NCBI RefSeq assembly: GCF_003946395.1
Contig: NZ_RHNZ01000011.1
Location: forward strand, 1 to 64,000
Direction: 5' to 3'
DNA: 64,000 bases
Source of the DNA: Levilactobacillus fuyuanensis
Lineage (GTDB): Bacteria > Bacillota > Bacilli > Lactobacillales > Lactobacillaceae
The position numbers and the translations under genes are program-made. Of this stretch, positions 1 through 64,000 are shown one piece after another; positions within the stretch are counted from its first letter, which is position 1; each line of letters begins with the position of its first letter. The notes beneath the pieces were generated by a model. The model saw only the letters and a list, made by a program, of their open reading frames with translations, made no database searches and was not told where the DNA came from.

Positions 1-343
1 ACTCAAAAAAATTGCCTAATCTCAATGGATTAGACAACTTTATAAATAGAATTACCAACAACAGTTGACATAGAACCCACAATATAATCAAAAAAGCCGT
101 GGCACGGGGCACCAACGGCTTTAAGAATTTTCTGCGATTTTTTGATTTTTATTTGTAAATGGCACTACAACTCCCATAATTACCGACTTTCGAAGCATTC
201 ATATCTAAACGGTAGCTTTTGAAATCCAATCACCACTTCCCTATCAGTGCTTATCAGTTCATCTAGGATAATGTTTTACACTTTGCATGGTTATCAGTTG
301 GGCACTCACTTCAGCTGAGCTAACGCAAAAGCTCAGTGCATAA
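1..343. other. intergenic, no gene seen
   Basis: No convincing coding region on either strand. The stretch holds a hairpin at 93-122 (AAAGCCGT / ACGGCTTT arms) followed on the minus strand by a T-run, which looks like a minus-strand terminator, and a small CTGAGC/GCTCAG hairpin at 315-336. The gene that the first terminator would serve is not apparent. Confidence 0.5.
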
Positions 344-383
344 GAAAAAGCAACCCCCGGTCTGCCTAACCGAGCGTTGCTTC
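344..383 (-). terminator. rho-independent terminator of cshA
   Basis: AAGCAAC and GTTGCTT arms (349-354 / 376-381) with inner CGGT/ACCG pairing. On the minus strand they are followed by TTTTT, 23 bases after the cshA stop codon. Confidence 0.8.
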
Positions 384-405
384 CTTCTAATCAATTATCT
401 TTAAT

Positions 406-1995
406 TTAGTCTTTTTTCCGAATAGTGAACCCACGTCCACCTTCAGAATGCCGACCACCATTGTTACTGCGACGATTACGATCGCCACCATGGTTACGGG
501 AATCGTGGTTGCGGGAGTCATGATTACGAGAATCATGTCCACCACGTGAGCCACCGCGATGTTCGCCACCGTTACCACGACGGTCTTGACGATGACGGTA
601 GCCACCGCCACCATTACCGCCACGACGGTTGCCGCCACCGTGGTGGTAACCACCATGACCCTTGCTACCGCGCTTAGGTAATGGCCGTTCTGGCGTAATC
701 TTTACGGGTACCTGACTGCTGTCATCCTTAGTCACGTCGTTTAACAACGCAGCAACTAAGTCTTCGGCATCGTATTCTGCCAACAGGCTCTTAGCAATTT
801 CTGAGAACTTGTCAGTATCCGTCTTGCTAACCAAGTCAGCAACTGCTTCTTTAGCAGCACCTAATTGGCTCACAAGTGCTTCTTCATCCGAAGGTGGCTT
901 CAATGGAAGCATACGCACCTTGGTCAGCTTTTCGATTTCACGCAGGTAATCCATTTCATTAGGCGTTACGAAAGTCATGGAAACCCCATGCTTCCCGGCA
1001 CGACCGGTACGGCCGACACGGTGAACGTAACTATCTGGATCTTGTGGAATATCGTAGTTGTACACGTGGGTAACATCGTTGATGTCAATCCCACGAGCAG
1101 CAACATCGGTCGCAACCAGGATATCCAACTTACCATGACGGAACTCGTTCATGATTTGGGTCCGGCGCTTTTGCGTCAAATCACCATGAATCCCAGCGGC
1201 GTTGTAGCCACGGGCTTGGAGTCCACTGGAAAGTTCGTCAACCCGACGCTTCGTCCGAGTGAAGACGATAGTCAAATCTGGGTTTTGAACGTCGAAGAAA
1301 CGTGTCATCACGTCAAACTTCTCGAAGTCACGAGAACGGACGTAGAATTGATCGATCAAGTCGGTCGTTAATTCCTTGGCCTTAATCTTCACGTGTTTAG
1401 GATCGTGCATGAATTGCACCCCAACCCGCTTGATTTCTGGTGGCATCGTTGCGGAGAAGAGCATCGTTTGACGTTCTTCAGGCAATTGCTTGATGATGTC
1501 TTCAATGTCGTCCAAGAAACCCATGTTTAACATTTCATCGGCTTCATCCAAGACTAACATTTGAACATGGTCCAACTTCAAGGTGTGGCGACGGATATGG
1601 TCAAGTAAACGACCTGGCGTCCCAACAACGACTTGAGGATGGTTCTTTAAGGATTTGATTTGCCGACGAATGTCAGCACCACCGTAAACGACTTGGACGT
1701 TTGCCCGTTCGTTACGGCCTAATTTATAAATTTCTTCTTGGGTTTGAATGGCCAGTTCCCGTGTTGGGGAAACAACTAGCGCTTGTACGTTTTCGTTCTT
1801 CTTATCAATCTTTTCAAGAATTGGTAAGGCGAATGCCGCAGTCTTCCCTGTCCCGGTTTGGGCTTGTCCAATAACGTCTTGACCAGCCAAAACCATGGGG
1901 ATTGTCTCGGCTTGAATTGGGGTCGCTTCTTCGTAACCTGCTGTCGTAACAGCCTTCAGTAGGTCTTCCGAAAGACCCAGTTCTTTAAACTTCAA
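406..1995 (-). CDS. cshA: DEAD-box RNA helicase CshA
   Basis: ATP-dependent RNA helicase of the CshA group, known in Firmicutes for mRNA turnover, ribosome assembly and cold adaptation. The Q motif (TPIQAETIP), Walker A (AQTGTGKT), DEAD box (VLDEADEM), SAT, and the helicase C motifs ending in HRVGRTGRAGK are all present in order in the first ~360 residues. The last ~80 residues are a low-complexity Gly/Arg/His/Asn tail with a triple SRNHD repeat, as expected for an RNA-binding tail. The start is a TTG at 1995, set by AGGAGG eight bases upstream; no ATG fits. It lies downstream of murF in the same direction but has its own start region and terminator. Function is secure; the paralogue name is inferred from length and tail. 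Confidence 0.95.
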   Translation of the reverse strand: MKFKELGLSEDLLKAVTTAGYEEATPIQAETIPMVLAGQDVIGQAQTGTGKTAAFALPILEKIDKKNENVQALVVSPTRELAIQTQEEIYKLGRNERANVQVVYGGADIRRQIKSLKNHPQVVVGTPGRLLDHIRRHTLKLDHVQMLVLDEADEMLNMGFLDDIEDIIKQLPEERQTMLFSATMPPEIKRVGVQFMHDPKHVKIKAKELTTDLIDQFYVRSRDFEKFDVMTRFFDVQNPDLTIVFTRTKRRVDELSSGLQARGYNAAGIHGDLTQKRRTQIMNEFRHGKLDILVATDVAARGIDINDVTHVYNYDIPQDPDSYVHRVGRTGRAGKHGVSMTFVTPNEMDYLREIEKLTKVRMLPLKPPSDEEALVSQLGAAKEAVADLVSKTDTDKFSEIAKSLLAEYDAEDLVAALLNDVTKDDSSQVPVKITPERPLPKRGSKGHGGYHHGGGNRRGGNGGGGYRHRQDRRGNGGEHRGGSRGGHDSRNHDSRNHDSRNHGGDRNRRSNNGGRHSEGGRGFTIRKKD

Positions 1996-2148
1996 AAATA
2001 ATTTCCTCCTAATAGGTGCATCGCCTCAGTGCCTCATAAATCTTGGAAAAAATCCGTTTTCCTTGGTGCGATTAATGATTGGCTAAAGCGGGGTAAGTTT
2101 GTTTCTCTAAATAAGCAACTAAGCCATCATACAACGGTGAAACAAAAT

Positions 2149-2180
2149 AAGCAACTCCCACGACTCGTGGAAACTGCTTA
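2149..2180 (-). terminator. probable terminator of murF
   Basis: AAGCAACTCCCACGA / CGTGGAAACTGCTT imperfect stem just after the murF stop, with a weak T-rich tract on the minus strand. It separates murF from cshA. Confidence 0.6.
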
Positions 2181-2189
2181 CATGAATTG

Positions 2190-3575
2190 TTATTTTTTTG
2201 GAGAATCCTGTAAGGCCGCTAATACTTGCTCTAAATGGATCCCGTGAGATCCTTTTAATAAAATCTGATCGTCAGACGTCAGGACATCTTGAAGCACTGA
2301 TGTAAGCGCTGGCAAGGCATCCGCGGCAAAATGGGTCACAGGCAAGTCTGGTTTTTCCCGAGCTAAACGCTTCTGTAGCGCCACCATATGTGATCCCACT
2401 AGATAGACATGACTCAGCTTATCGGGATCAATGGCCGTGGCAACATCAGCGTGCATCGTGTCCGCTTGGGTCCCGAGTTCTAGCATATCGCCGAGAACGG
2501 CGTACCGTTTGCCAACGACTGGCGTCTGCGAGAAGGCCCCTAGGACCTGCTTCACAGCCGTGGGATTGGCGTTATAAACGTCGCTGAGAATATCCTCACC
2601 GGCGGCCCCCTTGACCCATTCAGCCCGGTTCTCGGTCAAGCTAACGGTAGCCAGAGCCTTCTGCGCATTTTCAGGCCGAATCCGATAGACATTGGCAACT
2701 GACAAGGCTGCCAACGCATTGTTCACGTTGTAGGTTCCAATCATCGGAATCGTGAAGGGGTTGTCAGGCCAGAGGTTCGTGGTAAAACTAGTCGCCGTCG
2801 ATGTTGCTTCAATATTAGTCGCAAAAAGGTCGGTCGTTTCGCTCTGTCCAAAGGTCCGTTTGCGAAGATTCAAATCGGCCGTCCGGTCACGCAACAGTGG
2901 TTCATCACCATTGTAGACGATAATGCCATCTTCACTAAGACCGTGGGTAATCTCCATCTTGGCATCGGCAATCTTGTCCCGGGTCCCGAAGAACTCGATG
3001 TGGGCCTCACCGATCATCGTGATCACGGCGATATCGGGTGCCACTAAATTACTCAGGAAATCGAGTTGTCCTGGTCGATCCATCCCCATTTCCACGACCA
3101 ACATTTCGGTGTTGGGCTCCATGGAGAGAACGGTCATTGGGACGCCAATCTCATTGTTAAAGTTGGCATGGGTCTTGGTCACGTTGAACTGAGTCGCCAG
3201 AATGCTGGCAATCATATCCTTGGTCGTGGTCTTCCCGTTACTCCCGGTAATGGCGACCACCCGGGGATTGATCTTAGTCAGATAGTACTGTGCCAAGGCT
3301 TGAAGGGCCTTCAATGAATCAGCGACTTGAATCACGGGAAAACCAGCAGGAGCCGTCGCCAGGTCTCTGGCCCAGAGCGTTGCGGCAGCGCCATGATCGA
3401 TGGCCGACTGAATAAACTGGTGGCCGTCCTGTTCACCCGTTAGCGGAATAAAGAGGCCTCCGGGTTGGAGGTGCCGACTGTCAAACGCCACACTGGTGAC
3501 GCTGACACTCCGCCATTGTTCAAAATCATTGATTGCCCCAACTGCATGGGCAATTTCAGCAAGCTGCATCTTCAT
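2190..3575 (-). CDS. murF: UDP-MurNAc-tripeptide--D-Ala-D-Ala ligase MurF
   Basis: Cytoplasmic ATP-dependent ligase that adds D-alanyl-D-alanine to UDP-MurNAc-tripeptide, the last soluble step in making the peptidoglycan precursor. The N-terminal substrate-binding domain covers residues ~1-100. The Mur ligase central domain follows with the P-loop TGSNGKTTTKDM near residue 110 and the conserved NEIGVPMTVL and VEMGMDRPGQ segments. The C-terminal Rossmann-like domain contains DVYNANP. The 461-residue length is normal. The ATG at 3575 has AGGA nine bases upstream. The usual neighbour ddl is not adjacent here; an unrecognised gene lies upstream and cshA downstream. Confidence 0.95.
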   Translation of the reverse strand: MKMQLAEIAHAVGAINDFEQWRSVSVTSVAFDSRHLQPGGLFIPLTGEQDGHQFIQSAIDHGAAATLWARDLATAPAGFPVIQVADSLKALQALAQYYLTKINPRVVAITGSNGKTTTKDMIASILATQFNVTKTHANFNNEIGVPMTVLSMEPNTEMLVVEMGMDRPGQLDFLSNLVAPDIAVITMIGEAHIEFFGTRDKIADAKMEITHGLSEDGIIVYNGDEPLLRDRTADLNLRKRTFGQSETTDLFATNIEATSTATSFTTNLWPDNPFTIPMIGTYNVNNALAALSVANVYRIRPENAQKALATVSLTENRAEWVKGAAGEDILSDVYNANPTAVKQVLGAFSQTPVVGKRYAVLGDMLELGTQADTMHADVATAIDPDKLSHVYLVGSHMVALQKRLAREKPDLPVTHFAADALPALTSVLQDVLTSDDQILLKGSHGIHLEQVLAALQDSPKK

Positions 3576-3749
3576 GTTTTATGCTCCTATGTAACGGGCA
3601 GAGCGTAACGCCCTTCCGCCTTAAGTTAGTTTCTGGGAAGTTAGTCTGCTCCCCGGTTAATGTCGAAATGAAATACTGAGACTCATTATACCATGAATTC
3701 TCACGGACTAGCTTAAAACTCGTCAGAATTTGGCAAGCCTCAACGTACA

Positions 3750-3783
3750 AAACCACCGACAGCCGCTAAGCCATCGGTGGTTC
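3750..3783 (-). terminator. terminator of the 3792-4577 gene
   Basis: AACCACCGA / TCGGTGGTT stem (3751-3759 / 3774-3782) followed by TTTTG on the minus strand, right after the stop codon. Confidence 0.8.
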
Positions 3784-3791
3784 TTACGTCT

Positions 3792-4577
3792 TCAGATTAA
3801 GTCTTTAATATCACTGAACACCTGATTATCATGAATGCTTAATGCCCATTCACGTGTCGTCAAATCGTAACGCAGGCTCGCCACCTCACGAGAATCGGCA
3901 TACACCTCTTCTTGTGAATACCAGGTGTTTTGCCGCTCTGGATGAGTAATCGCCCGCACTGGAATAACATACGTGCGGTGCCGTTCGACTAACTGGTCAA
4001 AGGCAATGATTGTGCCATCCATTAAGCCTTGGATCAGTTGTGTCAAGATCTCATGGGGCACGTCACTGATTGCCAACGGCCGGGCAAATACCCAGCGGTT
4101 GTTGTGCATGGCGCGCAAGTGTCGCTTGATGCTAACTTCCAACACGTGATCGAAATTCGGCAAGTTACGGTAATACGTCTTGTAGAAGCCATCGCGTAAC
4201 GTTAAATACGCGTAGTCGTTCTGTAATTTGGCATAGAATGGTGTCCGAATATGCGTTTCCATATGAGCCAGGTAGAGCAGTTCAGCAATCTCAGCGGGCA
4301 ATAAGAAATCCAAGTCATCACCGTGCGCGTAGTCTAGCCACTTCACAGCGTGCTCGTGCTTCGCCAACAAGTAGCGCCGAATCTGCGTCTGCCCCGTAAG
4401 CGTCTGCAAACGCGTGTGGGGATTGATCTCAACGTCGCTCCCAGATTCATCGTTCAACAAAAGGAGCTGATTGGGTATCGCTGGGATCCCATTTAAAAAA
4501 TCAGCCGGTGATATCCCTAACGAATAGATCATATTCGTCACGGGCTCTAAACTTAAATACACAAAATTTCCGCGCAT
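3792..4577 (-). CDS. conserved hypothetical protein
   Basis: A 261-residue protein I do not recognise. No signal peptide, membrane segment or nucleotide-binding motif is visible. The sequence is rich in aromatic residues and His (for example EVSIKRHLRAMHNNRWVF near residue 150 and VERHRTYVIPVR near residue 205), suggesting a compact soluble cytoplasmic protein. The ATG at 4577 has AAGG very close upstream and GGGGAAAG a little further back. It is a monocistronic unit with its own terminator, between htpX and murF. The long open frame and normal codon use support a real gene; no function can be assigned. Confidence 0.75.
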   Translation of the reverse strand: MRGNFVYLSLEPVTNMIYSLGISPADFLNGIPAIPNQLLLLNDESGSDVEINPHTRLQTLTGQTQIRRYLLAKHEHAVKWLDYAHGDDLDFLLPAEIAELLYLAHMETHIRTPFYAKLQNDYAYLTLRDGFYKTYYRNLPNFDHVLEVSIKRHLRAMHNNRWVFARPLAISDVPHEILTQLIQGLMDGTIIAFDQLVERHRTYVIPVRAITHPERQNTWYSQEEVYADSREVASLRYDLTTREWALSIHDNQVFSDIKDLI

Positions 4578-4650
4578 AGCCTTACACTCTTTCCCCTAGT
4601 CTCATTGTTAATTGTACTACGAAACTCACGTAAAAACTGCACCTTTATTT

Positions 4651-5544
4651 TTACATTTTTTCGAGACGCGCAATGCGATCTGCAATTGGGGGATGGGTAG
4701 CAAATAAGTCACCCAACCGGTGTTTATTTTTGAAGGGATCGCCGATGTAGAGGGCGGAACTATTGGGGTCCGCCGCCTCCATTGGCTCGCTGTTATCGAT
4801 TTTCTGCAGGGCACTAATCAAGCCTTGCGGATTCCGAGTCAGCTCAACGCTGGAAGCGTCCGCGAGGTACTCCCGATTACGGGACAACGCCATCTGGGCA
4901 ATGCTTGCAGCCAGTGGCGCTAAAATGATCAGAACGATTGAAATCACGAGAACAATGACGTTACCGCCGGAGTCACGATCGTTGTCGCGCCGACGACCCC
5001 CACCCCACCACAACCAGTTGCTGGCAAAGTTGACCAGCATACCGATTGCCGCGGACAATGCCAAGGCAATCGTCTGCAGGCGGATGTCGTAATTCCGGAC
5101 GTGAGAAATCTCATGGCCGATGACCCCTTCAAGTTCTTCACGATTCAACCGCTGAAGAATCCCAGTAGTCACGGCAACGGCCGACTTTTCGGGACTATTT
5201 CCGGTCGCAAAGGCGTTGGGACTGGGATCATCAATGATGAAAACACGGGGCATGGGAACTTTCCCGACCATCGCCATGTCTTCAATTAAATGCCACAGTT
5301 GTGGAGCTTGGCTCACGTCGGTAATTTCACGGGCGTGGTTCATGCTCATAACCACGTTCGTCGACTGACTAATCATAATCAGCATGTAAATGCCGGCAAC
5401 GACGGCCGCAATCACGGCACCCGACTGCCAGTTACTCAAGAAGAGGTAACCCAACGCGGCGCCGATCAACAGAACCAAGAGGCCAAAGCCAAACATTACA
5501 TAGCCGGTGCGCCGCTTATTCATGGCAATTTGGTCATATAACAT
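4651..5544 (-). CDS. htpX: membrane zinc metalloprotease HtpX
   Basis: Integral membrane M48-family protease that degrades misfolded membrane proteins. Two N-terminal membrane helices (residues ~17-60) precede the zinc motif HEISH near residue 144. Further hydrophobic segments follow, and the third zinc ligand is probably in [10 protein letters not shown] near residue 220. The C-terminal [10 protein letters not shown] motif is typical of the family. Length of 297 is standard. The gene begins 8 bases after the lemA stop, so the two form an operon, the usual lemA-htpX pairing in lactobacilli and streptococci. Confidence 0.95.
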
Positions 5545-5552
5545 GTTATCGC

Positions 5553-6131
5553 CTACTTATCGGATTGATTGAAGTCGTCAAAGTTGACCTTGGGAGCCGT
5601 CTTTTCCTCTTCAGGTACTTGCAGGTATTCACCCATCTGGAAGTGGTGAACTTTGGCGACAATGTTGCTTGGGAATGATTGAATCATCACTGTCAGCTTA
5701 GCCACGGAGCTGTTATACAGTTGCCGTGAGTACGCAATTTTATTTTCAGTGTTGGTCAATTCTTCCATTAACTGCGTGAACTGCGTGTTAGCTTTTAAAT
5801 CCGGGTAGTTTTCGGATAAAGCAAACAGTGACCGCAACGTGGTGGACAGTTGATTGGAAACTTCCATTGTCTGTTGGTGATCATCGGCGGGAATCGCGGT
5901 TAATTGGTTCCGCAACTCGACTACCTTTTTTAAAGTTCCCTGTTCATAATTGGCGTAACCCTTGGTCGTGGAAACCAAGTTGGGAATTAAATCATTCCGC
6001 CGCTTTAACTGCACATCAATCTGACTCCAAGATTCTTGCACGTACGTCCGGGTCTTGATCAGACCATTGTAGGCGCTCACGTACCAAATAACCAAAATGG
6101 CTAACACGATAATTAAAATAATCCAGGCCAT
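5553..6131 (-). CDS. lemA: LemA family protein
   Basis: Membrane-anchored helical protein of the LemA family. One N-terminal membrane helix (residues ~2-20, [20 protein letters not shown]) is followed by a helical ectodomain containing the family segment [13 protein letters not shown] and the IAYSRQLYN motif. Role in the cell is poorly known. It is regularly paired with htpX, as here (8 base gap), suggesting a shared function in envelope protein quality control. The ATG at 6131 is preferred over an upstream GTG at 6140 because AAGGAG lies eight bases before it. 192 residues. Confidence 0.93.
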
Positions 6132-6235
6132 ATCTATCACTCCTTCTCAAAATTTCTGGTACACTCATCATAACAAAGGCTAAAACCAGACTCCAGTAAG
6201 TAAGCCTGGCTTTACCAATAATTAGGAGGTTTTCC

Positions 6236-6694
6236 ATGCAACACGTGCTCTTTGTTTGCTTAGGCAATATCTGTCGTTCTCCCATGGCTGAAGCTATCTT
6301 CAACGATCTGCTAGACCAACGTCATTTGACGGACCAATTCGAGGTAGCTTCGGTTGCCACGAGTCCCGAAGAAGAAGGAAATCATCCCCATCCCGGTGTG
6401 CTCAAAACGATGCGGGCCCACGGGCTCGATGCAAGTCAGCACCGTTCCCGCCCCATCACATCAGAAGACTTCGATTGGGCCGATACCATCATCACGATGG
6501 ATCATGCCAATATGGCTAATCTACAACGCATGGCACCCAGCGCAGCAGATACTGCCAAGGTCAAGCTATGTCTCGACATTCTCCCCGGACGTGAAGGTGA
6601 AGCTATTGACGACCCGTGGTACACGCACAAATTTGAATTAACCTATCAAGAACTCGCGACCGCCCTGCCCGCTTGGCTAGACGAACTCGCGTAA
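6236..6694 (+). CDS. low molecular weight protein tyrosine phosphatase
   Basis: Cytoplasmic cysteine phosphatase of the LMW-PTP fold. The P-loop CLGNICRS (C-x5-R) sits at residues ~8-15, directly after the first strand, and the general acid Asp is in DDPWYTHKFE near residue 128. Length of 152 is typical. The ATG is set by AGGAGG 8 bases upstream. It is a single plus-strand gene between minus-strand neighbours, ending at a bidirectional terminator shared with the first WxL-lectin gene. Physiological substrate cannot be inferred; related enzymes act on tyrosine or arginine phosphate. Confidence 0.9.
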   Translation: MQHVLFVCLGNICRSPMAEAIFNDLLDQRHLTDQFEVASVATSPEEEGNHPHPGVLKTMRAHGLDASQHRSRPITSEDFDWADTIITMDHANMANLQRMAPSAADTAKVKLCLDILPGREGEAIDDPWYTHKFELTYQELATALPAWLDELA

Positions 6695-6702
6695 ATGAAA
6701 AA

Positions 6703-6753
6703 CAATGCCCGTTTTGAACCAGCTAGTGTTGGTGAAGACGGGCATTGCTTTTT
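6703..6753. terminator. bidirectional terminator
   Basis: CAATGCCCGT (6703-6712) pairs with ACGGGCATTG (6738-6747). A-rich sequence lies on the left and T-rich on the right, so it can end both the phosphatase transcript and the converging lectin gene. Confidence 0.75.
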
Positions 6754-6770
6754 GATTTGTAAAATACCGC

Positions 6771-8990
6771 TTAGGGTGTATTGCTCAACGTCCAGGTTAT
6801 CCTTCCCGTATACGTTCCTCCAACTGCGCCACCATCAACCTGTAGATAGAATCCTTGATCCGGATCAGTCGTCAGCTTATTTGGAATCACCCGTTCACTG
6901 TTAGTATGACTAATCACATTCTGAGCACTGTCTGAAAGCACTGTTGTCAGACCATTGGCTTTATAGAGTAACTGTCCAGCAAGTGGTTGACCCGCGGCAT
7001 CATCTTTGTCTAAAGCTGTTGCAGTTGCTTCAAGATGCCAACCGCTGCCGCTTGCTTTACGTGTATCTTCCACATTAACACTGAAAGGTTCCTGACTCTT
7101 CAACAACTGCGTACGACCGTTCAATTGGCCGCTAAAGTTAAGATTCCCCGTCACCGACTTCAAAGCCAATCTCCCCAAATAAACTGTCAACGCGATTGGA
7201 TCTGAGGTATGTCCCTGATTGTCTGTGACCCAGACAGTAACGTCATTTTTGTTCTCAGTAAAGAGGGACGACTGTAGCTTCTGATTAATTGCACCAAAGG
7301 CGTCCGAACCAGATAGCGGTTGATTGTAGACCTCCTGACCGTTCGATTTAACATGTAGTCTTAGATCTGGATTCTTTAAGTTTTCGTCCTGAACAGCCAC
7401 GTTTCCAGCAATCTTAACGAATTGTCCTTCATCAACATCCTGTGTTGATTCATTCGTCAACCGCAACTCTAAGAACTTTAAGGGTGCCACTCTGAAGCTT
7501 GGAACCGTTGCTTCAGCGACCGCTTCTGTTCCTTTGAAGCTACTCGTCGCTGCTGAGACTTTACCCGCCCCCTCCGCAACTTCACCGTTCAGCGAAATCT
7601 TAACGTGGCTTCTGTTTCGATTGAAAATATGGCTTAGTTTCCTAATCAACGTTGCCGCCGAAAAATCTTTGAATGTGATTGTCTCCGTAGCATTGTCCTG
7701 TCCCGAATAAGTGATTTTTCCGCCAAGATACTTAATATGTTTGGGTAGCTCTAAGTTAGCAACAACATCATGCCACTCCGACTTACCACCTAAGTACTTA
7801 ATCATGTAGTCCAGCTGAACGCTGTCATGTTCCTTGACCGTATCATTTTCCTGAATCTTTTTATTCTGCGTAAGACTAGTTAATTGGGCATCAGCTGAAA
7901 CATCGACTAAATCTGGAATCTGTTCAAAGACTACCAAATTATTTTCATAGCTACTCCCTGTGGCTCCAGTAAATCCCCAACGTGCCGTGTGCGGGTGATC
8001 TTTATCCGTAATTTTTGACTTATCGATTGGCACGTTCTGCGAACGACCAGCAAGCGGTGCTCCTGTCTCCGGGTCCTTATCGTTAAACGTATACGTCATG
8101 TCTCCTATCTTGGAATCACCATTTCGCTGTGGTTCATACTTTAAGGTTAGATGGTGCCAATTCTTGTTCGACAAGAAGTTAAAGTTTTGTCCCATAATCA
8201 AGCCATTATGGTTGAGGGAAACGTATGAACGCCAGTCATTTCCTGGCCACCAACCTGGTTTGCCATCTGCGGTATGATAGACTTTTTCTACATGGTAACT
8301 ATTAACATTCCCTGGATAATTCGATGCTATATGTGGAAATTTAAGTTTTCCTGCACTGGCATCGATATCATAAGAGTTTCCTGGCCCTATCAAAGAATCA
8401 TATTGACTACGAAGATTCATATGTGTATCAAATTCTAGAGCCCAACTATTTTGAATAGCACTCTGAGCCACACTAGTCGGAGACTCTTTTTGATTATTTT
8501 CATCATCGTATCCCCAAACCCCCAGTGTTTCTCCATAAATCTTGTGCATATTAGTAGTAGCAGCTGTTCCCCGAGAATCATTTTGCAATACAAATGCCAT
8601 GCCATCACCAGCGGTATTATTTTTACTACTTTCATCGTCGGTTGAGTCGCTTCCGCCATCACCAAAGTATAACCACATTGAAGCTACCTGTTCATTGTCC
8701 AGATCGAATGTATTGTTGTCGGTCGACCAGATACTGCCCACTTGGCTAGTACTGTTAGTCAATTCCACAGACTGCGTATTCACAGTTGCCTGCGTATTCG
8801 AATCAACAATTCTGGCGTGATTATTAAGTGATGTTCCGATTTTAAAATATTGTTGTAGTGGAATCCCCTGCGGCGTATGTTCTAGAGCATATGTCAAATC
8901 TGCATTAGCCTGTGCCGAAATATTTCTGCTCAGCAATACTCCTCCTAGCGCCAAACCTACTAGCCAAAGAATTAGTCCCTTAACAATCAT
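6771..8990 (-). CDS. secreted L-type lectin / WxL-domain protein 1
   Basis: Predicted surface protein of 739 residues. A signal peptide (residues ~1-29, ending ISAQANA) is followed by a legume-type (L-type) lectin domain (~30-365), recognisable by TASMWLYFGDGG-like, GDGMAFVLQND, LGVWG, NSWALEFDTH, HHLTLKY and RWGFTGATG segments. Middle beta domains follow. The C-terminal WxL domain has both motifs, WHLEA and terminal WTLSN. WxL domains attach non-covalently to the cell wall and to WxIP partners. The start is placed at 8990, where GGGAG lies eight bases upstream; an ATG at 9026 lacks a good site. It is the most distal and leftmost of seven paralogues. The ligand is unknown, presumably a glycan. 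Confidence 0.88.
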   Translation of the reverse strand: MIVKGLILWLVGLALGGVLLSRNISAQANADLTYALEHTPQGIPLQQYFKIGTSLNNHARIVDSNTQATVNTQSVELTNSTSQVGSIWSTDNNTFDLDNEQVASMWLYFGDGGSDSTDDESSKNNTAGDGMAFVLQNDSRGTAATTNMHKIYGETLGVWGYDDENNQKESPTSVAQSAIQNSWALEFDTHMNLRSQYDSLIGPGNSYDIDASAGKLKFPHIASNYPGNVNSYHVEKVYHTADGKPGWWPGNDWRSYVSLNHNGLIMGQNFNFLSNKNWHHLTLKYEPQRNGDSKIGDMTYTFNDKDPETGAPLAGRSQNVPIDKSKITDKDHPHTARWGFTGATGSSYENNLVVFEQIPDLVDVSADAQLTSLTQNKKIQENDTVKEHDSVQLDYMIKYLGGKSEWHDVVANLELPKHIKYLGGKITYSGQDNATETITFKDFSAATLIRKLSHIFNRNRSHVKISLNGEVAEGAGKVSAATSSFKGTEAVAEATVPSFRVAPLKFLELRLTNESTQDVDEGQFVKIAGNVAVQDENLKNPDLRLHVKSNGQEVYNQPLSGSDAFGAINQKLQSSLFTENKNDVTVWVTDNQGHTSDPIALTVYLGRLALKSVTGNLNFSGQLNGRTQLLKSQEPFSVNVEDTRKASGSGWHLEATATALDKDDAAGQPLAGQLLYKANGLTTVLSDSAQNVISHTNSERVIPNKLTTDPDQGFYLQVDGGAVGGTYTGRITWTLSNTP

Positions 8991-9128
8991 ATTTCTTACT
9001 CCCTTCAAAATCTTGGCACTGGTCATGCCTAAAAGCCTGTGTAATTAGGCTAAAGGAGCGTCCCCATACTTCTGATTAAAAATATAGTATTACACATTTA
9101 ATAATAACACCCAGTACCATTTTGAAAT

Positions 9129-9137
9129 AGTATAACA
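9129..9137 (-). promoter_or_regulatory. extended -10 promoter box of WxL-lectin 1
   Basis: Minus-strand TGTTATACT followed by ATTT, about 140 bases upstream of the start codon. The same TGNTATACT box precedes three other genes of the array. No good -35 is visible, as expected for an extended -10 promoter. Confidence 0.5.
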
Positions 9138-9271
9138 TAGCAATTACATTTATTGTCACAAAATGCCCATATAATAATATTTATAACCGATAGTCGCTGT
9201 TATTTTTCACCCCACTTTTTGCAGATAAAGATAGTAAATTTGTAACGTATCTGGTACACTTGCTGAAACAC

Positions 9272-9302
9272 CAAAAAAGCCAGCCGATTTTCGACTGACT
9301 TG
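9272..9302 (-). terminator. terminator of WxL-lectin 2
   Basis: Stem 9278-9288 / 9291-9301 (AAGCCAGCCGA / TCGACTGACTT with G-U pairs), then TTTTTTGG on the minus strand, ten bases after the stop. Confidence 0.75.
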
Positions 9303-9312
9303 ATTTCTTCTA

Positions 9313-11556
9313 TTAAGTTGGTGCATTCGTAAAGCTCCAGGTTATTACGCCAGTATATGCCATTGGTGCGTTATTGATTCCGCCAACTGCATCGCCTTGA
9401 ACATCCAATAGTAACCCACTATCAGCGGTCCAATCGCCAGACACGTCTGTGACATCATTGTCACTAGTGCTCGTCGCAGACTGCAACTTAACGTAGCCCG
9501 CACTTAAGTCATCTTTAGTCGCACCTGACTTGTACACAAGACTAGCTGGTAAGGTACCTCTAAGTCTAGACATAAATGGCGTTGACTTGGCATAAAGCGT
9601 CCAGTCATTGCCCTTCCCACGAGTATCACTGACAGCTACCTTTAAGTCTGAACTTGGCCGAATCAATTGTTCTTTCCCGTTCAACGTCGTTGGCTCAAAA
9701 CTAGCCGTGGTCGGTACTGACAGATCCAAAGAACCTGACTTTACTGTAATTGTTTCGGTGACCTCATTTGAAATACGCCCATCTGTATCTTCAGCGTATA
9801 ATTTGAGATCATTAGCTTGCCCCGATAGTAACTTCGCTTGTGGCACATCATACGTAAACGACCCAGCGGTATCAGACGAACGCAGCAACTCAGTAGGTAG
9901 TGATTCACCATTAAGCACTGGGTGCAACGTCATCGAGCCCTTATCTACTGCACTATTATCATCATATTTCAGTTGTCCCGTCACCGGTACATCCGTATCT
10001 GGCATCGTTTTTGTTTCACCACTGGCACTGTCACCAGTTAATGCCATACTCAAGGCACTCGTTTTAGTCGGTGCCGTCACAGCGAATGCTGGAACTGTGG
10101 CATCAGCTAACGCGTTTGATCCAACAAACTTACTCATCGTTAACGCGGAATCACCAGGAGCTGCGACACCATCCAGTGTGATTGTCGCCGTCGGATTGGT
10201 TTTTGACATCTCAGAAATTGGCACTGTCAGAGTCTTGGTGTTCAGATCAGCCGCTGAAAGCGACGTCTTAGCTAACGACGAATCGCCGTACGTAACCGTC
10301 CCGCCAGAAAATGTCATATTGTTTGGTAAGTTAAGCTTAGCTTGAATATCTTTCCAGTTCTGACTGCCACCTGTGTAAGCCAAGTTGTAAGTCAACCGCA
10401 TGTGGTGTCCACCACCAACACTGTCCCCACTGGCAACCGTTCTCTGGGTTGTTTCATCCTTCAAGCTGGCAGTGGCATTCGAATTGACGATTCCCGGAAC
10501 TTGTTCAAACACAACCGCATTGGGTTCCCAGTTAGTACCAGTAGATCCGGTGAAACCCCAGCGAACTTGCCCGGTACCATCTGGATCGATGGATGACTTC
10601 GGTACACTGACCGTTTTGCTTGTCGGATTGGCCTTCGGTTGTCCGGTCTTCGGATTTTTATCGTCAAAGATATACGTCATTGTTTGGTCAGTCGCATTCC
10701 ACTTTAAGGTCACGTGGTACCAGCTACCGTCGACTAACCAGCCAGCTGATCTACCTTCGATTGGTTTGGTATGATTCATGGAAGCATAGTAGTAATCTTT
10801 TGTTGTGCTAACGTTACTGTATATAGGAACCCCAAAGAGCCCAGTACCGGTTTGCACCTGAGTCTTCGTTGTCACTGGCACCTGATGCATGTTGTAAGTT
10901 TCGGCTTTGCCAGGAAATCCAGAAGCAATGTGAGAATTGGTCGTATTAGAGGTTAAGGAACTATCAGTATCGAATGAACTTCCGCGCCCTAAAGCATCCT
11001 CACCCGTTGTTCCGTTATGAAAGGTATCAAACTCTAATGCCCAACTATTTTGGATACCTGTTGCCGCAACTTCACCAGCTGTAGACATATTTTTATCCTG
11101 ATCAGTTCCCCAAACGCCCAAAGTTTCTCCTGCAACTGGATTGCCATTTGCACCCCTGGTACTGGCACCCATTCCATGATCATATCGATCATCATTTTGC
11201 ATGACGAATGCCATACCATCACCGGAACTAGAATTCTTGTCACCAAAATACATCCACATGGAGGCCGTCTCGTCAGAATTCAAGCTCATTTTAGTATCAT
11301 CTTTGGTCCAGATTGTTCCTAACTGACTCCTATTATCTGTTAATTGTACTGCTTGACTTTCCCCAAAATCAGTTGCGACCTTTTTTGCCGAGTTTGGCGA
11401 AATGCTTCCCGCCTGAAAGTAACTGTCCAGATTAACCCCTTGTGGCGCCTGGTTTAAAGCACTAGCTAAATCCGCCTGTGCCGTCGTTCCCCATCCCCAA
11501 ATCACAATCCCTAACCCAACGGCCATAACACTCAATAAAATCGATCTAATCTTCAA
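9313..11556 (-). CDS. secreted L-type lectin / WxL-like protein 2
   Basis: 747-residue paralogue with signal peptide (~1-28, ending TTAQA), L-type lectin domain (~30-365; GDGMAFVMQND, LGVWG, NSWALEFDTF, HVTLKW, RWGFTGSTG), middle beta domains and a C-terminal WxL-like domain. The proximal motif is WTLYA but the terminal motif reads WSFTN, Phe replacing Leu. The start is a TTG at 11556 preceded by AGGAGGAG; no in-frame ATG suits the signal peptide. It is an independent unit with its own terminator and a 632-base upstream gap. Presumed role: display of a glycan-binding domain at the surface through the WxL system. Confidence 0.86.
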   Translation of the reverse strand: MKIRSILLSVMAVGLGIVIWGWGTTAQADLASALNQAPQGVNLDSYFQAGSISPNSAKKVATDFGESQAVQLTDNRSQLGTIWTKDDTKMSLNSDETASMWMYFGDKNSSSGDGMAFVMQNDDRYDHGMGASTRGANGNPVAGETLGVWGTDQDKNMSTAGEVAATGIQNSWALEFDTFHNGTTGEDALGRGSSFDTDSSLTSNTTNSHIASGFPGKAETYNMHQVPVTTKTQVQTGTGLFGVPIYSNVSTTKDYYYASMNHTKPIEGRSAGWLVDGSWYHVTLKWNATDQTMTYIFDDKNPKTGQPKANPTSKTVSVPKSSIDPDGTGQVRWGFTGSTGTNWEPNAVVFEQVPGIVNSNATASLKDETTQRTVASGDSVGGGHHMRLTYNLAYTGGSQNWKDIQAKLNLPNNMTFSGGTVTYGDSSLAKTSLSAADLNTKTLTVPISEMSKTNPTATITLDGVAAPGDSALTMSKFVGSNALADATVPAFAVTAPTKTSALSMALTGDSASGETKTMPDTDVPVTGQLKYDDNSAVDKGSMTLHPVLNGESLPTELLRSSDTAGSFTYDVPQAKLLSGQANDLKLYAEDTDGRISNEVTETITVKSGSLDLSVPTTASFEPTTLNGKEQLIRPSSDLKVAVSDTRGKGNDWTLYAKSTPFMSRLRGTLPASLVYKSGATKDDLSAGYVKLQSATSTSDNDVTDVSGDWTADSGLLLDVQGDAVGGINNAPMAYTGVITWSFTNAPT

Positions 11557-12132
11557 AATACCCGCTCCTCCTGAAACTAAAACTCGCCATCATTAGTCAG
11601 TAATGGCGAACTTTCTCTCCATTCAATCACGCCGCATCGTTCGCCAATGCTTTATCCACATCAGCAGTTTCGACCTAAATTCAGTTAACTTTCAATCTCA
11701 GCGATCAAAAGTGCGCAACCGATTGAATACTCGTAGAATCAACGCAAGTCGCATTCTTCCCCAAGAACCCGACTCCCCTATATTGGTTCTCCTATTAACA
11801 AAATTCATTATATTCTGTTTAGGGGCGGAACACAACTAAAATAATATAAGTTATCTGATTAATGTGCTCTCAAAAGAAACGTTTCGCCGAGAATTCAGCT
11901 ATACCAAGGGTTAAACCATTCTAACTACTCTTGGCACGAATACCTGTACGCTAGTCATTACCCACACACTAGCTAAATTGAGACAACCTATACCACCCAA
12001 TACAAATACATAGAATCTCCACATTTCAAAAAAAGCGTAACATTATTATCAACATAGCACCTTACCAGCTAATATCGAAAAATTATGAAGCTTCGTATAA
12101 TTTGCTTAATACCATCTCGTCTGACCAACAAG
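11557..12132. other. long upstream region of WxL-lectin 2
   Basis: No gene supported. It contains a perfect GAAACGTTTC palindrome at 11876-11885, a cre-like sequence, and AT-rich -10-like sequence around 11841-11850 on the minus strand. The leader to the start codon would be about 280 bases. Confidence 0.35.
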
Positions 12133-12162
12133 AAAAAAAGGATGCAGCCAGCGGCTGCATCC
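12133..12162 (-). terminator. terminator of WxL-lectin 3
   Basis: Perfect 10 bp stem GGATGCAGCC / GGCTGCATCC (12140-12149 / 12153-12162) with a run of seven T on the minus strand. Confidence 0.9.
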
Positions 12163-12188
12163 TTATAGATCTCTATTCAACTTTCACC

Positions 12189-14525
12189 TTACTCACCATT
12201 GGTCAGTATCCAGGTTACCGTTCCTTTGTAATGACCCTGAACCGCACCGCCATTCAGTTGCAACAAAATTCCAGAATTATCGTCCCAATCACTAGCAATA
12301 TTAACGGGTGTGTTGGAACCATCTGAAACATGATTGGTAATCGGTGTTTGTGCATCTGCCGTTAGCGGATGGATCCCGGTCTTATCACTGTAAACCAGTT
12401 GACCGTCCAGTGGCGTTCCCGTGTCATTTGTTTCCGGAGTATTCGCCCCCGGAGTAGGCTTCAACGTCAACGGCGTGGCTTCGACACCTAGTTTCCACTT
12501 GGTCCCACTCGTCACCGTATCGTTAATATTGAACGACCAGTTTGGGTCAGAGCGACTGACTAATTGACCAGCACCACTAATGGTTGCATCGTAGTTCAAG
12601 TCACCAGAGGAACTACCAAAGTCAACGTTACCAATGACAATATCTACCGTTTGTGGATTCGTATAATTTCCGCTACCGTCCGACGCGATAATACTTAATT
12701 TATAGGTCCCTGCAGATAGACTATTGGCCGCCACATGGTAGGTGAACCCCTTAGCAGGGTCGTTGGCATCGAGATCACTCGGCGTCACTGCCGGTAATGG
12801 CGTCCCATTATTCTGAGCATCATAAAGCGTCGGATGCAATGTCGCTTTCGAATTCGCCAAGACGGTATTATCAGCTTTGACTACTTTCCCTGTAATATCA
12901 AGATCATTACCTTGGTTAACATTGATCTTATCTTGATCCAAGTTCAGCATCAATGCCTGTTGCGTAATCTTAAAGCTCCTAATGGTTGCACTAGTCATTT
13001 CACCCGTCCCAACAAAGTTAGACGTCACGTCGCTGGTTGTATAGGACTGATCGTTAAGGGTTTTCCCCTCCAATGTGATGGTTGCCGTCTTATTCGCAGC
13101 CGTTAATGCCCCTACATTGACATTCAGACTTTGTCCATCAGTTGCCTTACCAGAGAGCCCACTAACGTCAACACTTGATGCCACCGCGTCGTTAGTCTTT
13201 TGCATCGTTCCGGACGTTATTTGGATGCCTTTCGGGATACGCAGGTTTGCCATGATACTGTCCCACGAATCCGAACCAGAATCATAATTGACTTTATATT
13301 GAACTTTCACCTTACTATTGCCGCTAATACCAGCTGTGCCAACCTCACTATTTGTCGCTTCATCAATGACGCTTGCACTGGCACTCGAGTCAATCAGGCC
13401 TGGAACATGTTCAAAAACAACTAAGCTATCTTGTGAATCATTTTTAGGAAAATCGCTGTCAGTTGAGACGCCCGTTGATCCTGTAATTCCCCAGAAGACC
13501 TTACTGTTAGTACTATCAGCACTCAATTTCTTCGTGTCAATATAAGCTTTCGTCTTTTTATTGTCCACTGTCACTGGAGCCCCTGTACTGGTACTCCTGT
13601 CATCTAAATAATACTGCATTGTCCCAATCGTGCTACCAGCTGCGGGTTTCGTATAATCAAGTGTCACATGATGCCAAGCCCCATCGGTCAAAAGAGTGCT
13701 AGTATCGGTAATTAAGCCACGATGGATTTGCTTGTAATAGTGGTAATTACCAATTGATGGAAGTAGTCCAGTCTGTATTGTTCCAAAAGTTTTAAAATCT
13801 GAATACGTCCCTTCATCGCCAGGATAACCAGACGCAATATGCTCGCCATTATAAGTTCGTGAGACTTCCGTGTTGTCAGACATATTTGCGTAACCAAAGC
13901 CATCACCTAGGTCAAATGCACTTGGCGCCTGCTTTCCCATAATCCAATTCGATGATGAGTCCGATGGATCCGTATTATTCATATGTGTATCAAATTCCAC
14001 AGCCCAGCTATTGGGGATTGCCTTACTTGCAATCGTCAATGCACTCCCATCCTTGGACTGTGGATCAACACCCCAAACACCCAATGCTTCACCTGTACCA
14101 GAAAATTCATTATTACTATCATTCTGCAAAACGAAGGCCATGCCTTCACCTGGCTTAGTCCAAGTGGAGTTATCAGCACTCATGTAGATCCACATCGACA
14201 AGCGCTGATTCTTATACAGATCAAATGAGCGATTATTCGACCAAATTGTACCACCTGTATTTTTCCCGCCGTAACTACTAATCTCAACACCATCCATTGG
14301 TAATCTATTGGTGGTCTGGGTTGGCTCCAAAAGCTTGGCACTGTTTTTAATGCCAGTAGTCCCCAGTGTCCCTGGCATAGTGAAATAGGGATTACCCTGA
14401 ACTTTAATTCCCTGTGGCGCAGCATCTATCGGGTCTGCCTGTGCCGTCTCTGGAGCCACAAACAGCCCCAGCCCGACAAAAGCCGCCGCTCCTAGTAATG
14501 TCACTAATCCCTTTCTAAATCGCAT
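12189..14525 (-). CDS. secreted L-type lectin / WxL-domain protein 3
   Basis: 778 residues. Signal peptide (~1-30, ending ETAQA), then an L-type lectin domain (~32-390) whose N-terminus APQGIKVQGNPYF resembles proteins 4 and 5, so these three form one subgroup. Diagnostic segments are GEGMAFVLQND, EALGVWG, NSWAVEFDTH, HIASGYPG, WHHVTLDY and VFWGITGSTG. Middle beta domains follow, and the C-terminal WxL domain carries WKLGV and the terminal WILTN. ATG at 14525 is chosen because GGGGGG lies seven bases upstream; an earlier in-frame start at 14552 would spoil the signal peptide. Independent unit. Confidence 0.87.
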   Translation of the reverse strand: MRFRKGLVTLLGAAAFVGLGLFVAPETAQADPIDAAPQGIKVQGNPYFTMPGTLGTTGIKNSAKLLEPTQTTNRLPMDGVEISSYGGKNTGGTIWSNNRSFDLYKNQRLSMWIYMSADNSTWTKPGEGMAFVLQNDSNNEFSGTGEALGVWGVDPQSKDGSALTIASKAIPNSWAVEFDTHMNNTDPSDSSSNWIMGKQAPSAFDLGDGFGYANMSDNTEVSRTYNGEHIASGYPGDEGTYSDFKTFGTIQTGLLPSIGNYHYYKQIHRGLITDTSTLLTDGAWHHVTLDYTKPAAGSTIGTMQYYLDDRSTSTGAPVTVDNKKTKAYIDTKKLSADSTNSKVFWGITGSTGVSTDSDFPKNDSQDSLVVFEHVPGLIDSSASASVIDEATNSEVGTAGISGNSKVKVQYKVNYDSGSDSWDSIMANLRIPKGIQITSGTMQKTNDAVASSVDVSGLSGKATDGQSLNVNVGALTAANKTATITLEGKTLNDQSYTTSDVTSNFVGTGEMTSATIRSFKITQQALMLNLDQDKINVNQGNDLDITGKVVKADNTVLANSKATLHPTLYDAQNNGTPLPAVTPSDLDANDPAKGFTYHVAANSLSAGTYKLSIIASDGSGNYTNPQTVDIVIGNVDFGSSSGDLNYDATISGAGQLVSRSDPNWSFNINDTVTSGTKWKLGVEATPLTLKPTPGANTPETNDTGTPLDGQLVYSDKTGIHPLTADAQTPITNHVSDGSNTPVNIASDWDDNSGILLQLNGGAVQGHYKGTVTWILTNGE

Positions 14526-14900
14526 GTGATAGCCCCCCGTTGCCCAATTCACTTGGGCGTGACTACGTAAACTTATTCCTCAACTTTTAACTTTGTATTT
14601 ACAGCTAAACCGGCAAAATTTCCGTCCGCAAAACGATTTTGCCCAAATAAGACCACTTTGGCCTCCTCTTTAAGTATTGTTTTCAGATGATGATTTTAAG
14701 TGTAATTAGATTGGTTCGTTGATTGGTTCTGGGCTCAATATCTAAGTTAATTATACGATGATAACTGATATCGTTATAGCAAAATAATTCTACAAGCCCT
14801 ATAAATGGGGTGATTTGACAATATAATTTAGGTTGCGTTGTTAACCAAACTTACTATCACTTTTCAAGGCTTTTTAGCCCCCTAATTTGAAAGGACACTG
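14526..14900. promoter_or_regulatory. upstream region of WxL-lectin 3 with palindrome
   Basis: No gene seen. A minus-strand TATAAT sits at 14750-14755, about 220 bases before the start. A 15-base palindrome GCAAAACGATTTTGC at 14628-14642 resembles a CcpA cre site, but lies downstream of that -10, so a roadblock role would be the only simple model. Confidence 0.35.
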
Positions 14901-14908
14901 GCCAAATT

Positions 14909-14942
14909 AAAAGGGGGCATCCTCATCTCTGAAGACGCCCCC
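14909..14942 (-). terminator. terminator of WxL-lectin 4
   Basis: GGGGGCATC / GACGCCCCC (14913-14921 / 14934-14942) then TTTTAATTT on the minus strand. The GGGGGC arm can alternatively pair with 14877-14889, giving a second, overlapping hairpin. Confidence 0.8.
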
Positions 14943-14972
14943 CGCTTAATTTACGCAATTATTCAACATGCT

Positions 14973-17315
14973 TTAATGATTAGCATCAATCGAATCCTCC
15001 AATGTCCAAGTAATCGTGCCCTCATAGTCACCTTTCATCGCACCACCATGCACCTTGAGAAGAATCCCCGACTGGTCAGTCCAATCGCTGGCAATATTGA
15101 ACGGTGTCGTGGTCCCGTCCGAACCGTGATCGGTAATTAACGTCTTTGCCGACAGTGGCTGGGGCTGACTATTCTGACCATCACTATAGACCAGCTCGCC
15201 GTCCAGCGCTGCTGTCTTTGAAGTCAGTGTCGACGCCTGAGCATACAGCTGCCATGTTGTCCCCTTCTTGGCAGTATCATCAATGTTAAACGACCAGTTC
15301 GGGTCAGAACGGCTGACAGTCTGATCCGAGCCGGTGAGGTCAGCCGTATAGGTGAGATTTCCAGAGGTGCTGCCAAAGTCAACATCCCCGATAATGATGG
15401 TTAAAGTGACATCTTCTATATAACCATTCTTCCCGTCCACCGCCTGAAGCTTTAACTCATAGGAACCGGGTGCAAATGTGCCAATTTCAGGTACCGCTGT
15501 ATACTTAAATCCAGATGCTGGATTATCTTTATCGTCTAAGGTAATCGTTTTAATTTTAGCATTAACCCCCGTTTCTTTATTCACTAGCCAACCCGAAAGT
15601 TGAATGTTACTGCTTATAATCGGCAACCCATCGCCTCGTTCAATTCTGCCAGTCACCACTGGGGTTTCACCTTTATTCACGTGAATCGTTGTCTGATCTG
15701 GAATCAGGGAAAACGCCGGTAAGTCCTGCACTGTACTGGAGAAGCGGCTAACACTGGCACTCGCCATCGTTCCGCTCCCGACGAAGTTACTCGTCGTGTC
15801 GGGAACGGAATAAGCCTTATCGTTTAGCATTTTACCGGTTAATGTAATCGTCGCCGTCTGACTACCTGAACTCAGTGTGCCCACGCTTTCTTCAATACTT
15901 TGTCCGGTAGTGGCTGCTCCTTGCAGCTTGCTCATATCAATACTCCGACTGGTACTACCATCCGCTGCTGTCACATGACCCGAAGTTACCCGAATGCCCT
16001 TGGGCACATGCAGCTGCGCCATGACGTTTGTCCAGTCTGTATCACCAGAATCGTACTTAACGGTGTAATCCAGTTTGACTGCATCGCCACCCTTAATCGT
16101 ATCGCCAGACGCTACCACACGGTTATCCGTCGTATCCGTGAGCTTAGCTGTTGCCGACCCATTGGCTTGCCCCGGAACATGTTCGAAAGCAACCAGACTA
16201 TCCTGGGTACCATCGTCTTTGTCTACGGAATCGCTCGACCAAGTCTGCCCAGTCGAGCCAGTCATTCCCCAGTAAACCCTACTACTTGATCCGGTTAATC
16301 CTAATTTTGAAATATCTAAATTTGTAATTACATACCTATTAGACGACTGCTTAGCCCCGGTCGTTGGGTTCTTGTCATCATAACGATAATCCATCGTCCC
16401 AACTGTGCTTCCCGCAGCGGGTGCTGTGTAATTCAAAGTCACATGGTGCCAGGCTCTGTCAGATAGGAGTGTACCATTCCCATCAGTAATCAGTCCAAAA
16501 TGCGTTTGTTTATAGTAATAGTATTGTTGCCTGCTTGATAAAAGGCCATTTTTTCCATAGCCCTTATCCGCCTCATAAGTCGCCCCATCTGCAGGATATC
16601 CAGAGGAGATATGCTCGCGTGTTAGACCTTGACTAGTCGTATTTCCAGTAGAATTACTGTAGCCCAACGACTGACCTAGGTCAAAAGCAGAAGGCTGGTT
16701 CGCTGACAAATCCCAATAATTCAGTGTCGGCAAAAAACTTCCTGTATCCCATTTTTTAGATGGGTCCACATTATTCAGCTCCGTATCAAATTCCAACGCC
16801 CAACTGTTGGGAATCGCCTGACCAGCAATTATATCGGCCCCACCCTTGGTCGACTTGGGGTCAGCGCCCCAGACCCCCAAGGCTTCACCGGTGCCTGAGA
16901 ATTGATTGCCCTCGTTGTTATTGTGTAGAACAAAAGCCATTCCCTCACCCGGGCTCGTCGTAACATCAGCACTGCTGTAAATCCACATAGAGAATGTCTG
17001 ATTCTTACTCAAGTCAAAAGATGGTTTCTTCGACCAAATCGCGCCGCCAGCGTCATGTGTCCCTTGCGCAGTGAGCTGAACGGCATCCATCGGCAAGTGA
17101 TTAGCACTATCAGGAACGTTGACGACCTTTGCGGAATTTTCTTTTCCAGTCTTCCCCAACACTGAAGGCACATCAAAGTACGGCTGACCCCCAACCGGGA
17201 TTCCCTGTGGCACACTGTCGATTGGTGCCGCTTGTGCTATCGGTGCGTGAAGTAGCCCCATTGTGGCGGCCACAACCACACCAATGATTAGTCCCAAACG
17301 CTTGTTAATTTTCAT
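14973..17315 (-). CDS. secreted L-type lectin / WxL-domain protein 4
   Basis: 780 residues. Signal peptide (~1-29, ending IAQA), L-type lectin domain (~31-395; GEGMAFVLHNN, EALGVWG, NSWALEFDTE, HISSGYPA, WHHVTLNY, VYWGMTGSTG), middle beta domains, and a WxL domain with WQLYA and WTLED. Unlike its paralogues it extends several residues past the last motif (DSIDANH). Closest in layout to proteins 3 and 5. ATG at 17315 has GGGGG seven bases upstream. Independent unit with its own terminator; a cre-like site lies about 290 bases upstream. Confidence 0.87.
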   Translation of the reverse strand: MKINKRLGLIIGVVVAATMGLLHAPIAQAAPIDSVPQGIPVGGQPYFDVPSVLGKTGKENSAKVVNVPDSANHLPMDAVQLTAQGTHDAGGAIWSKKPSFDLSKNQTFSMWIYSSADVTTSPGEGMAFVLHNNNEGNQFSGTGEALGVWGADPKSTKGGADIIAGQAIPNSWALEFDTELNNVDPSKKWDTGSFLPTLNYWDLSANQPSAFDLGQSLGYSNSTGNTTSQGLTREHISSGYPADGATYEADKGYGKNGLLSSRQQYYYYKQTHFGLITDGNGTLLSDRAWHHVTLNYTAPAAGSTVGTMDYRYDDKNPTTGAKQSSNRYVITNLDISKLGLTGSSSRVYWGMTGSTGQTWSSDSVDKDDGTQDSLVAFEHVPGQANGSATAKLTDTTDNRVVASGDTIKGGDAVKLDYTVKYDSGDTDWTNVMAQLHVPKGIRVTSGHVTAADGSTSRSIDMSKLQGAATTGQSIEESVGTLSSGSQTATITLTGKMLNDKAYSVPDTTSNFVGSGTMASASVSRFSSTVQDLPAFSLIPDQTTIHVNKGETPVVTGRIERGDGLPIISSNIQLSGWLVNKETGVNAKIKTITLDDKDNPASGFKYTAVPEIGTFAPGSYELKLQAVDGKNGYIEDVTLTIIIGDVDFGSTSGNLTYTADLTGSDQTVSRSDPNWSFNIDDTAKKGTTWQLYAQASTLTSKTAALDGELVYSDGQNSQPQPLSAKTLITDHGSDGTTTPFNIASDWTDQSGILLKVHGGAMKGDYEGTITWTLEDSIDANH

Positions 17316-17645
17316 ATCATTTCCCCCTACGGTTCAAAAGCAGCTTGAACCTACTAGTACCTCAACTCTCAATTTTATTGCCACGCCGCATGCTGTGGCA
17401 TTTAGTCATTGGCGTAACCCCATGGCGAACCACCGTTCAGACCGATTAACCTCACTAGTCATTGCGTCAATCATTGTTTTAACGATACAGCGGTCTTATG
17501 GTAAATATATTAAACTTACTTTTCGAAAAAGGATAAAAGAAGAATATATTCACCGAAACGTTATTTTCACGGGTTACTAGTTTCGTTATGCCCATGATAT
17601 CACATCAGAAAGCGTTTCCACAACGAAAAGTATTATTTAATTTGT
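17316..17645. other. upstream region of WxL-lectin 4
   Basis: No gene supported. AT-rich -10-like sequence is at 17501-17511 on the minus strand. A cre-like sequence lies at 17607-17620. Confidence 0.35.
17607..17620. promoter_or_regulatory. cre-like (CcpA) site
   Basis: AGAAAGCGTTTCCA differs from the consensus TGAAAGCGNTTNCA only at the first base. Carbon-catabolite control of WxL (csc) clusters has been proposed in lactobacilli; here it is a motif match only. Confidence 0.35.
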
Positions 17646-17679
17646 AAATAAAAAACCACCCACATTTCTGCAGGTGGTT
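17646..17679 (-). terminator. terminator of WxL-lectin 5
   Basis: AACCACC / GGTGGTT (17654-17660 / 17673-17679) followed by TTTTTATTT on the minus strand. Confidence 0.8.
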
Positions 17680-17713
17680 AATTCATTTTAACCGTAATTA
17701 TCAGGCATATGGT

Positions 17714-20020
17714 CTATGGTGCAGAAGTCAGCGTCCACAAGATCTCACCACTATAGGTCCCTTGGGTGGCGCCACCATCAATGTTCAATAGTAGTCCGGT
17801 GTCACCACTCCAATCATTTGCCACATTCGTCGTCTCGGCAGTCCCGTCCGAGCTACCAGTATCAACGGCGACGGCCGTCGTCCCCAGCGTCTGTGGTTTA
17901 GCTGTCGGCGTACTCTTATAGATCAGTGCCCCATCCAGCTCATTGCCGGGGGCATCCACGTCATTGCGGTAAAGTCCGTTTGTCTGTGCGCTCAGCGACC
18001 AGGTACTGCCCTTAGTCAGCGTATCATCCACATCTAAGGTCCAACCACCATCCCGTTTGACGGTCTGGTCACTCCCCGTGAGGAAGGTTGGCGTGAAGGT
18101 CAGCTTGGATGACGTATCGCCAAGCTTGATCTGGCCAATCGTCACGGTCGCCGTAGCCGTAGCAGAATTCTCCGTACCGTCTGTGGCATAGAGTTCAAGC
18201 TGATGGGGATTGGGCGTGGTCGTCAACTTACTGCTGGGAACCGTGACGCTAAATGTCCGCGTCGTCCCACTGCCAGTCGGGTGCGCATCAGCAGCGGGTA
18301 AAGTATAGTCGTTACCATCCCAAATGGCATGCAGTGTCACATCGGCATTAGCCGTACTCGTGGCGGGCACGCCAATCGTCCCCGTTACCTTGGCCCCACT
18401 CGTCGCGCCCGCATTGATTGACTGCGTTTGACTATTGGCAGCGAGATTCAGTGTCAGCGCGGATTTGGTCACGTTAAAACTTGGCGTCGTGGCCGTAGTA
18501 ATCGCGTTACTCCCGATAAATTCACTCGTCGCCACAGCCCGCGATCCAGCTGTGTTAGTCACCGTGCCATCCAGCGTCACGGTAGCCGTGCCATTGGTGG
18601 CTGCGGACAAGTCGCCCAAGTTAACGTCGACATAGCCATCGCTAGCCGGCGTCGTGCTGAAGCTATGGTTAGCACCGTCGTTATCAATTTGATAACTCCC
18701 ACTATTGAGCGTAACACCGTCAGGTACTTTCAGTTTGGCGTTAATCCCCTTCCAATCACGATTGTTACTCTGATCACTAAGATTATAGATCAGCTGTACG
18801 CGATCATTACCCTTAACAAACGAAGACCCCGTAGTAATGACCTTGTTCTGCGTCTTGTCGGTCATTGTCACATCTGACTTGGCCTCAACCTGCGTGGGTA
18901 CTTGTTCGAAAACGACCAGGCTGGTTTCAGTCCCTTCATTGGCAAGATCAGTGTCCGGTGTATCACCCGTAGAACCGGTAAAGCCCCAGTAAACATCGGG
19001 ATTATTCTCGCTGACATTTAGTTTGTTTAAGTCGATATCCTCCGTCACTGACTCTGCATCGCGATTAGGCCCACCCGTCGTCGGGTCCTCATTGTCATAG
19101 GTGTAGGTCATCTGACCATTGGTACTTCCCGATGTGGGTGCCTTGTAGTCAATGACCACGTGGTGCCAAGCAGCATCACTGATGATATCAGTACCACCCG
19201 GGTCTTGAATCAATCCGATATGCTTCTGCGTATAGTAGTAGCCCGTTCGTGGGAAAAGCGAGAATCCCGGGAATGTTGCCGCCTGACCCGTTCCAGTGTA
19301 GGTATCATCCTGAGCGGGATAGCCCGATGCCAAGTGCTGGCTCTTAATATCTTCAGTAGGGGTCGCAGCATCAGTGCCGCTATACCCAATGCCTTGGCCA
19401 TTGTCGAAGTCACTGGGGACTGTACTGCTAATATTCCATCCAGAAGCGGGCACGGTCTTATTCAGCCGTGTGTCGAATTCCAACGCCCAACTATTCTGAA
19501 TTGCGGTGCCAGCAATCGCATTATTCGTCGCTGACCTGGGATCAACACCCCAGACACCTAACGACTCGCCAGGCCCGGAGAAGGCTCGATTGCCCTCATT
19601 AGTTCGCGTGTCATTCTGCAAGACAAAGGCCATGCCGTCGCCGACCTGTTCACCCGTGACGCCACTCACGTAGATCCACATAGAGGCTCGTTGATTCTGA
19701 TACATGTCAAACGACTTGTCATGTGACCACACGGCACCCCCAGTATCATGGGCCCCATATGAAGAAAGCTCGACGCCGTCCATGGGAGCTAGCGAGGATC
19801 GGCCGGAATCTGGCAGAATTTTTGCCGCATTCGCCACGTTATTAGTGCCTAACGACCCGGGCACGTCAAAGTATCCCTTGCCATCGACTTTAAGTCCCTG
19901 CGGTGCCGTCTGCATCACATCACTAGGTGCCGTTGATGCGGCGGCTGACGTTACCCCCTGCCACAGGCTTAGCGCCACAATTGTCATGACGCTCAATAAG
20001 ATTTTATTTCGTAGCTTCAT
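17714..20020 (-). CDS. secreted L-type lectin / WxL-domain protein 5
   Basis: 768 residues. Signal peptide (~1-28, MKLRNKILLSVMTIVALSLW...), L-type lectin domain (~36-390; GDGMAFVLQND, ESLGVWG, NSWALEFDTR, HLASGYPA, WHHVVIDY, VYWGFTGSTG), middle beta domains, and a C-terminal WxL domain with WSLSA and WTLTS. It belongs with proteins 3 and 4 by its N-terminal PMDGVELSSYGAHDTGGA-type segment. ATG at 20020 has AAGGGA nine bases upstream. An extended -10 box lies about 160 bases upstream. Noticeably richer in GC-rich codons than protein 6 next to it. Confidence 0.87.
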   Translation of the reverse strand: MKLRNKILLSVMTIVALSLWQGVTSAAASTAPSDVMQTAPQGLKVDGKGYFDVPGSLGTNNVANAAKILPDSGRSSLAPMDGVELSSYGAHDTGGAVWSHDKSFDMYQNQRASMWIYVSGVTGEQVGDGMAFVLQNDTRTNEGNRAFSGPGESLGVWGVDPRSATNNAIAGTAIQNSWALEFDTRLNKTVPASGWNISSTVPSDFDNGQGIGYSGTDAATPTEDIKSQHLASGYPAQDDTYTGTGQAATFPGFSLFPRTGYYYTQKHIGLIQDPGGTDIISDAAWHHVVIDYKAPTSGSTNGQMTYTYDNEDPTTGGPNRDAESVTEDIDLNKLNVSENNPDVYWGFTGSTGDTPDTDLANEGTETSLVVFEQVPTQVEAKSDVTMTDKTQNKVITTGSSFVKGNDRVQLIYNLSDQSNNRDWKGINAKLKVPDGVTLNSGSYQIDNDGANHSFSTTPASDGYVDVNLGDLSAATNGTATVTLDGTVTNTAGSRAVATSEFIGSNAITTATTPSFNVTKSALTLNLAANSQTQSINAGATSGAKVTGTIGVPATSTANADVTLHAIWDGNDYTLPAADAHPTGSGTTRTFSVTVPSSKLTTTPNPHQLELYATDGTENSATATATVTIGQIKLGDTSSKLTFTPTFLTGSDQTVKRDGGWTLDVDDTLTKGSTWSLSAQTNGLYRNDVDAPGNELDGALIYKSTPTAKPQTLGTTAVAVDTGSSDGTAETTNVANDWSGDTGLLLNIDGGATQGTYSGEILWTLTSAP

Positions 20021-20176
20021 TGCTATGCTTCCCTTTTGAATTTCAGGAGTAATCGTCTTGGATTACTCGGTGTACCGACCAGCTACAGGCCTGGTGATAA
20101 GCTTATTTCACGTCAAAGAACCTGGCAATGAATTTCGCCAGATTCGTTCAATTTCAACTTAATTTCTATCAAATAA

Positions 20177-20185
20177 AGTATAGCA
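20177..20185 (-). promoter_or_regulatory. extended -10 promoter box of WxL-lectin 5
   Basis: Minus-strand TGCTATACT followed by TTATTT, matching the TGNTATACT box in front of proteins 1, 6 and 7. Confidence 0.5.
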
Positions 20186-20258
20186 CCTACATTAATAAAT
20201 TAAAGTGACCTACCTACTTATTTCATTTCAACCAAGCATAGCTGCTTACACCTCAAAA

Positions 20259-20292
20259 CAAAAAAATCACCCACGTTTCCGCGAATGATTTC
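20259..20292 (-). terminator. terminator of WxL-lectin 6
   Basis: Imperfect stem (AAATCA...TGATTT with inner CGCG/CGTG) then seven T on the minus strand. Confidence 0.7.
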
Positions 20293-20303
20293 TGTTTCAA
20301 ACA

Positions 20304-22820
20304 TTAAACAGCCGAATTAACAAATGTCCAATGGATGGTGCCACTATAATTACCAGCCGATGCGCCACCTCTTATAAGTAATCTAATTCCAGAATTATCT
20401 GTCCAATTCTGCGCAATGTTAGTCGTCTTAGTCGTGTCATCGCCACTCGGCGCGCCACTAGCAATCGGTGTAGCTGTAGCTGGTGAGGTTCCCAAAGCCT
20501 TATCTGTACCATCCGCCTCCGGATAGACCAAGTTGCCATCCAGAGTCGTCGTGACGGCAGTCTGCTTAGGATCAGTCGTTAATGGATCAGCATACGCGTA
20601 GAGTTGCCAATTACCACTTCCTGGGGCCCTAGAATCAACCACATCTAACCCCCAATCGTTGTCTCGCTTGAGTGTCGTGTCTGCCCCCGAACCAGTCAGA
20701 GTCATATTTCCGAACGACATATCTTCACTTGTATCACCTAAATCTACCGTCCCAGCAATAATCTCAGTAGAAACGACTGGTGACCGTCCATCGTCTGGAT
20801 TATTATCCGTTGCATAAAAACTCACGGTATTAGAGCCCGCCTTCAACTTAGAGTTAGGTATCGTATAATGGAATCCAGTCGTTCCATAGTTTCCATCATA
20901 ATAATCGTCGTCACCCTGTTTGAAAGTATCTTGTGCAACGCCATTCAACGTCGGATGAATGGTTATATCTGCTGGCATCACATTTTTGTCATCTGGGACG
21001 ACCACACCAATAACCTTAGCATCTGCTCCCCCCCCATAATTCACATGCCACACTCTATCGGAGGTTTCCGTGTCTATATCCATAGACAACTTGGACTTCC
21101 CAATATTGAAGCCTGTTAGCTTAGCAGTAGAAGACGCATTAGTCCCCTGGAAGTAACTCGTTGTACTGTCTTCAGTCGTAGCAACATTTGATGTCGTCCC
21201 ATAGAGTGTAATCTTTTCTTCTTGTGTATCAGTCAGTGTCACACCATTACCATCACTGCCCAACGCAACTGGAAGTTCTGTACCATTTAGCTTTGAAATA
21301 TCAACACTACCACCATCTGAGCCGTCAGGACTTGTTATCCTTCCAGAGGAGAGTTGAATACTCTTAGGAATAGTCAATGAAGCATTAACGTTCTTCCAAT
21401 CCTTCAAACCACCATCACGCTTAAATGTATACTCAAGCTTGACTGGCGTTCCACCAGAAATCGTAGGTGTTGAAGTACTACCGTCTACCGCAGTGTAGTT
21501 TCCTGAATCGTCTTTTGTACTCAATTTAGCCGTTGCACTCGTTTCAGCTTCGCCTGGAATTTGATCAAAAGCAACCAGATTATTTTCAGTTGCTTCGCCG
21601 GTTGAACCCGTGAAGCCCCATCTAACTTTTGTAGTGTCTCCAAACGCACTAAGCTTAATGGGCACCGTGGCACTATCTGTGGAGGCCTTAGCTAATCCCG
21701 TTTCAGGATCTTTGTCGTTAAACGTATATTTCATCTTGCCATTAACATCCCCATTTACTGGCGGCGTATAATCAAGCGTAATATGATGCCACCGACGATC
21801 GCTCATTCCATATCCTGTAGCACTTTCACCTAAGTAACCCAAATGCTGCATTTTATAGTAATAATAGTCTGTTGGTGATTTTTGCCAAGTTTTTCCAAAT
21901 AGTCCTGAAATTGTACTCCATGTTGTCTTTACACCTGTCTGCGTCGCTGACGAATAAGTCTCAGTCTGCCCAGGATAATTTGAAGCAATATGATTGATAT
22001 TACTAGGGATTGCAGTCCCGCTACCACTTGGATTTCCTGAAGAATCAAAACTGTTATAGTAATTTCCCAAATCAAAAGATGCAGGACTCACATCATCCAG
22101 ATTCCATTGAACCTGACCTATAAGTGCTAGTGCAGTACCAGTAGCTGGTGGCGTATCCACATTGCTATGTGTATCAAACTCTAAGGCCCAACTTTTCTGA
22201 ATTGCCGAAGTTGCCAAATCATTCGCTGTATATTCTTCAGGATCCACACCCCAGACTCCCATGCTCTCACCTTTACCTGGCACATCTACAGTCCGATCTG
22301 TACTACTGCTCTTCCCCCACGTTTTAGTCCCAGAAAAAGCGTTTACACCATCGTCATCATTCTGAAGTACAAAGGCCATACCATCACCAATAGACTCAGA
22401 CTTATTATCACCTTCACCACTCGTATAAATCCACATTGAGGCCGTTTCAGGTTGTGTCAGATCAAAAGTTTTGTCAACAGACCAGATAGACCCCCAAGTG
22501 TTCTTATTAGTACTACCAGCCTTAGAAATCTGAATCACTGAATTCCCAGTTCCAGCAGGGCTTCCAACACCCTCGTTGCTGCCCATCACCTCTGCGACAT
22601 TTTTCCCTGTAACCCCACTAACGTCATTACTAATTTTAAAGTAGTCTTTATATTCTGCACTTGATAAATCTACACCTTGTGGTGCGCCTGCTAATGCTGC
22701 GGCGTTAGTCTCATACGTTGGCGCATCTACAGCTTGGGCGTTAATCTTGTTTGACCACAGCCCTAGTCCGGCCACAGCCAAAGTCACAGCCACGCCTAAT
22801 ATTCCCTTCTTCATTTGCAT
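20304..22820 (-). CDS. secreted L-type lectin / WxL-like protein 6
   Basis: The longest paralogue, 838 residues. Signal peptide (~1-29, ending KINAQA), L-type lectin domain (~40-430, longer than in the others through inserts around the GDGMAFVLQNDDD and NSWALEFDTHS-equivalent regions; here KSWALEFDTH), then middle beta domains and a WxL-like domain with WQLYA and a terminal WTFVN, Phe replacing Leu. Its N-terminus (AALAGAPQGVDL) pairs it with protein 7. ATG at 22820 has GAGGGGG eight bases upstream. An extended -10 box lies about 210 bases upstream. Confidence 0.86.
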   Translation of the reverse strand: MQMKKGILGVAVTLAVAGLGLWSNKINAQAVDAPTYETNAAALAGAPQGVDLSSAEYKDYFKISNDVSGVTGKNVAEVMGSNEGVGSPAGTGNSVIQISKAGSTNKNTWGSIWSVDKTFDLTQPETASMWIYTSGEGDNKSESIGDGMAFVLQNDDDGVNAFSGTKTWGKSSSTDRTVDVPGKGESMGVWGVDPEEYTANDLATSAIQKSWALEFDTHSNVDTPPATGTALALIGQVQWNLDDVSPASFDLGNYYNSFDSSGNPSGSGTAIPSNINHIASNYPGQTETYSSATQTGVKTTWSTISGLFGKTWQKSPTDYYYYKMQHLGYLGESATGYGMSDRRWHHITLDYTPPVNGDVNGKMKYTFNDKDPETGLAKASTDSATVPIKLSAFGDTTKVRWGFTGSTGEATENNLVAFDQIPGEAETSATAKLSTKDDSGNYTAVDGSTSTPTISGGTPVKLEYTFKRDGGLKDWKNVNASLTIPKSIQLSSGRITSPDGSDGGSVDISKLNGTELPVALGSDGNGVTLTDTQEEKITLYGTTSNVATTEDSTTSYFQGTNASSTAKLTGFNIGKSKLSMDIDTETSDRVWHVNYGGGADAKVIGVVVPDDKNVMPADITIHPTLNGVAQDTFKQGDDDYYDGNYGTTGFHYTIPNSKLKAGSNTVSFYATDNNPDDGRSPVVSTEIIAGTVDLGDTSEDMSFGNMTLTGSGADTTLKRDNDWGLDVVDSRAPGSGNWQLYAYADPLTTDPKQTAVTTTLDGNLVYPEADGTDKALGTSPATATPIASGAPSGDDTTKTTNIAQNWTDNSGIRLLIRGGASAGNYSGTIHWTFVNSAV

Positions 22821-23285
22821 CTAAATAACCCCCTCGTCCGAATATTTTCGGGCTTTTCGTGCATCCTCAACTTTTTAAAAGTGCATTATTTTTTCGTTTT
22901 ATAGTGGCTAACTATCCAATTTGGCCCCTTATCAAGCCAAGCGACTCATTCAACGTATGTATTTTAACTAAATTTACTTGATACCCGCTAACGAATCCTG
23001 TTAAGAACATTTAACCGCCCTAATAAATATAGTATACCATCAGCGGCTCATAAATATAAGAGTAAATATTGATAATATTATAGTTAACAGCAAGTACAAC
23101 AATCGCTTTAATATCAGCATTTAAGCCGTTTTCACAAGAGACATCTCCGCTTTAGCTGTATTGCTATCACTAGTCTTGTTCGTAGCTGATTTGTTCACAA
23201 GAAATCACTTATGTAACATTAAATTTGCCTAAAAATAGGACACCAAAAACAATCCAATTTTTCGCGAGTTTTAGCATTTCGGCCT
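22821..23285. other. upstream region of WxL-lectin 6
   Basis: No gene supported. AT-rich; contains the promoter box at 23031-23039 and a leader of about 200 bases. Confidence 0.4.
23031..23039 (-). promoter_or_regulatory. extended -10 promoter box of WxL-lectin 6
   Basis: Minus-strand TGGTATACT. The surrounding 19 bases (23024-23042) are identical to those upstream of protein 7 (25878-25896). Confidence 0.55.
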
Positions 23286-23323
23286 AAAAAAGGTGCCGCC
23301 CGTAATCATCACGGGCGACACCT
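23286..23323 (-). terminator. terminator of WxL-lectin 7
   Basis: Stem AGGTGCCGCCCGT / ACGGGCGACACCT (23291-23303 / 23311-23323), then TTTTTT on the minus strand. Confidence 0.9.
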
Positions 23324-23335
23324 CTCTCTTTTAAA

Positions 23336-25732
23336 CTATTCAACTGAATTAACAAATGACCAATTAATCGTTCCAGAATAAGCGCCCTCAACCGCACCAC
23401 TGTTGACCTTTAGCCGGATACCAGTATCAGCCGTCCAATCAGCCGCAATGTTGGTTGAGCTGGCCGTACCATCTGAAGTGCCACTTGCAATCACCGGTGA
23501 GTCGCTACTATTCAGGGTCGTGGTAGTCCCAGCCTTATCCGTGTAGACAAGCGCGCCATCCAGTGGCGTACTCGTTGCCGTCCCGTTAAGGTACATACCA
23601 TCAGTATTGGCCGTAACTGCCCAGGTACTATTCTTGGTCTGGCTGTCATCCACGTTCAGGCTCCAATCGTCCGAGCGGTCAACGAGGATACTCCCACTAC
23701 CAGTCAACGTCGTGGGTTCAAAGACCAAATCACCACTTGTGTGACCAAAGCCCACCGTTCCGGCAGTCACCGTGGTCGATACCGTCGCTGATTTGTCACC
23801 GGCTGTATCGGTCGCGTAGAAACTAACGGTATTGTCTCCGGCAGTTAACTTACTATTAGCGATGGGATATTTGAAACCATACATGATTCCGTTGGTCACA
23901 TCATTTAAATCTACAGTATCTTGTGCCTCACCATTAATCGTCGGATGAAGTGTAATGTCATCATTATTCATCGTCGTATCAGACGGCACGGCCACCCCTA
24001 CAACAGTAGCGTCGTCAGAACTGCCAGCGTTAACAGCTAAAGTACTACTGTCCTCATCCAATGCCATCGCTAGTGCTGGATTAACCTTCTTGGTAATGGT
24101 GAAGCTCGGTGTCTTCGCCGTCGAGGTCGCGTTGCTTCCCACGAAGTAACTCGTTTGCGACGCTTCACTAACATCACTGGTAGATGCCACATCCTTGACT
24201 TTTCCGTATAAGGTCACCGTGGCCTTCTGCGTACCACTCAAGGTCAACCCACTATCCGCCAGTGGCACTGACAGCTTCTGACCGTCGCCTGCAGAAGTTG
24301 GTGCCTCAATCTTCGACACATCGACTTTGTTATCGTTGCTATCCGTGTAGCTGGCATCCGGGTACGCAATCGACCCCGAAGTCACGTCAATATCATCCGG
24401 AATCGTGAGATCCCCATTGACCGACTTCCAATCTTCATCTCCGCCAGTCCGTTCCAACGTATACGTTAGCTTAACATCGCTGTCACCGGAAACGGAATCG
24501 CCATCGCTGACATCATTAGTGTAGTCACCGGCATTATCCTTAGTAGTCATCGTTGCCGATGCGGCAGTCTGTGCCTCACCAGGGATCTGATCAAAGACAA
24601 CCAAGTTATTTTCTGAATATAATCCAGTTGATCCGGTAAATCCCCAGCGAACCTTGGTCTGACCGGAACTTAGATTAAACTCACTCAAATCAATTGGAAC
24701 CGTCGCATAGTCCGTCGACTTCTGCGGCAGACCCGTATCAGGATTTTTATCGTTATACGTGTAGGTCATGGACCCCTTACCACCGGAAGTTGTCGGTGGC
24801 GTATAGGTCACGGTGATATGATGCCACCGGTGATCGGAAAGTTTCCCAATACCGCCCGTGGCCCCTTCATCTAAGAGGCCTTCATGTTGGAGATTGTAGT
24901 AGTAGAACGTCCCACTCCCATTGATCATGTTTCCCGTCAATGGATTTTTAATTTTTCCTTTGCCGACAACACTAGTCCCAGTATACGTGTCGGTATCCCC
25001 GGGATAATTAGACGCGATGTGGGTGTCCGTAATCTTAGACTGGCTGGACGGTGTATCAGCCGGTCCACTGATATCGTAGGATGAAGGATCACTGTCCGCA
25101 AAATCATACGAGCTATTCGTCCACCCAATTAAGGAGCCCCAGTAAGTCCCCCGTTGCGGCATTTCATTATTCGGGAACGTGTCAAATTCAAGTGCCCAAC
25201 TATTTTGGATTGCCGACGAAGCTGGGTTGGTATTGTTGAAATACTGATTCGCGACACCCCAAACGCCCATAGACTGGCCGGGCCCGGAATAGGCATCGGT
25301 TCCGCCATTCTGGAGAACGAAGGCCATCCCGTCACCAACGTTTGCCGTATTTTCACCACTCGCATAGATCCACATCGAGGCCGTTTCACTCTTACTCAAG
25401 TCAAACGATTCATCCGTCGACCAGATTGTCCCCCAACTATCCTGCACGCCGGCTTGAGAAATCTGAATGGCTGAGTTTCCAGTGCCAGCCGGACTCCCGG
25501 CCTTGACCAGTTCGGCCGCGTTGTTCCCAGTCGCCGAGTCCACTGATTTATCAATGGTAAAGTAGTTCGCATCCAAGCCGTTCTGCAGGTCAACCCCCTG
25601 AGGCGCGCCATCTAAAGCTGCTTGGCCGGTATTAAAAATTGTAGAATTGGCGCTAGCCGATATCGTCGACCACCCACCCAATCCAGCTATGGTCAGTACG
25701 GCCATTCCCAACATGCTCTTCTTGATATTCAT
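23336..25732 (-). CDS. secreted L-type lectin / WxL-like protein 7
   Basis: 798 residues. Signal peptide (~1-28), L-type lectin domain (~35-395; GDGMAFVLQNG, QSMGVWG, NSWALEFDTF, HIASNYPG, WHHITVTY, VRWGFTGSTG), middle beta domains rich in Asp and Ser, and the most diverged WxL-like domain of the array: proximal WAVTA and terminal WSFVN, neither matching strict WxL. Closest to protein 6. ATG at 25732 has GGGGG upstream. It is the first paralogue after the WxL-interacting protein gene but is separated from it by a terminator and 534 bases. Confidence 0.86.
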   Translation of the reverse strand: MNIKKSMLGMAVLTIAGLGGWSTISASANSTIFNTGQAALDGAPQGVDLQNGLDANYFTIDKSVDSATGNNAAELVKAGSPAGTGNSAIQISQAGVQDSWGTIWSTDESFDLSKSETASMWIYASGENTANVGDGMAFVLQNGGTDAYSGPGQSMGVWGVANQYFNNTNPASSAIQNSWALEFDTFPNNEMPQRGTYWGSLIGWTNSSYDFADSDPSSYDISGPADTPSSQSKITDTHIASNYPGDTDTYTGTSVVGKGKIKNPLTGNMINGSGTFYYYNLQHEGLLDEGATGGIGKLSDHRWHHITVTYTPPTTSGGKGSMTYTYNDKNPDTGLPQKSTDYATVPIDLSEFNLSSGQTKVRWGFTGSTGLYSENNLVVFDQIPGEAQTAASATMTTKDNAGDYTNDVSDGDSVSGDSDVKLTYTLERTGGDEDWKSVNGDLTIPDDIDVTSGSIAYPDASYTDSNDNKVDVSKIEAPTSAGDGQKLSVPLADSGLTLSGTQKATVTLYGKVKDVASTSDVSEASQTSYFVGSNATSTAKTPSFTITKKVNPALAMALDEDSSTLAVNAGSSDDATVVGVAVPSDTTMNNDDITLHPTINGEAQDTVDLNDVTNGIMYGFKYPIANSKLTAGDNTVSFYATDTAGDKSATVSTTVTAGTVGFGHTSGDLVFEPTTLTGSGSILVDRSDDWSLNVDDSQTKNSTWAVTANTDGMYLNGTATSTPLDGALVYTDKAGTTTTLNSSDSPVIASGTSDGTASSTNIAADWTADTGIRLKVNSGAVEGAYSGTINWSFVNSVE

Positions 25733-26200
25733 CGCACGAACCCCCTTGCCCGGTAGTCGACCGGCTCACTCTAATTTCCTCAACTCGACGTATGACACTA
25801 TCCATTCACTCATTCGTGGAAAACTAACTTTGGCTATGAAGATGTGCTCTCCCATGGCTGTTTGTTAGTCATCCTAGTAAATATAGTATACCATCATGAG
25901 ACGGATTTTGTTCGACGTTTCAGGGGATTGATTGTTGGTTTTAAGATTGCTTTAAGGTACCGCCATTTAAAGGATTATTAGGCTTTAAACATTTAGCACT
26001 AGTTTTGCCGCGTTATAATTGTATGCTGATTTTAGTTACACATCATTTGCTTTATAACGTGCTCAATTTTTGCAATTGTTCAACTAAATATACGTTATAC
26101 CAAAAAGAGAATCATACCCTTTCCATTGCCAATACCGCATAGATTTTTCTTAACGTCATACACCGTCATTTTCATTAACACGTTATCAAGAATTCAGTCC
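25733..26200. other. upstream region of WxL-lectin 7
   Basis: No gene supported. Contains the promoter box at 25885-25893, a leader of about 145 bases, and AT-rich sequence without clear repeats. Confidence 0.4.
25885..25893 (-). promoter_or_regulatory. extended -10 promoter box of WxL-lectin 7
   Basis: Minus-strand TGGTATACT inside a 19-base block (TAAATATAGTATACCATCA on the plus strand) shared exactly with the region upstream of protein 6. Confidence 0.55.
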
Positions 26201-26205
26201 AAAAC

Positions 26206-26256
26206 AAAAACACTCTGATGACGATCGGCATTTCTGCTAATCTTCATCAGAGCGTT
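26206..26256 (-). terminator. terminator of the WxL-interacting protein gene
   Basis: AACACTCTGATGA / TCATCAGAGCGTT (26209-26221 / 26244-26256) then TTTTTG on the minus strand. Confidence 0.85.
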
Positions 26257-26266
26257 ATTTTATAAT

Positions 26267-27313
26267 CTATTCAGTTTCGTCCGTGTCATCATCTTTCTTC
26301 CGATTCTTCATCAGTAAGTAAACGATAATGGCTAACAGCAGGACAATTAAAATCCCACCACCAACGAACCACCAAAGATAACTCTTCTGTGGTGTATTGA
26401 TCCGGTTCTTCAGTGAACTAATATCCTTTTGGGTAATCGTAAAGTTCTTAGTGAACTGCCAGTGATAACCACCCTTGGCATACGCATCAAGTTTCAATGT
26501 GTAATCACCCGCAGTTAACTGCTTGTCACCCCAAGGAATGGAGTAATTGAAGTTCGAATTAGGTGCCATTGCCATACCTTCCTTAGTCTGACTCAAGACA
26601 GTCTTTGAACTACCTTGCTTTGTGACCTTAGAAACCACCTTCAACGCCTTCATCAAACCTGGACGAGGATTTTGTAAATTGGCTTGAACTTGACTAAAGC
26701 CATTGATTGATCCGGCTTTAACCGCATTCAATCGCATATCAGGCGCAACATCAATACCGCTCTCACGCAAACGAACACCCACTACGTAAGCAAAAGCATT
26801 GCTAATCGTCACACCATTCTTCTTGCTACCCGTGTTGTTATCTTTAAGCTCTTTGACATAAACACCGCCCAAGATCATACCGTCGATCTTCTTGGCTGGC
26901 ATTTTGTAATTTACAGAAACTTTCTTAGAACTCTTTGCATTAACGGTAACTTTCTGCGTATCATTTTTGCCAAATACGTCCTTGATACCAACTTTTAGAG
27001 AACTATCCAGTTTGGGATTGCTTTGACTATAATCGATAACCCCGTTGGTATTGGTCATTGCTTGATTAACACCAACCTGGAACTTCTTTGCTGACTTGCT
27101 TGAGTTATGAATAACAATCGTTAGTTTTTGTTGTTCATTGGGCTTTACGCGAAGTGCAAAGTAAGTCACTTTCTTATCATCCTGATTTTTTGGCGTTATC
27201 GTGCTAACTGAGTATCCAACACTTTCCGCCTTCGCAGTCTTAGTCTGCTGCATCCAACCAAACGCTACTAACAACGTCCCTAACGTTACTAATACCCTCA
27301 ACCAACGTTTCAT
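26267..27313 (-). CDS. WxL-interacting protein (DUF916/DUF3324, CscA-like)
   Basis: 348-residue membrane-anchored surface protein. A signal peptide (~1-27) is followed by the DUF916 domain, now called the WxLIP peptidoglycan-binding domain (~30-150), then the DUF3324 or WxLIP host-binding domain (~155-300). A C-terminal membrane helix (WWFVGGGILIVLLLAIIVYL) precedes a Lys/Asp-rich cytoplasmic tail. In known systems this protein holds WxL proteins at the cell wall. It is the only such partner for all eight WxL-type proteins here. The ATG at 27313 with GGAGG ten bases upstream is preferred over a TTG two codons earlier. It follows the small WxL gene after a hairpin. Confidence 0.92.
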   Translation of the reverse strand: MKRWLRVLVTLGTLLVAFGWMQQTKTAKAESVGYSVSTITPKNQDDKKVTYFALRVKPNEQQKLTIVIHNSSKSAKKFQVGVNQAMTNTNGVIDYSQSNPKLDSSLKVGIKDVFGKNDTQKVTVNAKSSKKVSVNYKMPAKKIDGMILGGVYVKELKDNNTGSKKNGVTISNAFAYVVGVRLRESGIDVAPDMRLNAVKAGSINGFSQVQANLQNPRPGLMKALKVVSKVTKQGSSKTVLSQTKEGMAMAPNSNFNYSIPWGDKQLTAGDYTLKLDAYAKGGYHWQFTKNFTITQKDISSLKNRINTPQKSYLWWFVGGGILIVLLLAIIVYLLMKNRKKDDDTDETE

Positions 27314-27360
27314 GGTCAACCTGCCTCCATCATTTTATAAACCGTTTTCTTCATTGTAAC

Positions 27361-27393
27361 AAAGAATGCGGTAGCTGTCGCTACCGCATTCCG
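27361..27393 (-). terminator. hairpin between small WxL gene and WxIP gene
   Basis: Perfect 12 bp stem GAATGCGGTAGC / GCTACCGCATTC with a four-base loop. The minus-strand tail is only CTTTGTT, so it may be a leaky terminator that lowers WxIP expression relative to the small WxL protein. Confidence 0.7.
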
Positions 27394-27441
27394 AATTTAA
27401 TATTTATGGTAATTCAGCTTGTTTTTTAACTATTTGGTTAA

Positions 27442-28134
27442 TTAGCCAGCGTAAGGAGTATTAGCAATTGTCCAGGTCAAACTTGAGGAGTAAGTACCAG
27501 CAGCGTTACCACCAGCAATATTTAAGGTTGCATCATTGATTTGATTTCTCCAAGTACCATAACCGTTACCAGCAGCAGCGGTCAAGACAGGAACTGCGTT
27601 GGTCTCACCAGGAGTAACAGTCGTTGTGGCACCAGCACCCGCAGCAGCGCTACCAATAGTAGCAGGCTTTAAAGTGTTGTCAGTCTTCCCATCGATATCA
27701 GCATTATCAGTTTCTGGTGTACCCTTCAAATCAATAGTAGCACCCAATAACGTCTTTTTCGAGGTTGTATCAGTGAAAGTAGACGCAGCAACCGTTACGT
27801 TCCAACCAGCATCACTACCACTATTAACAACTTCAACGGCCCCGCCCTTAGCATCTTTATTAGTCGAATCACCATTTGTTGTAATTCCGGCACCTGAACT
27901 AATATCGAAATTGTCAGCCTTACCAGTAACTTTATGAGTACCGAAAGCCAAATCTGGGGCAGCAGTTAATGATACGGCCCCATCATGAGTACCAGTACCA
28001 TCACCTGGAGTCAACGTAACAGAGGCGTCAGTTGATTGACTATTAGTGTCATCCGCGTTAGCAGTAACAGTAGTGAACCCAAATCCAGCAGCAAGTGCAA
28101 CAGTAGCGATTAATTGTAAAGTTTTTTTAGTCAT
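27442..28134 (-). CDS. small WxL-domain cell-surface protein
   Basis: 230-residue secreted protein made up almost wholly of a WxL domain. A signal peptide (~1-27, ending VTANA) is followed by an acidic, Thr/Gly-rich beta domain with the proximal motif WNVTV and the terminal WTIAN, conservative variants of WxL. Small WxL proteins are the standard companions of a WxIP and large WxL proteins in csc-type loci. The ATG at 28134 is set by GGGAG nine bases upstream. Probably co-transcribed with the WxIP gene and likely the most abundant member of the complex. Confidence 0.92.
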   Translation of the reverse strand: MTKKTLQLIATVALAAGFGFTTVTANADDTNSQSTDASVTLTPGDGTGTHDGAVSLTAAPDLAFGTHKVTGKADNFDISSGAGITTNGDSTNKDAKGGAVEVVNSGSDAGWNVTVAASTFTDTTSKKTLLGATIDLKGTPETDNADIDGKTDNTLKPATIGSAAAGAGATTTVTPGETNAVPVLTAAAGNGYGTWRNQINDATLNIAGGNAAGTYSSSLTWTIANTPYAG

Positions 28135-28646
28135 GATATTTATCTCCCTCAACTTGATTGTCTTTGTTCTTTACTCTTCTAAACTTCTTGTCCAAAGCGA
28201 CGACTCTATTTTATGAACCTGCCCCAACTAAAGGCGCTTTATTGAACCATCTGATGAACTCATCTGATTACATAAGTTATAATAGCACGGATTTTGTCTT
28301 CTGTCCACAATTAATTATGTGTGGGGAGGATTGTTTTTCTCAAAACTGTTTAATAGTATATGATTATGTTTACAGTATACACAGATAAGTGACGTAATCG
28401 CTGGTATATCAGCATTTGTCAAGAGTCAATCTTCATGGTACGATTCATTTTATTAGCTCAATTCAATAAAAATTGTCACGTGATAAGCTATTTTTCATTA
28501 TCGTTAACAGGGTGTTTGCTCACCATGGGATTTAGTTGAGCAATCGAACCAACTTTAAGGATTCCTTATTTATCAATGCCCCCAGCATTCCGACTCCATG
28601 TAACCCCTTTCAAAATTTCACAAGCAAAAAAATTTCAAAAAAAATA
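28135..28646. other. AT-rich upstream region of small WxL gene
   Basis: No gene supported. Two minus-strand TATACT boxes are present (28355-28360 and 28373-28378), about 220-240 bases upstream, similar to those of the lectin array. The first is followed by ATTAAA like the others. Confidence 0.4.
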
Positions 28647-28674
28647 ACATTTTTTGCAATTTCGCAAAAAATGT
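28647..28674 (-). terminator. terminator of the sortase gene
   Basis: Perfect 11 bp AT-rich stem ACATTTTTTGC / GCAAAAAATGT just after the sortase stop, with A/T-rich flanks. Confidence 0.7.
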
Positions 28675-28684
28675 CATGATTTTC

Positions 28685-29398
28685 TTAGTTTTTATTGTTA
28701 AATCCACTGTGGAATCCTTTTTGAACCGAGACTGGTGCATCCTTATAGGCCATCTGCTTCACGTAATTGCCACGAATCATCAACCGATTGGCCCCGGTCG
28801 CGTCACAGGTAATCAGCGTCACCATGGTCTTCTTGGTCTGGTCGACCACCTTAACATCCGTTGCCGGAATGAACTTTCGTACACTGACCTTGTAGACGAA
28901 GACCTTCTTAGCGTTTGTTAAGTAAATTGGCTGACCGACCCGCGTCTTCCAGTATAGCGGACTGAATAAAATCGTTTGTGAACTCATGTGATGCCCCGCC
29001 AACGGATAATTTCCCTGACCCATCTGTTGGTCCGGCCGCATGGTACCAGCCGTCAGTGCCAAGACATCATTACTGAGACCCTTGGCAATCGGCAAATGAA
29101 TCTTTGACTGCGGCATATAGATTTCACCCACCACATGGATATTAGCCGTATTCCAACGCGCGTTGGCCACAGTTGAGAAGTCCAGAGATTTAACCTTACT
29201 GAAGTCGTATGACGCCTTTTTCTTCTCGTTCTTCTGCACGGTCTTTTTGGAGATCCGCGGTTGATAGGAAGAAATCAGCCAATTTTTAATCTGTTCGTTA
29301 AAGATCAGCCCGAGTGAGATGATAATTAAAATGATAAAAATTGTCGTCCAGAACCACCGCCAGCGATGCTTGGGCTGTTGTTGCTGTTTATCTGCCAT
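28685..29398 (-). CDS. srtA: class A sortase
   Basis: Membrane-bound transpeptidase that cleaves LPXTG-type signals and links the protein to peptidoglycan. An N-terminal membrane helix (~16-37) is followed by the sortase beta-barrel. The catalytic His is in LAGHHM, Cys in TLITCDA and Arg in RLMIRG. 237 residues is the usual class A length. The ATG at 29398 has GGGGGGAG nine bases upstream; the open frame continues upstream without a better start. It stands next to the WxL cluster, but none of the WxL or WxIP proteins carries an LPXTG signal, so it is probably the housekeeping enzyme and functionally separate. Confidence 0.92.
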   Translation of the reverse strand: MADKQQQQPKHRWRWFWTTIFIILIIISLGLIFNEQIKNWLISSYQPRISKKTVQKNEKKKASYDFSKVKSLDFSTVANARWNTANIHVVGEIYMPQSKIHLPIAKGLSNDVLALTAGTMRPDQQMGQGNYPLAGHHMSSQTILFSPLYWKTRVGQPIYLTNAKKVFVYKVSVRKFIPATDVKVVDQTKKTMVTLITCDATGANRLMIRGNYVKQMAYKDAPVSVQKGFHSGFNNKN

Positions 29399-29550
29399 AG
29401 TTACTGCCACTCCCCCCAGCTTTTCGTTATCTTCACTGGCAAATTTTACCCCATTTACTGTTAAAAACAAAGTGAAATCATTCCACCACGCACCGTGACC
29501 AGCAGCTTTCACCGCTTAGTCTTCGCATTCTGACAAGACTTGAAAAGACA

Positions 29551-29582
29551 GTAAAGGCGAGAAGCCCATCAGCCTCCCGCCA
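29551..29582 (-). terminator. probable terminator of the flavoprotein gene
   Basis: Stem 29556-29565 / 29572-29581 with two G-U pairs on the minus strand, followed by TTTACTGTCTTTTC. Confidence 0.55.
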
Positions 29583-29591
29583 CATCGTCAT

Positions 29592-30992
29592 TTATTTTTT
29601 ACTTTTCTTATCCGGCTTAACCCCTGCCGTAACCCGTGGCTGCCGATTTCCCCGTGCCGCTTCCTGAGCCACCGCCTTTTGCGCGACTAGATTCAGGAAA
29701 TTAAAGGTATCGTCGAAGTTCGGATTGAACAGCATATCCACAAAGGCCAGGTCATCGATCGTATTCCGGTTCTGAATCGCAATCGAAATCGCATTAGCTG
29801 ACTGGGCCACCTCGTGCTTACTGAAGAGCTGGGCTCCTAACACCCGTCGATTATCACGGTCATAGACCAGGTTGATCAGCAGCTTATCCGTCGTTGGCAT
29901 GTAGTCCGGCCGCCAGGTGCCCTCAAAGGTCACGCTATCTGCATTCAGTCCCGCTGAAGCCGCATGACGCAACGTCAGCCCGGATGAAGCCAGCGTCCAG
30001 CCAAAGATGTTGATGGCCGAGGTCGCCTGAGTCCCCATGTAGCGTTGCAGGTTACCAAAGACGTTGATACCGGCTAACATCCCCTGCCGCACGGCGTTCG
30101 TTGCCAGCGGCGTATAAGCGGGTTGCCCCGTCGGATTGAAGTTGACCACACTGGCATCCCCACAGGCAAAAATGTCTGGATTTGAGGATTGAATGTAATC
30201 ATTGATGATGATGGCCCCGTGACGATCCATCTTCACTTGCCCGCGTAAGAGCCCCGTGTTGGGGACAAAGCCCGTGCTGACAATCGCTACATCCGCGCGA
30301 TACGTCTCATCATCGGTCTCAATGGCGAGTCCCTTATCATCCTGAGCGAACGACGTCACTCGGCTATTCAGGGCCACCTTGACGCCTTGTTCCCGTAAAA
30401 TAGCAACGACCTTGTCTGATAAGTTCTGATCAACGTAGTGGTCCAACAGAATATCCTGCGATTGAATCAATAGAACTTCGTGGCCGGTCCGTGCGTAGCT
30501 TTCCGCCAGTTCGGTCCCAATATAGCCCCCACCAATGATGGCGATACGCTTATGATCCTTGGCCGCCTGATAGACCGCCTTCGCCTGTTCGTAATTTTTA
30601 CACAACAGAACCATGTCTTCATCGATACCGAAGATCGGTGGCACGTTGACCGTCGAACCGGTAGCCACGATAAGCTTATCGTAAGTGTCGTTGGTCAGCT
30701 CGCCGGAGTCCATGTCGACAACTTCCACTGTCTTAGCGGCCGCATCGACCTTCAAGACATTGTGTCGCGTGAGGACGTTGGCACCCAGCTCCATTAACTC
30801 TTCCGGGGATGAATAGAACATGTCCTCCAGGTGTTTAACCTGGCCATCCAAGAAGAGCGAAATTCCCGTCGACAGGAATGATACATTGGTGTGTCGTTCA
30901 TAAATGGTAACTTCCGTGTCGGGATGATCCTTTAGGATTTGAATCGCAGCGTTCGTCCCCGCATGGGTGCTTCCAACAATAATGACCTTCAT
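29592..30992 (-). CDS. NADH oxidase-family flavoprotein lacking the redox cysteine
   Basis: 466-residue FAD/NAD-dependent oxidoreductase of the NADH oxidase / CoA-disulfide reductase group. The N-terminal FAD-binding segment is VIIVGSTHAGTNAA, the NADH-binding segment IAIIGGGYIGTELA (~residues 160-175), the second FAD motif NPDIFACGDAS, and a C-terminal dimerisation domain follows. The active-site position, normally SFLSCG with redox-active Cys42, reads SFLSTG: the codon is ACG (Thr42). Enterococcal Nox with Cys42 replaced makes hydrogen peroxide instead of water, so this protein may be a peroxide-forming or non-oxidase paralogue. It also carries a basic tail of about 25 residues beyond the usual end. 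The second of two ATG codons best fits GGGGGA. Confidence 0.88.
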   Translation of the reverse strand: MKVIIVGSTHAGTNAAIQILKDHPDTEVTIYERHTNVSFLSTGISLFLDGQVKHLEDMFYSSPEELMELGANVLTRHNVLKVDAAAKTVEVVDMDSGELTNDTYDKLIVATGSTVNVPPIFGIDEDMVLLCKNYEQAKAVYQAAKDHKRIAIIGGGYIGTELAESYARTGHEVLLIQSQDILLDHYVDQNLSDKVVAILREQGVKVALNSRVTSFAQDDKGLAIETDDETYRADVAIVSTGFVPNTGLLRGQVKMDRHGAIIINDYIQSSNPDIFACGDASVVNFNPTGQPAYTPLATNAVRQGMLAGINVFGNLQRYMGTQATSAINIFGWTLASSGLTLRHAASAGLNADSVTFEGTWRPDYMPTTDKLLINLVYDRDNRRVLGAQLFSKHEVAQSANAISIAIQNRNTIDDLAFVDMLFNPNFDDTFNFLNLVAQKAVAQEAARGNRQPRVTAGVKPDKKSKK

Positions 30993-31510
30993 CATAGTTC
31001 CCCCTCATATTCTACAACGTATAAATCTAGCTGTGTCCTTCGGCGAGCACACAAAAATCGGGCAACTTGTAAGGCCCATTTTAAATCCAATTATCTACTT
31101 TATGACAGTCCGCCAGCTTTTCCCCTCAAAAGACGGCTAATCATCCAAGGGTTGAATTACCCATTAAATATTAACCACTGATATTACTGCGATTATTGAT
31201 ATATCGGGCGTTAAGCGGCCTATTTCAGTACTGATAGTGTATTCTAACCCAATTAACTTAATTTGTCAAAACAAATCCCTTCACAATTATCGAAGTCCGC
31301 ATTCTATCGGGGGTTCGCCAACCAAAAAGCTAAGACAAGTAGGCTCTAGCCTAACGCATAGTGTACATGATTAATGCTGTGATTTTGCTTACTTAATGGC
31401 TTTTACAAACTGGGGATTGCTGATGATATAGCCACTAGAAACTTTTTTAACGGCGCGTGTTGTCTCGGCGAAAACAGATAGTCTTCCTGATTCTCACCGA
31501 AAAATGTGTA
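30993..31510. other. intergenic, no gene seen
   Basis: Upstream region of the flavoprotein gene. No RNA gene, riboswitch or coding region recognised; AT-rich towards 31500. Confidence 0.4.
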
Positions 31511-31544
31511 CAAAAAACCGGTAGCAGTTATACACTGCCACCGG
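31511..31544 (-). terminator. terminator of rpmE2
   Basis: CCGGTAGCAG / CTGCCACCGG (31518-31527 / 31535-31544) then TTTTTTG on the minus strand. Confidence 0.85.
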
Positions 31545-31566
31545 CGACAAATCATATTTATTATAA

Positions 31567-31818
31567 TTAGTCGTTTGCCAAGCCGTACTTCTTGTTGAAA
31601 CGGTCCACGGCACCATCGGCCTGAGTAAACTTTTGCTTACCAGTGTAGAATGGGTGTGAATCTGAAGAAATTTCGACACGGATCAATGGGTAGGTGTTGC
31701 CATCTTCCCATTCAACCGTTTCGGCTGAAGTTGCCGTTGAACCAGACAAGAACTGGAAGCCAGTACTTGAGTCTTGGAACACAACTTCGTGGTAATCTGG
31801 GTGAATTCCTTGCTTCAT
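31567..31818 (-). CDS. rpmE2: 50S ribosomal protein L31 type B
   Basis: 83-residue ribosomal protein. It begins [16 protein letters not shown] and contains [13 protein letters not shown], both typical of L31. It lacks the CxxC zinc pair of the type A form, so it is the zinc-independent type B form. ATG with AAAGGAG eleven bases upstream. Directly downstream of murA in the usual lactobacillar order. Confidence 0.96.
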
Positions 31819-31918
31819 AATGTATTACGCTCCTTTGCCCTGGTTCATCTACTGAGCCAGAGATTGATTTAATCGTCAACCGTTGAATTATACCATGAAA
31901 CCCAATTACGAGCAATGG

Positions 31919-33208
31919 CTAATCTTGGCCGTTTTCTACCAAACTTTCTTTACTCACAATCTCAACATCCGCGTTCAACGCCGTCAGCTTAGCCACGATG
32001 CGGTCGTAACCCCGCAGAATATTGTCGGCCTCTTCGATTTCAGTATCGCCATCGGCCATGAGTCCCGTGATGACCAGTGCGGCTCCCGCCCGGATTTCAC
32101 CGGCTTGGACCTGACTGCCAGTCAGCTCCTCACTCGGATCGACCACAATCATGTCGTCTTCTGAACGAATGTTGGCGCCCATCTTCCGCAATTCTGCAAT
32201 GTGCATGATTCGCTTAGGATAGATGGTATCAATAACCACGCTACTCCCATTCGCCCGGAACAGTAGCGGTGTTAATGGCTGCTGCAGGTCCGTCGCAAAT
32301 CCAGGAAATGGGATCGTCTTGATACGAATCGGCTTTAAGTTCTCCGAACGTGGCACGTAAATGCTATCTTCGTTGATCTCTAGTGGAACTCCCATTTCAA
32401 TCATCTTGGCCGTAAAGGCTTCGAGATGTTCTGGAATCACGTTCTTAATGACCACGCCATCCCCGACGGCCGCAGCCATCGACAGGTAAGTCCCGGCCTC
32501 GATCCGATCCGGAATAATCGTGTGGGTGTTCATCGCCCGTAGTGTTGGCACACCCTCGATGCGAATCACATCGGTACCAGCCCCACGAATATGCGCACCC
32601 ATGTTGTTCAGGAACGTCGCAACATCGATGATTTCGGGCTCCTTAGCAGCATTCTCGATCACCGTCGTCCCCACGGCTTTGACCGCCGCGAGAATCGAAT
32701 TGATCGTGGCCCCAACTGAGACCATGTCCAAGAAGATCCGGGCGCCGTGCAAACCTTCGGGACCGGTCGTGATGCGTACCGTGCCGTCATGTTCTTCCAC
32801 CGAAGCACCCAAGGCTTCGAATGCCTTGATATGCTGGTCGATTGGCCGTGGACCAATGTTATCGCCACCAGGGAAACTCAGCGTGGCCCGTTGGAACCGC
32901 CCCAACAAGGACCCCATAAAATAGTACGATGCCCGTAAGCTCTTGATAGCCTTACTAGGTAGCGGTGCCTCAACGATTTCAGTTGGGTCAATGGTCAAGA
33001 CCCCATCTTCAAACGTTGAGTGCACGTTCATTGATTTTAGAATTAACATTAAATTGTGCACGTCAAGGATATCCGGTACCATATCAAAACGGACCGGTGT
33101 ATCAGCGAGAATCGCTGCCGGAATTAAAGCCACTGTGCTGTTTTTGGCGCCACCAATCGTCACTTCTCCGGAAAGACGACGGCCGCCGTGAATTATCATT
33201 TTTTTCAT
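31919..33208 (-). CDS. murA: UDP-GlcNAc 1-carboxyvinyltransferase MurA with Asp active site
   Basis: First committed enzyme of peptidoglycan synthesis, transferring enolpyruvate from PEP to UDP-GlcNAc. 429 residues, with [17 protein letters not shown] near the start, the active loop, and the C-terminal [13 protein letters not shown]. The loop residue that is normally Cys115, the target of fosfomycin, is Asp116 here ([14 protein letters not shown], codon GAT). Natural Asp variants of MurA are active and fosfomycin resistant. The ATG at 33208 follows GAGGAT ten bases upstream; the frame remains open further upstream without a ribosome binding site. One of two MurA paralogues expected in lactobacilli; the other is outside this window. 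Confidence 0.94.
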
Positions 33209-33333
33209 TATGAAGCTATCCTCACTTAATAATCTTCCTTTATAATTCCATACAGTCAGATACCATGATAAATAATGCCGGGCAAAAAGACAACACTTTC
33301 CCGGGATTCTGGCCAAAATGTAATATTAGCCGA

Positions 33334-33870
33334 CTACAATACCTCGTCTCGGAGGTCATCTAGGTTCTTGGCGAGTATGGTGTCGATAATAATTTGTGTT
33401 AATTTATGCGGGGATTCGGGCATGCCGTCCTTCACCCATTTTTTTAAAATATTCTGTAGACCCGCACCGATGTACGCGCCTTGATAGTCTGCGATATGTG
33501 GTGGTTTGGGCCCCATGTGGGCGACCAGCTCCTGCATGCGTTTCAACAGGTCGGTCCGCCCCTCGATGAAGACCAGATTGCTTAACTTCTTGTCTTCATA
33601 AAAAGCCGTCAGAAGGTGTTCTAAGGCCTGACTGGGCGTTGCCCCCTCTAACGGGTGCAGAGCGGCCACAAAGGCCTTCTCAATGCTCTCCACGCAATCA
33701 TAGATGTCGGTGTAATACCGGTAAAACGTTGTCCGGTTCACATCGGCCTGCGTACAGACCTCCGTGACTGAAATGGCGTTAATCGGTTTACTCTCAAGTA
33801 AAGACAGCACGGTTTCTTGAATCACCCGCTGGGTATACTGGGCACGCCGATTATTCTTAACACCAACCAT
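33334..33870 (-). CDS. TetR-family transcriptional regulator
   Basis: 178 residues with an N-terminal TetR helix-turn-helix (~10-57; INAISVTEVCTQADVNRTTFYRYYTDI) and a variable ligand-binding domain. It lies head to head with the fused ABC exporter at 34345, separated by 474 bases rich in palindromes, so it most likely represses that exporter and itself in response to an exported compound. The ATG at 33870 has AGGAG eight bases upstream; a GTG three codons earlier overlaps the ribosome binding site and is rejected. Confidence 0.9.
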   Translation of the reverse strand: MVGVKNNRRAQYTQRVIQETVLSLLESKPINAISVTEVCTQADVNRTTFYRYYTDIYDCVESIEKAFVAALHPLEGATPSQALEHLLTAFYEDKKLSNLVFIEGRTDLLKRMQELVAHMGPKPPHIADYQGAYIGAGLQNILKKWVKDGMPESPHKLTQIIIDTILAKNLDDLRDEVL

Positions 33871-34049
33871 AGATTTCACTCCTATTTGCCGTCAAACTTA
33901 CTATTAAGCTTACTCACATCGTGCAATCATCAGCTGTCTTATTGCTGTCACGGCTGACTAACAGAATAATTGTAAGCGTCATTACGTGCCGCCGACCCCC
34001 ACTTCATGGTAAAGTTAAAGCCGATCAACGCGCAGGTTTCATTCTTGCG

Positions 34050-34240
34050 TCATTGTCTAATGTACGCGTGATTTAGTCACGCAAATCACCTAAGTTAGGT
34101 AAGTGACATGGCTTTAGCGCTAAAATGGCCTAAATTCTTAGACCATTGACGCCAGCGCAGAGCCATTATGAATGCAACACTCTTATTGAAAGTGTCGTTT
34201 TTACAACAGTTCTGTTGACATTGGCGCTTGCCAATTAAGT
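34050..34240 (+). promoter_or_regulatory. palindrome-rich control region of the ABC exporter
   Basis: Between the divergent TetR and ABC genes lie CGTGA-N5-TCACG, ACCTAAGTTAGGT (perfect arms), TTTAGCGCTAAA, AACAG-TT-CTGTT (34205-34216) and ATTGGC-GCTT-GCCAAT (34220-34235). The last starts at the end of a consensus TTGACA at 34215-34220 and fills the spacer before an AT-rich -10 region, an ideal TetR operator position. Confidence 0.5.
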
Positions 34241-34344
34241 TATTTATTTTTATCATGTTAGACACGGTGTTGCATTAATGTATATTTTATCAGAAATACA
34301 CCGCAAACAACAGCCGAATTCAGAAAATGGAAGGATTATTTTAA

Positions 34345-36678
34345 ATGCTGGAACTAAAACACATCAAGAAATATTACTACGTGGGGGACTCCGTGACGAA
34401 GGCCCTCGACGATGTTTCTGTCGCATTCCGTTCCCAAGAATTCGTCGCCATCCTCGGCCCTAGTGGTTCCGGGAAGACGACCATGCTGAACGGCATCGGC
34501 GGCCTGGATATTTACGATTCGGGGGACTTAGCCATCGAAGGTAAGTCGACCAAGGACTTCTCCGCCGCCGACTGGGACGCCTACCGGAACAACTCCGTGG
34601 GCTTCATCTTCCAGAGCTACAATATCATCAGCCACCTGAGCATCCTTGATAACGTGGAAATGGGGATGACCCTAAGTGGTGTCTCCAATGCCGAAAAGAA
34701 GGAAAAGGCCCTCAAAGCGCTTGACCGCGTTGGCCTGACCGACCACATCAACAAGAAACCTAACCAATTGTCCGGGGGACAACTCCAACGGGTCGCCATC
34801 GCGCGGGCTATCGCCAACGAACCAGAAATTCTGTTGTGTGACGAACCAACTGGGGCTCTCGATACCGAGACCAGCGAAGAAATTATGAAGCTGATCAAGG
34901 AGCTCTCCGCAGAACGACTGGTCATTATGGTTACCCATAACCCCGATCTGGCCCACGAATATGCTGACCGGATCATCGAGTTCGCCGATGGGAAGATTCA
35001 ACGCGACTCCGATCCTTATGACGATCATGCCGATGCTGAACAGTTCAAGCTCAAGAAGACCAAAATGACCTTCTGGACCGCATTGAAGCTGTCCTTTAAC
35101 AACATTCGGACGAAGAAGGGCCGGACCGCTCTGACGGCGTTTGCCTCCAGTATCGGGATCATCGGGATTGCCATCGTCTTGGCCCTCTCCAATGGGTTCC
35201 AGACACAGATCAACAAAACCCAGTCCAATACGCTGGCTCAGTTTCCCATCACCATTTCACAAACGGCTCAGGATAGCTCGACCACTGGTCCACAGAACAA
35301 TAAGAAGACGACCAAGTCTAACAAGGTCGTGGCCAAGATCAGTGACGCCGACAAATCCGTCCACCAGAACAAGATTACCAAGAGTTACTTAAAATATGTT
35401 AAAAACATTAACGGTGACTTAAGCAAGAACATCACCTACACCTACTCCACCGGGATGAACCTCCTGCGGCAAACGGACGGGAAGGCCAAGACCGTCTCCT
35501 TCTCAAACGCCGACAGTAGTAGTTCTAGCAGTTCGAGTGCCATGCAGTCTGCCATGTCCGCTTCGACTGGGGTTGGCGGTTCCGTCTACCCGAGCGCTAG
35601 TGATGGTGGCACGAACTTCCTGAAGAAGCACTACAAGGTTATTGCCGGGACTTATCCCAAGAGCGCCAACGATGTGATCCTACTCGTCGACCGCGACAAC
35701 TCAACAAACATCAATGCCCTGAAGAATCTAAACTTCGACGTTAAGGACAATCAAAAGTTGAACTACGATAAGATTGTCGGGACAAAAATCAAAGTTGTCA
35801 ACAACAATAACTACTACCAAAGCCTACCTACTGGCAATTACGTGCCAAACAAGGCCACGAATTCACTCTACAATAACAAGAACAACACGACTATCAAGAT
35901 TGCCGGCATTCTGCGGGTCAAGTCGAAATCCTCCGAAAACGTCCTGTCTTCCGGGATTGTCTACAGCGACAAGCTGACGCAAAACATTATCAAGGCCAAC
36001 AAGAACTCTGATATTGTAAAGGCCCAAAAAAAGGCCGACAGCAACGTGATGACGGGGCAAACCGTCAATAAGGATACCAAGACGAACCTGGTCAGCTACC
36101 TCGGTGGCTCCACCACGCCAGCAAGTATCCTGATCTACCCGAACACCTTCAAGAACAAGGATAAGGTCCTGCACTACCTGGACAAGTACAACAAGGGTAA
36201 GAGCAAATCCGACAAGGTGATCTACACGGATATGGCCGGGACCGTTTCCGACCTGACCGGAGGCTTGATGGACGCCATCACTTACGTCCTCGTCGCCTTC
36301 GCCGGGATCTCACTGGTTACCAGTATGATCATGATCGCCATCATCACGTACACCTCCGTCCTCGAACGGACCAAGGAAATCGGAATTCTCAAGGCCTTAG
36401 GGGCCCGGAAGAAGGACATCACCCGCGTATTCGATGCTGAAACGTTCATCCTCGGTGTAGGTTCTGGGGTCCTCGGAGTCGTCATCGCCTGGCTCCTGAC
36501 CTTCCCAATCAATATCGTCTTGAAGAACATTACTGACCTGAGCAACGTCGCGCACTTGAACCCCGTCCATGGGATTGTATTGATTATCATCAGTACCGTC
36601 CTGACCATGTTGGGTGGTCACATCCCAGCACGGATGGCAGCCAAGAAGGACGCGGCCACGGCACTGCGTTCAGAATAG
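34345..36678 (+). CDS. fused ABC exporter (MacB/FtsX type)
   Basis: 777-residue protein with both halves in one chain. An ATPase of the MacB/LolD type covers residues ~1-230 (Walker [10 protein letters not shown], signature [14 protein letters not shown], Walker [12 protein letters not shown], His switch VTHNPDLA). A membrane helix near 265-285, a large extracellular Ser/Asn/Lys-rich domain (~290-640), and an FtsX-like domain with three more helices (~650-770) follow. Such transporters move peptides, lipids or drugs by mechanotransmission. Controlled in all likelihood by the divergent TetR protein. ATG with GGAAGGA upstream. Codon use is strongly GC-ending. The substrate is unknown. Confidence 0.9.
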
Positions 36679-36860
36679 GTTAAAATCCATCGCCTGCGGC
36701 TGTCAGGCTTCCGTCTCGGTTTGAAACCTCGCGAAATTCACGCGAGTTTCCAAACACGTCCTGCGATGTAAGACCGGGAAGAAACAAACGCCCGGCCTAA
36801 CATCGCTGCCACGGCTGACTGCATCCTGACCTCCTCCGGCTAGACTAGTTTTTAACCTAT
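36675..36860. repeat. structured inverted-repeat element, beginning at the ABC stop codon
   Basis: 186 bases bounded by perfect 11-base arms, ATAGGTTAAAA (36675-36685) and TTTTAACCTAT (36850-36860). Nested inside are GTCAGG/CCTGAC (36702/36825), CTCGCG/CGCGAG (36728/36741) and GCGATGT/ACATCGC (36763/36800) enclosing CCGGG/CCCGG. The left arm overlaps the TAG stop of the ABC gene. It could fold as a multi-arm RNA or DNA structure. No coding sense. Confidence 0.65.
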
Positions 36861-36918
36861 GGACATTCGTTACGATAATGACGACAGGTCCTCACACTTC
36901 TCAAACTTAACCTAACAG

Positions 36919-36956
36919 AAAGGTCCCGCAAATCGAAATTGATTTGCGGGACCTTT
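36919..36956. terminator. bidirectional terminator between ABC exporter and aldB
   Basis: Perfect 16 bp stem AAAGGTCCCGCAAATC / GATTTGCGGGACCTTT with a six-base loop, A-run on the left and T-run on the right. It serves both converging genes. Confidence 0.9.
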
Positions 36957-37050
36957 TACTAATAGTTGCGTTATATCGACTAAAAGCTTGGATTTCATCC
37001 AATAGCGATTTCCACCGCCGTTGTCCGGTGACCTACCATGTAAGCCGTGA

Positions 37051-37214
37051 GGGTGACAGAAATCGGCTCAGCCGTGGGAATTCTCTAGGTGGCAACGCCA
37101 CTTAGAGAATTGGTGGCTGTGAAACTCGTTTCTCAGAGGTTCATGGCCAAGTCTGGAGACCGCACTGTGGCTCCAGACGTCCGCCCACAGCGTCACGGCC
37201 GATTTCTGCCACCC
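37051..37214. repeat. second structured inverted-repeat element, next to aldB stop
   Basis: Outer arms 37051-37067 and 37198-37214 match at 16 of 17 positions (GGGTGACAGAAATCGGC versus GGGTGGCAGAAATCGGC on the other strand). Inner hairpins are 37079-37093/37097-37111 (AATTCTCTAGGTGGC, 14 of 15 paired) and GTCTGGAG/CTCCAGAC. A 24-base core at 37168-37191 reappears with three changes, in opposite orientation, at 63973-63996, showing that this is a dispersed element. Confidence 0.65.
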
Positions 37215-37239
37215 GGTAAGGCGTGCTGGTAAGGCACAG

Positions 37240-37950
37240 TTAGCCTTCTGCTTCGTGGATGGCGCCTTGAATGTCATCCTTAGAGAAATCATGTTCGCAG
37301 TATTCCTGGTCATCCGCCGGCAGATGCTGTTCCAACGTCGAGAACACTTGAACCTGAACATCCCCAGTTACCGTACCGAAGTCCAGCAGGTGTCCGCCAA
37401 AGTCGTGAGCCGCCGACAGAAAGTGGTCGTGATAACCACCCACCGCAACACCGTCAAACACTTGTGGTGAGTAGTAACCCAGCAGGGTCCCCTCCACCTT
37501 GTCGCGGGTGAAGATACTCTGTTGCTTGGCCGTTTCTGCTAATGACTTGAATGGCCGTTCAGATTTCGCCACGGCCCGGGTCTTCACGTCCGTAAAGGTC
37601 CCGGTGACCAGGATGGAAAAGAAGGTATTAGCCTTGTGCGTCAAACCCAGCACTTGGTCGTGCAGCTCTTCCTTGGTGGCATTTTCCACCGTCATCAGTG
37701 GCCGGTAAGCGGCGAAGTGGCTGTTGGCAAATGGCAGCGTGAAGCTTTCTGGTACCACATTGACCTCACCACAACTATTCACTTGGTAAGGCTTGCCGTC
37801 GAGAATAATCAATTCGCCGTCTAAGCCCTCACCGGTACCGATTCCGGTATCGCCGTGAGCCAGTAACTCTTTCATCGTCAAGGTTCCGGTCAATAGTCCT
37901 GGGACCAGTAAGGCCAAGGTCCCATGTTGATAGAGTGTTGCTTCGTTCAT
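37240..37950 (-). CDS. aldB: acetolactate decarboxylase
   Basis: Cytoplasmic zinc enzyme converting alpha-acetolactate to acetoin. The 236-residue sequence contains the metal-binding histidines in GGYHDHFLSAAHDFGGHLLDF-type sequence (residues ~165-187) and the conserved Glu region GEGLDGELIILDG near residue 40. Second gene of an alsS-aldB operon (13-base gap), forming the pyruvate-to-acetoin route that consumes excess pyruvate and protons. ATG with GGGAG seven bases upstream. Transcript ends near structured element 2 or the terminator beyond it. Confidence 0.95.
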   Translation of the reverse strand: MNEATLYQHGTLALLVPGLLTGTLTMKELLAHGDTGIGTGEGLDGELIILDGKPYQVNSCGEVNVVPESFTLPFANSHFAAYRPLMTVENATKEELHDQVLGLTHKANTFFSILVTGTFTDVKTRAVAKSERPFKSLAETAKQQSIFTRDKVEGTLLGYYSPQVFDGVAVGGYHDHFLSAAHDFGGHLLDFGTVTGDVQVQVFSTLEQHLPADDQEYCEHDFSKDDIQGAIHEAEG

Positions 37951-37963
37951 ATCATTACTCCCT

Positions 37964-39640
37964 TTAGCTTAAAACATCTTTCAACAATAATGATTTTAGT
38001 TTTAAATTGTCCCGATAGTCAACCGGAATCTGAACGACCACGGGTCCCTCAGTCTGGAAGGCTTGGTCTAAGGTCGCTGCCAAATCCTTGGCGTGATCGA
38101 CGTGTAAGCCAGTAGCACCAAAGCTTTCGGCATACTTGACGTAGTCGACTGGGCCAAAGCTGACCCCGGCTTCGTGGCCGTATTTGGCAATTTCTTGGAA
38201 CTTCACCATGTCGTAGGCCCCATCGTCCCAGATCAGTTGGACGATCGGTAACTTCAGGCGAACCGCCGTTTCCAACTCTTGGCTGGAGAACAGGAAGCCC
38301 CCGTCACCGGCAACCGAAACAATTGGTTGGCCGGGACGTTCCAACGCAGCGGCGATAGCCCATGGAAAGGCAACCCCCAGCGTCTGCATCCCGTTACTGA
38401 ACAGAAGGTGCCGTGGTTGATAGCTCCGGAAATATCGCGCCATCCAAATGTAGAAACTACCGACATCCACGGTGACCGTGGTTTCATCGTTCACCTTATT
38501 CTGTAGGGCTTGGATGATTGCCAATGGGTGAATTCCATGCTGGTCGTCAGCTGCGGGTGCTTCCGCCTGAGCGGCTAACGTCTTACCGGACTTGTCGAGT
38601 TGTGCTTGAACCTCTTCGGACAAGGCCCAATCAGCCGGCAATTTCTGAACGATAGCCCGTAACGTCTTGGCAATGTCGGCGTGGACGACCATTTCAGGTT
38701 GATAGTCCGTGGTGATTTCAGGTACCACGCTGTCCAAGCTGATCACGTCACCGGTCCGATCGGCATTCCAAATCCGCGCTTCATATTCTACGGGATCGTA
38801 GCCAACGGTGATGACCAAATCACTCTGCTTCAGCAGGTTATCGCCAACCTGATTCCGGAAGAGACCAACCCGACCAAAGTAGTTGGTGACCAAGTCGCGA
38901 GAAACCACACCGGCCCCTTGGAATGTTTCCACAACGGGAATGGCCGCGTGTTGCAAGAGTTCGCGAATGGCGGCCGTCACGTCGCTGGCCGAGGCCCGCA
39001 TCCCAGCTAAGATAACAGGCAACTTAGCGTGTTGAATCTTTTCCACGATGGCGTCAACAGTTGCGGCGTCTGCAACACCCTGGTCGACCGTTGGCACAGC
39101 CTTGATTTCTGGTCGGTCAACGGCCCCATTCAGGACGTTTTGTGGCAGGGAAATAAAAGTAGCGCCCGCCTTGGGTGCAACTGCCGTCTGGTAAGCGTTT
39201 GCAAACGCTTCAGAAAGACTATTGGCATTCTGGACTTCCACGCTGGACTTGGTGGCTGAGCTCATCAGTTCCTTGCTAGGAATACTCTGATGGGTCAGTC
39301 GACCAATATCGTCCTGTGGAACTTGCCCACCGAGTGCGATGACGGGGTCCCCTTCAGCTGTGGCCGTGATGAGACTGGTCGTCAGGTTTGATACCCCGGG
39401 GCCGGAAGTCGTGGCAACCACGCCAGGCTTGCCGGTCAGTCGGCCAATCCCAGAAGCAATCAACGCCGCGTTCTGCTCATGCCGCGTAATAATTAACTTG
39501 GGTGCTCGAGGGTCCTTGCTATATTCAATGCCCTCAAATAGTTGGTCGACCTTGGCTCCTGGAATACCAAAAACATACTTAATACCTTGATTAATCATGC
39601 TTTGAATCAGTGCTTGTGCACCAGTTTTCGTATCTTTCAC
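37964..39640 (-). CDS. alsS: catabolic acetolactate synthase
   Basis: Thiamine-diphosphate enzyme condensing two pyruvate to alpha-acetolactate. 558 residues with the N-terminal PYR domain (GIPGAKVDQLFEG, catalytic Glu region RHEQNAALIA, TSGPGVSNLTT), a central domain, and a C-terminal PP domain with GDGGFLFSSQELETA for ThDP/Mg binding. The RHEQNA and GDGGF sequences and the lack of an adjacent ilvN regulatory subunit mark the FAD-independent AlsS type. GTG start at 39640 with GGGG five bases upstream. Transcribed divergently from a MarR gene through overlapping promoters. Confidence 0.95.
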   Translation of the reverse strand: MKDTKTGAQALIQSMINQGIKYVFGIPGAKVDQLFEGIEYSKDPRAPKLIITRHEQNAALIASGIGRLTGKPGVVATTSGPGVSNLTTSLITATAEGDPVIALGGQVPQDDIGRLTHQSIPSKELMSSATKSSVEVQNANSLSEAFANAYQTAVAPKAGATFISLPQNVLNGAVDRPEIKAVPTVDQGVADAATVDAIVEKIQHAKLPVILAGMRASASDVTAAIRELLQHAAIPVVETFQGAGVVSRDLVTNYFGRVGLFRNQVGDNLLKQSDLVITVGYDPVEYEARIWNADRTGDVISLDSVVPEITTDYQPEMVVHADIAKTLRAIVQKLPADWALSEEVQAQLDKSGKTLAAQAEAPAADDQHGIHPLAIIQALQNKVNDETTVTVDVGSFYIWMARYFRSYQPRHLLFSNGMQTLGVAFPWAIAAALERPGQPIVSVAGDGGFLFSSQELETAVRLKLPIVQLIWDDGAYDMVKFQEIAKYGHEAGVSFGPVDYVKYAESFGATGLHVDHAKDLAATLDQAFQTEGPVVVQIPVDYRDNLKLKSLLLKDVLS

Positions 39641-39684
39641 CGTTACCCCGCCTTTTTTTTAAGTTTATTCAGTCATTTGATTGT

Positions 39685-39736
39685 GTTGACAAGTCAACTT
39701 AGATTCATCATAATGGCATTAAGTTGTTTTGTCAAC
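39685..39736. promoter_or_regulatory. face-to-face alsS and marR promoters with twin operators
   Basis: Plus strand: TTGACA (39686-39691), 17-base spacer, CATAAT (39709-39714) toward marR. Minus strand: TTGACA (39730-39735), 17-base spacer, TATGAT (39707-39712) toward alsS. The -10 boxes overlap. Each -35 lies inside one copy of a 14-base repeat: GTTGACAAGTCAAC at 39685-39698 and GTTGTTTTGTCAAC at 39723-39736, with centres 38 bases apart. The obvious ligand is the adjacent MarR protein. Confidence 0.75.
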
Positions 39737-39764
39737 ACAGAAGATTTCGGGGAAGGAGTTAGCC

Positions 39765-40187
39765 ATGAAAGATCTCGGTTATTTGGCGCAGGACATTTCG
39801 ATTCTGCACCGTAAATACTATAAGGACACGCGTGAGGCGTTTGCCAAATTGGGGCTTAACCCTACGGCCGCTTGCGTTTTATTGACGGTCCACGAACACC
39901 CCGACATTAATCAAAATCAAGTCGCTAAGACGCTGGTCATCGACAAGGGGCTGACTACCCGCGAGGTCAACAAGATTCTCGGCCTCGGCTACCTGACCAA
40001 GACCGCCGGCACGGGCAAGACCCAATTGCTGACGCTGACCCCTGCCGGTGAGGACGTGGTCAACCAGGTCCAAACGATTCGCCGCAGCTGGTGGCAGGAT
40101 CGCTTCGACCAAACCGGTATCGATGCCAATAGTCCGCTGATTCCAGCGATTGAGGCAGTGGTGACGAATATTATTGAGGTGGATTAA
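39765..40187 (+). CDS. MarR-family transcriptional regulator
   Basis: 140-residue winged-helix protein. The helix-turn-helix is at ~45-75 (INQNQVAKTLVIDKGLTTREVNKILGLGYL) and is followed by the wing (TGKTQLLTLTPAGEDVVNQ). It is divergent from alsS-aldB and shares a compact regulatory region with two symmetric operators, so it most likely controls both the acetoin operon and itself. ATG at 39765 is fixed by AAGGAG six bases upstream. The signal it senses is unknown. Confidence 0.9.
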   Translation: MKDLGYLAQDISILHRKYYKDTREAFAKLGLNPTAACVLLTVHEHPDINQNQVAKTLVIDKGLTTREVNKILGLGYLTKTAGTGKTQLLTLTPAGEDVVNQVQTIRRSWWQDRFDQTGIDANSPLIPAIEAVVTNIIEVD

Positions 40188-40204
40188 TCGGCGAGTAAGA
40201 TCAG

Positions 40205-40232
40205 TTGACGTGTACGACGTATGGTGTACACT
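40205..40232 (+). promoter_or_regulatory. promoter/operator of the DinJ-YafQ-like pair
   Basis: TTGACG (40205-40210), 16-base spacer, TACACT (40227-40232). An inverted repeat TGTAC-N10-GTACA (40211-40230) covers the spacer and is a likely antitoxin operator. Confidence 0.5.
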
Positions 40233-40251
40233 GTATTTTGGAGGTGGTTTT

Positions 40252-40527
40252 ATGCAAACTAAAGAGACAGATCGTATCAACGCTAGAGTTCAGCATGACG
40301 TTAAGGTTCGTGCACAAATTGAGCTTGAAAAAAACGGACTCACAATTTCAGAGTATTTGCGGATTGTTTTAACTTCAGTCGCTAACAACGGTCTTCCTGA
40401 ACACTTTGCACAACCTAAACAGGAAGTTATCGATTCAGTTATGGAAATGACTGACGCTATGGCCAATAATAAATCATTATCTGGTGGCACCTCCAAAGAA
40501 GAGTTTGAACGGTCATTGCGTGAATGA
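40252..40527 (+). CDS. RelB/DinJ-type antitoxin
   Basis: 91-residue protein with an N-terminal ribbon-helix-helix domain (INARVQHDVKVRAQIELEKN ... ISEYLRIVLTSVANNGLP), typical of DinJ/RelB, and a polar C-terminal half expected to wrap the toxin. It overlaps the toxin gene by four bases (ATGA), implying translational coupling. ATG at 40252 follows GGAGGT. RelB-type antitoxins repress their own promoter, which fits the upstream inverted repeat. More AT-rich than the flanking core genes, suggesting acquisition. Confidence 0.88.
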   Translation: MQTKETDRINARVQHDVKVRAQIELEKNGLTISEYLRIVLTSVANNGLPEHFAQPKQEVIDSVMEMTDAMANNKSLSGGTSKEEFERSLRE

Positions 40528-40898
40528 GCCACACTCTTAATGAGACTTCGCAGTTCAAACATCAATTGAGACGCGTCAGGAAGAGTCCTCGTTGGCGTCC
40601 TATTTTTGAGGGGCACGTTCCCTTCGATGATGATGACAGATCTCCTTGGGATTATGTCACTGATTGTCTACTTACCGGGAGCGAGATCCCTGATTATTTC
40701 TATGTTCATCCTCTACATTTTCCAAAATCATTAGAGAAGCAAATCAAACGTCGGCTGCATACGAGCGAACACGTCACGATTCAAGTCCTTGAGCTACATT
40801 TCGACGGTCACAATGGAAATCATTTACTAGTTTTTTTCGATAGTACAGATGTGACGACGCTGTTAGCGATCGGCACTCATAGCGACCTATTTTCGTAA
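40524..40898 (+). CDS. YafQ-like type II toxin (RelE superfamily)
   Basis: 124 residues. The N-terminal helix FKHQLRRVRKSPRW and the C-terminal TLLAIGTHSDLFS resemble YafQ, whose end (GTHAALF) carries the catalytic His. Also present is VHPLHF, as in YafQ. It is longer than YafQ (about 92 residues); the extra ~30 residues fall mostly between the first helices and the HPLHF segment and before the last strands. Presumed ribosome-dependent mRNA interferase neutralised by the upstream antitoxin. Assignment rests on context and the C-terminal motif. Confidence 0.75.
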   Translation: MSHTLNETSQFKHQLRRVRKSPRWRPIFEGHVPFDDDDRSPWDYVTDCLLTGSEIPDYFYVHPLHFPKSLEKQIKRRLHTSEHVTIQVLELHFDGHNGNHLLVFFDSTDVTTLLAIGTHSDLFS

Positions 40899-40912
40899 AA
40901 ATACCCGCACGT

Positions 40913-40960
40913 AAAACAACGCCACATCTTCCAAAAATATGGATGATGTGGCGTTGTTTT
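40913..40960. terminator. bidirectional terminator between toxin gene and pyrG
   Basis: Perfect 16 bp stem AAAACAACGCCACATC / GATGTGGCGTTGTTTT, ended by T-runs on both strands. Confidence 0.9.
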
Positions 40961-40989
40961 ATTTAGCAATATTCAAACCGTTTTCTAAC

Positions 40990-42633
<1,644 letters not shown>

Positions 42634-42637
42634 CTAT

Positions 42638-42669
42638 AAAAAAACTCCCTATTCATTCGGAATAGGGAG
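42638..42669 (-). terminator. pyrG leader attenuator
   Basis: 10 bp stem CTCCCTATTC / GAATAGGGAG (42645-42654 / 42660-42669) and seven T on the minus strand, about 45 bases after the transcription start and before the pyrG start. The 5' strand contains GCUCCC, which can pair with a run of G added at the 5' end when CTP is low, preventing termination. Confidence 0.9.
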
Positions 42670-42709
42670 CACTTCACCGTCCAGTTGTCCTTGCTACAAG
42701 TAGCAGGGA

Positions 42710-42749
42710 GCCCAAAAAATATAGTACCTGTTTTTGGACTGGAGGTCAA
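42710..42749 (-). promoter_or_regulatory. pyrG promoter with GGGC start
   Basis: Minus strand: TTGACC (42744-42749), 17-base spacer, TACTAT (42721-42726), seven bases, then GGGC at 42713-42710. A GGGC initial transcript is the hallmark of reiterative-transcription control, first described for pyrG of Bacillus subtilis. Confidence 0.9.
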
Positions 42750-42764
42750 GCAAACAGAAAAAAT

Positions 42765-43421
42765 TTATTTCTGTTCTTCGTCATCATCATCGTCATCGTC
42801 GGCTTCGTCGTCATCGGCGGAAAAGTCGAGATTGTCAGTATCGTCATCATCTGGTGCTTCCATTTGAGAAAGCTGATCTTCGATACCATCAGGGATGTCT
42901 TCTGTATCGTCTTCTTCGTCATCGTCATCGATGCCTAAACCGGTCTGTAACTTACCCAGATCTGGCCCTGACCCAGTGGCGCTATCATCATCGTCGTCAT
43001 CAGTGACGTAGGTGGTGGTATCGTCGTCTTCTGGATCGTCGTCATCGTAATCGATCACATCATCGTCATCGGTCGTGTCAGCCAAGAAGGCGTTAACCTT
43101 CTTACGCTTCTTACGCTTAGGTTGATCTTCATCTTCCTCAGCGTGAACCGTTGCTTCATCGATGGATTCAAACGGATACCAAGTTCGCAGTCCCCAAAGG
43201 TTATCACCCAGAGAAATGAAACTACCATCGACATTTAAATCCGTATAGAATTGGGACAGCCGGTCACGAACTTCCGCGTCGCTGTCACCCAAATATGCTT
43301 GGACGGCGTTTGCCAAGTCGGCAAAAGCCATCACATCGCCATGTTGTGACAAAATGGCGTGAGCAACTTCGATCATTGATAATTCCTTTTTATTCTGGCC
43401 CTCAAAGACTTTTAATTCCAA
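42765..43421 (-). CDS. rpoE: DNA-directed RNA polymerase delta subunit
   Basis: 218 residues. The folded N-terminal HARE-HTH domain ([23 protein letters not shown]...) covers ~1-90. A basic patch KRKKRKKVN follows, then a long disordered tail of almost unbroken Asp/Glu, the signature of Gram-positive delta subunit. Delta speeds RNA polymerase recycling and alters promoter selectivity. The start is placed at the TTG at 43421, giving MELKVFEGQ as in relatives, with GGAAAGGA about 11 bases upstream; a GTG seven codons earlier is possible. Located between DUF1934 and pyrG. Confidence 0.94.
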
Positions 43422-43465
43422 ACTGGTGCACGTCCTTTCCACAGTCTACGAAATATGATACTCGC

Positions 43466-43906
43466 TTATGCCGTAAATTGCAATCTAATCTTGTAGTTCC
43501 CGACTAATTCTTCCCCGGCATAGAGGAGATAGTCGATCTTCACGTTTCCACTAAACGGCTTTTCCTTGAAGCTGGTCTCCAGATATGGCGTGACCGTTTC
43601 AATCGGCATCACGCCATAAGGGGTGTTGTACCGGGCAGTCACGCGCTTGCCACTAATGAAATGCAGGCGCAGTTCCGCCTCGGAATTCCGCGTCAGGTGA
43701 ACTTCACCCTCTGGCGTAAATTTCATCGTCACCGGCGTCTGTTCCCCAGTATCATTGTTGGGTTCCAGGTACCGCAAGTACATGTTGGCTCCCATCTGGA
43801 CCAGCTGACCATCAACGTCTAACTGGTAGTCGGAAACGTCATCATTTTGCTTGATATGGGTCTCCAAGTGAATCATTACGGGCACCCCCGCTGATAGTTG
43901 ATCCAT
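43466..43906 (-). CDS. DUF1934 family beta-barrel protein (YwiB-like)
   Basis: 146-residue cytoplasmic protein of the DUF1934 family, recognisable from VMIHLETHIKQ near the start, the LRYLEPN and MKFTPEGEVHLTRN segments, and the ending YKIRLQFTA. Such proteins form small calycin-like barrels; function is unknown. ATG at 43906 has AAGGA nine bases upstream. Genes of this family commonly sit next to rpoE or argS in lactobacilli, matching this context. Confidence 0.85.
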   Translation of the reverse strand: MDQLSAGVPVMIHLETHIKQNDDVSDYQLDVDGQLVQMGANMYLRYLEPNNDTGEQTPVTMKFTPEGEVHLTRNSEAELRLHFISGKRVTARYNTPYGVMPIETVTPYLETSFKEKPFSGNVKIDYLLYAGEELVGNYKIRLQFTA

Positions 43907-43912
43907 CTGCAC

Positions 43913-44276
43913 ACTTCCTTTCCGCGAATTGTCTGGGTTAATTATAGTTCATTTCCCGCGGAAAACCTACTTATTATGCTCTTTTAACTAACTTCTGAAT
44001 CCGTCCGAGATTGGGAAAAGCTATCGTGCCGGAATCTGCTGGAACTACTATCGTTTAAAACAACATCGGCTAATCAACGAATATTAAGCAGCTTTCAATA
44101 CTATAATTGTGAAAATACAAACTAAATAGAAAATCCTATTTACCCAAGCAACTATATAACGAGTGCTTACGTAGCAACAGGTACATGACATTGTCTTTTT
44201 TTATATCTTTCAACTAAGCTTGTGAATGTTTATATATTTCATCACAAAGTATAGACTTTTAAGAATATCCGGATAT
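43913..44276. other. AT-rich region upstream of the TrmB operon
   Basis: No gene supported. The base composition turns clearly AT-rich here compared with the DUF1934 side, marking the left edge of the accessory operon. Confidence 0.4.
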
Positions 44277-44302
44277 AATAGTACCCAATGGTAGCTACTA
44301 TT
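44273..44302 (+). promoter_or_regulatory. promoter and inverted repeat of the TrmB operon
   Basis: TATAAT at 44274-44279 with a weak TAGACT -35 sixteen bases upstream. AATAGTA (44277-44283) and TACTATT (44296-44302) form an inverted repeat over the likely transcription start, a plausible autoregulatory operator. AGAGAGG precedes the ATG. Confidence 0.5.
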
Positions 44303-44319
44303 AAAAGAGAGGTATAATC

Positions 44320-45129
44320 ATGGAATCAGTCACTGAACTGCTCAGCAAATTTGGCTTAACTAGTAGTGAAGCCAAGGTATACGTTTCTCTCCTGCAGATG
44401 GACGCATCCACGGGATACAAAATTAGCGGCAAGGCTGGCATAGCTCGTTCGAAAGTTTACAATGTACTTTCCTCACTAACTAGCAAAGGGCTAGTTCTTC
44501 AGTCTAAAGATGAAAAATCACTTTACACTGCTTTACCAGTTGAAGAATTAGTTGCCAAACTACAACGGGATAGCAAACAAGATATTGATGGCATTCACAA
44601 GTCTCTTAAAAATTTACGCCCTGATGATAATTCTAGTTTGATTTGGTCTGTTGACTCCTACGATCAAGTCTTCGAAAAAGCGTTATTTCAAATTCGAAAT
44701 TCTAAAGAAAGCCTGTACGTTCAGATCTACTCTGAGGATCTAACTGACGAATTAACCCAGGCGCTTGCAGAGGCTGAAAACCGCCTCCACAAATTCGTTG
44801 TCATCTTATTCAGCAATCACCATCGGTATAATCTGCCCTTTAGACGCTTTTATAAGCACTTTTTTGAAGCAGATAAGGTTCTAGACTATGGTGGTCGCTG
44901 GATAAATGTGGTGAGTGATGCCGATACCGTTACCTACGGAAAGTTGCCGAATGATTCCGGCAATACTGATGTAATTTGGACTAAAAATAGTTCAATGGTT
45001 TTTCTGGCACAAGAGTATGTCCTCCATGATGCTTATAACCTTCGGACGTTGACCATTTTGCATGACGAGGCTGAAGAAAAATTCGGCACTAATTTGGAAG
45101 GCGTTCGTAATATATACTTCGATAAATAA
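44320..45129 (+). CDS. TrmB-family transcriptional regulator
   Basis: 269 residues. The N-terminal TrmB winged helix (~5-75; LLSKFGLTSSEAKVYVSLLQ ... ARSKVYNVLSSLTSKGLV) is followed by a C-terminal PLD-like domain (~105-265), as in bacterial TrmB proteins that bind small molecules there. First gene of a three-gene plus-strand operon (15-base gaps) with a TSUP permease and a mu-crystallin-type dehydrogenase, so it is their likely regulator. AT-rich codons unlike the flanking genes. Confidence 0.9.
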   Translation: MESVTELLSKFGLTSSEAKVYVSLLQMDASTGYKISGKAGIARSKVYNVLSSLTSKGLVLQSKDEKSLYTALPVEELVAKLQRDSKQDIDGIHKSLKNLRPDDNSSLIWSVDSYDQVFEKALFQIRNSKESLYVQIYSEDLTDELTQALAEAENRLHKFVVILFSNHHRYNLPFRRFYKHFFEADKVLDYGGRWINVVSDADTVTYGKLPNDSGNTDVIWTKNSSMVFLAQEYVLHDAYNLRTLTILHDEAEEKFGTNLEGVRNIYFDK

Positions 45130-45144
45130 AGAAGGGAAATTATT

Positions 45145-46014
45145 ATGCAAAAAATTCTAATCATCGCTATTATTGCAATCAACTTTCTATTCATATTCGT
45201 TCTTGTTCGTGACCTCCTTAAACATCGTCACGAAATTATGGAAGAACCGGCGAGTCCCATCTGGACACCGCTTTCACAAATTGTTATCTATTTCCTATCC
45301 ACATTTGGGATTTCAGATTTTGCAATTTCAACAGCCCTCTATCCCAAGGCCAAATGGGTCACTATGAAAAAGCTTCCTGGAACTTTAAACACACAATGTG
45401 TGATTCCTGTATTCGTCATGTCCCTTGCCTACATCTCCACAATCACGGTCGGCGTCAAAACCTTATTAGTCGCTATTATCTGCCAAGTAATCGGTGCCTA
45501 CCTAGGACCTCGCTTTGTCGTAAAATTACCAGAACATATCATCCGTGTCTTCGTTATTATCGGCTTGTTAGTTGCAACTGGTCTGATCTTAGCTGGTAAG
45601 TTTGGTTGGATTCCTTCAAACGGGACAGCAACTGAGCTTTACGGATGGAAACTTTGGACAACCGGTCTCTTGATGTTCGTCTACGGTGCTTTAAACAACA
45701 TTGGTATTGGTTCTTATGCCCTAACCATGGCAACCGTATATGCCATGGGAATGAACCCCGTAGCTGCCTTTCCAATTATGATGGGTGGTTGCACATTTTC
45801 CGTTTCCATTGGAAGCATGCAATTTATCAAGCTTAACGACTACTCACGTAAAATTACCATGTTCTCGGTATTCGGGATCATTGGTGTGCTAATCGCGGTT
45901 TACCTGGTTAAGAGTTTAAATACTTCCGTCATTCAATGGATTGTGATTGTTGTCTTACTCTACTCCGCAATTAGCCTCTATCTTGATAGTCGTAAATCAA
46001 CCGAAGCCGTTTAG
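45145..46014 (+). CDS. TSUP (TauE/SafE) family permease
   Basis: 289-residue membrane protein with about eight hydrophobic helices. The TSUP pattern is shown by FGISDFAISTALYPK near residue 55 and the repeat-like GALNNIGIGSYALTMATVYAMGMNP in the second half. Family members export or import small organic or sulfur anions (sulfite, sulfoacetate, taurine-linked compounds). Sandwiched between a TrmB regulator and a ketimine-reductase-type enzyme, it probably carries the substrate or product of that enzyme. The substrate is not deducible. Confidence 0.87.
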   Translation: MQKILIIAIIAINFLFIFVLVRDLLKHRHEIMEEPASPIWTPLSQIVIYFLSTFGISDFAISTALYPKAKWVTMKKLPGTLNTQCVIPVFVMSLAYISTITVGVKTLLVAIICQVIGAYLGPRFVVKLPEHIIRVFVIIGLLVATGLILAGKFGWIPSNGTATELYGWKLWTTGLLMFVYGALNNIGIGSYALTMATVYAMGMNPVAAFPIMMGGCTFSVSIGSMQFIKLNDYSRKITMFSVFGIIGVLIAVYLVKSLNTSVIQWIVIVVLLYSAISLYLDSRKSTEAV

Positions 46015-46029
46015 GAAAGGACTTTAACT

Positions 46030-47019
46030 ATGCGATATTTATCTGCAAATGATATCAAAACTTTCTTCTCCATGCGTAATGCCATCGACGCAGACACTGA
46101 GGCGCTCTCTCTTTACTCTTCGGGCCGTGCTGACATTCCCTTACGGACTAATATCAACATCCCCGAATATAATGGACAGAGTCTTTACATGCCTGGATAT
46201 GTCAGCGGTGCAGACCCCTCGTTAGGTGTAAAGATTGTCTCCGTTTATCCTGACAACATTGACAAGAAGTTACCCAGTGTTCCAGCAACAATGATTACTT
46301 TGGATGCACAGACTGGAATTGTGAACGCAATTTTGGACGGCACCTACCTCACGCAACTCCGTACAGGTGCTGTCCAAGGTGCGGCCACTGAATTACTATC
46401 TAATGAAAATAGTAAAACTGCTCTTCTGATCGGAACCGGTGGTCAAGGAATGGCACAATTGGAAGCTATGCTAACAGTGCGTAATCTCGACAAAGTATTT
46501 GTCTCCGACCTAGATATGGATCGTGCAAAGAAGTTCTGCGAAACAGCAACACTTAACTTTTCTGAAGTGTTCTCAACGATATTTGAACCTGTAGCTAATC
46601 CAAATTCTGTTGTATCTGAGGTTGATATCATTACTTCTGTCACTACTTCTAAGCGCCCCACTTTTGATGGAACTCTAGTCAAACAAGGAGTCCACGTCAA
46701 TGGCGTTGGTGCTTACACACCAGAAATGTGTGAAATACCAGTTGAACTGCTCAAACAAGCAAATCATATAGTTTTCGACACTATGGACGGCGTCTTGTCA
46801 GAAGCCGGGGACATCATTCAGCCACTTAAGCGTGGAGATATCAGCAAACAAGAAATAAGCGGTGAGCTTGGACAAGTGATCAATCAAAATATTGCTGGTC
46901 GATCCTCTGAAAAAGATATCACTTTCTTCAAAACTGTCGGAACCGCAGCACTCGACGTTGTTGTAGCGGACCGTATTGTTAAAAAAGCCGAAGAAATGAA
47001 AATTGGTATGGAGCTATAA
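46030..47019 (+). CDS. ornithine cyclodeaminase / mu-crystallin family dehydrogenase
   Basis: 329-residue NAD(P)-dependent enzyme. LRTN near residue 39 and LGVKIVSVYPDN supply the conserved Arg and Lys, LTQLRTGAVQGAATELL is the family signature, and GTGGQGMAQLEAM (~140) is the nucleotide loop. The segment VNGVGAYTPEMCEIP lacks the Asp that ornithine cyclodeaminase uses for catalysis at the corresponding GGD, so true ornithine cyclisation is unlikely; ketimine or imino-acid reduction or alanine-dehydrogenase-like chemistry fits better. Last gene of the operon, followed by a terminator. Confidence 0.85.
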   Translation: MRYLSANDIKTFFSMRNAIDADTEALSLYSSGRADIPLRTNINIPEYNGQSLYMPGYVSGADPSLGVKIVSVYPDNIDKKLPSVPATMITLDAQTGIVNAILDGTYLTQLRTGAVQGAATELLSNENSKTALLIGTGGQGMAQLEAMLTVRNLDKVFVSDLDMDRAKKFCETATLNFSEVFSTIFEPVANPNSVVSEVDIITSVTTSKRPTFDGTLVKQGVHVNGVGAYTPEMCEIPVELLKQANHIVFDTMDGVLSEAGDIIQPLKRGDISKQEISGELGQVINQNIAGRSSEKDITFFKTVGTAALDVVVADRIVKKAEEMKIGMEL

Positions 47020-47031
47020 GTGAGCCATAGA

Positions 47032-47076
47032 AAAACTACTTTCTAGTTGGATTAATACCATCTAGAGGGTAGTTTT
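47032..47076 (+). terminator. terminator of the TrmB-TSUP-dehydrogenase operon
   Basis: AAAACTAC / GTAGTTTT outer stem with TCTAG..CTAGA and TGG/CCA inside, then TTTTTT. Confidence 0.85.
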
Positions 47077-47253
47077 TTGCATACCTCTAATTTAATGTTC
47101 CATGATGTACGTTACGTTTCATGCCTCAATCAGGAATCACCTTTAATCGCCTTCTCCTGCAACATCACGCAAAATTGGTCCAGACCATGACGTGGCCCCA
47201 GTTTTCTAGTATAATGAGAGCATTGAAACGACTTCACGAAAGTAGGTGAGATG

Positions 47254-48087
47254 ATGGGACCCTTCGATTTACCCGGCGACAGCATTCAGACCGTGACCAC
47301 ACCGATCCCGGCCGACCAGAAAAATCTGGCCTTTGGTTACACCAATGCTCTGCTGGACCTGGTACCGACGCTTAAACAGCCCATATTGCACTTCTGGACC
47401 ATGCAGCCCACGGTTATCATGGGACTGAAGGATAAACGACTTCCCGAGCTGACAGCGGCTATCAGGACCGTTCAGCGGTATGGCTATGATTATGTTCTCC
47501 GAAATTCCGGAGGCTTGGCCGTAGTCGCCGATGGTGGCGTCCTGAACGTCTCCCTCTTCTCCCCGCTGACCACACCGATCCCCAGTATTGAAGCGGCTTA
47601 CGCCCAGATGACCAGTCTCGTGGACGCCGCCTGGCCGGAACTGGCCCTACAAAACTATGAGATCACACGTTCCTACTGTCCCGGCGACTATGATCTGAGC
47701 GTTGATGGTCTGAAGATTGCTGGAATTGCCCAGCGTCGAAGCACCAACGCCCTAGTCACCATGCTCTATCTCAGTGTGACCGGTGATCAGCCCATGCGTG
47801 GCGAACTAATTCGCAGCTTCTATCGAGCGGGTCTGGGTGACCATACCAACGACTGGGATTTTCCTGACGTCGATCCTAACGTGATGACCACCACAGCTAC
47901 CTTACTCAATCAACCGCTGACCGTGGGCGATGCCCAGGAGCGCTTCCTCACCGCCTGTTCGACGGCTGGTCTCCGAGTTGGTCGCGCCAAATTGACGGCG
48001 ATGATGGCCGAGCCACAATTTACGACCATCCTAGAGCGAGAGACCGCCCAGATGGCCCGTCGCCAACCGCGGTTGACCGCTATGTAA
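47254..48087 (+). CDS. lipL: octanoyl-[GcvH]:protein N-octanoyltransferase (LipL-like)
   Basis: 277 residues of the biotin/lipoate ligase fold. VLRNSGGLAVVADGGVLNVS (~88-107) and SYCPGDYDLSVDG (nucleophilic Cys) followed by LKIAGIAQRR match Bacillus LipL, which moves octanoyl groups from GcvH to the E2 subunits of dehydrogenase complexes. A lipoate-ligase-like role is the alternative. The second of two adjacent ATGs (47254) is preferred because AGGTGAG lies five bases before it and abuts the first. Confidence 0.85.
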   Translation: MGPFDLPGDSIQTVTTPIPADQKNLAFGYTNALLDLVPTLKQPILHFWTMQPTVIMGLKDKRLPELTAAIRTVQRYGYDYVLRNSGGLAVVADGGVLNVSLFSPLTTPIPSIEAAYAQMTSLVDAAWPELALQNYEITRSYCPGDYDLSVDGLKIAGIAQRRSTNALVTMLYLSVTGDQPMRGELIRSFYRAGLGDHTNDWDFPDVDPNVMTTTATLLNQPLTVGDAQERFLTACSTAGLRVGRAKLTAMMAEPQFTTILERETAQMARRQPRLTAM

Positions 48088-48205
48088 ACCTTGCTTAATC
48101 AGAGTCGTTTCGTTCTGGTTTCATCCCTTGAACTGGTACACTAGGCCCAGCAAGAACGACAACGACGCCATAAAAATAAATTTAAAATTGTCAGGAGGAA
48201 TCACT

Positions 48206-49573
48206 GTGAGCTACGCAACCGCGCGACTGCCCCGTGAGAAAGTTTTCCGGGACCCCGTGCATAATTACATTTACGTGCAACATCAAGTTATTTTAGACCT
48301 GATCAATTCCCGAGAATTTCAACGACTCCGCCGCATCAAGCAGTTGGGGACGGCCTCGCTGATCTTCCACGGTGCGGAACATTCACGTTTCACCCACTCA
48401 TTGGGCGTCTATGAAGTGACGCGCCGAATCTGTGATAATTTCCAACGCAATTATCCGACGAAGACGCCGGGTGACGGCGGCTGGGACGACAACGAGCGGC
48501 TGACCGCGCTGTGTGCGGCCTTGCTTCACGACATCGGGCACGGCCCATACTCACACACGTTTGAGCACATTTTCCACACGGATCATGAGGCGATTACTGC
48601 CGAGATTCTGACTTCGCCCAAGACCGAAGTCAACCAAATCTTACGGCGGGTCAGTCCAACCTTCCCACAAGAAGTCGCCAGTGTGATTCAAAAGACCTAT
48701 CCAAATCCACAAGTGGTCCAGATGATTTCCAGTCAAATTGACGCCGATCGGATGGACTACCTGTTGCGGGATGCCTACTTCACTGGGACCGAATATGGGA
48801 CCTTTGACCTGACACGGATTCTGCGGGTCATGCGGCCGTACAAGGACGGTATCGCCTTTGCCATGAATGGCATGCACGCGGTTGAAGACTATATCGTGAG
48901 CCGCTTCCAGATGTATCAACAGGTCTACTTCCACCCAGTCTCCCGGTCAATGGAAGTCGTGCTGGATCATCTGCTCGGTCGCGCCAACGAATTGTATCAG
49001 GCGGGTGAAAGCGATGAAAGCTTCATCCCCCACTTGTTGTTGCCATTCTTCAACCATGAATTTGACCTAGAAGATTACCTCAATCTAGACGACGGTGTGT
49101 TGACGACTTACTTTACGCACTGGCGGCAGTCCCCGGATAAAATTTTAGCCGATCTGGCACACCGCTTCTTGGATCGGAAACCGCTAAAAAGTGCCATTTT
49201 CGATGAGCATACGCAACAACAGCTACCGCATCTGCGTGATATGATTCGCTCGGTTGGCTTTAACACTGAATATTACACGGCCACCGACAACAGCTACGAC
49301 CTGCCCTACGACGATGCTTACGATCCTAAGGTCACACATCCGCTGACGCAAATTGAGCTGCAGGAACCGGATGGCAGTCTGCATGAGCTCTCGACGGTGT
49401 CCGACTTGGTTAATGCCATCCGCGGGAAGTTTACCGGGGATCAACGGTTCTTCTTCCCGAAGGAAATGTTGAATCCGGGCAACGATGCGCCGGAGATCTT
49501 CCAACCGGTCTTTGACGAATTCGGCGGGTACATCCAAAATGACCAACTCATTGACCAGAATAAATCTGATTAA
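48206..49573 (+). CDS. HD-domain nucleotide triphosphohydrolase-like protein
   Basis: 455 residues with an HD phosphohydrolase domain: RLRRIKQLGTASLIFHGAEHSRFTHSLGVYE, then LLHDIGHGPYSHTFEH with the metal-binding HD, and SQIDADRMDYLLRDAYFTG. This matches the SAMHD1-like EF1143 group, of which the Enterococcus member is a tetrameric dNTPase, so dNTP pool control is likely. GTG start at 48206 with AGGAGG seven bases upstream; the frame is open further upstream without a site. A HAD-gene remnant follows directly. Confidence 0.88.
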   Translation: MSYATARLPREKVFRDPVHNYIYVQHQVILDLINSREFQRLRRIKQLGTASLIFHGAEHSRFTHSLGVYEVTRRICDNFQRNYPTKTPGDGGWDDNERLTALCAALLHDIGHGPYSHTFEHIFHTDHEAITAEILTSPKTEVNQILRRVSPTFPQEVASVIQKTYPNPQVVQMISSQIDADRMDYLLRDAYFTGTEYGTFDLTRILRVMRPYKDGIAFAMNGMHAVEDYIVSRFQMYQQVYFHPVSRSMEVVLDHLLGRANELYQAGESDESFIPHLLLPFFNHEFDLEDYLNLDDGVLTTYFTHWRQSPDKILADLAHRFLDRKPLKSAIFDEHTQQQLPHLRDMIRSVGFNTEYYTATDNSYDLPYDDAYDPKVTHPLTQIELQEPDGSLHELSTVSDLVNAIRGKFTGDQRFFFPKEMLNPGNDAPEIFQPVFDEFGGYIQNDQLIDQNKSD

Positions 49574-49579
49574 ATCATT

Positions 49580-49720
49580 ATCACTGCCGGATGGAGAGTG
49601 ATCATGGGAAACGCTAACGACCGTGTCGCAGCGGTTATCGACGTGACCACTCGGACCAGCAACGACAATGACTTGGCGGCGGCCATTTATAAATACGCAT
49701 TGAACTCAGACTTAGCATAA
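49580..49720 (+). pseudogene. C-terminal remnant of a Cof-type HAD phosphatase gene
   Basis: Right after the HD gene stop, the frame through 49604-49720 encodes a 38-residue peptide (MGNANDRVAAVIDV...[10 protein letters not shown]). It aligns without gaps over 40 positions to the C-terminus of the intact HAD gene next door (19 identical by eye, including MGNA, AAAI and KYAL). The match continues for seven codons upstream of the ATG (TAGWRVI versus YAGLGVA), where only part of the gene could ever have been coding, so this is a gene remnant and not a small gene. A GGAGAG lies before the ATG, so a peptide could still be made. Confidence 0.8.
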
Positions 49721-49739
49721 AAGGAGAATTGCGAACAAC

Positions 49740-50549
49740 ATGACAATTAAAATGATTGCGATTGATATTGACGGGACCTTACTGAACGAAAAGAACGAAC
49801 TGGCACCGGCCACGATTGACGCTGTCCAAGCAGCCAAGGATCAGGGTATCAAGGTCGTTCTGTGTACCGGCCGCCCATTAACTGGGGTGCAACCTTACCT
49901 GGACGCCCTCGGCATCAGTGGCGATGACCAATACGCCATCACCTACAATGGTTCGGTGTCCCAGACGGTCTCCGGCAAGATGATGACCAACCACTCCCTG
50001 AGTTTCGATGATTACATCGACCTCGAGGCCCTGGCCCGCAAGATGCAGGTGCACTTCCAGATTGAAACACCAGACTTCATTTACACGGCAAATAAGGATC
50101 TCAGCGGCTACACGATCTTCGAAAGTTACCTGGTACGCATGCTGATTCGTTACCGTGAAGTCGGTGAAATGGACCGCGATTTAACCATTTCCAAGGCCAT
50201 GTTCGTGGATGAACCCGAGATTATCAACCGGGTCAACAAGGAAATCTCCCAAGACGTTCGTGAACGGTACTACGTGGTTCAAAGCACACCATTCTTCATT
50301 GAAGTCATGAACAAGAAGGCTAGCAAGGGGAATACGCTAGGTGAACTGGCTACTAAGCTGGGCTTCACGGCTGATGAAGTCATGGCCTTGGGTGATCAAG
50401 GTAACGACCTGACCATGATTCAGTACGCCGGCCTCGGTGTCGCCATGGGTAACGCCATCGACGAAGTCAAGGACGCCGCCCAAGCTGTAACGCTGACCAA
50501 CGCCGAAGATGGTGTGGCAGCAGCTATCCGGAAATACGCTTTAAAGTAA
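49740..50549 (+). CDS. Cof-type HAD-IIB hydrolase
   Basis: 269-residue haloacid-dehalogenase-type phosphatase. Motif I is [11 protein letters not shown] (nucleophile Asp near residue 9), motif II CTGRP, motif III includes [12 protein letters not shown], and motif IV is [11 protein letters not shown]. The cap is of type IIB. Such enzymes dephosphorylate sugar phosphates or FMN/pyridoxal phosphate; the substrate cannot be told. ATG with AAAGGAG upstream. The gene beside it was once a tandem paralogue. Confidence 0.92.
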
Positions 50550-50567
50550 GCTGAATTTGATTTTAGG

Positions 50568-50602
50568 ATTGACCGATGGCAACTTAGTCGGTCAATTTTT
50601 TT
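50568..50602 (+). terminator. terminator of the HAD gene
   Basis: ATTGACCGA / TCGGTCAAT (50568-50576 / 50588-50596) then a run of T. It overlaps the 3' end of the converging antitoxin gene. Confidence 0.85.
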
Positions 50603-50877
50603 GCGTGACTTTCTTCCAACGCCTTCAATCGCCAGTAATCCGCATCGTAACGTAGCCAAAAATCTGCTGGCACTTTCATGATTTTTGTAAGTCCTTCGGC
50701 AAAATCGGTCGTAATGACAGCCGTCCCGTCCAAGACGCCTTCCACATAGGATACCGTGGTATGGGTTATTCGAGCCAAATCGGCTGGTGATATCTTCAAA
50801 TAATCAATGGCTTCTGATAGCGTTCCACCTGGGGCAACTGGGAAATTTGACTTATAAGCTAATTTTTTATGAAGCAT
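50584..50877 (-). CDS. HigA-type antitoxin (XRE helix-turn-helix)
   Basis: 97 residues with a helix-turn-helix of the HigA/VapI type (PVAPGGTLSEAIDYLKISPADLARITHTTVSYVEGVLDG) and the typical C-terminal ending in FWLRYDADYWRLK. It binds the toxin and its promoter. The ATG at 50877 lies inside the 3' end of the toxin gene (11-base overlap), so the order is toxin first, as in HigBA systems. The frame extends further upstream, but that part is the toxin gene in another frame. Confidence 0.88.
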   Translation of the reverse strand: MLHKKLAYKSNFPVAPGGTLSEAIDYLKISPADLARITHTTVSYVEGVLDGTAVITTDFAEGLTKIMKVPADFWLRYDADYWRLKALEESHAKKLTD

Positions 50878-51196
50878 GGTAATCAACAACCTCCTTGATA
50901 ACAATCCCAACAACTTCTGTTTTAACGACACACGGTCCGCCAAACCGATCTAAGCCTCGAAAGACCAGGCGCATGTTTGCGGTAACCGCAACGGCAAAGC
51001 ATCCCTTTCGATTTCCAGTCAATGCATGCAACCGCGGTGGCGGTACATACGCGATTTGACTAAGATCATCAGCGGCTTCCAATTCCTTAATCCGTTTTCC
51101 TAAGTTAATGGCTTCTTTTGGTCCGAAATGACCCGTCAAAGCTGCCATACTTTTAAAATGTTTTTCTAACCGTCCCTGCTCAAATCGAATCTCCAT
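50867..51196 (-). CDS. HigB-type toxin (RelE superfamily)
   Basis: 109-residue protein with IRFEQGRLEKHFKSM at the start, ELEAADDLSQIAYVPPPRLHALTGNRKGCFAVAV in the middle and MRLVFRG, the plasmid-maintenance killer (HigB) pattern. Likely a ribosome-dependent mRNase. ATG at 51196 has AGGGGGAG seven bases upstream. Precedes its antitoxin, as is usual for higBA. Confidence 0.85.
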   Translation of the reverse strand: MEIRFEQGRLEKHFKSMAALTGHFGPKEAINLGKRIKELEAADDLSQIAYVPPPRLHALTGNRKGCFAVAVTANMRLVFRGLDRFGGPCVVKTEVVGIVIKEVVDYHAS

Positions 51197-51435
51197 CAAT
51201 TCGCTCCCCCTAGGCAACTCCTGTGAGCTCCTAAGGACTAACTACGTAATTGCGGTCGAAATAAACGTGAGATTTCCAAACTTTTTAAAATTTTTTCTAT
51301 GCAATCCGGTGCCCCTCATACTACACGACTCCCTGTCCGATTGATAGAAAAACCAGCCGCAATCGTATTGGGGGTCGAATTAGTTAAGCTGACGCACCAC
51401 CATCGTCAAAAATCATTTCACTTTGTCGCCACGAC
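51197..51435. other. intergenic, no gene seen
   Basis: Promoter region of the toxin-antitoxin pair lies here; no clear -35/-10 pair stands out. No supported coding region. Confidence 0.35.
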
Positions 51436-51466
51436 AAAAAGGATGTTCGCCACTTGGCCAACATCC
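51436..51466 (-). terminator. terminator of the DUF3899 gene
   Basis: GGATGTT / AACATCC (51441-51447 / 51460-51466) with inner GGCC-type pairing and TTTTT on the minus strand, ~50 bases after the stop. Confidence 0.75.
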
Positions 51467-51517
51467 CCGTCACTACACTGATTTAATTTTCAGCATCGCC
51501 AGCAAGCTTCTCAATCC

Positions 51518-51868
51518 CTAAAACAAGGTCAAGATAACCCCAAAAACGATGTAAATGGCGCCAGCTAACAGCCCGAAACGCGCGCCGCCATTCACTACAA
51601 TCGGTGAATTTTTCACGCTCGCCACGTGCCGCACGTCAACCTTTTCTCCGGGCAGTGGTTCCTGCCCCTTCTTACGCTTGTGCCGCCAGCCAGTAAACAT
51701 ATGTCCCTTGGCCAACACACAGATCAAGCCAAAGAGCACCAAAGCTAGCCCCACCATAAATAACAGGTTACCAATTACCATCAAGGGTTGCCCCAAGATA
51801 CGCATGGCTAGGGCAACTAGCAGACCACCGGCAACCCAGCCCGTGGTCCATCTCTGCCAACTTTTCAT
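51518..51868 (-). CDS. DUF3899 family membrane protein
   Basis: 116-residue small membrane protein. Two hydrophobic helices near the start (WVAGGLLVALAMRIL, MVIGNLLFMVGLALVLFGLI), a basic loop (HKRKKGQ) and a third helix at the C-terminus (FGLLAGAIYIVFGVILTLF) fit DUF3899. Function unknown. Downstream of prs but separated by about 110 bases. Confidence 0.75.
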   Translation of the reverse strand: MKSWQRWTTGWVAGGLLVALAMRILGQPLMVIGNLLFMVGLALVLFGLICVLAKGHMFTGWRHKRKKGQEPLPGEKVDVRHVASVKNSPIVVNGGARFGLLAGAIYIVFGVILTLF

Positions 51869-51980
51869 TACCTAAACTCCCTTCAGCGTTAGCCCAGCAA
51901 CTAACGGGTTTTATTTCAAAAATGATATAAGAAAAAAACTTGAGCCAACGCCCAGCGCCGCTCAAGTTTTTTTGTCTGTT

Positions 51981-52961
51981 TTATTGTTCGTGACTCCGGA
52001 AACGGTTCTTGAACAATGGGCTGACCGGCCGGTTTTCGTTAATCCGCTTGATGGCTTGGCCAATCAGGGGACCGACGGAAATTTGTTGAATCTTTTCAAT
52101 CTGCTTGTCGGCAGTCAATTGAATCGAGTCCGTCACCACTAACTTCTTAATTGGTGAGTCCTTGATTCGTTCGATTGCGGGACCGGATAATACCGGGTGG
52201 GTACAGCTAGCGTAGACTTCCTTGGCGCCAGCTTCCATCAAGGCTTTCGACCCCAATGTAATAGTCCCAGCGGTATCAATCATATCATCGATCATGATAC
52301 AACGCTTGCCCTTGACGTCCCCAATAATATTCATGATTTCCGCAACATTGGCCCGTGGCCGCCGCTTGTCAATAATGGCAATCGGTGCCTTCAGGAATTC
52401 AGCCAATGCTCGTGCACGCGTCACCCCACCATGGTCAGGTGAAACGACAACGGCATCTTCATCCAAGTGGTTGGTCAAGAAGTAATCGGCCAACAATGGT
52501 GCGCCCATCAAATGATCAACAGGAACGTCGAAGAACCCTTGAATTTGGGCAGCATGCAAGTCTAAAGCCAAGACCCGCGTAACGCCTGCCGTTTGTAACA
52601 TGTTTGCCACTAATTTCGCCGTGATTGGTTCCCGTGACCGGGCTTTCCGGTCTTGACGAGCATAGCCGTAGTACGGAATGACCACGTTGATGGTAGCCGC
52701 ACTCGCGCGCCGCAAAGCATCGATCATGATCAACAGTTCCATCAAATTGTCGTTGACGGGAGCCGACGTCGACTGAATAACGTAGACGTGGCAGCCCCGC
52801 ACACTCTGTTCGATGTTAATGCGAATTTCACCGTCGCTGAACCGGTCCACCGAAGTTTTCCCCAATTCAACACCAACTTCGTTAGCAATCTTACGGGCTA
52901 ACGGTTTGTTGGAGTTCAACGCAAAGATCTTTAATTTAGGGTCAAAATATTGCGTAGCCAT
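51981..52961 (-). CDS. prs: ribose-phosphate pyrophosphokinase
   Basis: Makes PRPP from ribose 5-phosphate and ATP for purine, pyrimidine, His and Trp synthesis. 326 residues, with [14 protein letters not shown], the catalytic flexible loop [12 protein letters not shown], the metal-binding [12 protein letters not shown], and the PRPP loop [14 protein letters not shown] at 52961 has GGAGG; an upstream in-frame start lacks one. Third gene of purR-glmU-prs, 83 bases after glmU, so partly independent expression is possible. Confidence 0.97.
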
Positions 52962-53044
52962 AATTTCCTCCAATAGCAAGTTATCTGCCAGAATTCACTA
53001 CAATAATTTTATGCTATCGGGTCTCGAAACACAAGACCTTCAGC

Positions 53045-54424
53045 TTAATCTTCACCGCGATAAGGCAGTTTCTGGTAATAATTTGGCTTGTTGGTCTGCC
53101 GTTCCCGAGCGATTGCCATGTCATATTGATTGACGGCGTCGGTAATGGTAGAGCCCGCTGCGATAAAGCTGTGATCAGCCACATCCAGTGGTGCCACTAA
53201 GTTTGAGTTAGAACCGATGAAGGCATCGTCACCCACAACAGTTTCGTGCTTGTTCTTACCGTCGTAGTTGACGAAGACGACCCCACAGCCAACGTTGATG
53301 TTCTTGCCTAATTTAGCATTCCCAACGTAGGTCAAATGGCCAACCTTAGTTCCCTCACCAATCGTGGCCTTCTTCACTTCGACAAAGTTACCGAGGTGCA
53401 CTTTGGGCCCGATATGAGATTCCGGACGTAAATGACTGTTAGGCCCGATGTTAGAGCCACTGGCCATGTCGGAGTCTTCAAGTAAGGAAGACGTCACGGT
53501 CACGTGGTCAGCCAATGTGGCATTCCGTAATTCGGAGTGAGACCCGATGTAGCAGTCGTCACCGATAACCGTGTTGCCCTTTAATTGAACACCCGGTTCA
53601 ATAATGGTGTCGGCACCAATCTTCACACCGGCGTCGATGTACGTCGTAGCGGGATCAACCAGGGTCACACCATCACGCATGTGTTGTTCGTTGATCCGTT
53701 CGCGCATGATCCTAGTGGCGTTGGCCAGAGCAACCCGGTCGTTAACCCCCATGGATTCATCGAAGTCAGCCATCTTGTACGCTGCTACGATGTCCCCGTC
53801 ATGCTTCAAAATTTCAACGACGTCGGTCAGATAATATTCGCCTTGCGCGTTGTCGTTAGAGGTCTTGTGTAATGCTGCGAAGAGCTTCTTGTTGTCAAAC
53901 ACGTAAACTCCCGTGTTGATTTCGTGAATTTCTTGTTCTTCGGAGTTAGCATCCTTTTGTTCTACGATTTTTTCCACGATACCGATATTGTTCCGCACAA
54001 TTCGACCGTAACCGGTAGGATCCGGAGCAACGGACGTTAAGATCGTAGCGGCCGCATGCTTGGCCTCGTGATAGGCGAAGAGGTCTTCAAACGTCTGTGC
54101 TTGGAACAGAGGCGTATCACCACTTACAATCAGCGTCGTCCCCTCTTCATCCTTCAAAATGGGTTCTGCTTGTAAAACGGCATCCCCAGTCCCGAGTTGT
54201 TTGGCTTGCAGGGCGTATTGCGTCCGGTCACCTAGCGTAGCTTTCACGTCATCGGCACCGTAGCCGACAATCGTGACAACCTTATCCATGTTGGTCTTTT
54301 CAACTTGGGTCAGCACGTGGTCGACCATGGCCTTGCCACAAACCTTGTGTAGAACCTTATACAGCTTTGACTTCATCCGCGTACCCTTACCGGCTGCGAG
54401 GATAATCGTATTTCTCGTGCTCAT
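53045..54424 (-). CDS. glmU: bifunctional GlmU (acetyltransferase/uridyltransferase)
   Basis: Acetylates glucosamine 1-phosphate and then forms UDP-GlcNAc, the precursor for wall and teichoic acid synthesis. The N-terminal pyrophosphorylase domain starts with [16 protein letters not shown], and the C-terminal half (~250-445) is a left-handed beta helix with hexapeptide repeats such as [20 protein letters not shown]. 459 residues is normal. It starts 11 bases after the purR stop. Confidence 0.97.
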
Positions 54425-54435
54425 TCCGATATCTC

Positions 54436-55275
54436 CTAATTTAATGAATTATTTTCATCGCCAAAAATCTGAGTCAGGTAATTCCCTGGCGCCACACGGA
54501 TCTGTTCGTCCGCGGTCTGAATTTTCAGTAACGAGGTGTACTTGCTAACAGTCCGTTGGCCGTCAAAATCACCTTCGGCAAAGACTGCCACGCCGGCGAG
54601 TTGTGAATCAAACTCATCGACCAGAGAGCGCAAACCACCAACGGTCCCGCCACCCTTCATGTAATCATCAACAATTAACACGCGTGAATTTGGCTTCACA
54701 CTACGCTTGGACAGCGCCATCCGTTCGATCCGCTTGGTCGAGCCGGAGACGTAGTTCACACTCACCGTTGAGCCTTCGGTAATCTGAGAGTCATGTCGCA
54801 CAATGACAAACGGCACATTCAGATAACTGGCAACACTCTCGGCTAACGGAATTCCCTTAGTCGCCACCGTCACCACAACGTCGACAGACTGGTTCAAGTA
54901 CTGCGTCGCCAAGATCCGGCCGATTTGCCGCAAAGCTGCGGGCCGACCCAGGATGTCTGACATATAAACATAGCCACCGGGCAAATACCGGTCGGCTTCG
55001 GATAATTCAGTAATCATTTCACCAACAAATTGTTCAGCTTCTTCTCTTAAAATATAAGGGATAAACCGGGCACCACCAGCGGCGCCGGGGACGGTCTCCA
55101 GTAGACCGGTACCACGAGCTTGGAGCGTTCGCTTCAAAATAGTCAGATCTTCACTGATGGAAGACTTGGCCGATTCATACCGCGCTGCAAAAAATGTCAA
55201 AGACACCAATTGGTGCGGGCGTTCTAATAAATACCGAGTCATATCGACCAAACGGTCACTTCTTCTGACTTTCAA
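54436..55275 (-). CDS. purR: purine operon repressor PurR (Bacillus type)
   Basis: 279 residues: an N-terminal winged helix ([41 protein letters not shown]) and a C-terminal phosphoribosyltransferase-like domain with the PRPP motif [14 protein letters not shown]. It represses purine genes and is released by PRPP. The TTG at 55275 fits GAGGTG six bases upstream and yields MKVRRSD as in relatives; a GTG three codons earlier is the alternative. Cotranscribed with glmU and prs, which link PRPP supply to this control. Confidence 0.94.
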
Positions 55276-55727
55276 CCTCTTCACCTCATCTATTTCTTTA
55301 GAGTTAATTGTAAGCCCAATTTTAGCATAAATGTTCGGGTTTTTCGTTACATTTCGGTTAGAATTAATAATTTTTTGGAACTTTTATCAAAATGAAAGCA
55401 TAATCCGAGATTATTTGATTATGAAAGCCGGAAAAGGTCTGAACCATTTACGATTAACCAGCCTTGTTTCTAACCAATCCCATCACTTCCAGTTATCAGC
55501 CTATAGGTTTCCCACGTCACTTTCAACTGATTGCCATCACAACATGCACAAAAGCTGCGGCGAACCAACACTAATCATTGATTCACCGCAGCTTCAGACC
55601 ACTTTTTATTTAATTAATTGCTAGTGAACAGTTACCGCCTGCGGCTAACATAACTCTTCACCTCAAACGTTAGCCGCGTCAATGAACCAATAAATCTTCT
55701 TTTGATTCTACATGTAACAATCATTAT
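55276..55727. other. intergenic region upstream of purR, with hairpins
   Basis: No gene seen. It holds a PurBox-like sequence (55329-55341), a long stem AAGCTGCGG/CCGCAGCTT around 55552-55592 followed by TTTTG on the minus strand, and GCGGCTAAC/GTTAGCCGC (55641-55649/55669-55677). One of the two hairpins probably ends the zinc transporter operon. Confidence 0.5.
55329..55341 (-). promoter_or_regulatory. PurBox-like site upstream of purR
   Basis: Minus-strand AAACCCGAACATT matches AWWWCCGAACWWT at 12 of 13 positions. A poorer CCGAA match lies 16 bases away in the same orientation, whereas known PurR sites are inverted pairs, so autoregulation is only suggested. Confidence 0.4.
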
Positions 55728-56525
55728 TTATTCTGCAGTCTGTAGTCGTTGCCAACCTAAAGCAATGAAATAGAAGATGGCTTCGATGGCCGCGATGAAG
55801 AATGACACGGGGAAGTTCGTCACGTAGCTCAGAACCAAGCCGCTCCAGACGCCGACCAGGGCCAATGTAATAGCGAGGACCATCATTCCTCCCACTGTGT
55901 GAGCGAAGTACTTGGCGGTAGCCGCCGGCAGCGTCAGCAGGATAAAGATCAACAGTGACCCCACGATTTGCGCAGCCACACTGACACTCAGCGCCAGCAG
56001 AACCAGGAAGGTAATCGACAAAGCATTGGTCCAAAGCCCCTTGACCCGGGCCCCAGTGTGATCGAACGAATCAAACTTCAGAAACCGGTAGATCACGAAG
56101 ACCACAATCAATACGAGCAATGACAGCCATAACATCTGTTGCACGTCGCTGGCACTAATCCCAATAACACTCCCGAATAGGATACTAGTGGCATAACTGG
56201 CATTCTTATTAGCCAGCGAAAGAAACAAAATTCCTAACCCAATGAACAGCGCCGAGATGGCACTGGTTGCCGCTTCCCGTCGTTCAGAGCGCGCCGAGAG
56301 CTGCCCCACGATAACCGAACTCACCACCGTAAACAGGAGCATCCCGTTTAACGGTGCCCAGCCAGCGAAGACCCCAAAGGCTGCCCCAGAGAAGCCAATT
56401 TCAGAGAGCGTATGCGTCAAGAAAGACATGTTGCGGGCAATCACGAAGACGCCCATGATGCCACAGATGATGGCGATGATGGTGCCGGCCGCGAAGGCGT
56501 TGCGCATAAATTCATAACTAAACAT
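55728..56525 (-). CDS. zinc/manganese ABC transporter permease (ZnuB-like)
   Basis: 265 residues with about eight membrane helices of the ABC-3 (ZnuB/MntB) family. Includes RNMSFLTHTLSEIGFSGAA near residue 35, which contacts the ATPase, and SVAAQIVGSLLIFILLTLPAATA. It overlaps the ATPase gene by eight bases (translational coupling). Last gene of the three-gene metal uptake operon; zinc is the likely ion because of the Zur-like site upstream. Confidence 0.92.
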   Translation of the reverse strand: MFSYEFMRNAFAAGTIIAIICGIMGVFVIARNMSFLTHTLSEIGFSGAAFGVFAGWAPLNGMLLFTVVSSVIVGQLSARSERREAATSAISALFIGLGILFLSLANKNASYATSILFGSVIGISASDVQQMLWLSLLVLIVVFVIYRFLKFDSFDHTGARVKGLWTNALSITFLVLLALSVSVAAQIVGSLLIFILLTLPAATAKYFAHTVGGMMVLAITLALVGVWSGLVLSYVTNFPVSFFIAAIEAIFYFIALGWQRLQTAE

Positions 56526-57216
56526 TTTCGCCCTCCCACACCTTTTCAGTCGTCAAATTCGTGATGGGCCCCTGTTCCACTTTACCAGGCGTCATCATTA
56601 AGTAGTGTTGCGTATACTTCTGGGCCATCGGAATATCATGGGTCACAAAGAGGACCGTCAATTTCAAGCGTTGATTCAGCTCCGTCACTAGATCCAGTAG
56701 TTCCGTCTTGGTCACAGGGTCCAGACTAGCCGTCGATTCGTCCAGGATCAACAAGTTGGGCGCTTCCACCAAAGCCTGTGCGAGGTAAGCCTTCTGCTTT
56801 TCCCCACCCGAGGCTTGACCGATGGGCCGTTTAGCCAACTGCTTCAGACCAGTCTGGTCCAGAATCTTTTGAACCTTAGCGCGTTCCTTGGCAGAGAGCC
56901 AGGGTAGCTTCCAGCCGGTCAGATTCAGCCCCACGAAGTCCTTGATTGTCAACGGATAGTCGGCATCGATATTCCGAAACTGTGGCACGTAGCCAATCGT
57001 GACGTCACCCTGACTGGGTAGGTACGAGATTTTTCCATGCGTTGGATGCAATTGATGGAGGATGGTCCGCATCAACGTCGTCTTGCCGACCCCGTTTTTT
57101 CCGATGATACTCCACATTTCTCCCTGGCGAATCGTCAGGTTAAGGTCGTCAAATACTGGATGATTGGGAAAAGTCACGCCGAGATGTTCTAATTTTAATA
57201 TGGGTGCACTTTCCAT
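56518..57216 (-). CDS. zinc/manganese ABC transporter ATPase (ZnuC-like)
   Basis: 232 residues. Walker A GKNGVGKTT, a slightly unusual signature ASGGEKQKAYLAQAL, Walker B LLILDESTASLDP and switch His in VTHDIP. Energises metal uptake with the adjacent permease and binding protein. Overlaps both neighbours by a few bases, so the operon is tightly coupled. Confidence 0.92.
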   Translation of the reverse strand: MESAPILKLEHLGVTFPNHPVFDDLNLTIRQGEMWSIIGKNGVGKTTLMRTILHQLHPTHGKISYLPSQGDVTIGYVPQFRNIDADYPLTIKDFVGLNLTGWKLPWLSAKERAKVQKILDQTGLKQLAKRPIGQASGGEKQKAYLAQALVEAPNLLILDESTASLDPVTKTELLDLVTELNQRLKLTVLFVTHDIPMAQKYTQHYLMMTPGKVEQGPITNLTTEKVWEGENV

Positions 57217-58151
57217 TAGGACTGTCCCTCCTTCGCTTGAATTCGTTGGACCTGTTGATACTGTTTCAGCATCCAGGTCCGGTAGCTTTGATTGACCGGC
57301 ATCGTCTCAGTCACCTTGACGATGGGGATATCGTATTTTTTGGCAAGGTTGACCATTGCCGTCACGTTTTTACTCGTATTCTGCGTGTTCTCTACAAAAA
57401 AGGGAATTTTACGTTGTTTAATTTGATTTTGAAGCTTGGTAATATCAGCCGGCGTGGGATCGCTGTCCTCTTCGATTGACTGTGCAAAGTGACCATCGCT
57501 GATGCGATAGCCCATTGCGCTCAATGCTAAGTCAAAGACGGGTTCGCTCACCGCGACCTTCTGCCGATCACTGTGCTTCGCCAATTGCTTAGCAAGTTGC
57601 GGTAGAGCCGCTAATTGTTTCTCGTAGGCGGTTCCCCGGCGTTTGAACTCAGCCGCATGACTCGGTTCAAGCTTACTGAACTGGGTCACCAAGTGACGGG
57701 TCACCTTGACCATAGTCGTCGGGTCCGTCCACAAGTGGGGATTATCCCCCGTTTTCTTGCCCATAAGGGTGCCAATCGTTAGCTTCTTTGTCTGAGCGTC
57801 ATCGTTAGCCGCTACGACCCGGTCCATCCAACTATCGTAGCCCAGGCCATTCGCAATGACCACATCGGCCTTAGCGACCTTCTTAGCCGTCTTCACGTCT
57901 GGCTCATAGCTCTCGGCATCGATGCTAGGGCTATTAATGACTGTCGTCACCTGACCACGATCGCCCAGAATGGCCTTGGCCGCCTCACCGTAGAAGCCCA
58001 AGGTTGCGACCACATGAATCTGATTGTCGGCATGCTTAGTGGTGGGCGCCGCCGAGCATGCACTCAGGGTAACTCCCACCATTAAGATGGCCAGTAGGGT
58101 CAGGAGACCTCGCTGCCAAAATTTTCGTTTTCCAAGCTGCAATCGACTCAT
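57216..58151 (-). CDS. metal-binding lipoprotein of the ABC transporter (ZnuA-like)
   Basis: 311-residue cluster A-I solute-binding protein. A signal peptide ends in the lipobox TLSAC (lipidated Cys near residue 32). Of the four usual metal ligands, the first His (normally in PHSYEP) is Glu here (AESYEP), the second His is kept (DNPHLW), the third position is Glu (SEPVFD) and the fourth, usually Asp, is Glu (VTETMP). There is no His-rich loop. The upstream Zur-like box argues for zinc even so. First gene of the operon. ATG about 20 bases after the operator. Confidence 0.88.
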   Translation of the reverse strand: MSRLQLGKRKFWQRGLLTLLAILMVGVTLSACSAAPTTKHADNQIHVVATLGFYGEAAKAILGDRGQVTTVINSPSIDAESYEPDVKTAKKVAKADVVIANGLGYDSWMDRVVAANDDAQTKKLTIGTLMGKKTGDNPHLWTDPTTMVKVTRHLVTQFSKLEPSHAAEFKRRGTAYEKQLAALPQLAKQLAKHSDRQKVAVSEPVFDLALSAMGYRISDGHFAQSIEEDSDPTPADITKLQNQIKQRKIPFFVENTQNTSKNVTAMVNLAKKYDIPIVKVTETMPVNQSYRTWMLKQYQQVQRIQAKEGQS

Positions 58152-58172
58152 CCCATTTCTCCGCTAAATATG

Positions 58173-58195
58173 TAAACAGTAATGATTACCGTTTA
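58173..58195. promoter_or_regulatory. Zur-box-like operator
   Basis: A 23-base sequence in which TAAAC-A-GTAAT mirrors ATTAC-C-GTTTA around a central G, matching the Gram-positive Zur box with core GTAATNATTAC. It lies just downstream of a minus-strand promoter TTGACA (58220-58225), 16-base spacer, TAAGAT (58198-58203), covering the likely start point. Confidence 0.8.
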
Positions 58196-58242
58196 ATATC
58201 TTACCAGATAATGAAAACTTGTCAACCACGCTTAAGTCTTCC

Positions 58243-59178
58243 TTAATCAACATATTTTTTCAGAAAATCTTCCACTAGCTGATCATACTTGACCGGGTCT
58301 GTTGCCCGCGTGGCAATGTGTGCAGCACTAGGATCACGGTACTTTTCCTTTGGTCCCGCTGCAGCCCGGTAGAGCACGTCCAAGTTCTCCACAGGAACTG
58401 TCTGGTCGTTGGCACCCTGAATCAACAATAAAGGTAAGTGTGTGTGTCGCAATTGGTTAGCAATATTACCATCGGATAGGCGATAGCCCTCGGCCAGCCG
58501 GGAATACTGATCGGCAATTGGTACGATTGGATACGTGGGTAAGTGATATTTGTGACGAATCCGATAGCGGGCTTCCGCCAAGACGGACGCATACCCCGAG
58601 TCGGCAATCACAGCCTTAACGTTGTGGGGCAGGTCTTCGCCAGCAGTCGCCATCACCGTAGCGGCCCCCATCGAAATCCCCATTAGCACAATCTCACAGT
58701 CATCCCCATATTTGGCAACGACTTGATTGATCCAGCCGGTATAATCTAATCGGTCGGGCCAGCCATACCCAATCGTGTGCCCCTCACTATCGCCGTGAGC
58801 CCGTGCATCGGGCATCAGCGTGGCGTACCCCCAGTTGTGGAAGACCCGGGCGAACGGAATCATTTGTTCACGGGCGTGACCCAAGCCGTGGGCCAAGATT
58901 GCTACCCGTTTCGTTGGCTTCTCGGCCTCTACCAAGCTGGCTCGCAGAATCAGTCCGTCTAAGCTAGTCTGCGTCCATTCAGCCGGATCATGCCGGAGAT
59001 ACCAAGCATTATCGTCCGCGGTATTCTCTGCAATCGCGCGCTTCTTCGTTTTAAGTCGATTACGACTGAAGGATTTTGTGGCAGCCTGGTAAACCACCGC
59101 AGCGCCACCCAAAACACTGACAGCACTAACGGCAGCCGCAGCGGCGGTGCCACCCAGAATTTTTTGCCAAGTTTTCAT
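58243..59178 (-). CDS. membrane-anchored alpha/beta hydrolase
   Basis: 311 residues. One N-terminal membrane helix (~5-28) followed by a serine hydrolase domain: oxyanion region LAHGLGHAREQM, nucleophile Ser in LMGISMGAAT, an Asp in IQGANDQTVP and a late His in PSAAHIATR. Similar proteins are annotated as YqkD-like esterases or peptidases; the substrate is unknown. ATG at 59178 with TGGGGTA upstream; a longer frame exists but would lack a membrane-type start. Confidence 0.88.
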   Translation of the reverse strand: MKTWQKILGGTAAAAAVSAVSVLGGAAVVYQAATKSFSRNRLKTKKRAIAENTADDNAWYLRHDPAEWTQTSLDGLILRASLVEAEKPTKRVAILAHGLGHAREQMIPFARVFHNWGYATLMPDARAHGDSEGHTIGYGWPDRLDYTGWINQVVAKYGDDCEIVLMGISMGAATVMATAGEDLPHNVKAVIADSGYASVLAEARYRIRHKYHLPTYPIVPIADQYSRLAEGYRLSDGNIANQLRHTHLPLLLIQGANDQTVPVENLDVLYRAAAGPKEKYRDPSAAHIATRATDPVKYDQLVEDFLKKYVD

Positions 59179-59425
59179 ATTGACTACCCCATTTCTAGTT
59201 ATTTTCAACGTTGTATCGGATTCAGCGCGCAAGAAAATTAGTCTCTGCTTTGAACACGTTAAACCAGACTGACACAACGTTCACTTTAGGCTTATCACCT
59301 ATACTCTAGCTAAAAATGAGAGCGTTTTCCACTCTTTGCTTGAAATTCATGGCAATTTTCATAATCTGTGGTGCTAATGTTCTCTATCTGATAGATAATC
59401 CCGGTTTTCGCCTATTACACGGGGT

Positions 59426-59557
59426 CTATTTCGCCCGCTCATCTTGATGCTTACTATATAACAACTGAATCAATTCCAACTGCGTCAGTTGCCCCTTCAA
59501 GATAGCCCCAACTTCGGCGACCATCCGGGGATCTACGGGAATATTTTCTCTCTCCAA
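59426..59557 (-). CDS. small unrecognised protein, 43 residues
   Basis: A short minus-strand frame starting at a TTG with GAGGTG six bases upstream, the same arrangement as the purR start. The peptide (MERENIPVDPRMVAEVGAIL... ending QLLYSKHQDERAK) is soluble and amphipathic, with a helix-like second half. No family recognised. It lies between the uracil-DNA-glycosylase-like gene and the hydrolase, beyond the former's terminator. Codon use looks coding, but only homologues would prove it. Confidence 0.45.
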   Translation of the reverse strand: MERENIPVDPRMVAEVGAILKGQLTQLELIQLLYSKHQDERAK

Positions 59558-59636
59558 TGCCTTCACCTCACCTAGCTATCATGACTGTTTTCACTGGGCA
59601 ACGCCAGCCAAACGTCTTACAAATTTTGTTATATGC

Positions 59637-59676
59637 AAAAAGGCGTCAGGTCAACGTTTTTGCTGACTCGACACCT
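59637..59676 (-). terminator. terminator of the uracil-DNA-glycosylase-like gene
   Basis: AGGTGTC...GTCA pairs with TGAC...GACGCCT on the minus strand, followed by TTTTTG, just after the stop. Confidence 0.8.
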
Positions 59677-59683
59677 CATAATT

Positions 59684-60265
59684 TTAGTGAATAATTTGTT
59701 TGACGCGTGCCTGCAACTCAGGCACCACATTGTCTAAGAACCACGGATGCTGGTGCAGCCACCCATAGTTCAGCGGTGACGGATGCACCAATGGAAAGTA
59801 CTCCGGTAAATAGTCCTGATAGTGCGCCACCGTTGCCGTCAACGTCTGCTCACGCTGGGGTAGGTAGTATTTCTGCGCGTACTGCCCGATCAACAGGATC
59901 AGCTTTATGTTGGGCATTAATGCCAACAGCGGGGCGTGCCACTTGTCCGCAAACCCCTTACGCGGTGGCAGATCACCCCCATGGGCATGTTTACCAGGAT
60001 AGTAGAAGTCCAATGGCAACACAGCCACTTTTCCCGAATGATAGAACTGATCTTTAGTCACGCCCATCCAATCCCGCAAGCGATTTCCGCTAGCATCATC
60101 CCAGAAGGTCATCGATGCCTGAGCCCGACGACTCGGCGCCTGACTGACCAGCAAAATCTCCGCTCCGGCTTCAACGTGGTAGAGCGGCTGAATCCCCTGT
60201 TCGGTAAAGCCTTGATTCTGTGGATCGTCCTGAATCGCCTGAAAAATCTGTGCTGCTGTCTGCAT
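59684..60265 (-). CDS. uracil-DNA glycosylase family protein
   Basis: 193-residue protein of the UDG superfamily. The active-site region ILLVSQAPSRRAQASM near residue 40, the substrate loop KHAHGGDLPPRKGFADKWH and the late PLVHPSPLNYGWLHQHPWF match the MUG/UdgX-like or YqfB-like group found in lactobacilli. It likely removes uracil or another base from DNA, though activity of this group is not well established. ATG at 60265 has GAGGAGG eight bases upstream. Located after ispE. Confidence 0.85.
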   Translation of the reverse strand: MQTAAQIFQAIQDDPQNQGFTEQGIQPLYHVEAGAEILLVSQAPSRRAQASMTFWDDASGNRLRDWMGVTKDQFYHSGKVAVLPLDFYYPGKHAHGGDLPPRKGFADKWHAPLLALMPNIKLILLIGQYAQKYYLPQREQTLTATVAHYQDYLPEYFPLVHPSPLNYGWLHQHPWFLDNVVPELQARVKQIIH

Positions 60266-60284
60266 CAACGCTTCCTCCTCAGGC

Positions 60285-61139
60285 TTACGGCAATGGCCGT
60301 ACCAAATACACCTCGCGACAGAAACCCTTCATCCCATTAAAGACGCGCTGGGCCCGCGATTGCTTACTGCACAAGCCAAAGACGGTTGGTCCGGTTCCAC
60401 TCATCTGAGCGACGTCGGCTCCGAACTTCATCATCTGTTGTTTGAGTTGCGTAATCTCCGGGTACCGGTGCGCCGTCAACGGCTCCAACACGTTACCCAT
60501 AACCGCACACATCTCCTCGATGTCTTGATCACGCACCGCTTTCAATAAGCTATCGATATCCGGATGTTCCAGATCATCGTAACGAATCTGCTGAAGGATG
60601 CTGGGCGTGGAGACGCTCACCTTGGGCTTGGCCAAGACCACCCACGCAGCCGGTAGCTTCGACAGCGGCGTGATTCGCTCGCCGCGACCGCGTACGTGGG
60701 CCGTCCGACCGTACACGCAGTACGGCACATCCGAATCAATCTGCAAGCCGAGTTCGGCCAGCTCCTGCCAACTCAATCCCAGGTCCCACAATTGATTGAG
60801 CCCCCGCAAAACGGCGGCAGCATCGGATGACCCACCGCCTAATCCCGCAGCGACAGGAATATTCTTTTTGATTCGAATATTGACCCCCTCACCCACGTTG
60901 AATGTCGTTTGGAGTAAATGGGCGGCCTGATAGGCCAAGTTTCGCTGATCATTTGGCAAAAAGCCACTATCCGAGGCAACCCGGATGCGTTTATGTTTGG
61001 TTAACGTTTGAATTTCGACATAGTCAGCCAAGTCCACGGACGTCATGACCATATTCCACTCCTCCGCACCATCCTGATGATGGTACGGGGTGTCGAGCCC
61101 GAGGTTTATCTTGGCAGGCGCCTTTTCAATCAGTTGCAT
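60285..61139 (-). CDS. ispE: 4-diphosphocytidyl-2-C-methyl-D-erythritol kinase
   Basis: GHMP-family kinase of 284 residues. KAPAKINLGLDTPYH at the start, the ATP-binding glycine-rich loop PVAAGLGGGSSDAA (~95-108) and SGTGPTVFGLC near the end are diagnostic. In MEP-pathway bacteria it phosphorylates CDP-methylerythritol. Many lactobacilli use mevalonate instead and retain this gene next to veg and purR, so its in vivo role may differ. Good start and normal length. Confidence 0.93.
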   Translation of the reverse strand: MQLIEKAPAKINLGLDTPYHHQDGAEEWNMVMTSVDLADYVEIQTLTKHKRIRVASDSGFLPNDQRNLAYQAAHLLQTTFNVGEGVNIRIKKNIPVAAGLGGGSSDAAAVLRGLNQLWDLGLSWQELAELGLQIDSDVPYCVYGRTAHVRGRGERITPLSKLPAAWVVLAKPKVSVSTPSILQQIRYDDLEHPDIDSLLKAVRDQDIEEMCAVMGNVLEPLTAHRYPEITQLKQQMMKFGADVAQMSGTGPTVFGLCSKQSRAQRVFNGMKGFCREVYLVRPLP

Positions 61140-61218
61140 GAGCTCACCTTAATTCCAGATAGGCCACTGCCTACCGTTCTCCTGAATCTGATTAAGCCTA
61201 TTATACTATGGTTACCGC

Positions 61219-61322
61219 CAAAATAAAAAGGGTTCTCCAAGCCCCACGCTAATTCCTAATCAGCTGGCGCCTGCGAACCCCTCATTCTCATTTTTTTCCA
61301 AAATAAAAAGGCCTTACTGGCC
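61219..61322 (-). terminator. terminators downstream of veg
   Basis: A compact hairpin GGCC/GGCC (61310-61322) with TTTTTATTTT on the minus strand lies right after veg. A larger stem AGGGTTC/GAACCC with a long loop and TTTTTATTTT lies at about 61229-61282. Together they separate veg from ispE. Confidence 0.65.
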
Positions 61323-61329
61323 CAATTAT

Positions 61330-61566
61330 CTATTCATCAAAGTCGACTTCGATGTTTTTGGTTAAAATATCGGTATAGCTATATGAAACCCGTTCAAACG
61401 AATTTTCGTCCTGGTCTAAATCCACAACGAATACAGCTGGATAGGTTTCTCGAAGAATTCCATGCCGTTCTGTTGTCTTCTTACGCCCGGCCTGTGCGAT
61501 CACCATTAGCTTTTCACCAATGCGCTCGTCCAGTTTGTTCTTAATGTTCGCTAAACTTGTTGGCAT
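61330..61566 (-). CDS. veg: Veg family protein
   Basis: 78-residue SH3-like protein conserved in Firmicutes, affecting biofilm formation in Bacillus. LANIKNKLDERIGEKLMVIAQAGRKK, then ERHGILRETYPAVFVV and SFERVSYSYTDILT, fit the family throughout. ATG at 61566 has AGAGGTGA upstream; ten further in-frame residues upstream are rejected. Downstream of rsmA in the conserved tatD-rnmV-rsmA-veg order. Confidence 0.95.
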   Translation of the reverse strand: MPTSLANIKNKLDERIGEKLMVIAQAGRKKTTERHGILRETYPAVFVVDLDQDENSFERVSYSYTDILTKNIEVDFDE

Positions 61567-61664
61567 GCACTTCACCTCTGTGAAACATGATACCATGGTT
61601 TCACAAAAAACGCAAATTATACCACACTAGCCCACAATCCGCAAGAATCCGCAATTGAAAAGGG

Positions 61665-62555
61665 TTACACAAGGCCTTCATTGTGAAAAGCATTGGTTAA
61701 TTCAATGAAATTTACCAAGGTTAGCCGTTCTGGCCGTAACTGTTGTGAAATACCAACGTCTTTCAAGACCGCTTCGATCCGTTCACGAACTTCTGGTTGT
61801 TTCCCAAAAATCCCTTGCAGATTGTTCCACAGTGTCTTGCGACGATGCGCGAAGCAACCCTTAACGAACTTGTACAAAGCTTGGTCGTCGTACGGTTTAA
61901 CCGGTAACGGTTCCCGTGGTGTCAACCGAATGATGGCGGAGTCAACGTTCGGTTGTGGGATAAAGGCCGTGCGCGGCACCTCAAAGGCAACCTCCACGTG
62001 AGCGCGGTACTGCATGACCACGGAGAGCGACCCGTAGGCCTTGGTACCAGGCTCAGCGACCAAACGATCGGCCACTTCCCGCTGCATCATGACCACAATC
62101 TCATCGAAACTCACGCCGCTCTGCAGCACGCCCATCAGAATTGGTGTCGTGATGTAGTAAGGCAGATTAGCCACGATTTTGACAGGATGACCCGGTTCGA
62201 ATTCATTTTTAATCACAGCCGGCAGATTAGCCTTCAGAATATCCTGATTGATCACCTTAACGTTGTCGTAATCCATCAGCGTTTCGTCGAGAACTGGCAA
62301 CAGGTTTTCGTCAATTTCAAAGGCTACGACCTTCCGTGCTCGCTTGGCGATCTGCTCTGTCAACGCCCCAATCCCAGGGCCGATTTCAATGACGTTGTCG
62401 TTATCGGTCACATCCGCAGCGTTAACGATGTTGCGAAGGATATTTAAGTCCGAGAGAAAGTTTTGTCCCAGGCTCTTCTTGGCCACTAACCGGTAACGGG
62501 ATAGGATGGCCTTGGTGCGAGCTGGTGAGCCAATTTCGGGTACGCTATTATTCAT
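61665..62555 (-). CDS. rsmA: 16S rRNA dimethyladenosine transferase RsmA (KsgA)
   Basis: Dimethylates A1518 and A1519 of 16S rRNA during 30S maturation, using SAM. 296 residues: [22 protein letters not shown] loop [12 protein letters not shown], and the catalytic [14 protein letters not shown] at 62555 follows AAGGAGG. It overlaps the rnmV stop by eight bases, so translation is coupled. Loss gives kasugamycin resistance in other species. Confidence 0.97.
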
Positions 62556-63117
62556 GGAAATCCTCCTTTTGACGAATCTGTTGCACTGCGGCGGCGAAGT
62601 CTGCAGGTTGGATGCTAAACATCCGCAAACGCTTCTCCAGTTGCTTACCATTCACGTAACCAATCTGAAGGAGTTCGCCGAGCTGTTCACGCCGGGCCTT
62701 GGCACCGGCCCCGCCGATCAAGCCCGCGGCCATTAAATCTTCGTGGGTAATCAACGTGGGCGCTGCCGTCGTTTCGGTATACACGTGGTCGAGCGCGGCC
62801 CGGATGGCCTCCGGACTGGCATGTTCCACACCGAGTGACCCGCCGGCCTTGTCCGGACGGCCCTCTGCTTTAGGTAAAAAGGCGTGCTTTGCATTCGGTA
62901 CGGCCTCGGCTACAATCTTACGAATCTTTTCGCCGGAGAAATCAGGATCGGTAAAAATTATCACGCCCCGCTGATCGGCTAACTTTTCAATAAGGGCCAG
63001 TGTGTCCTCATCGATAGCGGAGCCCCGCGTTTCGATGGTATCGGCATTGACCGCTCTGTTGATTGATTTGGTATCGTCTTTGCCCTCCACCACGAGGACT
63101 TCTTTAATCTTCTTCAT
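62548..63117 (-). CDS. rnmV: ribonuclease M5
   Basis: Toprim-domain nuclease that matures the 5S rRNA ends. 189 residues with [11 protein letters not shown] at the start and [15 protein letters not shown] carrying the acidic metal ligands. The start at 63117 lies within the end of tatD (14-base overlap), a normal arrangement for this operon. A much longer upstream frame is the tatD gene read out of frame. Confidence 0.96.
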
Positions 63118-63883
63118 TGATTTGATAAAACTCCTCTGCGTTGTGGTAAGTGGCGGCAGCAATTTCTTCCGGCGTCGTGTCACGTTCCTTGGCGATGGCT
63201 TCAACCGTATAACGGGTAAAGGCCGGCTCGTTCTGTTCCCCACGGTGGGGCTCCGGTGACAGGTACGGTGCGTCGGTCTCGACCATCATCACGTCGAGTG
63301 GCGTGGCTCGTACGGAGTCGTGGACTTCGTGGGCGTTCTTGAAGCTGGCCACACCGGAATAGGAAATGTGCATCCCCAGGTCCAAGAACTTCTTGAGCCA
63401 CTCGGGATCACCGTTAAAGCTGTGCATAACACCACCAATGTCGCTGATACCGCCCTCCTTGAGAATCCGGTAGGTATCTTCAAAGGCATCTCGGTTATGA
63501 ATGGCAACGGGCTTCCCGACTTCTTTAGCAATCGCAACTTGCCGAGCAAACACCTTGCGTTGCACGTCCTGTGGCGAACTGTCCCAGTGATAGTCCAAGC
63601 CAATTTCGCCGAGCGCAACGACCCGGTCGTCGGCGAGTTGTTCTTCCATAAGCTTTTCGGCAGCCGCATCGTAATTCTTAGAATCTTCAGGGTGCCAGCC
63701 CACGGCCGCGTACAGCTGTGGATACTGGTGCGCCAGCTTGATGGCATCGGCGTTCAACTGCGTGTTGGAGCCGATGTTGACCATCTTGACGACGCCTAAG
63801 TCCGCTGCCTGTTTGAGGTAACGGGGGACTTCTTTAATAAATTCTTCGCTATTTAAATGGGTATGTGAATCAAAGATTTTCAT
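63104..63883 (-). CDS. tatD: TatD family metal-dependent DNase
   Basis: 259-residue TIM-barrel hydrolase. FDSHTHLN at the N-terminus, GEIGLDYHW, the PVAIHNRDAFEDT segment, and VETDAPYLSPEPHRG near the end give the metal ligands of TatD. Likely acts in DNA repair or degradation. Of two adjacent ATGs, 63883 has the better spacing (six bases) to AGGAGG. Heads the tatD-rnmV-rsmA operon; the usual upstream gene metG would lie beyond the window. Confidence 0.95.
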   Translation of the reverse strand: MKIFDSHTHLNSEEFIKEVPRYLKQAADLGVVKMVNIGSNTQLNADAIKLAHQYPQLYAAVGWHPEDSKNYDAAAEKLMEEQLADDRVVALGEIGLDYHWDSSPQDVQRKVFARQVAIAKEVGKPVAIHNRDAFEDTYRILKEGGISDIGGVMHSFNGDPEWLKKFLDLGMHISYSGVASFKNAHEVHDSVRATPLDVMMVETDAPYLSPEPHRGEQNEPAFTRYTVEAIAKERDTTPEEIAAATYHNAEEFYQINEED

Positions 63884-63953
63884 CATGATCCTCCTATTTC
63901 CGTGAAACACTTTCCTTATGATACTTCATTACCCTGACCTGCGTCTCCGGGCT

Positions 63954-64000
63954 GGTGAAAATGAACCGGTTCGCTGTGGGCGGACGCCCAGAGCCAAAGA
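63954..64000. repeat. start of a dispersed intergenic element, cut by the window edge
   Basis: A 24-base segment at 63973-63996 matches 37168-37191 (opposite strand) at 21 of 24 positions, and the 23 bases before it match at 13. This is the right-hand part of the same structured element seen next to aldB. Confidence 0.55.

Follow-up and report, generated by a model that had tools for sequence, protein, structure and literature searches.

The array of lectin genes at positions 6771-28152 on the minus strand of the window, the stretch of 64,000 nucleotides from Levilactobacillus fuyuanensis analysed here, raises the question of whether it represents a new kind of surface system or an enlarged version of a known one, and whether a single anchor pair could present all of its glycan-binding heads. 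The array contains one gene for a small WxL protein, one gene for a WxL-interacting protein (WxLIP, with DUF916 and DUF3324), and seven genes for large lectin-WxL proteins, here called own1-own7. It belongs to a known kind, the csc (WxL) clusters, here in expanded form and in a Levilactobacillus. We consider it probable that the large-WxL part of the cluster has expanded to seven wall-anchored lectins with separate terminators and paralogue-specific predicted sugar sites. What the sequence shows directly is the gene content and synteny, the domains with their metal residues and paralogue-specific loops, the hairpins, and the age of the paralogues.

Gene content and domain architecture

The ORF check confirmed the nine genes on a single strand that had been described in the initial annotation (Table 1). 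The annotation placed the upper end of the array at 28134, where an ATG codon is indeed located, but the minus-strand ORF starts with a TTG codon at 28152 and the ATG is internal. The large proteins share an architecture that consists of a signal-peptide-like N-terminus, an L-type lectin domain, β-modules, and a WxL-type domain at the C-terminal end. This layout, which had been proposed for all seven, is borne out by the Pfam matches, the alignment, the profile match to PDB, and the structural models, while the signal peptides were assessed by eye. In own7, M13 appears by eye to be a likelier start than the start of the ORF. The adjoining sortase gene belongs to the conserved setting of the cluster, with one match at E<=1e-40 per genome in 35 of 35 genomes; its position does not imply that it acts on the cluster.

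Table 1. Genes and sequence features of the lectin-WxL array, by ascending coordinate within each type.
Feature	Coordinates	Strand	Remarks
own7, lectin-WxL	6771..9026	-	751 aa ORF; class A; last gene of the array
own6, lectin-WxL	9313..11556	-	747 aa; alone among the seven in exceeding the Pfam lectin cut-off
own5, lectin-WxL	12189..14552	-	787 aa; Glu in loop A; long loop D
own4, lectin-WxL	14973..17315	-	780 aa; no Pfam match; model resembles L-type lectins; Glu in loop A; longest loop D
own3, lectin-WxL	17714..20020	-	768 aa; no Pfam match; long loop D
own2, lectin-WxL	20304..22820	-	838 aa; insertion of ~20 residues in loop B, also present in two orthologues; C8 tract at 21028
own1, lectin-WxL	23336..25732	-	798 aa; WxL motifs W-A-V and W-S-F
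WxLIP	26267..27319	-	350 aa; DUF916, DUF3324 and C-terminal transmembrane stretch
Small WxL protein	27442..28152	-	236 aa ORF, ATG at 28134; PF13731 at 9.1e-21
Sortase adjoining the cluster	28685..29512	-	part of the conserved setting
Terminator-like hairpin after own6	9277..9301	-	hairpin scans
Terminator-like hairpin after own5	12138..12164	-	hairpin scans
Terminator-like hairpin after own4	14912..14943	-	hairpin scans
Terminator-like hairpin after own3	17654..17679	-	hairpin scans
Terminator-like hairpin after own2	20262..20293	-	hairpin scans
24-nt motif upstream of own2	23019..23042	-	repeat search
24-nt motif upstream of own1	25873..25896	-	repeat search

The anchor pair and the WxL domains

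Three components of csc clusters, a WxLIP, a small WxL protein, and large proteins with C-terminal WxL domains, are present. The WxLIP matches both Pfam domains far above their cut-offs (WxLIP_PGBD 3.6e-38, WxLIP_HBD 7e-44) and is homologous to EfmWxLIP1 (PDB 9i25_C and 9i1y_A, E 3.2e-47). Its C-terminal end matches the NCBIfam model GG_III-CTERM, and the transmembrane helix was otherwise identified by eye. The small WxL protein matches PF13731 at 75.3 bits (cut-off 25), and a search for its solved relatives in PDB gave chance-level matches or none.

The WxL regions of the large proteins gave a profile match to 9i25_A, annotated as "WxL domain surface protein" (E 1.2e-13), and this PDB entry contains a WxL domain (chain A) together with a WxLIP (chain C, EfmWxLIP1). 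A C-terminal piece of own1, used as the sole query, had no match in PDB. The Pfam WxL domain was matched in one of the seven large proteins, below the cut-off (E 0.0058), and in 9 of 54 members. The claim that all seven end in a WxL domain holds for the two tryptophans, which are conserved in 86 of the 86 rows that have a residue at these positions in the 88-row set, and for the match to 9i25_A. However, it does not hold to the letter, as the leucine is exchanged for F or V in some paralogues: the second motif is W-x-F in three of the seven (own6, own2, and own1), and the first motif in own1 is W-A-V. The C-terminal 80 residues of each of the nine proteins contained no LPxTG-type motif, the mark of a CscD protein.

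Comparison with known systems

In excerpts of the reports on csc/WxL clusters in Lactiplantibacillus plantarum and other species (PMC1534035, PMC10599100, PMC9772566), the clusters contain the same WxLIP (CscA), small WxL (CscB), and large WxL (CscC) components, and ten CscC proteins in the 2006 survey had a ConA-like lectin domain. However, these clusters usually have a single cscC gene, as compared to the seven lectin-headed large WxL genes here, and the commonest type has one WxLIP and two WxL proteins (98 of 179). CscD, the LPxTG protein, is described there as common, although missing in some clusters, and is not among the nine proteins here. The excerpted report on Llp1 of Lacticaseibacillus rhamnosus GR-1 describes a protein that, like those of the array, has an N-terminal L-type lectin and a C-terminal WxL domain, and which binds mannan and mannose and mediates adhesion; it is however encoded by one gene, and no array is mentioned in that text (PMC5116675).

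Enlarged sets of WxL genes have also been reported. The Lb630-Lb636 cluster of L. brevis, from the same genus, encodes several WxL proteins that reportedly bind cellulose and xylan, but in the text available they are described as single-domain WxL proteins and the word "lectin" does not occur in the 2022 text (PMC9026416, PMC12691797). The DUF916/WxL region in the honeybee Firm-4 lactobacilli is likewise enlarged but has the opposite ratio, with six DUF916/DUF3324 genes and three WxL genes, and "lectin" is absent from the text (PMC4449606). No published account of a lectin-WxL array such as this one was found in the literature searched. The suggestion that no system of this size has been described is consistent with that search, but arrays of at least four lectin genes are frequent at this spot within the genus, occurring in 16 of 35 genomes.

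The lectin domains

YwfG and SraP, two further proteins with L-type lectin heads, are anchored through LPxTG rather than WxL. The metal-binding motif of the legume lectins is E-x-D...N...D...H together with an aspartic acid in loop A. The L-type lectin domain PF18483 was matched in five of the seven large proteins at E<=0.01, with one above the curated cut-off, and in 45 of 54 relatives. The remaining assignments were made from the alignment of the seven proteins, the profile match to 9i25_A, and, for own4 and own7, AlphaFold models searched with Foldseek. The structure prediction that had been suggested for the lectin domains, run for these two proteins, gave matches to legume lectins, SraP or YwfG, and the matches also included an archaeal legume-lectin domain. 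We conclude that the domains have the legume-lectin jelly-roll fold, as predicted by the models for own4 and own7 and by homology for the other five.

The legume-lectin metal residues are retained in all seven proteins. The ligands E, D, D, and H are present in 88 of 88 proteins and the N ligand in 80 of 88, including the seven of the window, while the loop A residue is D in 80, E in 7 (own4 and own5 among them), and S in 1. The lectin of YwfG in Lactococcus lactis (PMC9815576, excerpted; PDB 7yl4-7yl6) binds mannose through residues of the same kind; it and SraP (PDB 4m00, 4m01) matched the own4 model but have other stalks, with Mbp and MubR in YwfG.

At the sugar-site columns, which we selected ourselves, the identity was 61.1% in 26 orthologue pairs versus 21.5% in 21 paralogue pairs, where gaps were counted as mismatches, which inflates the difference among paralogues, and group 7 was represented by 3 of its 10 listed members. 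The corresponding values for the rest of the lectin domain were 64.9% and 35.1%. The site also varies among orthologues, with H, H, and A at the D+2 position in OG2 and R, R, and H in OG3. The sugar-contact loops, as judged from the alignment, are paralogue-specific and largely kept between species. Glycan binding by the seven lectins, and its targets, are predictions.

Phylogeny of the paralogues

We inferred phylogenies from a set of 88 proteins, which included 84 of the 92 array ORFs and four genes located elsewhere in the L. fuyuanensis genome analysed here. Eight array ORFs shorter than 600 aa (split, partial or remnant) were excluded, while gene 5 of G016 was retained although it is clipped at the end of the fetched stretch; the tree of the WxL domain included 86 of the 88 proteins, as two were too short. 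The nearest relative of each of the seven was found in another species, so the proteins are old paralogues. The repeated duplication that had been proposed is upheld, but the duplications are old.

The ortholog groups agree between the full-length, lectin, and middle trees. Of the subgroups suggested in the initial annotation, 6/7 and 3/4 lie in supported clades in these three trees but not in the tree of the WxL domain. The lectin of own5 resembles those of own3 and own4 (48 and 46% identity, and a long loop), but own5 falls outside their clade, and none of the four trees places own1 and own2 as sisters. Several ortholog groups were not recovered from the WxL domain. Three were tested against these data and none was rejected (AU p 0.354, 0.475, 0.106), and we therefore do not claim an exchange of WxL domains between copies.

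Tandem paralogues and the C8 tract in own2 might also indicate a set of phase- or antigenic-variation genes that recombine or slip to change the surface. This explanation is disfavoured and very improbable. Inverted repeats of at least 24 nt are absent from 6695-29600, no C/G run of 8 or longer other than the C8 tract occurs across 17 array pieces, and the sequence around the breaks in three split genes lacks homopolymers of at least 6. Furthermore, the lectin and middle trees concur on the ortholog groups, and when each protein is compared with its closest orthologue, conservation is highest in the lectin, alone or in a tie, in six of the seven, with own3 as the exception.

The locus across the genus

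The array is located at a spot that is flanked alike in 35 genomes of the genus, by the sortase and by LMWPTP/LemA/M48 peptidase. The number of lectin genes at this spot ranges from 0 to 7, with seven in 4 of the 35 genomes. The last gene, own7 of class A, has orthologues in 19 further genomes and is the last gene there too, in total 20; this analysis drew on 13 additional genomes (ORFs of 690 aa or longer) and on the whole gene 5 of G016, with ownC52 omitted because of its long branch.

A family that turns over by birth and death, in which redundant copies persist with overlapping specificities and without a division of labour, would account for the range in copy number, for the split or remnant copies in four genomes (G003, G005, G010, and G013), and for same-genome copies that are mutually nearest, such as genes 5 and 6 in G019 and genes 2 and 3 in G004. 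We regard it as improbable, since the paralogue-specific loops are largely retained across species, the class A gene keeps its terminal position in 20 genomes, and the metal residues E, D, D, and H are invariant. With 0 to 7 heads within one genus, the locus provides a natural series for the study of multi-adhesin display by WxL clusters, which bears on whether one WxLIP limits the adhesins and on how L-type lectins change in specificity once they have been duplicated. It is also an indication that food-type bacteria encode many lectins yet to be characterised.

Anchoring of the seven lectins

The shared components, the WxL domain and WxLIP in PDB 9i25, and the paralogue-specific loops support the proposal that the array is an expanded display system derived from a csc cluster. 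In the expanded cluster, each of the seven adhesins would be exported, with a metal-dependent, legume-like lectin near the N-terminus followed by the β-modules, and the C-terminal WxL domain would dock at the peptidoglycan together with the small WxL protein and the WxLIP, which is anchored in the membrane.

The more specific claim that one anchor pair serves all seven is tentative. One of the 35 genomes, G013, has lost the local small WxL and WxLIP genes yet retains seven lectin genes (one is split), and the genome analysed here encodes three WxLIPs and 11 lectin-WxL genes, four of which are located outside the array. The local pair may thus not be a dedicated anchor, in which case the lectins would bind peptidoglycan directly or any WxLIP, and the adjacency would reflect inherited linkage. 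The unlinked lectin-WxL genes on contigs C8, C4, and C52, which have none of the three WxLIP matches, and the six of 35 genomes in which the pair is present with no lectin gene after it, are in line with such an arrangement. We nevertheless hold it to be somewhat unlikely, as 34 of the 35 genomes have the pair at the spot, either intact or in pieces, and PDB 9i25 has the two partners together.

Transcription signals

No excess of promoter-like sites was found in 6500-26400 (32 versus 33.5 expected), and a scan of the window with a CcpA cre consensus gave one match, at 2300 and outside the array, with 1.41 expected. Terminator-like hairpins with a T-tail are located after all seven lectin genes and after the WxLIP gene, while none after the small WxL gene passed the test. 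The same test was applied to the 83 array ORFs that span 1800 nt or more and have 75 nt of sequence beyond the stop codon. Such a hairpin followed 54 of these, versus 1 of the 83 random places and none of the 83 shuffles; 12 of the 29 that failed are the last gene. In a separate consensus scan, two of the seven lectin genes lacked a hairpin, and the excess in total was weak (22 versus 15.2 in shuffles, sd 4.5).

The hairpin behind every lectin gene of the array makes separate transcription likely, and the genes may also be regulated separately. In the expanded cluster favoured here, the heads differ in their sugar-contact loops, which appear to be old and mostly retained between species, and each gene has its own terminator, so a cell could display several glycan specificities, for plant, yeast or host glycans, each set separately. 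A bolder version, which is speculative and rather unlikely, is that the seven lectins, transcribed separately and differing in species-conserved specificities, compete for limited docking sites on one membrane WxLIP, so that their relative expression would decide which glycans are held, and that the array grew by insertion between the WxLIP and a fixed terminal lectin. Upstream of own1 and own2, the two copies of the 24-nt motif differ by one mismatch.

Organization of the lectin-WxL gene cluster

The gene cluster described in the initial annotation of the 64,000-nt window from the Levilactobacillus fuyuanensis genome (G000; 2.72 Mb in 54 contigs) was borne out by the analysis, and the nine-gene finding is real. 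It consists of seven large ORFs encoding proteins of 747-838 aa, here called own1 to own7 with own1 nearest the anchor genes, together with a DUF916/DUF3324 gene (WxLIP) and a small WxL gene. A 2006 study described ConA-like lectin domains in large WxL proteins, with one cscC per cluster being usual (PMC1534035); Llp1 is a characterised adhesin of the lectin-WxL type (PMC5116675). The array is an enlarged variant of this known csc (WxL) cluster, and it looks functional. No account of a multi-lectin array was found in the main texts of the open-access papers searched.

Coordinates of the cluster, its neighbours and associated signals in the window
Feature	Position	Remark
Nine-gene cluster	6771-28152	minus strand
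own7	6771-9026	last lectin gene
own1	23336-25732	
WxLIP	26267-27319	
Small WxL	27442-28152	
Sortase	28685-29512	next after small WxL
C8 run	21028-21035	in own2
24-nt motif	23019-23042	upstream of own2
24-nt motif	25873-25896	upstream of own1
Mur ligase	2190-3575	one side of cluster
Further neighbours	29592-36678	other side of cluster

Lectin domains and the predicted sugar site

The Pfam L-type lectin domain was recovered at E<=0.01 in five of the seven large proteins, one of which passes the curated Pfam cut-off, while two had no Pfam match at E<=0.01. Both Pfam-less proteins align lengthwise with other array members, with 30-36% identity to the first. The proposal that all seven carry a lectin fold was upheld for the two proteins modelled with AlphaFold: the model of own4, which is Pfam-less (54-row alignment, mean pLDDT 85.4), matches SraP, YwfG and legume lectins, and that of own7 (36 rows, mean pLDDT 87.0) matches an archaeal legume-lectin domain, legume lectins and SraP. 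The TM-scores against lectin targets, normalised by target, are about 0.5-0.67, and Ig-like, pilin and other multi-domain beta proteins are also among the structural matches.

The metal motif of legume lectins, with its loops A to D, serves as a guide to the predicted sugar site. Positions were located from this motif and from the YwfG site residues D117, D152, Y154, N156 and D166 (PMC9815576). All seven proteins retain the metal ligands. The loop A residue is Glu in own4 and own5 and Asp in the remaining five, and two positions past the metal Asp own1 to own7 have F, H, R, E, H, F and H, respectively. The counted stretch around loop D is 27-29 residues long in own3, own4 and own5 and 18 in the other four, and own2 has an insertion in loop B. 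These features are mostly common to the orthologues, with exceptions in ortholog groups 2 and 3. Site identity is 61.1% against 64.9% for the lectin remainder in orthologue pairs (n=26), and 21.5% against 35.1% in paralogue pairs (n=21).

Distribution across the genus and family

The locus was surveyed in 35 genomes, comprising G000 and 34 others of the genus Levilactobacillus. The order throughout is sortase, small WxL, WxLIP, lectin genes, LMWPTP, LemA and M48 peptidase (the last three named from Pfam, the peptidase being presumably HtpX), with the following exceptions. Contig ends break the order in G008, G009, G015, G019, G021, G027 and G029, WxLIP is split into two pieces in G021 and G027, the anchor pair (small WxL and WxLIP) is absent from the locus in G013, and one lectin gene precedes WxLIP in G004. 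The G004 stretch also contains four small-WxL matches.

At least one lectin gene is present at the locus in 29 of the 35 genomes, and four or more in 16. Six genomes have none (G001, G017, G018, G023, G024 and G033), three have one, nine have two, one has three, five have four, two have five and four have six; G019 has six or seven, and G000, G002, G028 and G013 have seven, one being split in G013. Genome-wide, all 35 carry some lectin-WxL gene and some WxLIP. Beyond the genus, a match of some kind was found in 104 of 251 sampled family genomes, representing 24 of 40 genera, and three places inspected there contained tandems of two to four genes. In other genera of the family, three lectin-WxL genes are grouped closely in G064 and four in G209.

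The cluster is flanked on one side by a Mur ligase gene and on the other by genes for a pyridine-nucleotide oxidoreductase, an EPSP-synthase-family enzyme that we take to be MurA, a TetR-type regulator and an ABC/FtsX transporter, a setting partly conserved among relatives.

Phylogeny and proposed growth of the array

The phylogeny of the seven suggested in the initial annotation was inferred with 88 proteins, and the nearest relative of each was a protein from another genome. Same-genome clustering showed no excess over shuffles overall in this tree (72 changes versus a shuffled mean of 71.6), and the ortholog groups were identical in lectin-only and middle-only trees. The tree of the short WxL domain did not recover several of these groups, though none of three groups tested was rejected. 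With smaller arrays added, one clade of the enlarged tree of 111 proteins (SH-aLRT 100), here called class A, unites 20 proteins, each from a different genome and all encoded by last genes adjoining LMWPTP; its G030 member has a long branch and an unsure placement. Seven of the nine two-gene arrays combine class A with another lectin-WxL class, class C, and the single lectin genes of G021 and G026 belong to class A. A class A last gene is absent from the tree in nine of the 29 lectin-bearing genomes (G004, G005, G008, G014, G016, G019, G022, G029 and G034). The simplest reading would be that the last lectin gene is old and that the array grew between it and WxLIP, with losses.

Anchoring and sortase

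The C-terminal part of the large proteins resembles chain A of PDB 9i25 (E 1.2e-13). This entry holds a WxL domain and EfmWxLIP1, homologous to the WxL domains of these proteins and to the WxLIP of the cluster, respectively, and their sharing one entry suggests that the two are bound together; none of the open-access papers searched deals with 9i25. In a strict model, the local anchor pair alone would serve all seven lectins. Yet G013 lacks the small WxL and WxLIP stretch seen in G002, with 86-93% identity in the aligned flanks, and still keeps seven lectin genes, one of them split; G000 itself carries three WxLIPs and eleven lectin-WxL genes, which also argues against the strict model. The G013 stretch (L094, 7890-8960) has an apparent deletion at the position of the G002 anchor genes and a short ORF that ends just past a signal-peptide-like start.

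The cluster-side sortase, which may be akin to housekeeping class A enzymes, has one match per genome at E<=1e-40 in all 35 genomes, and G000 has three sortases. No LPxTG partner was found within the cluster.

Transcription signals

A folding search placed a T-tailed hairpin beginning 11-34 nt past the stop codon of all seven lectin genes and of WxLIP, and none after small WxL; a simpler scan found hairpins after five of the seven lectin genes. The folding test was passed by 54 of 83 genes in 17 array pieces, versus one of 83 random places and none of 83 shuffles, and last genes account for 12 of the 29 failures. The gaps upstream of the seven lectin genes are 283-632 nt long. Those of own1 and own2 contain a near-identical 24-nt motif that includes TATACT; none of 100 shuffles gave a match, and the motif may be a promoter or regulator site common to both genes. 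The C8 run in own2, the sole C/G run of at least eight in the 17 array pieces scanned, is not conserved and could slip.
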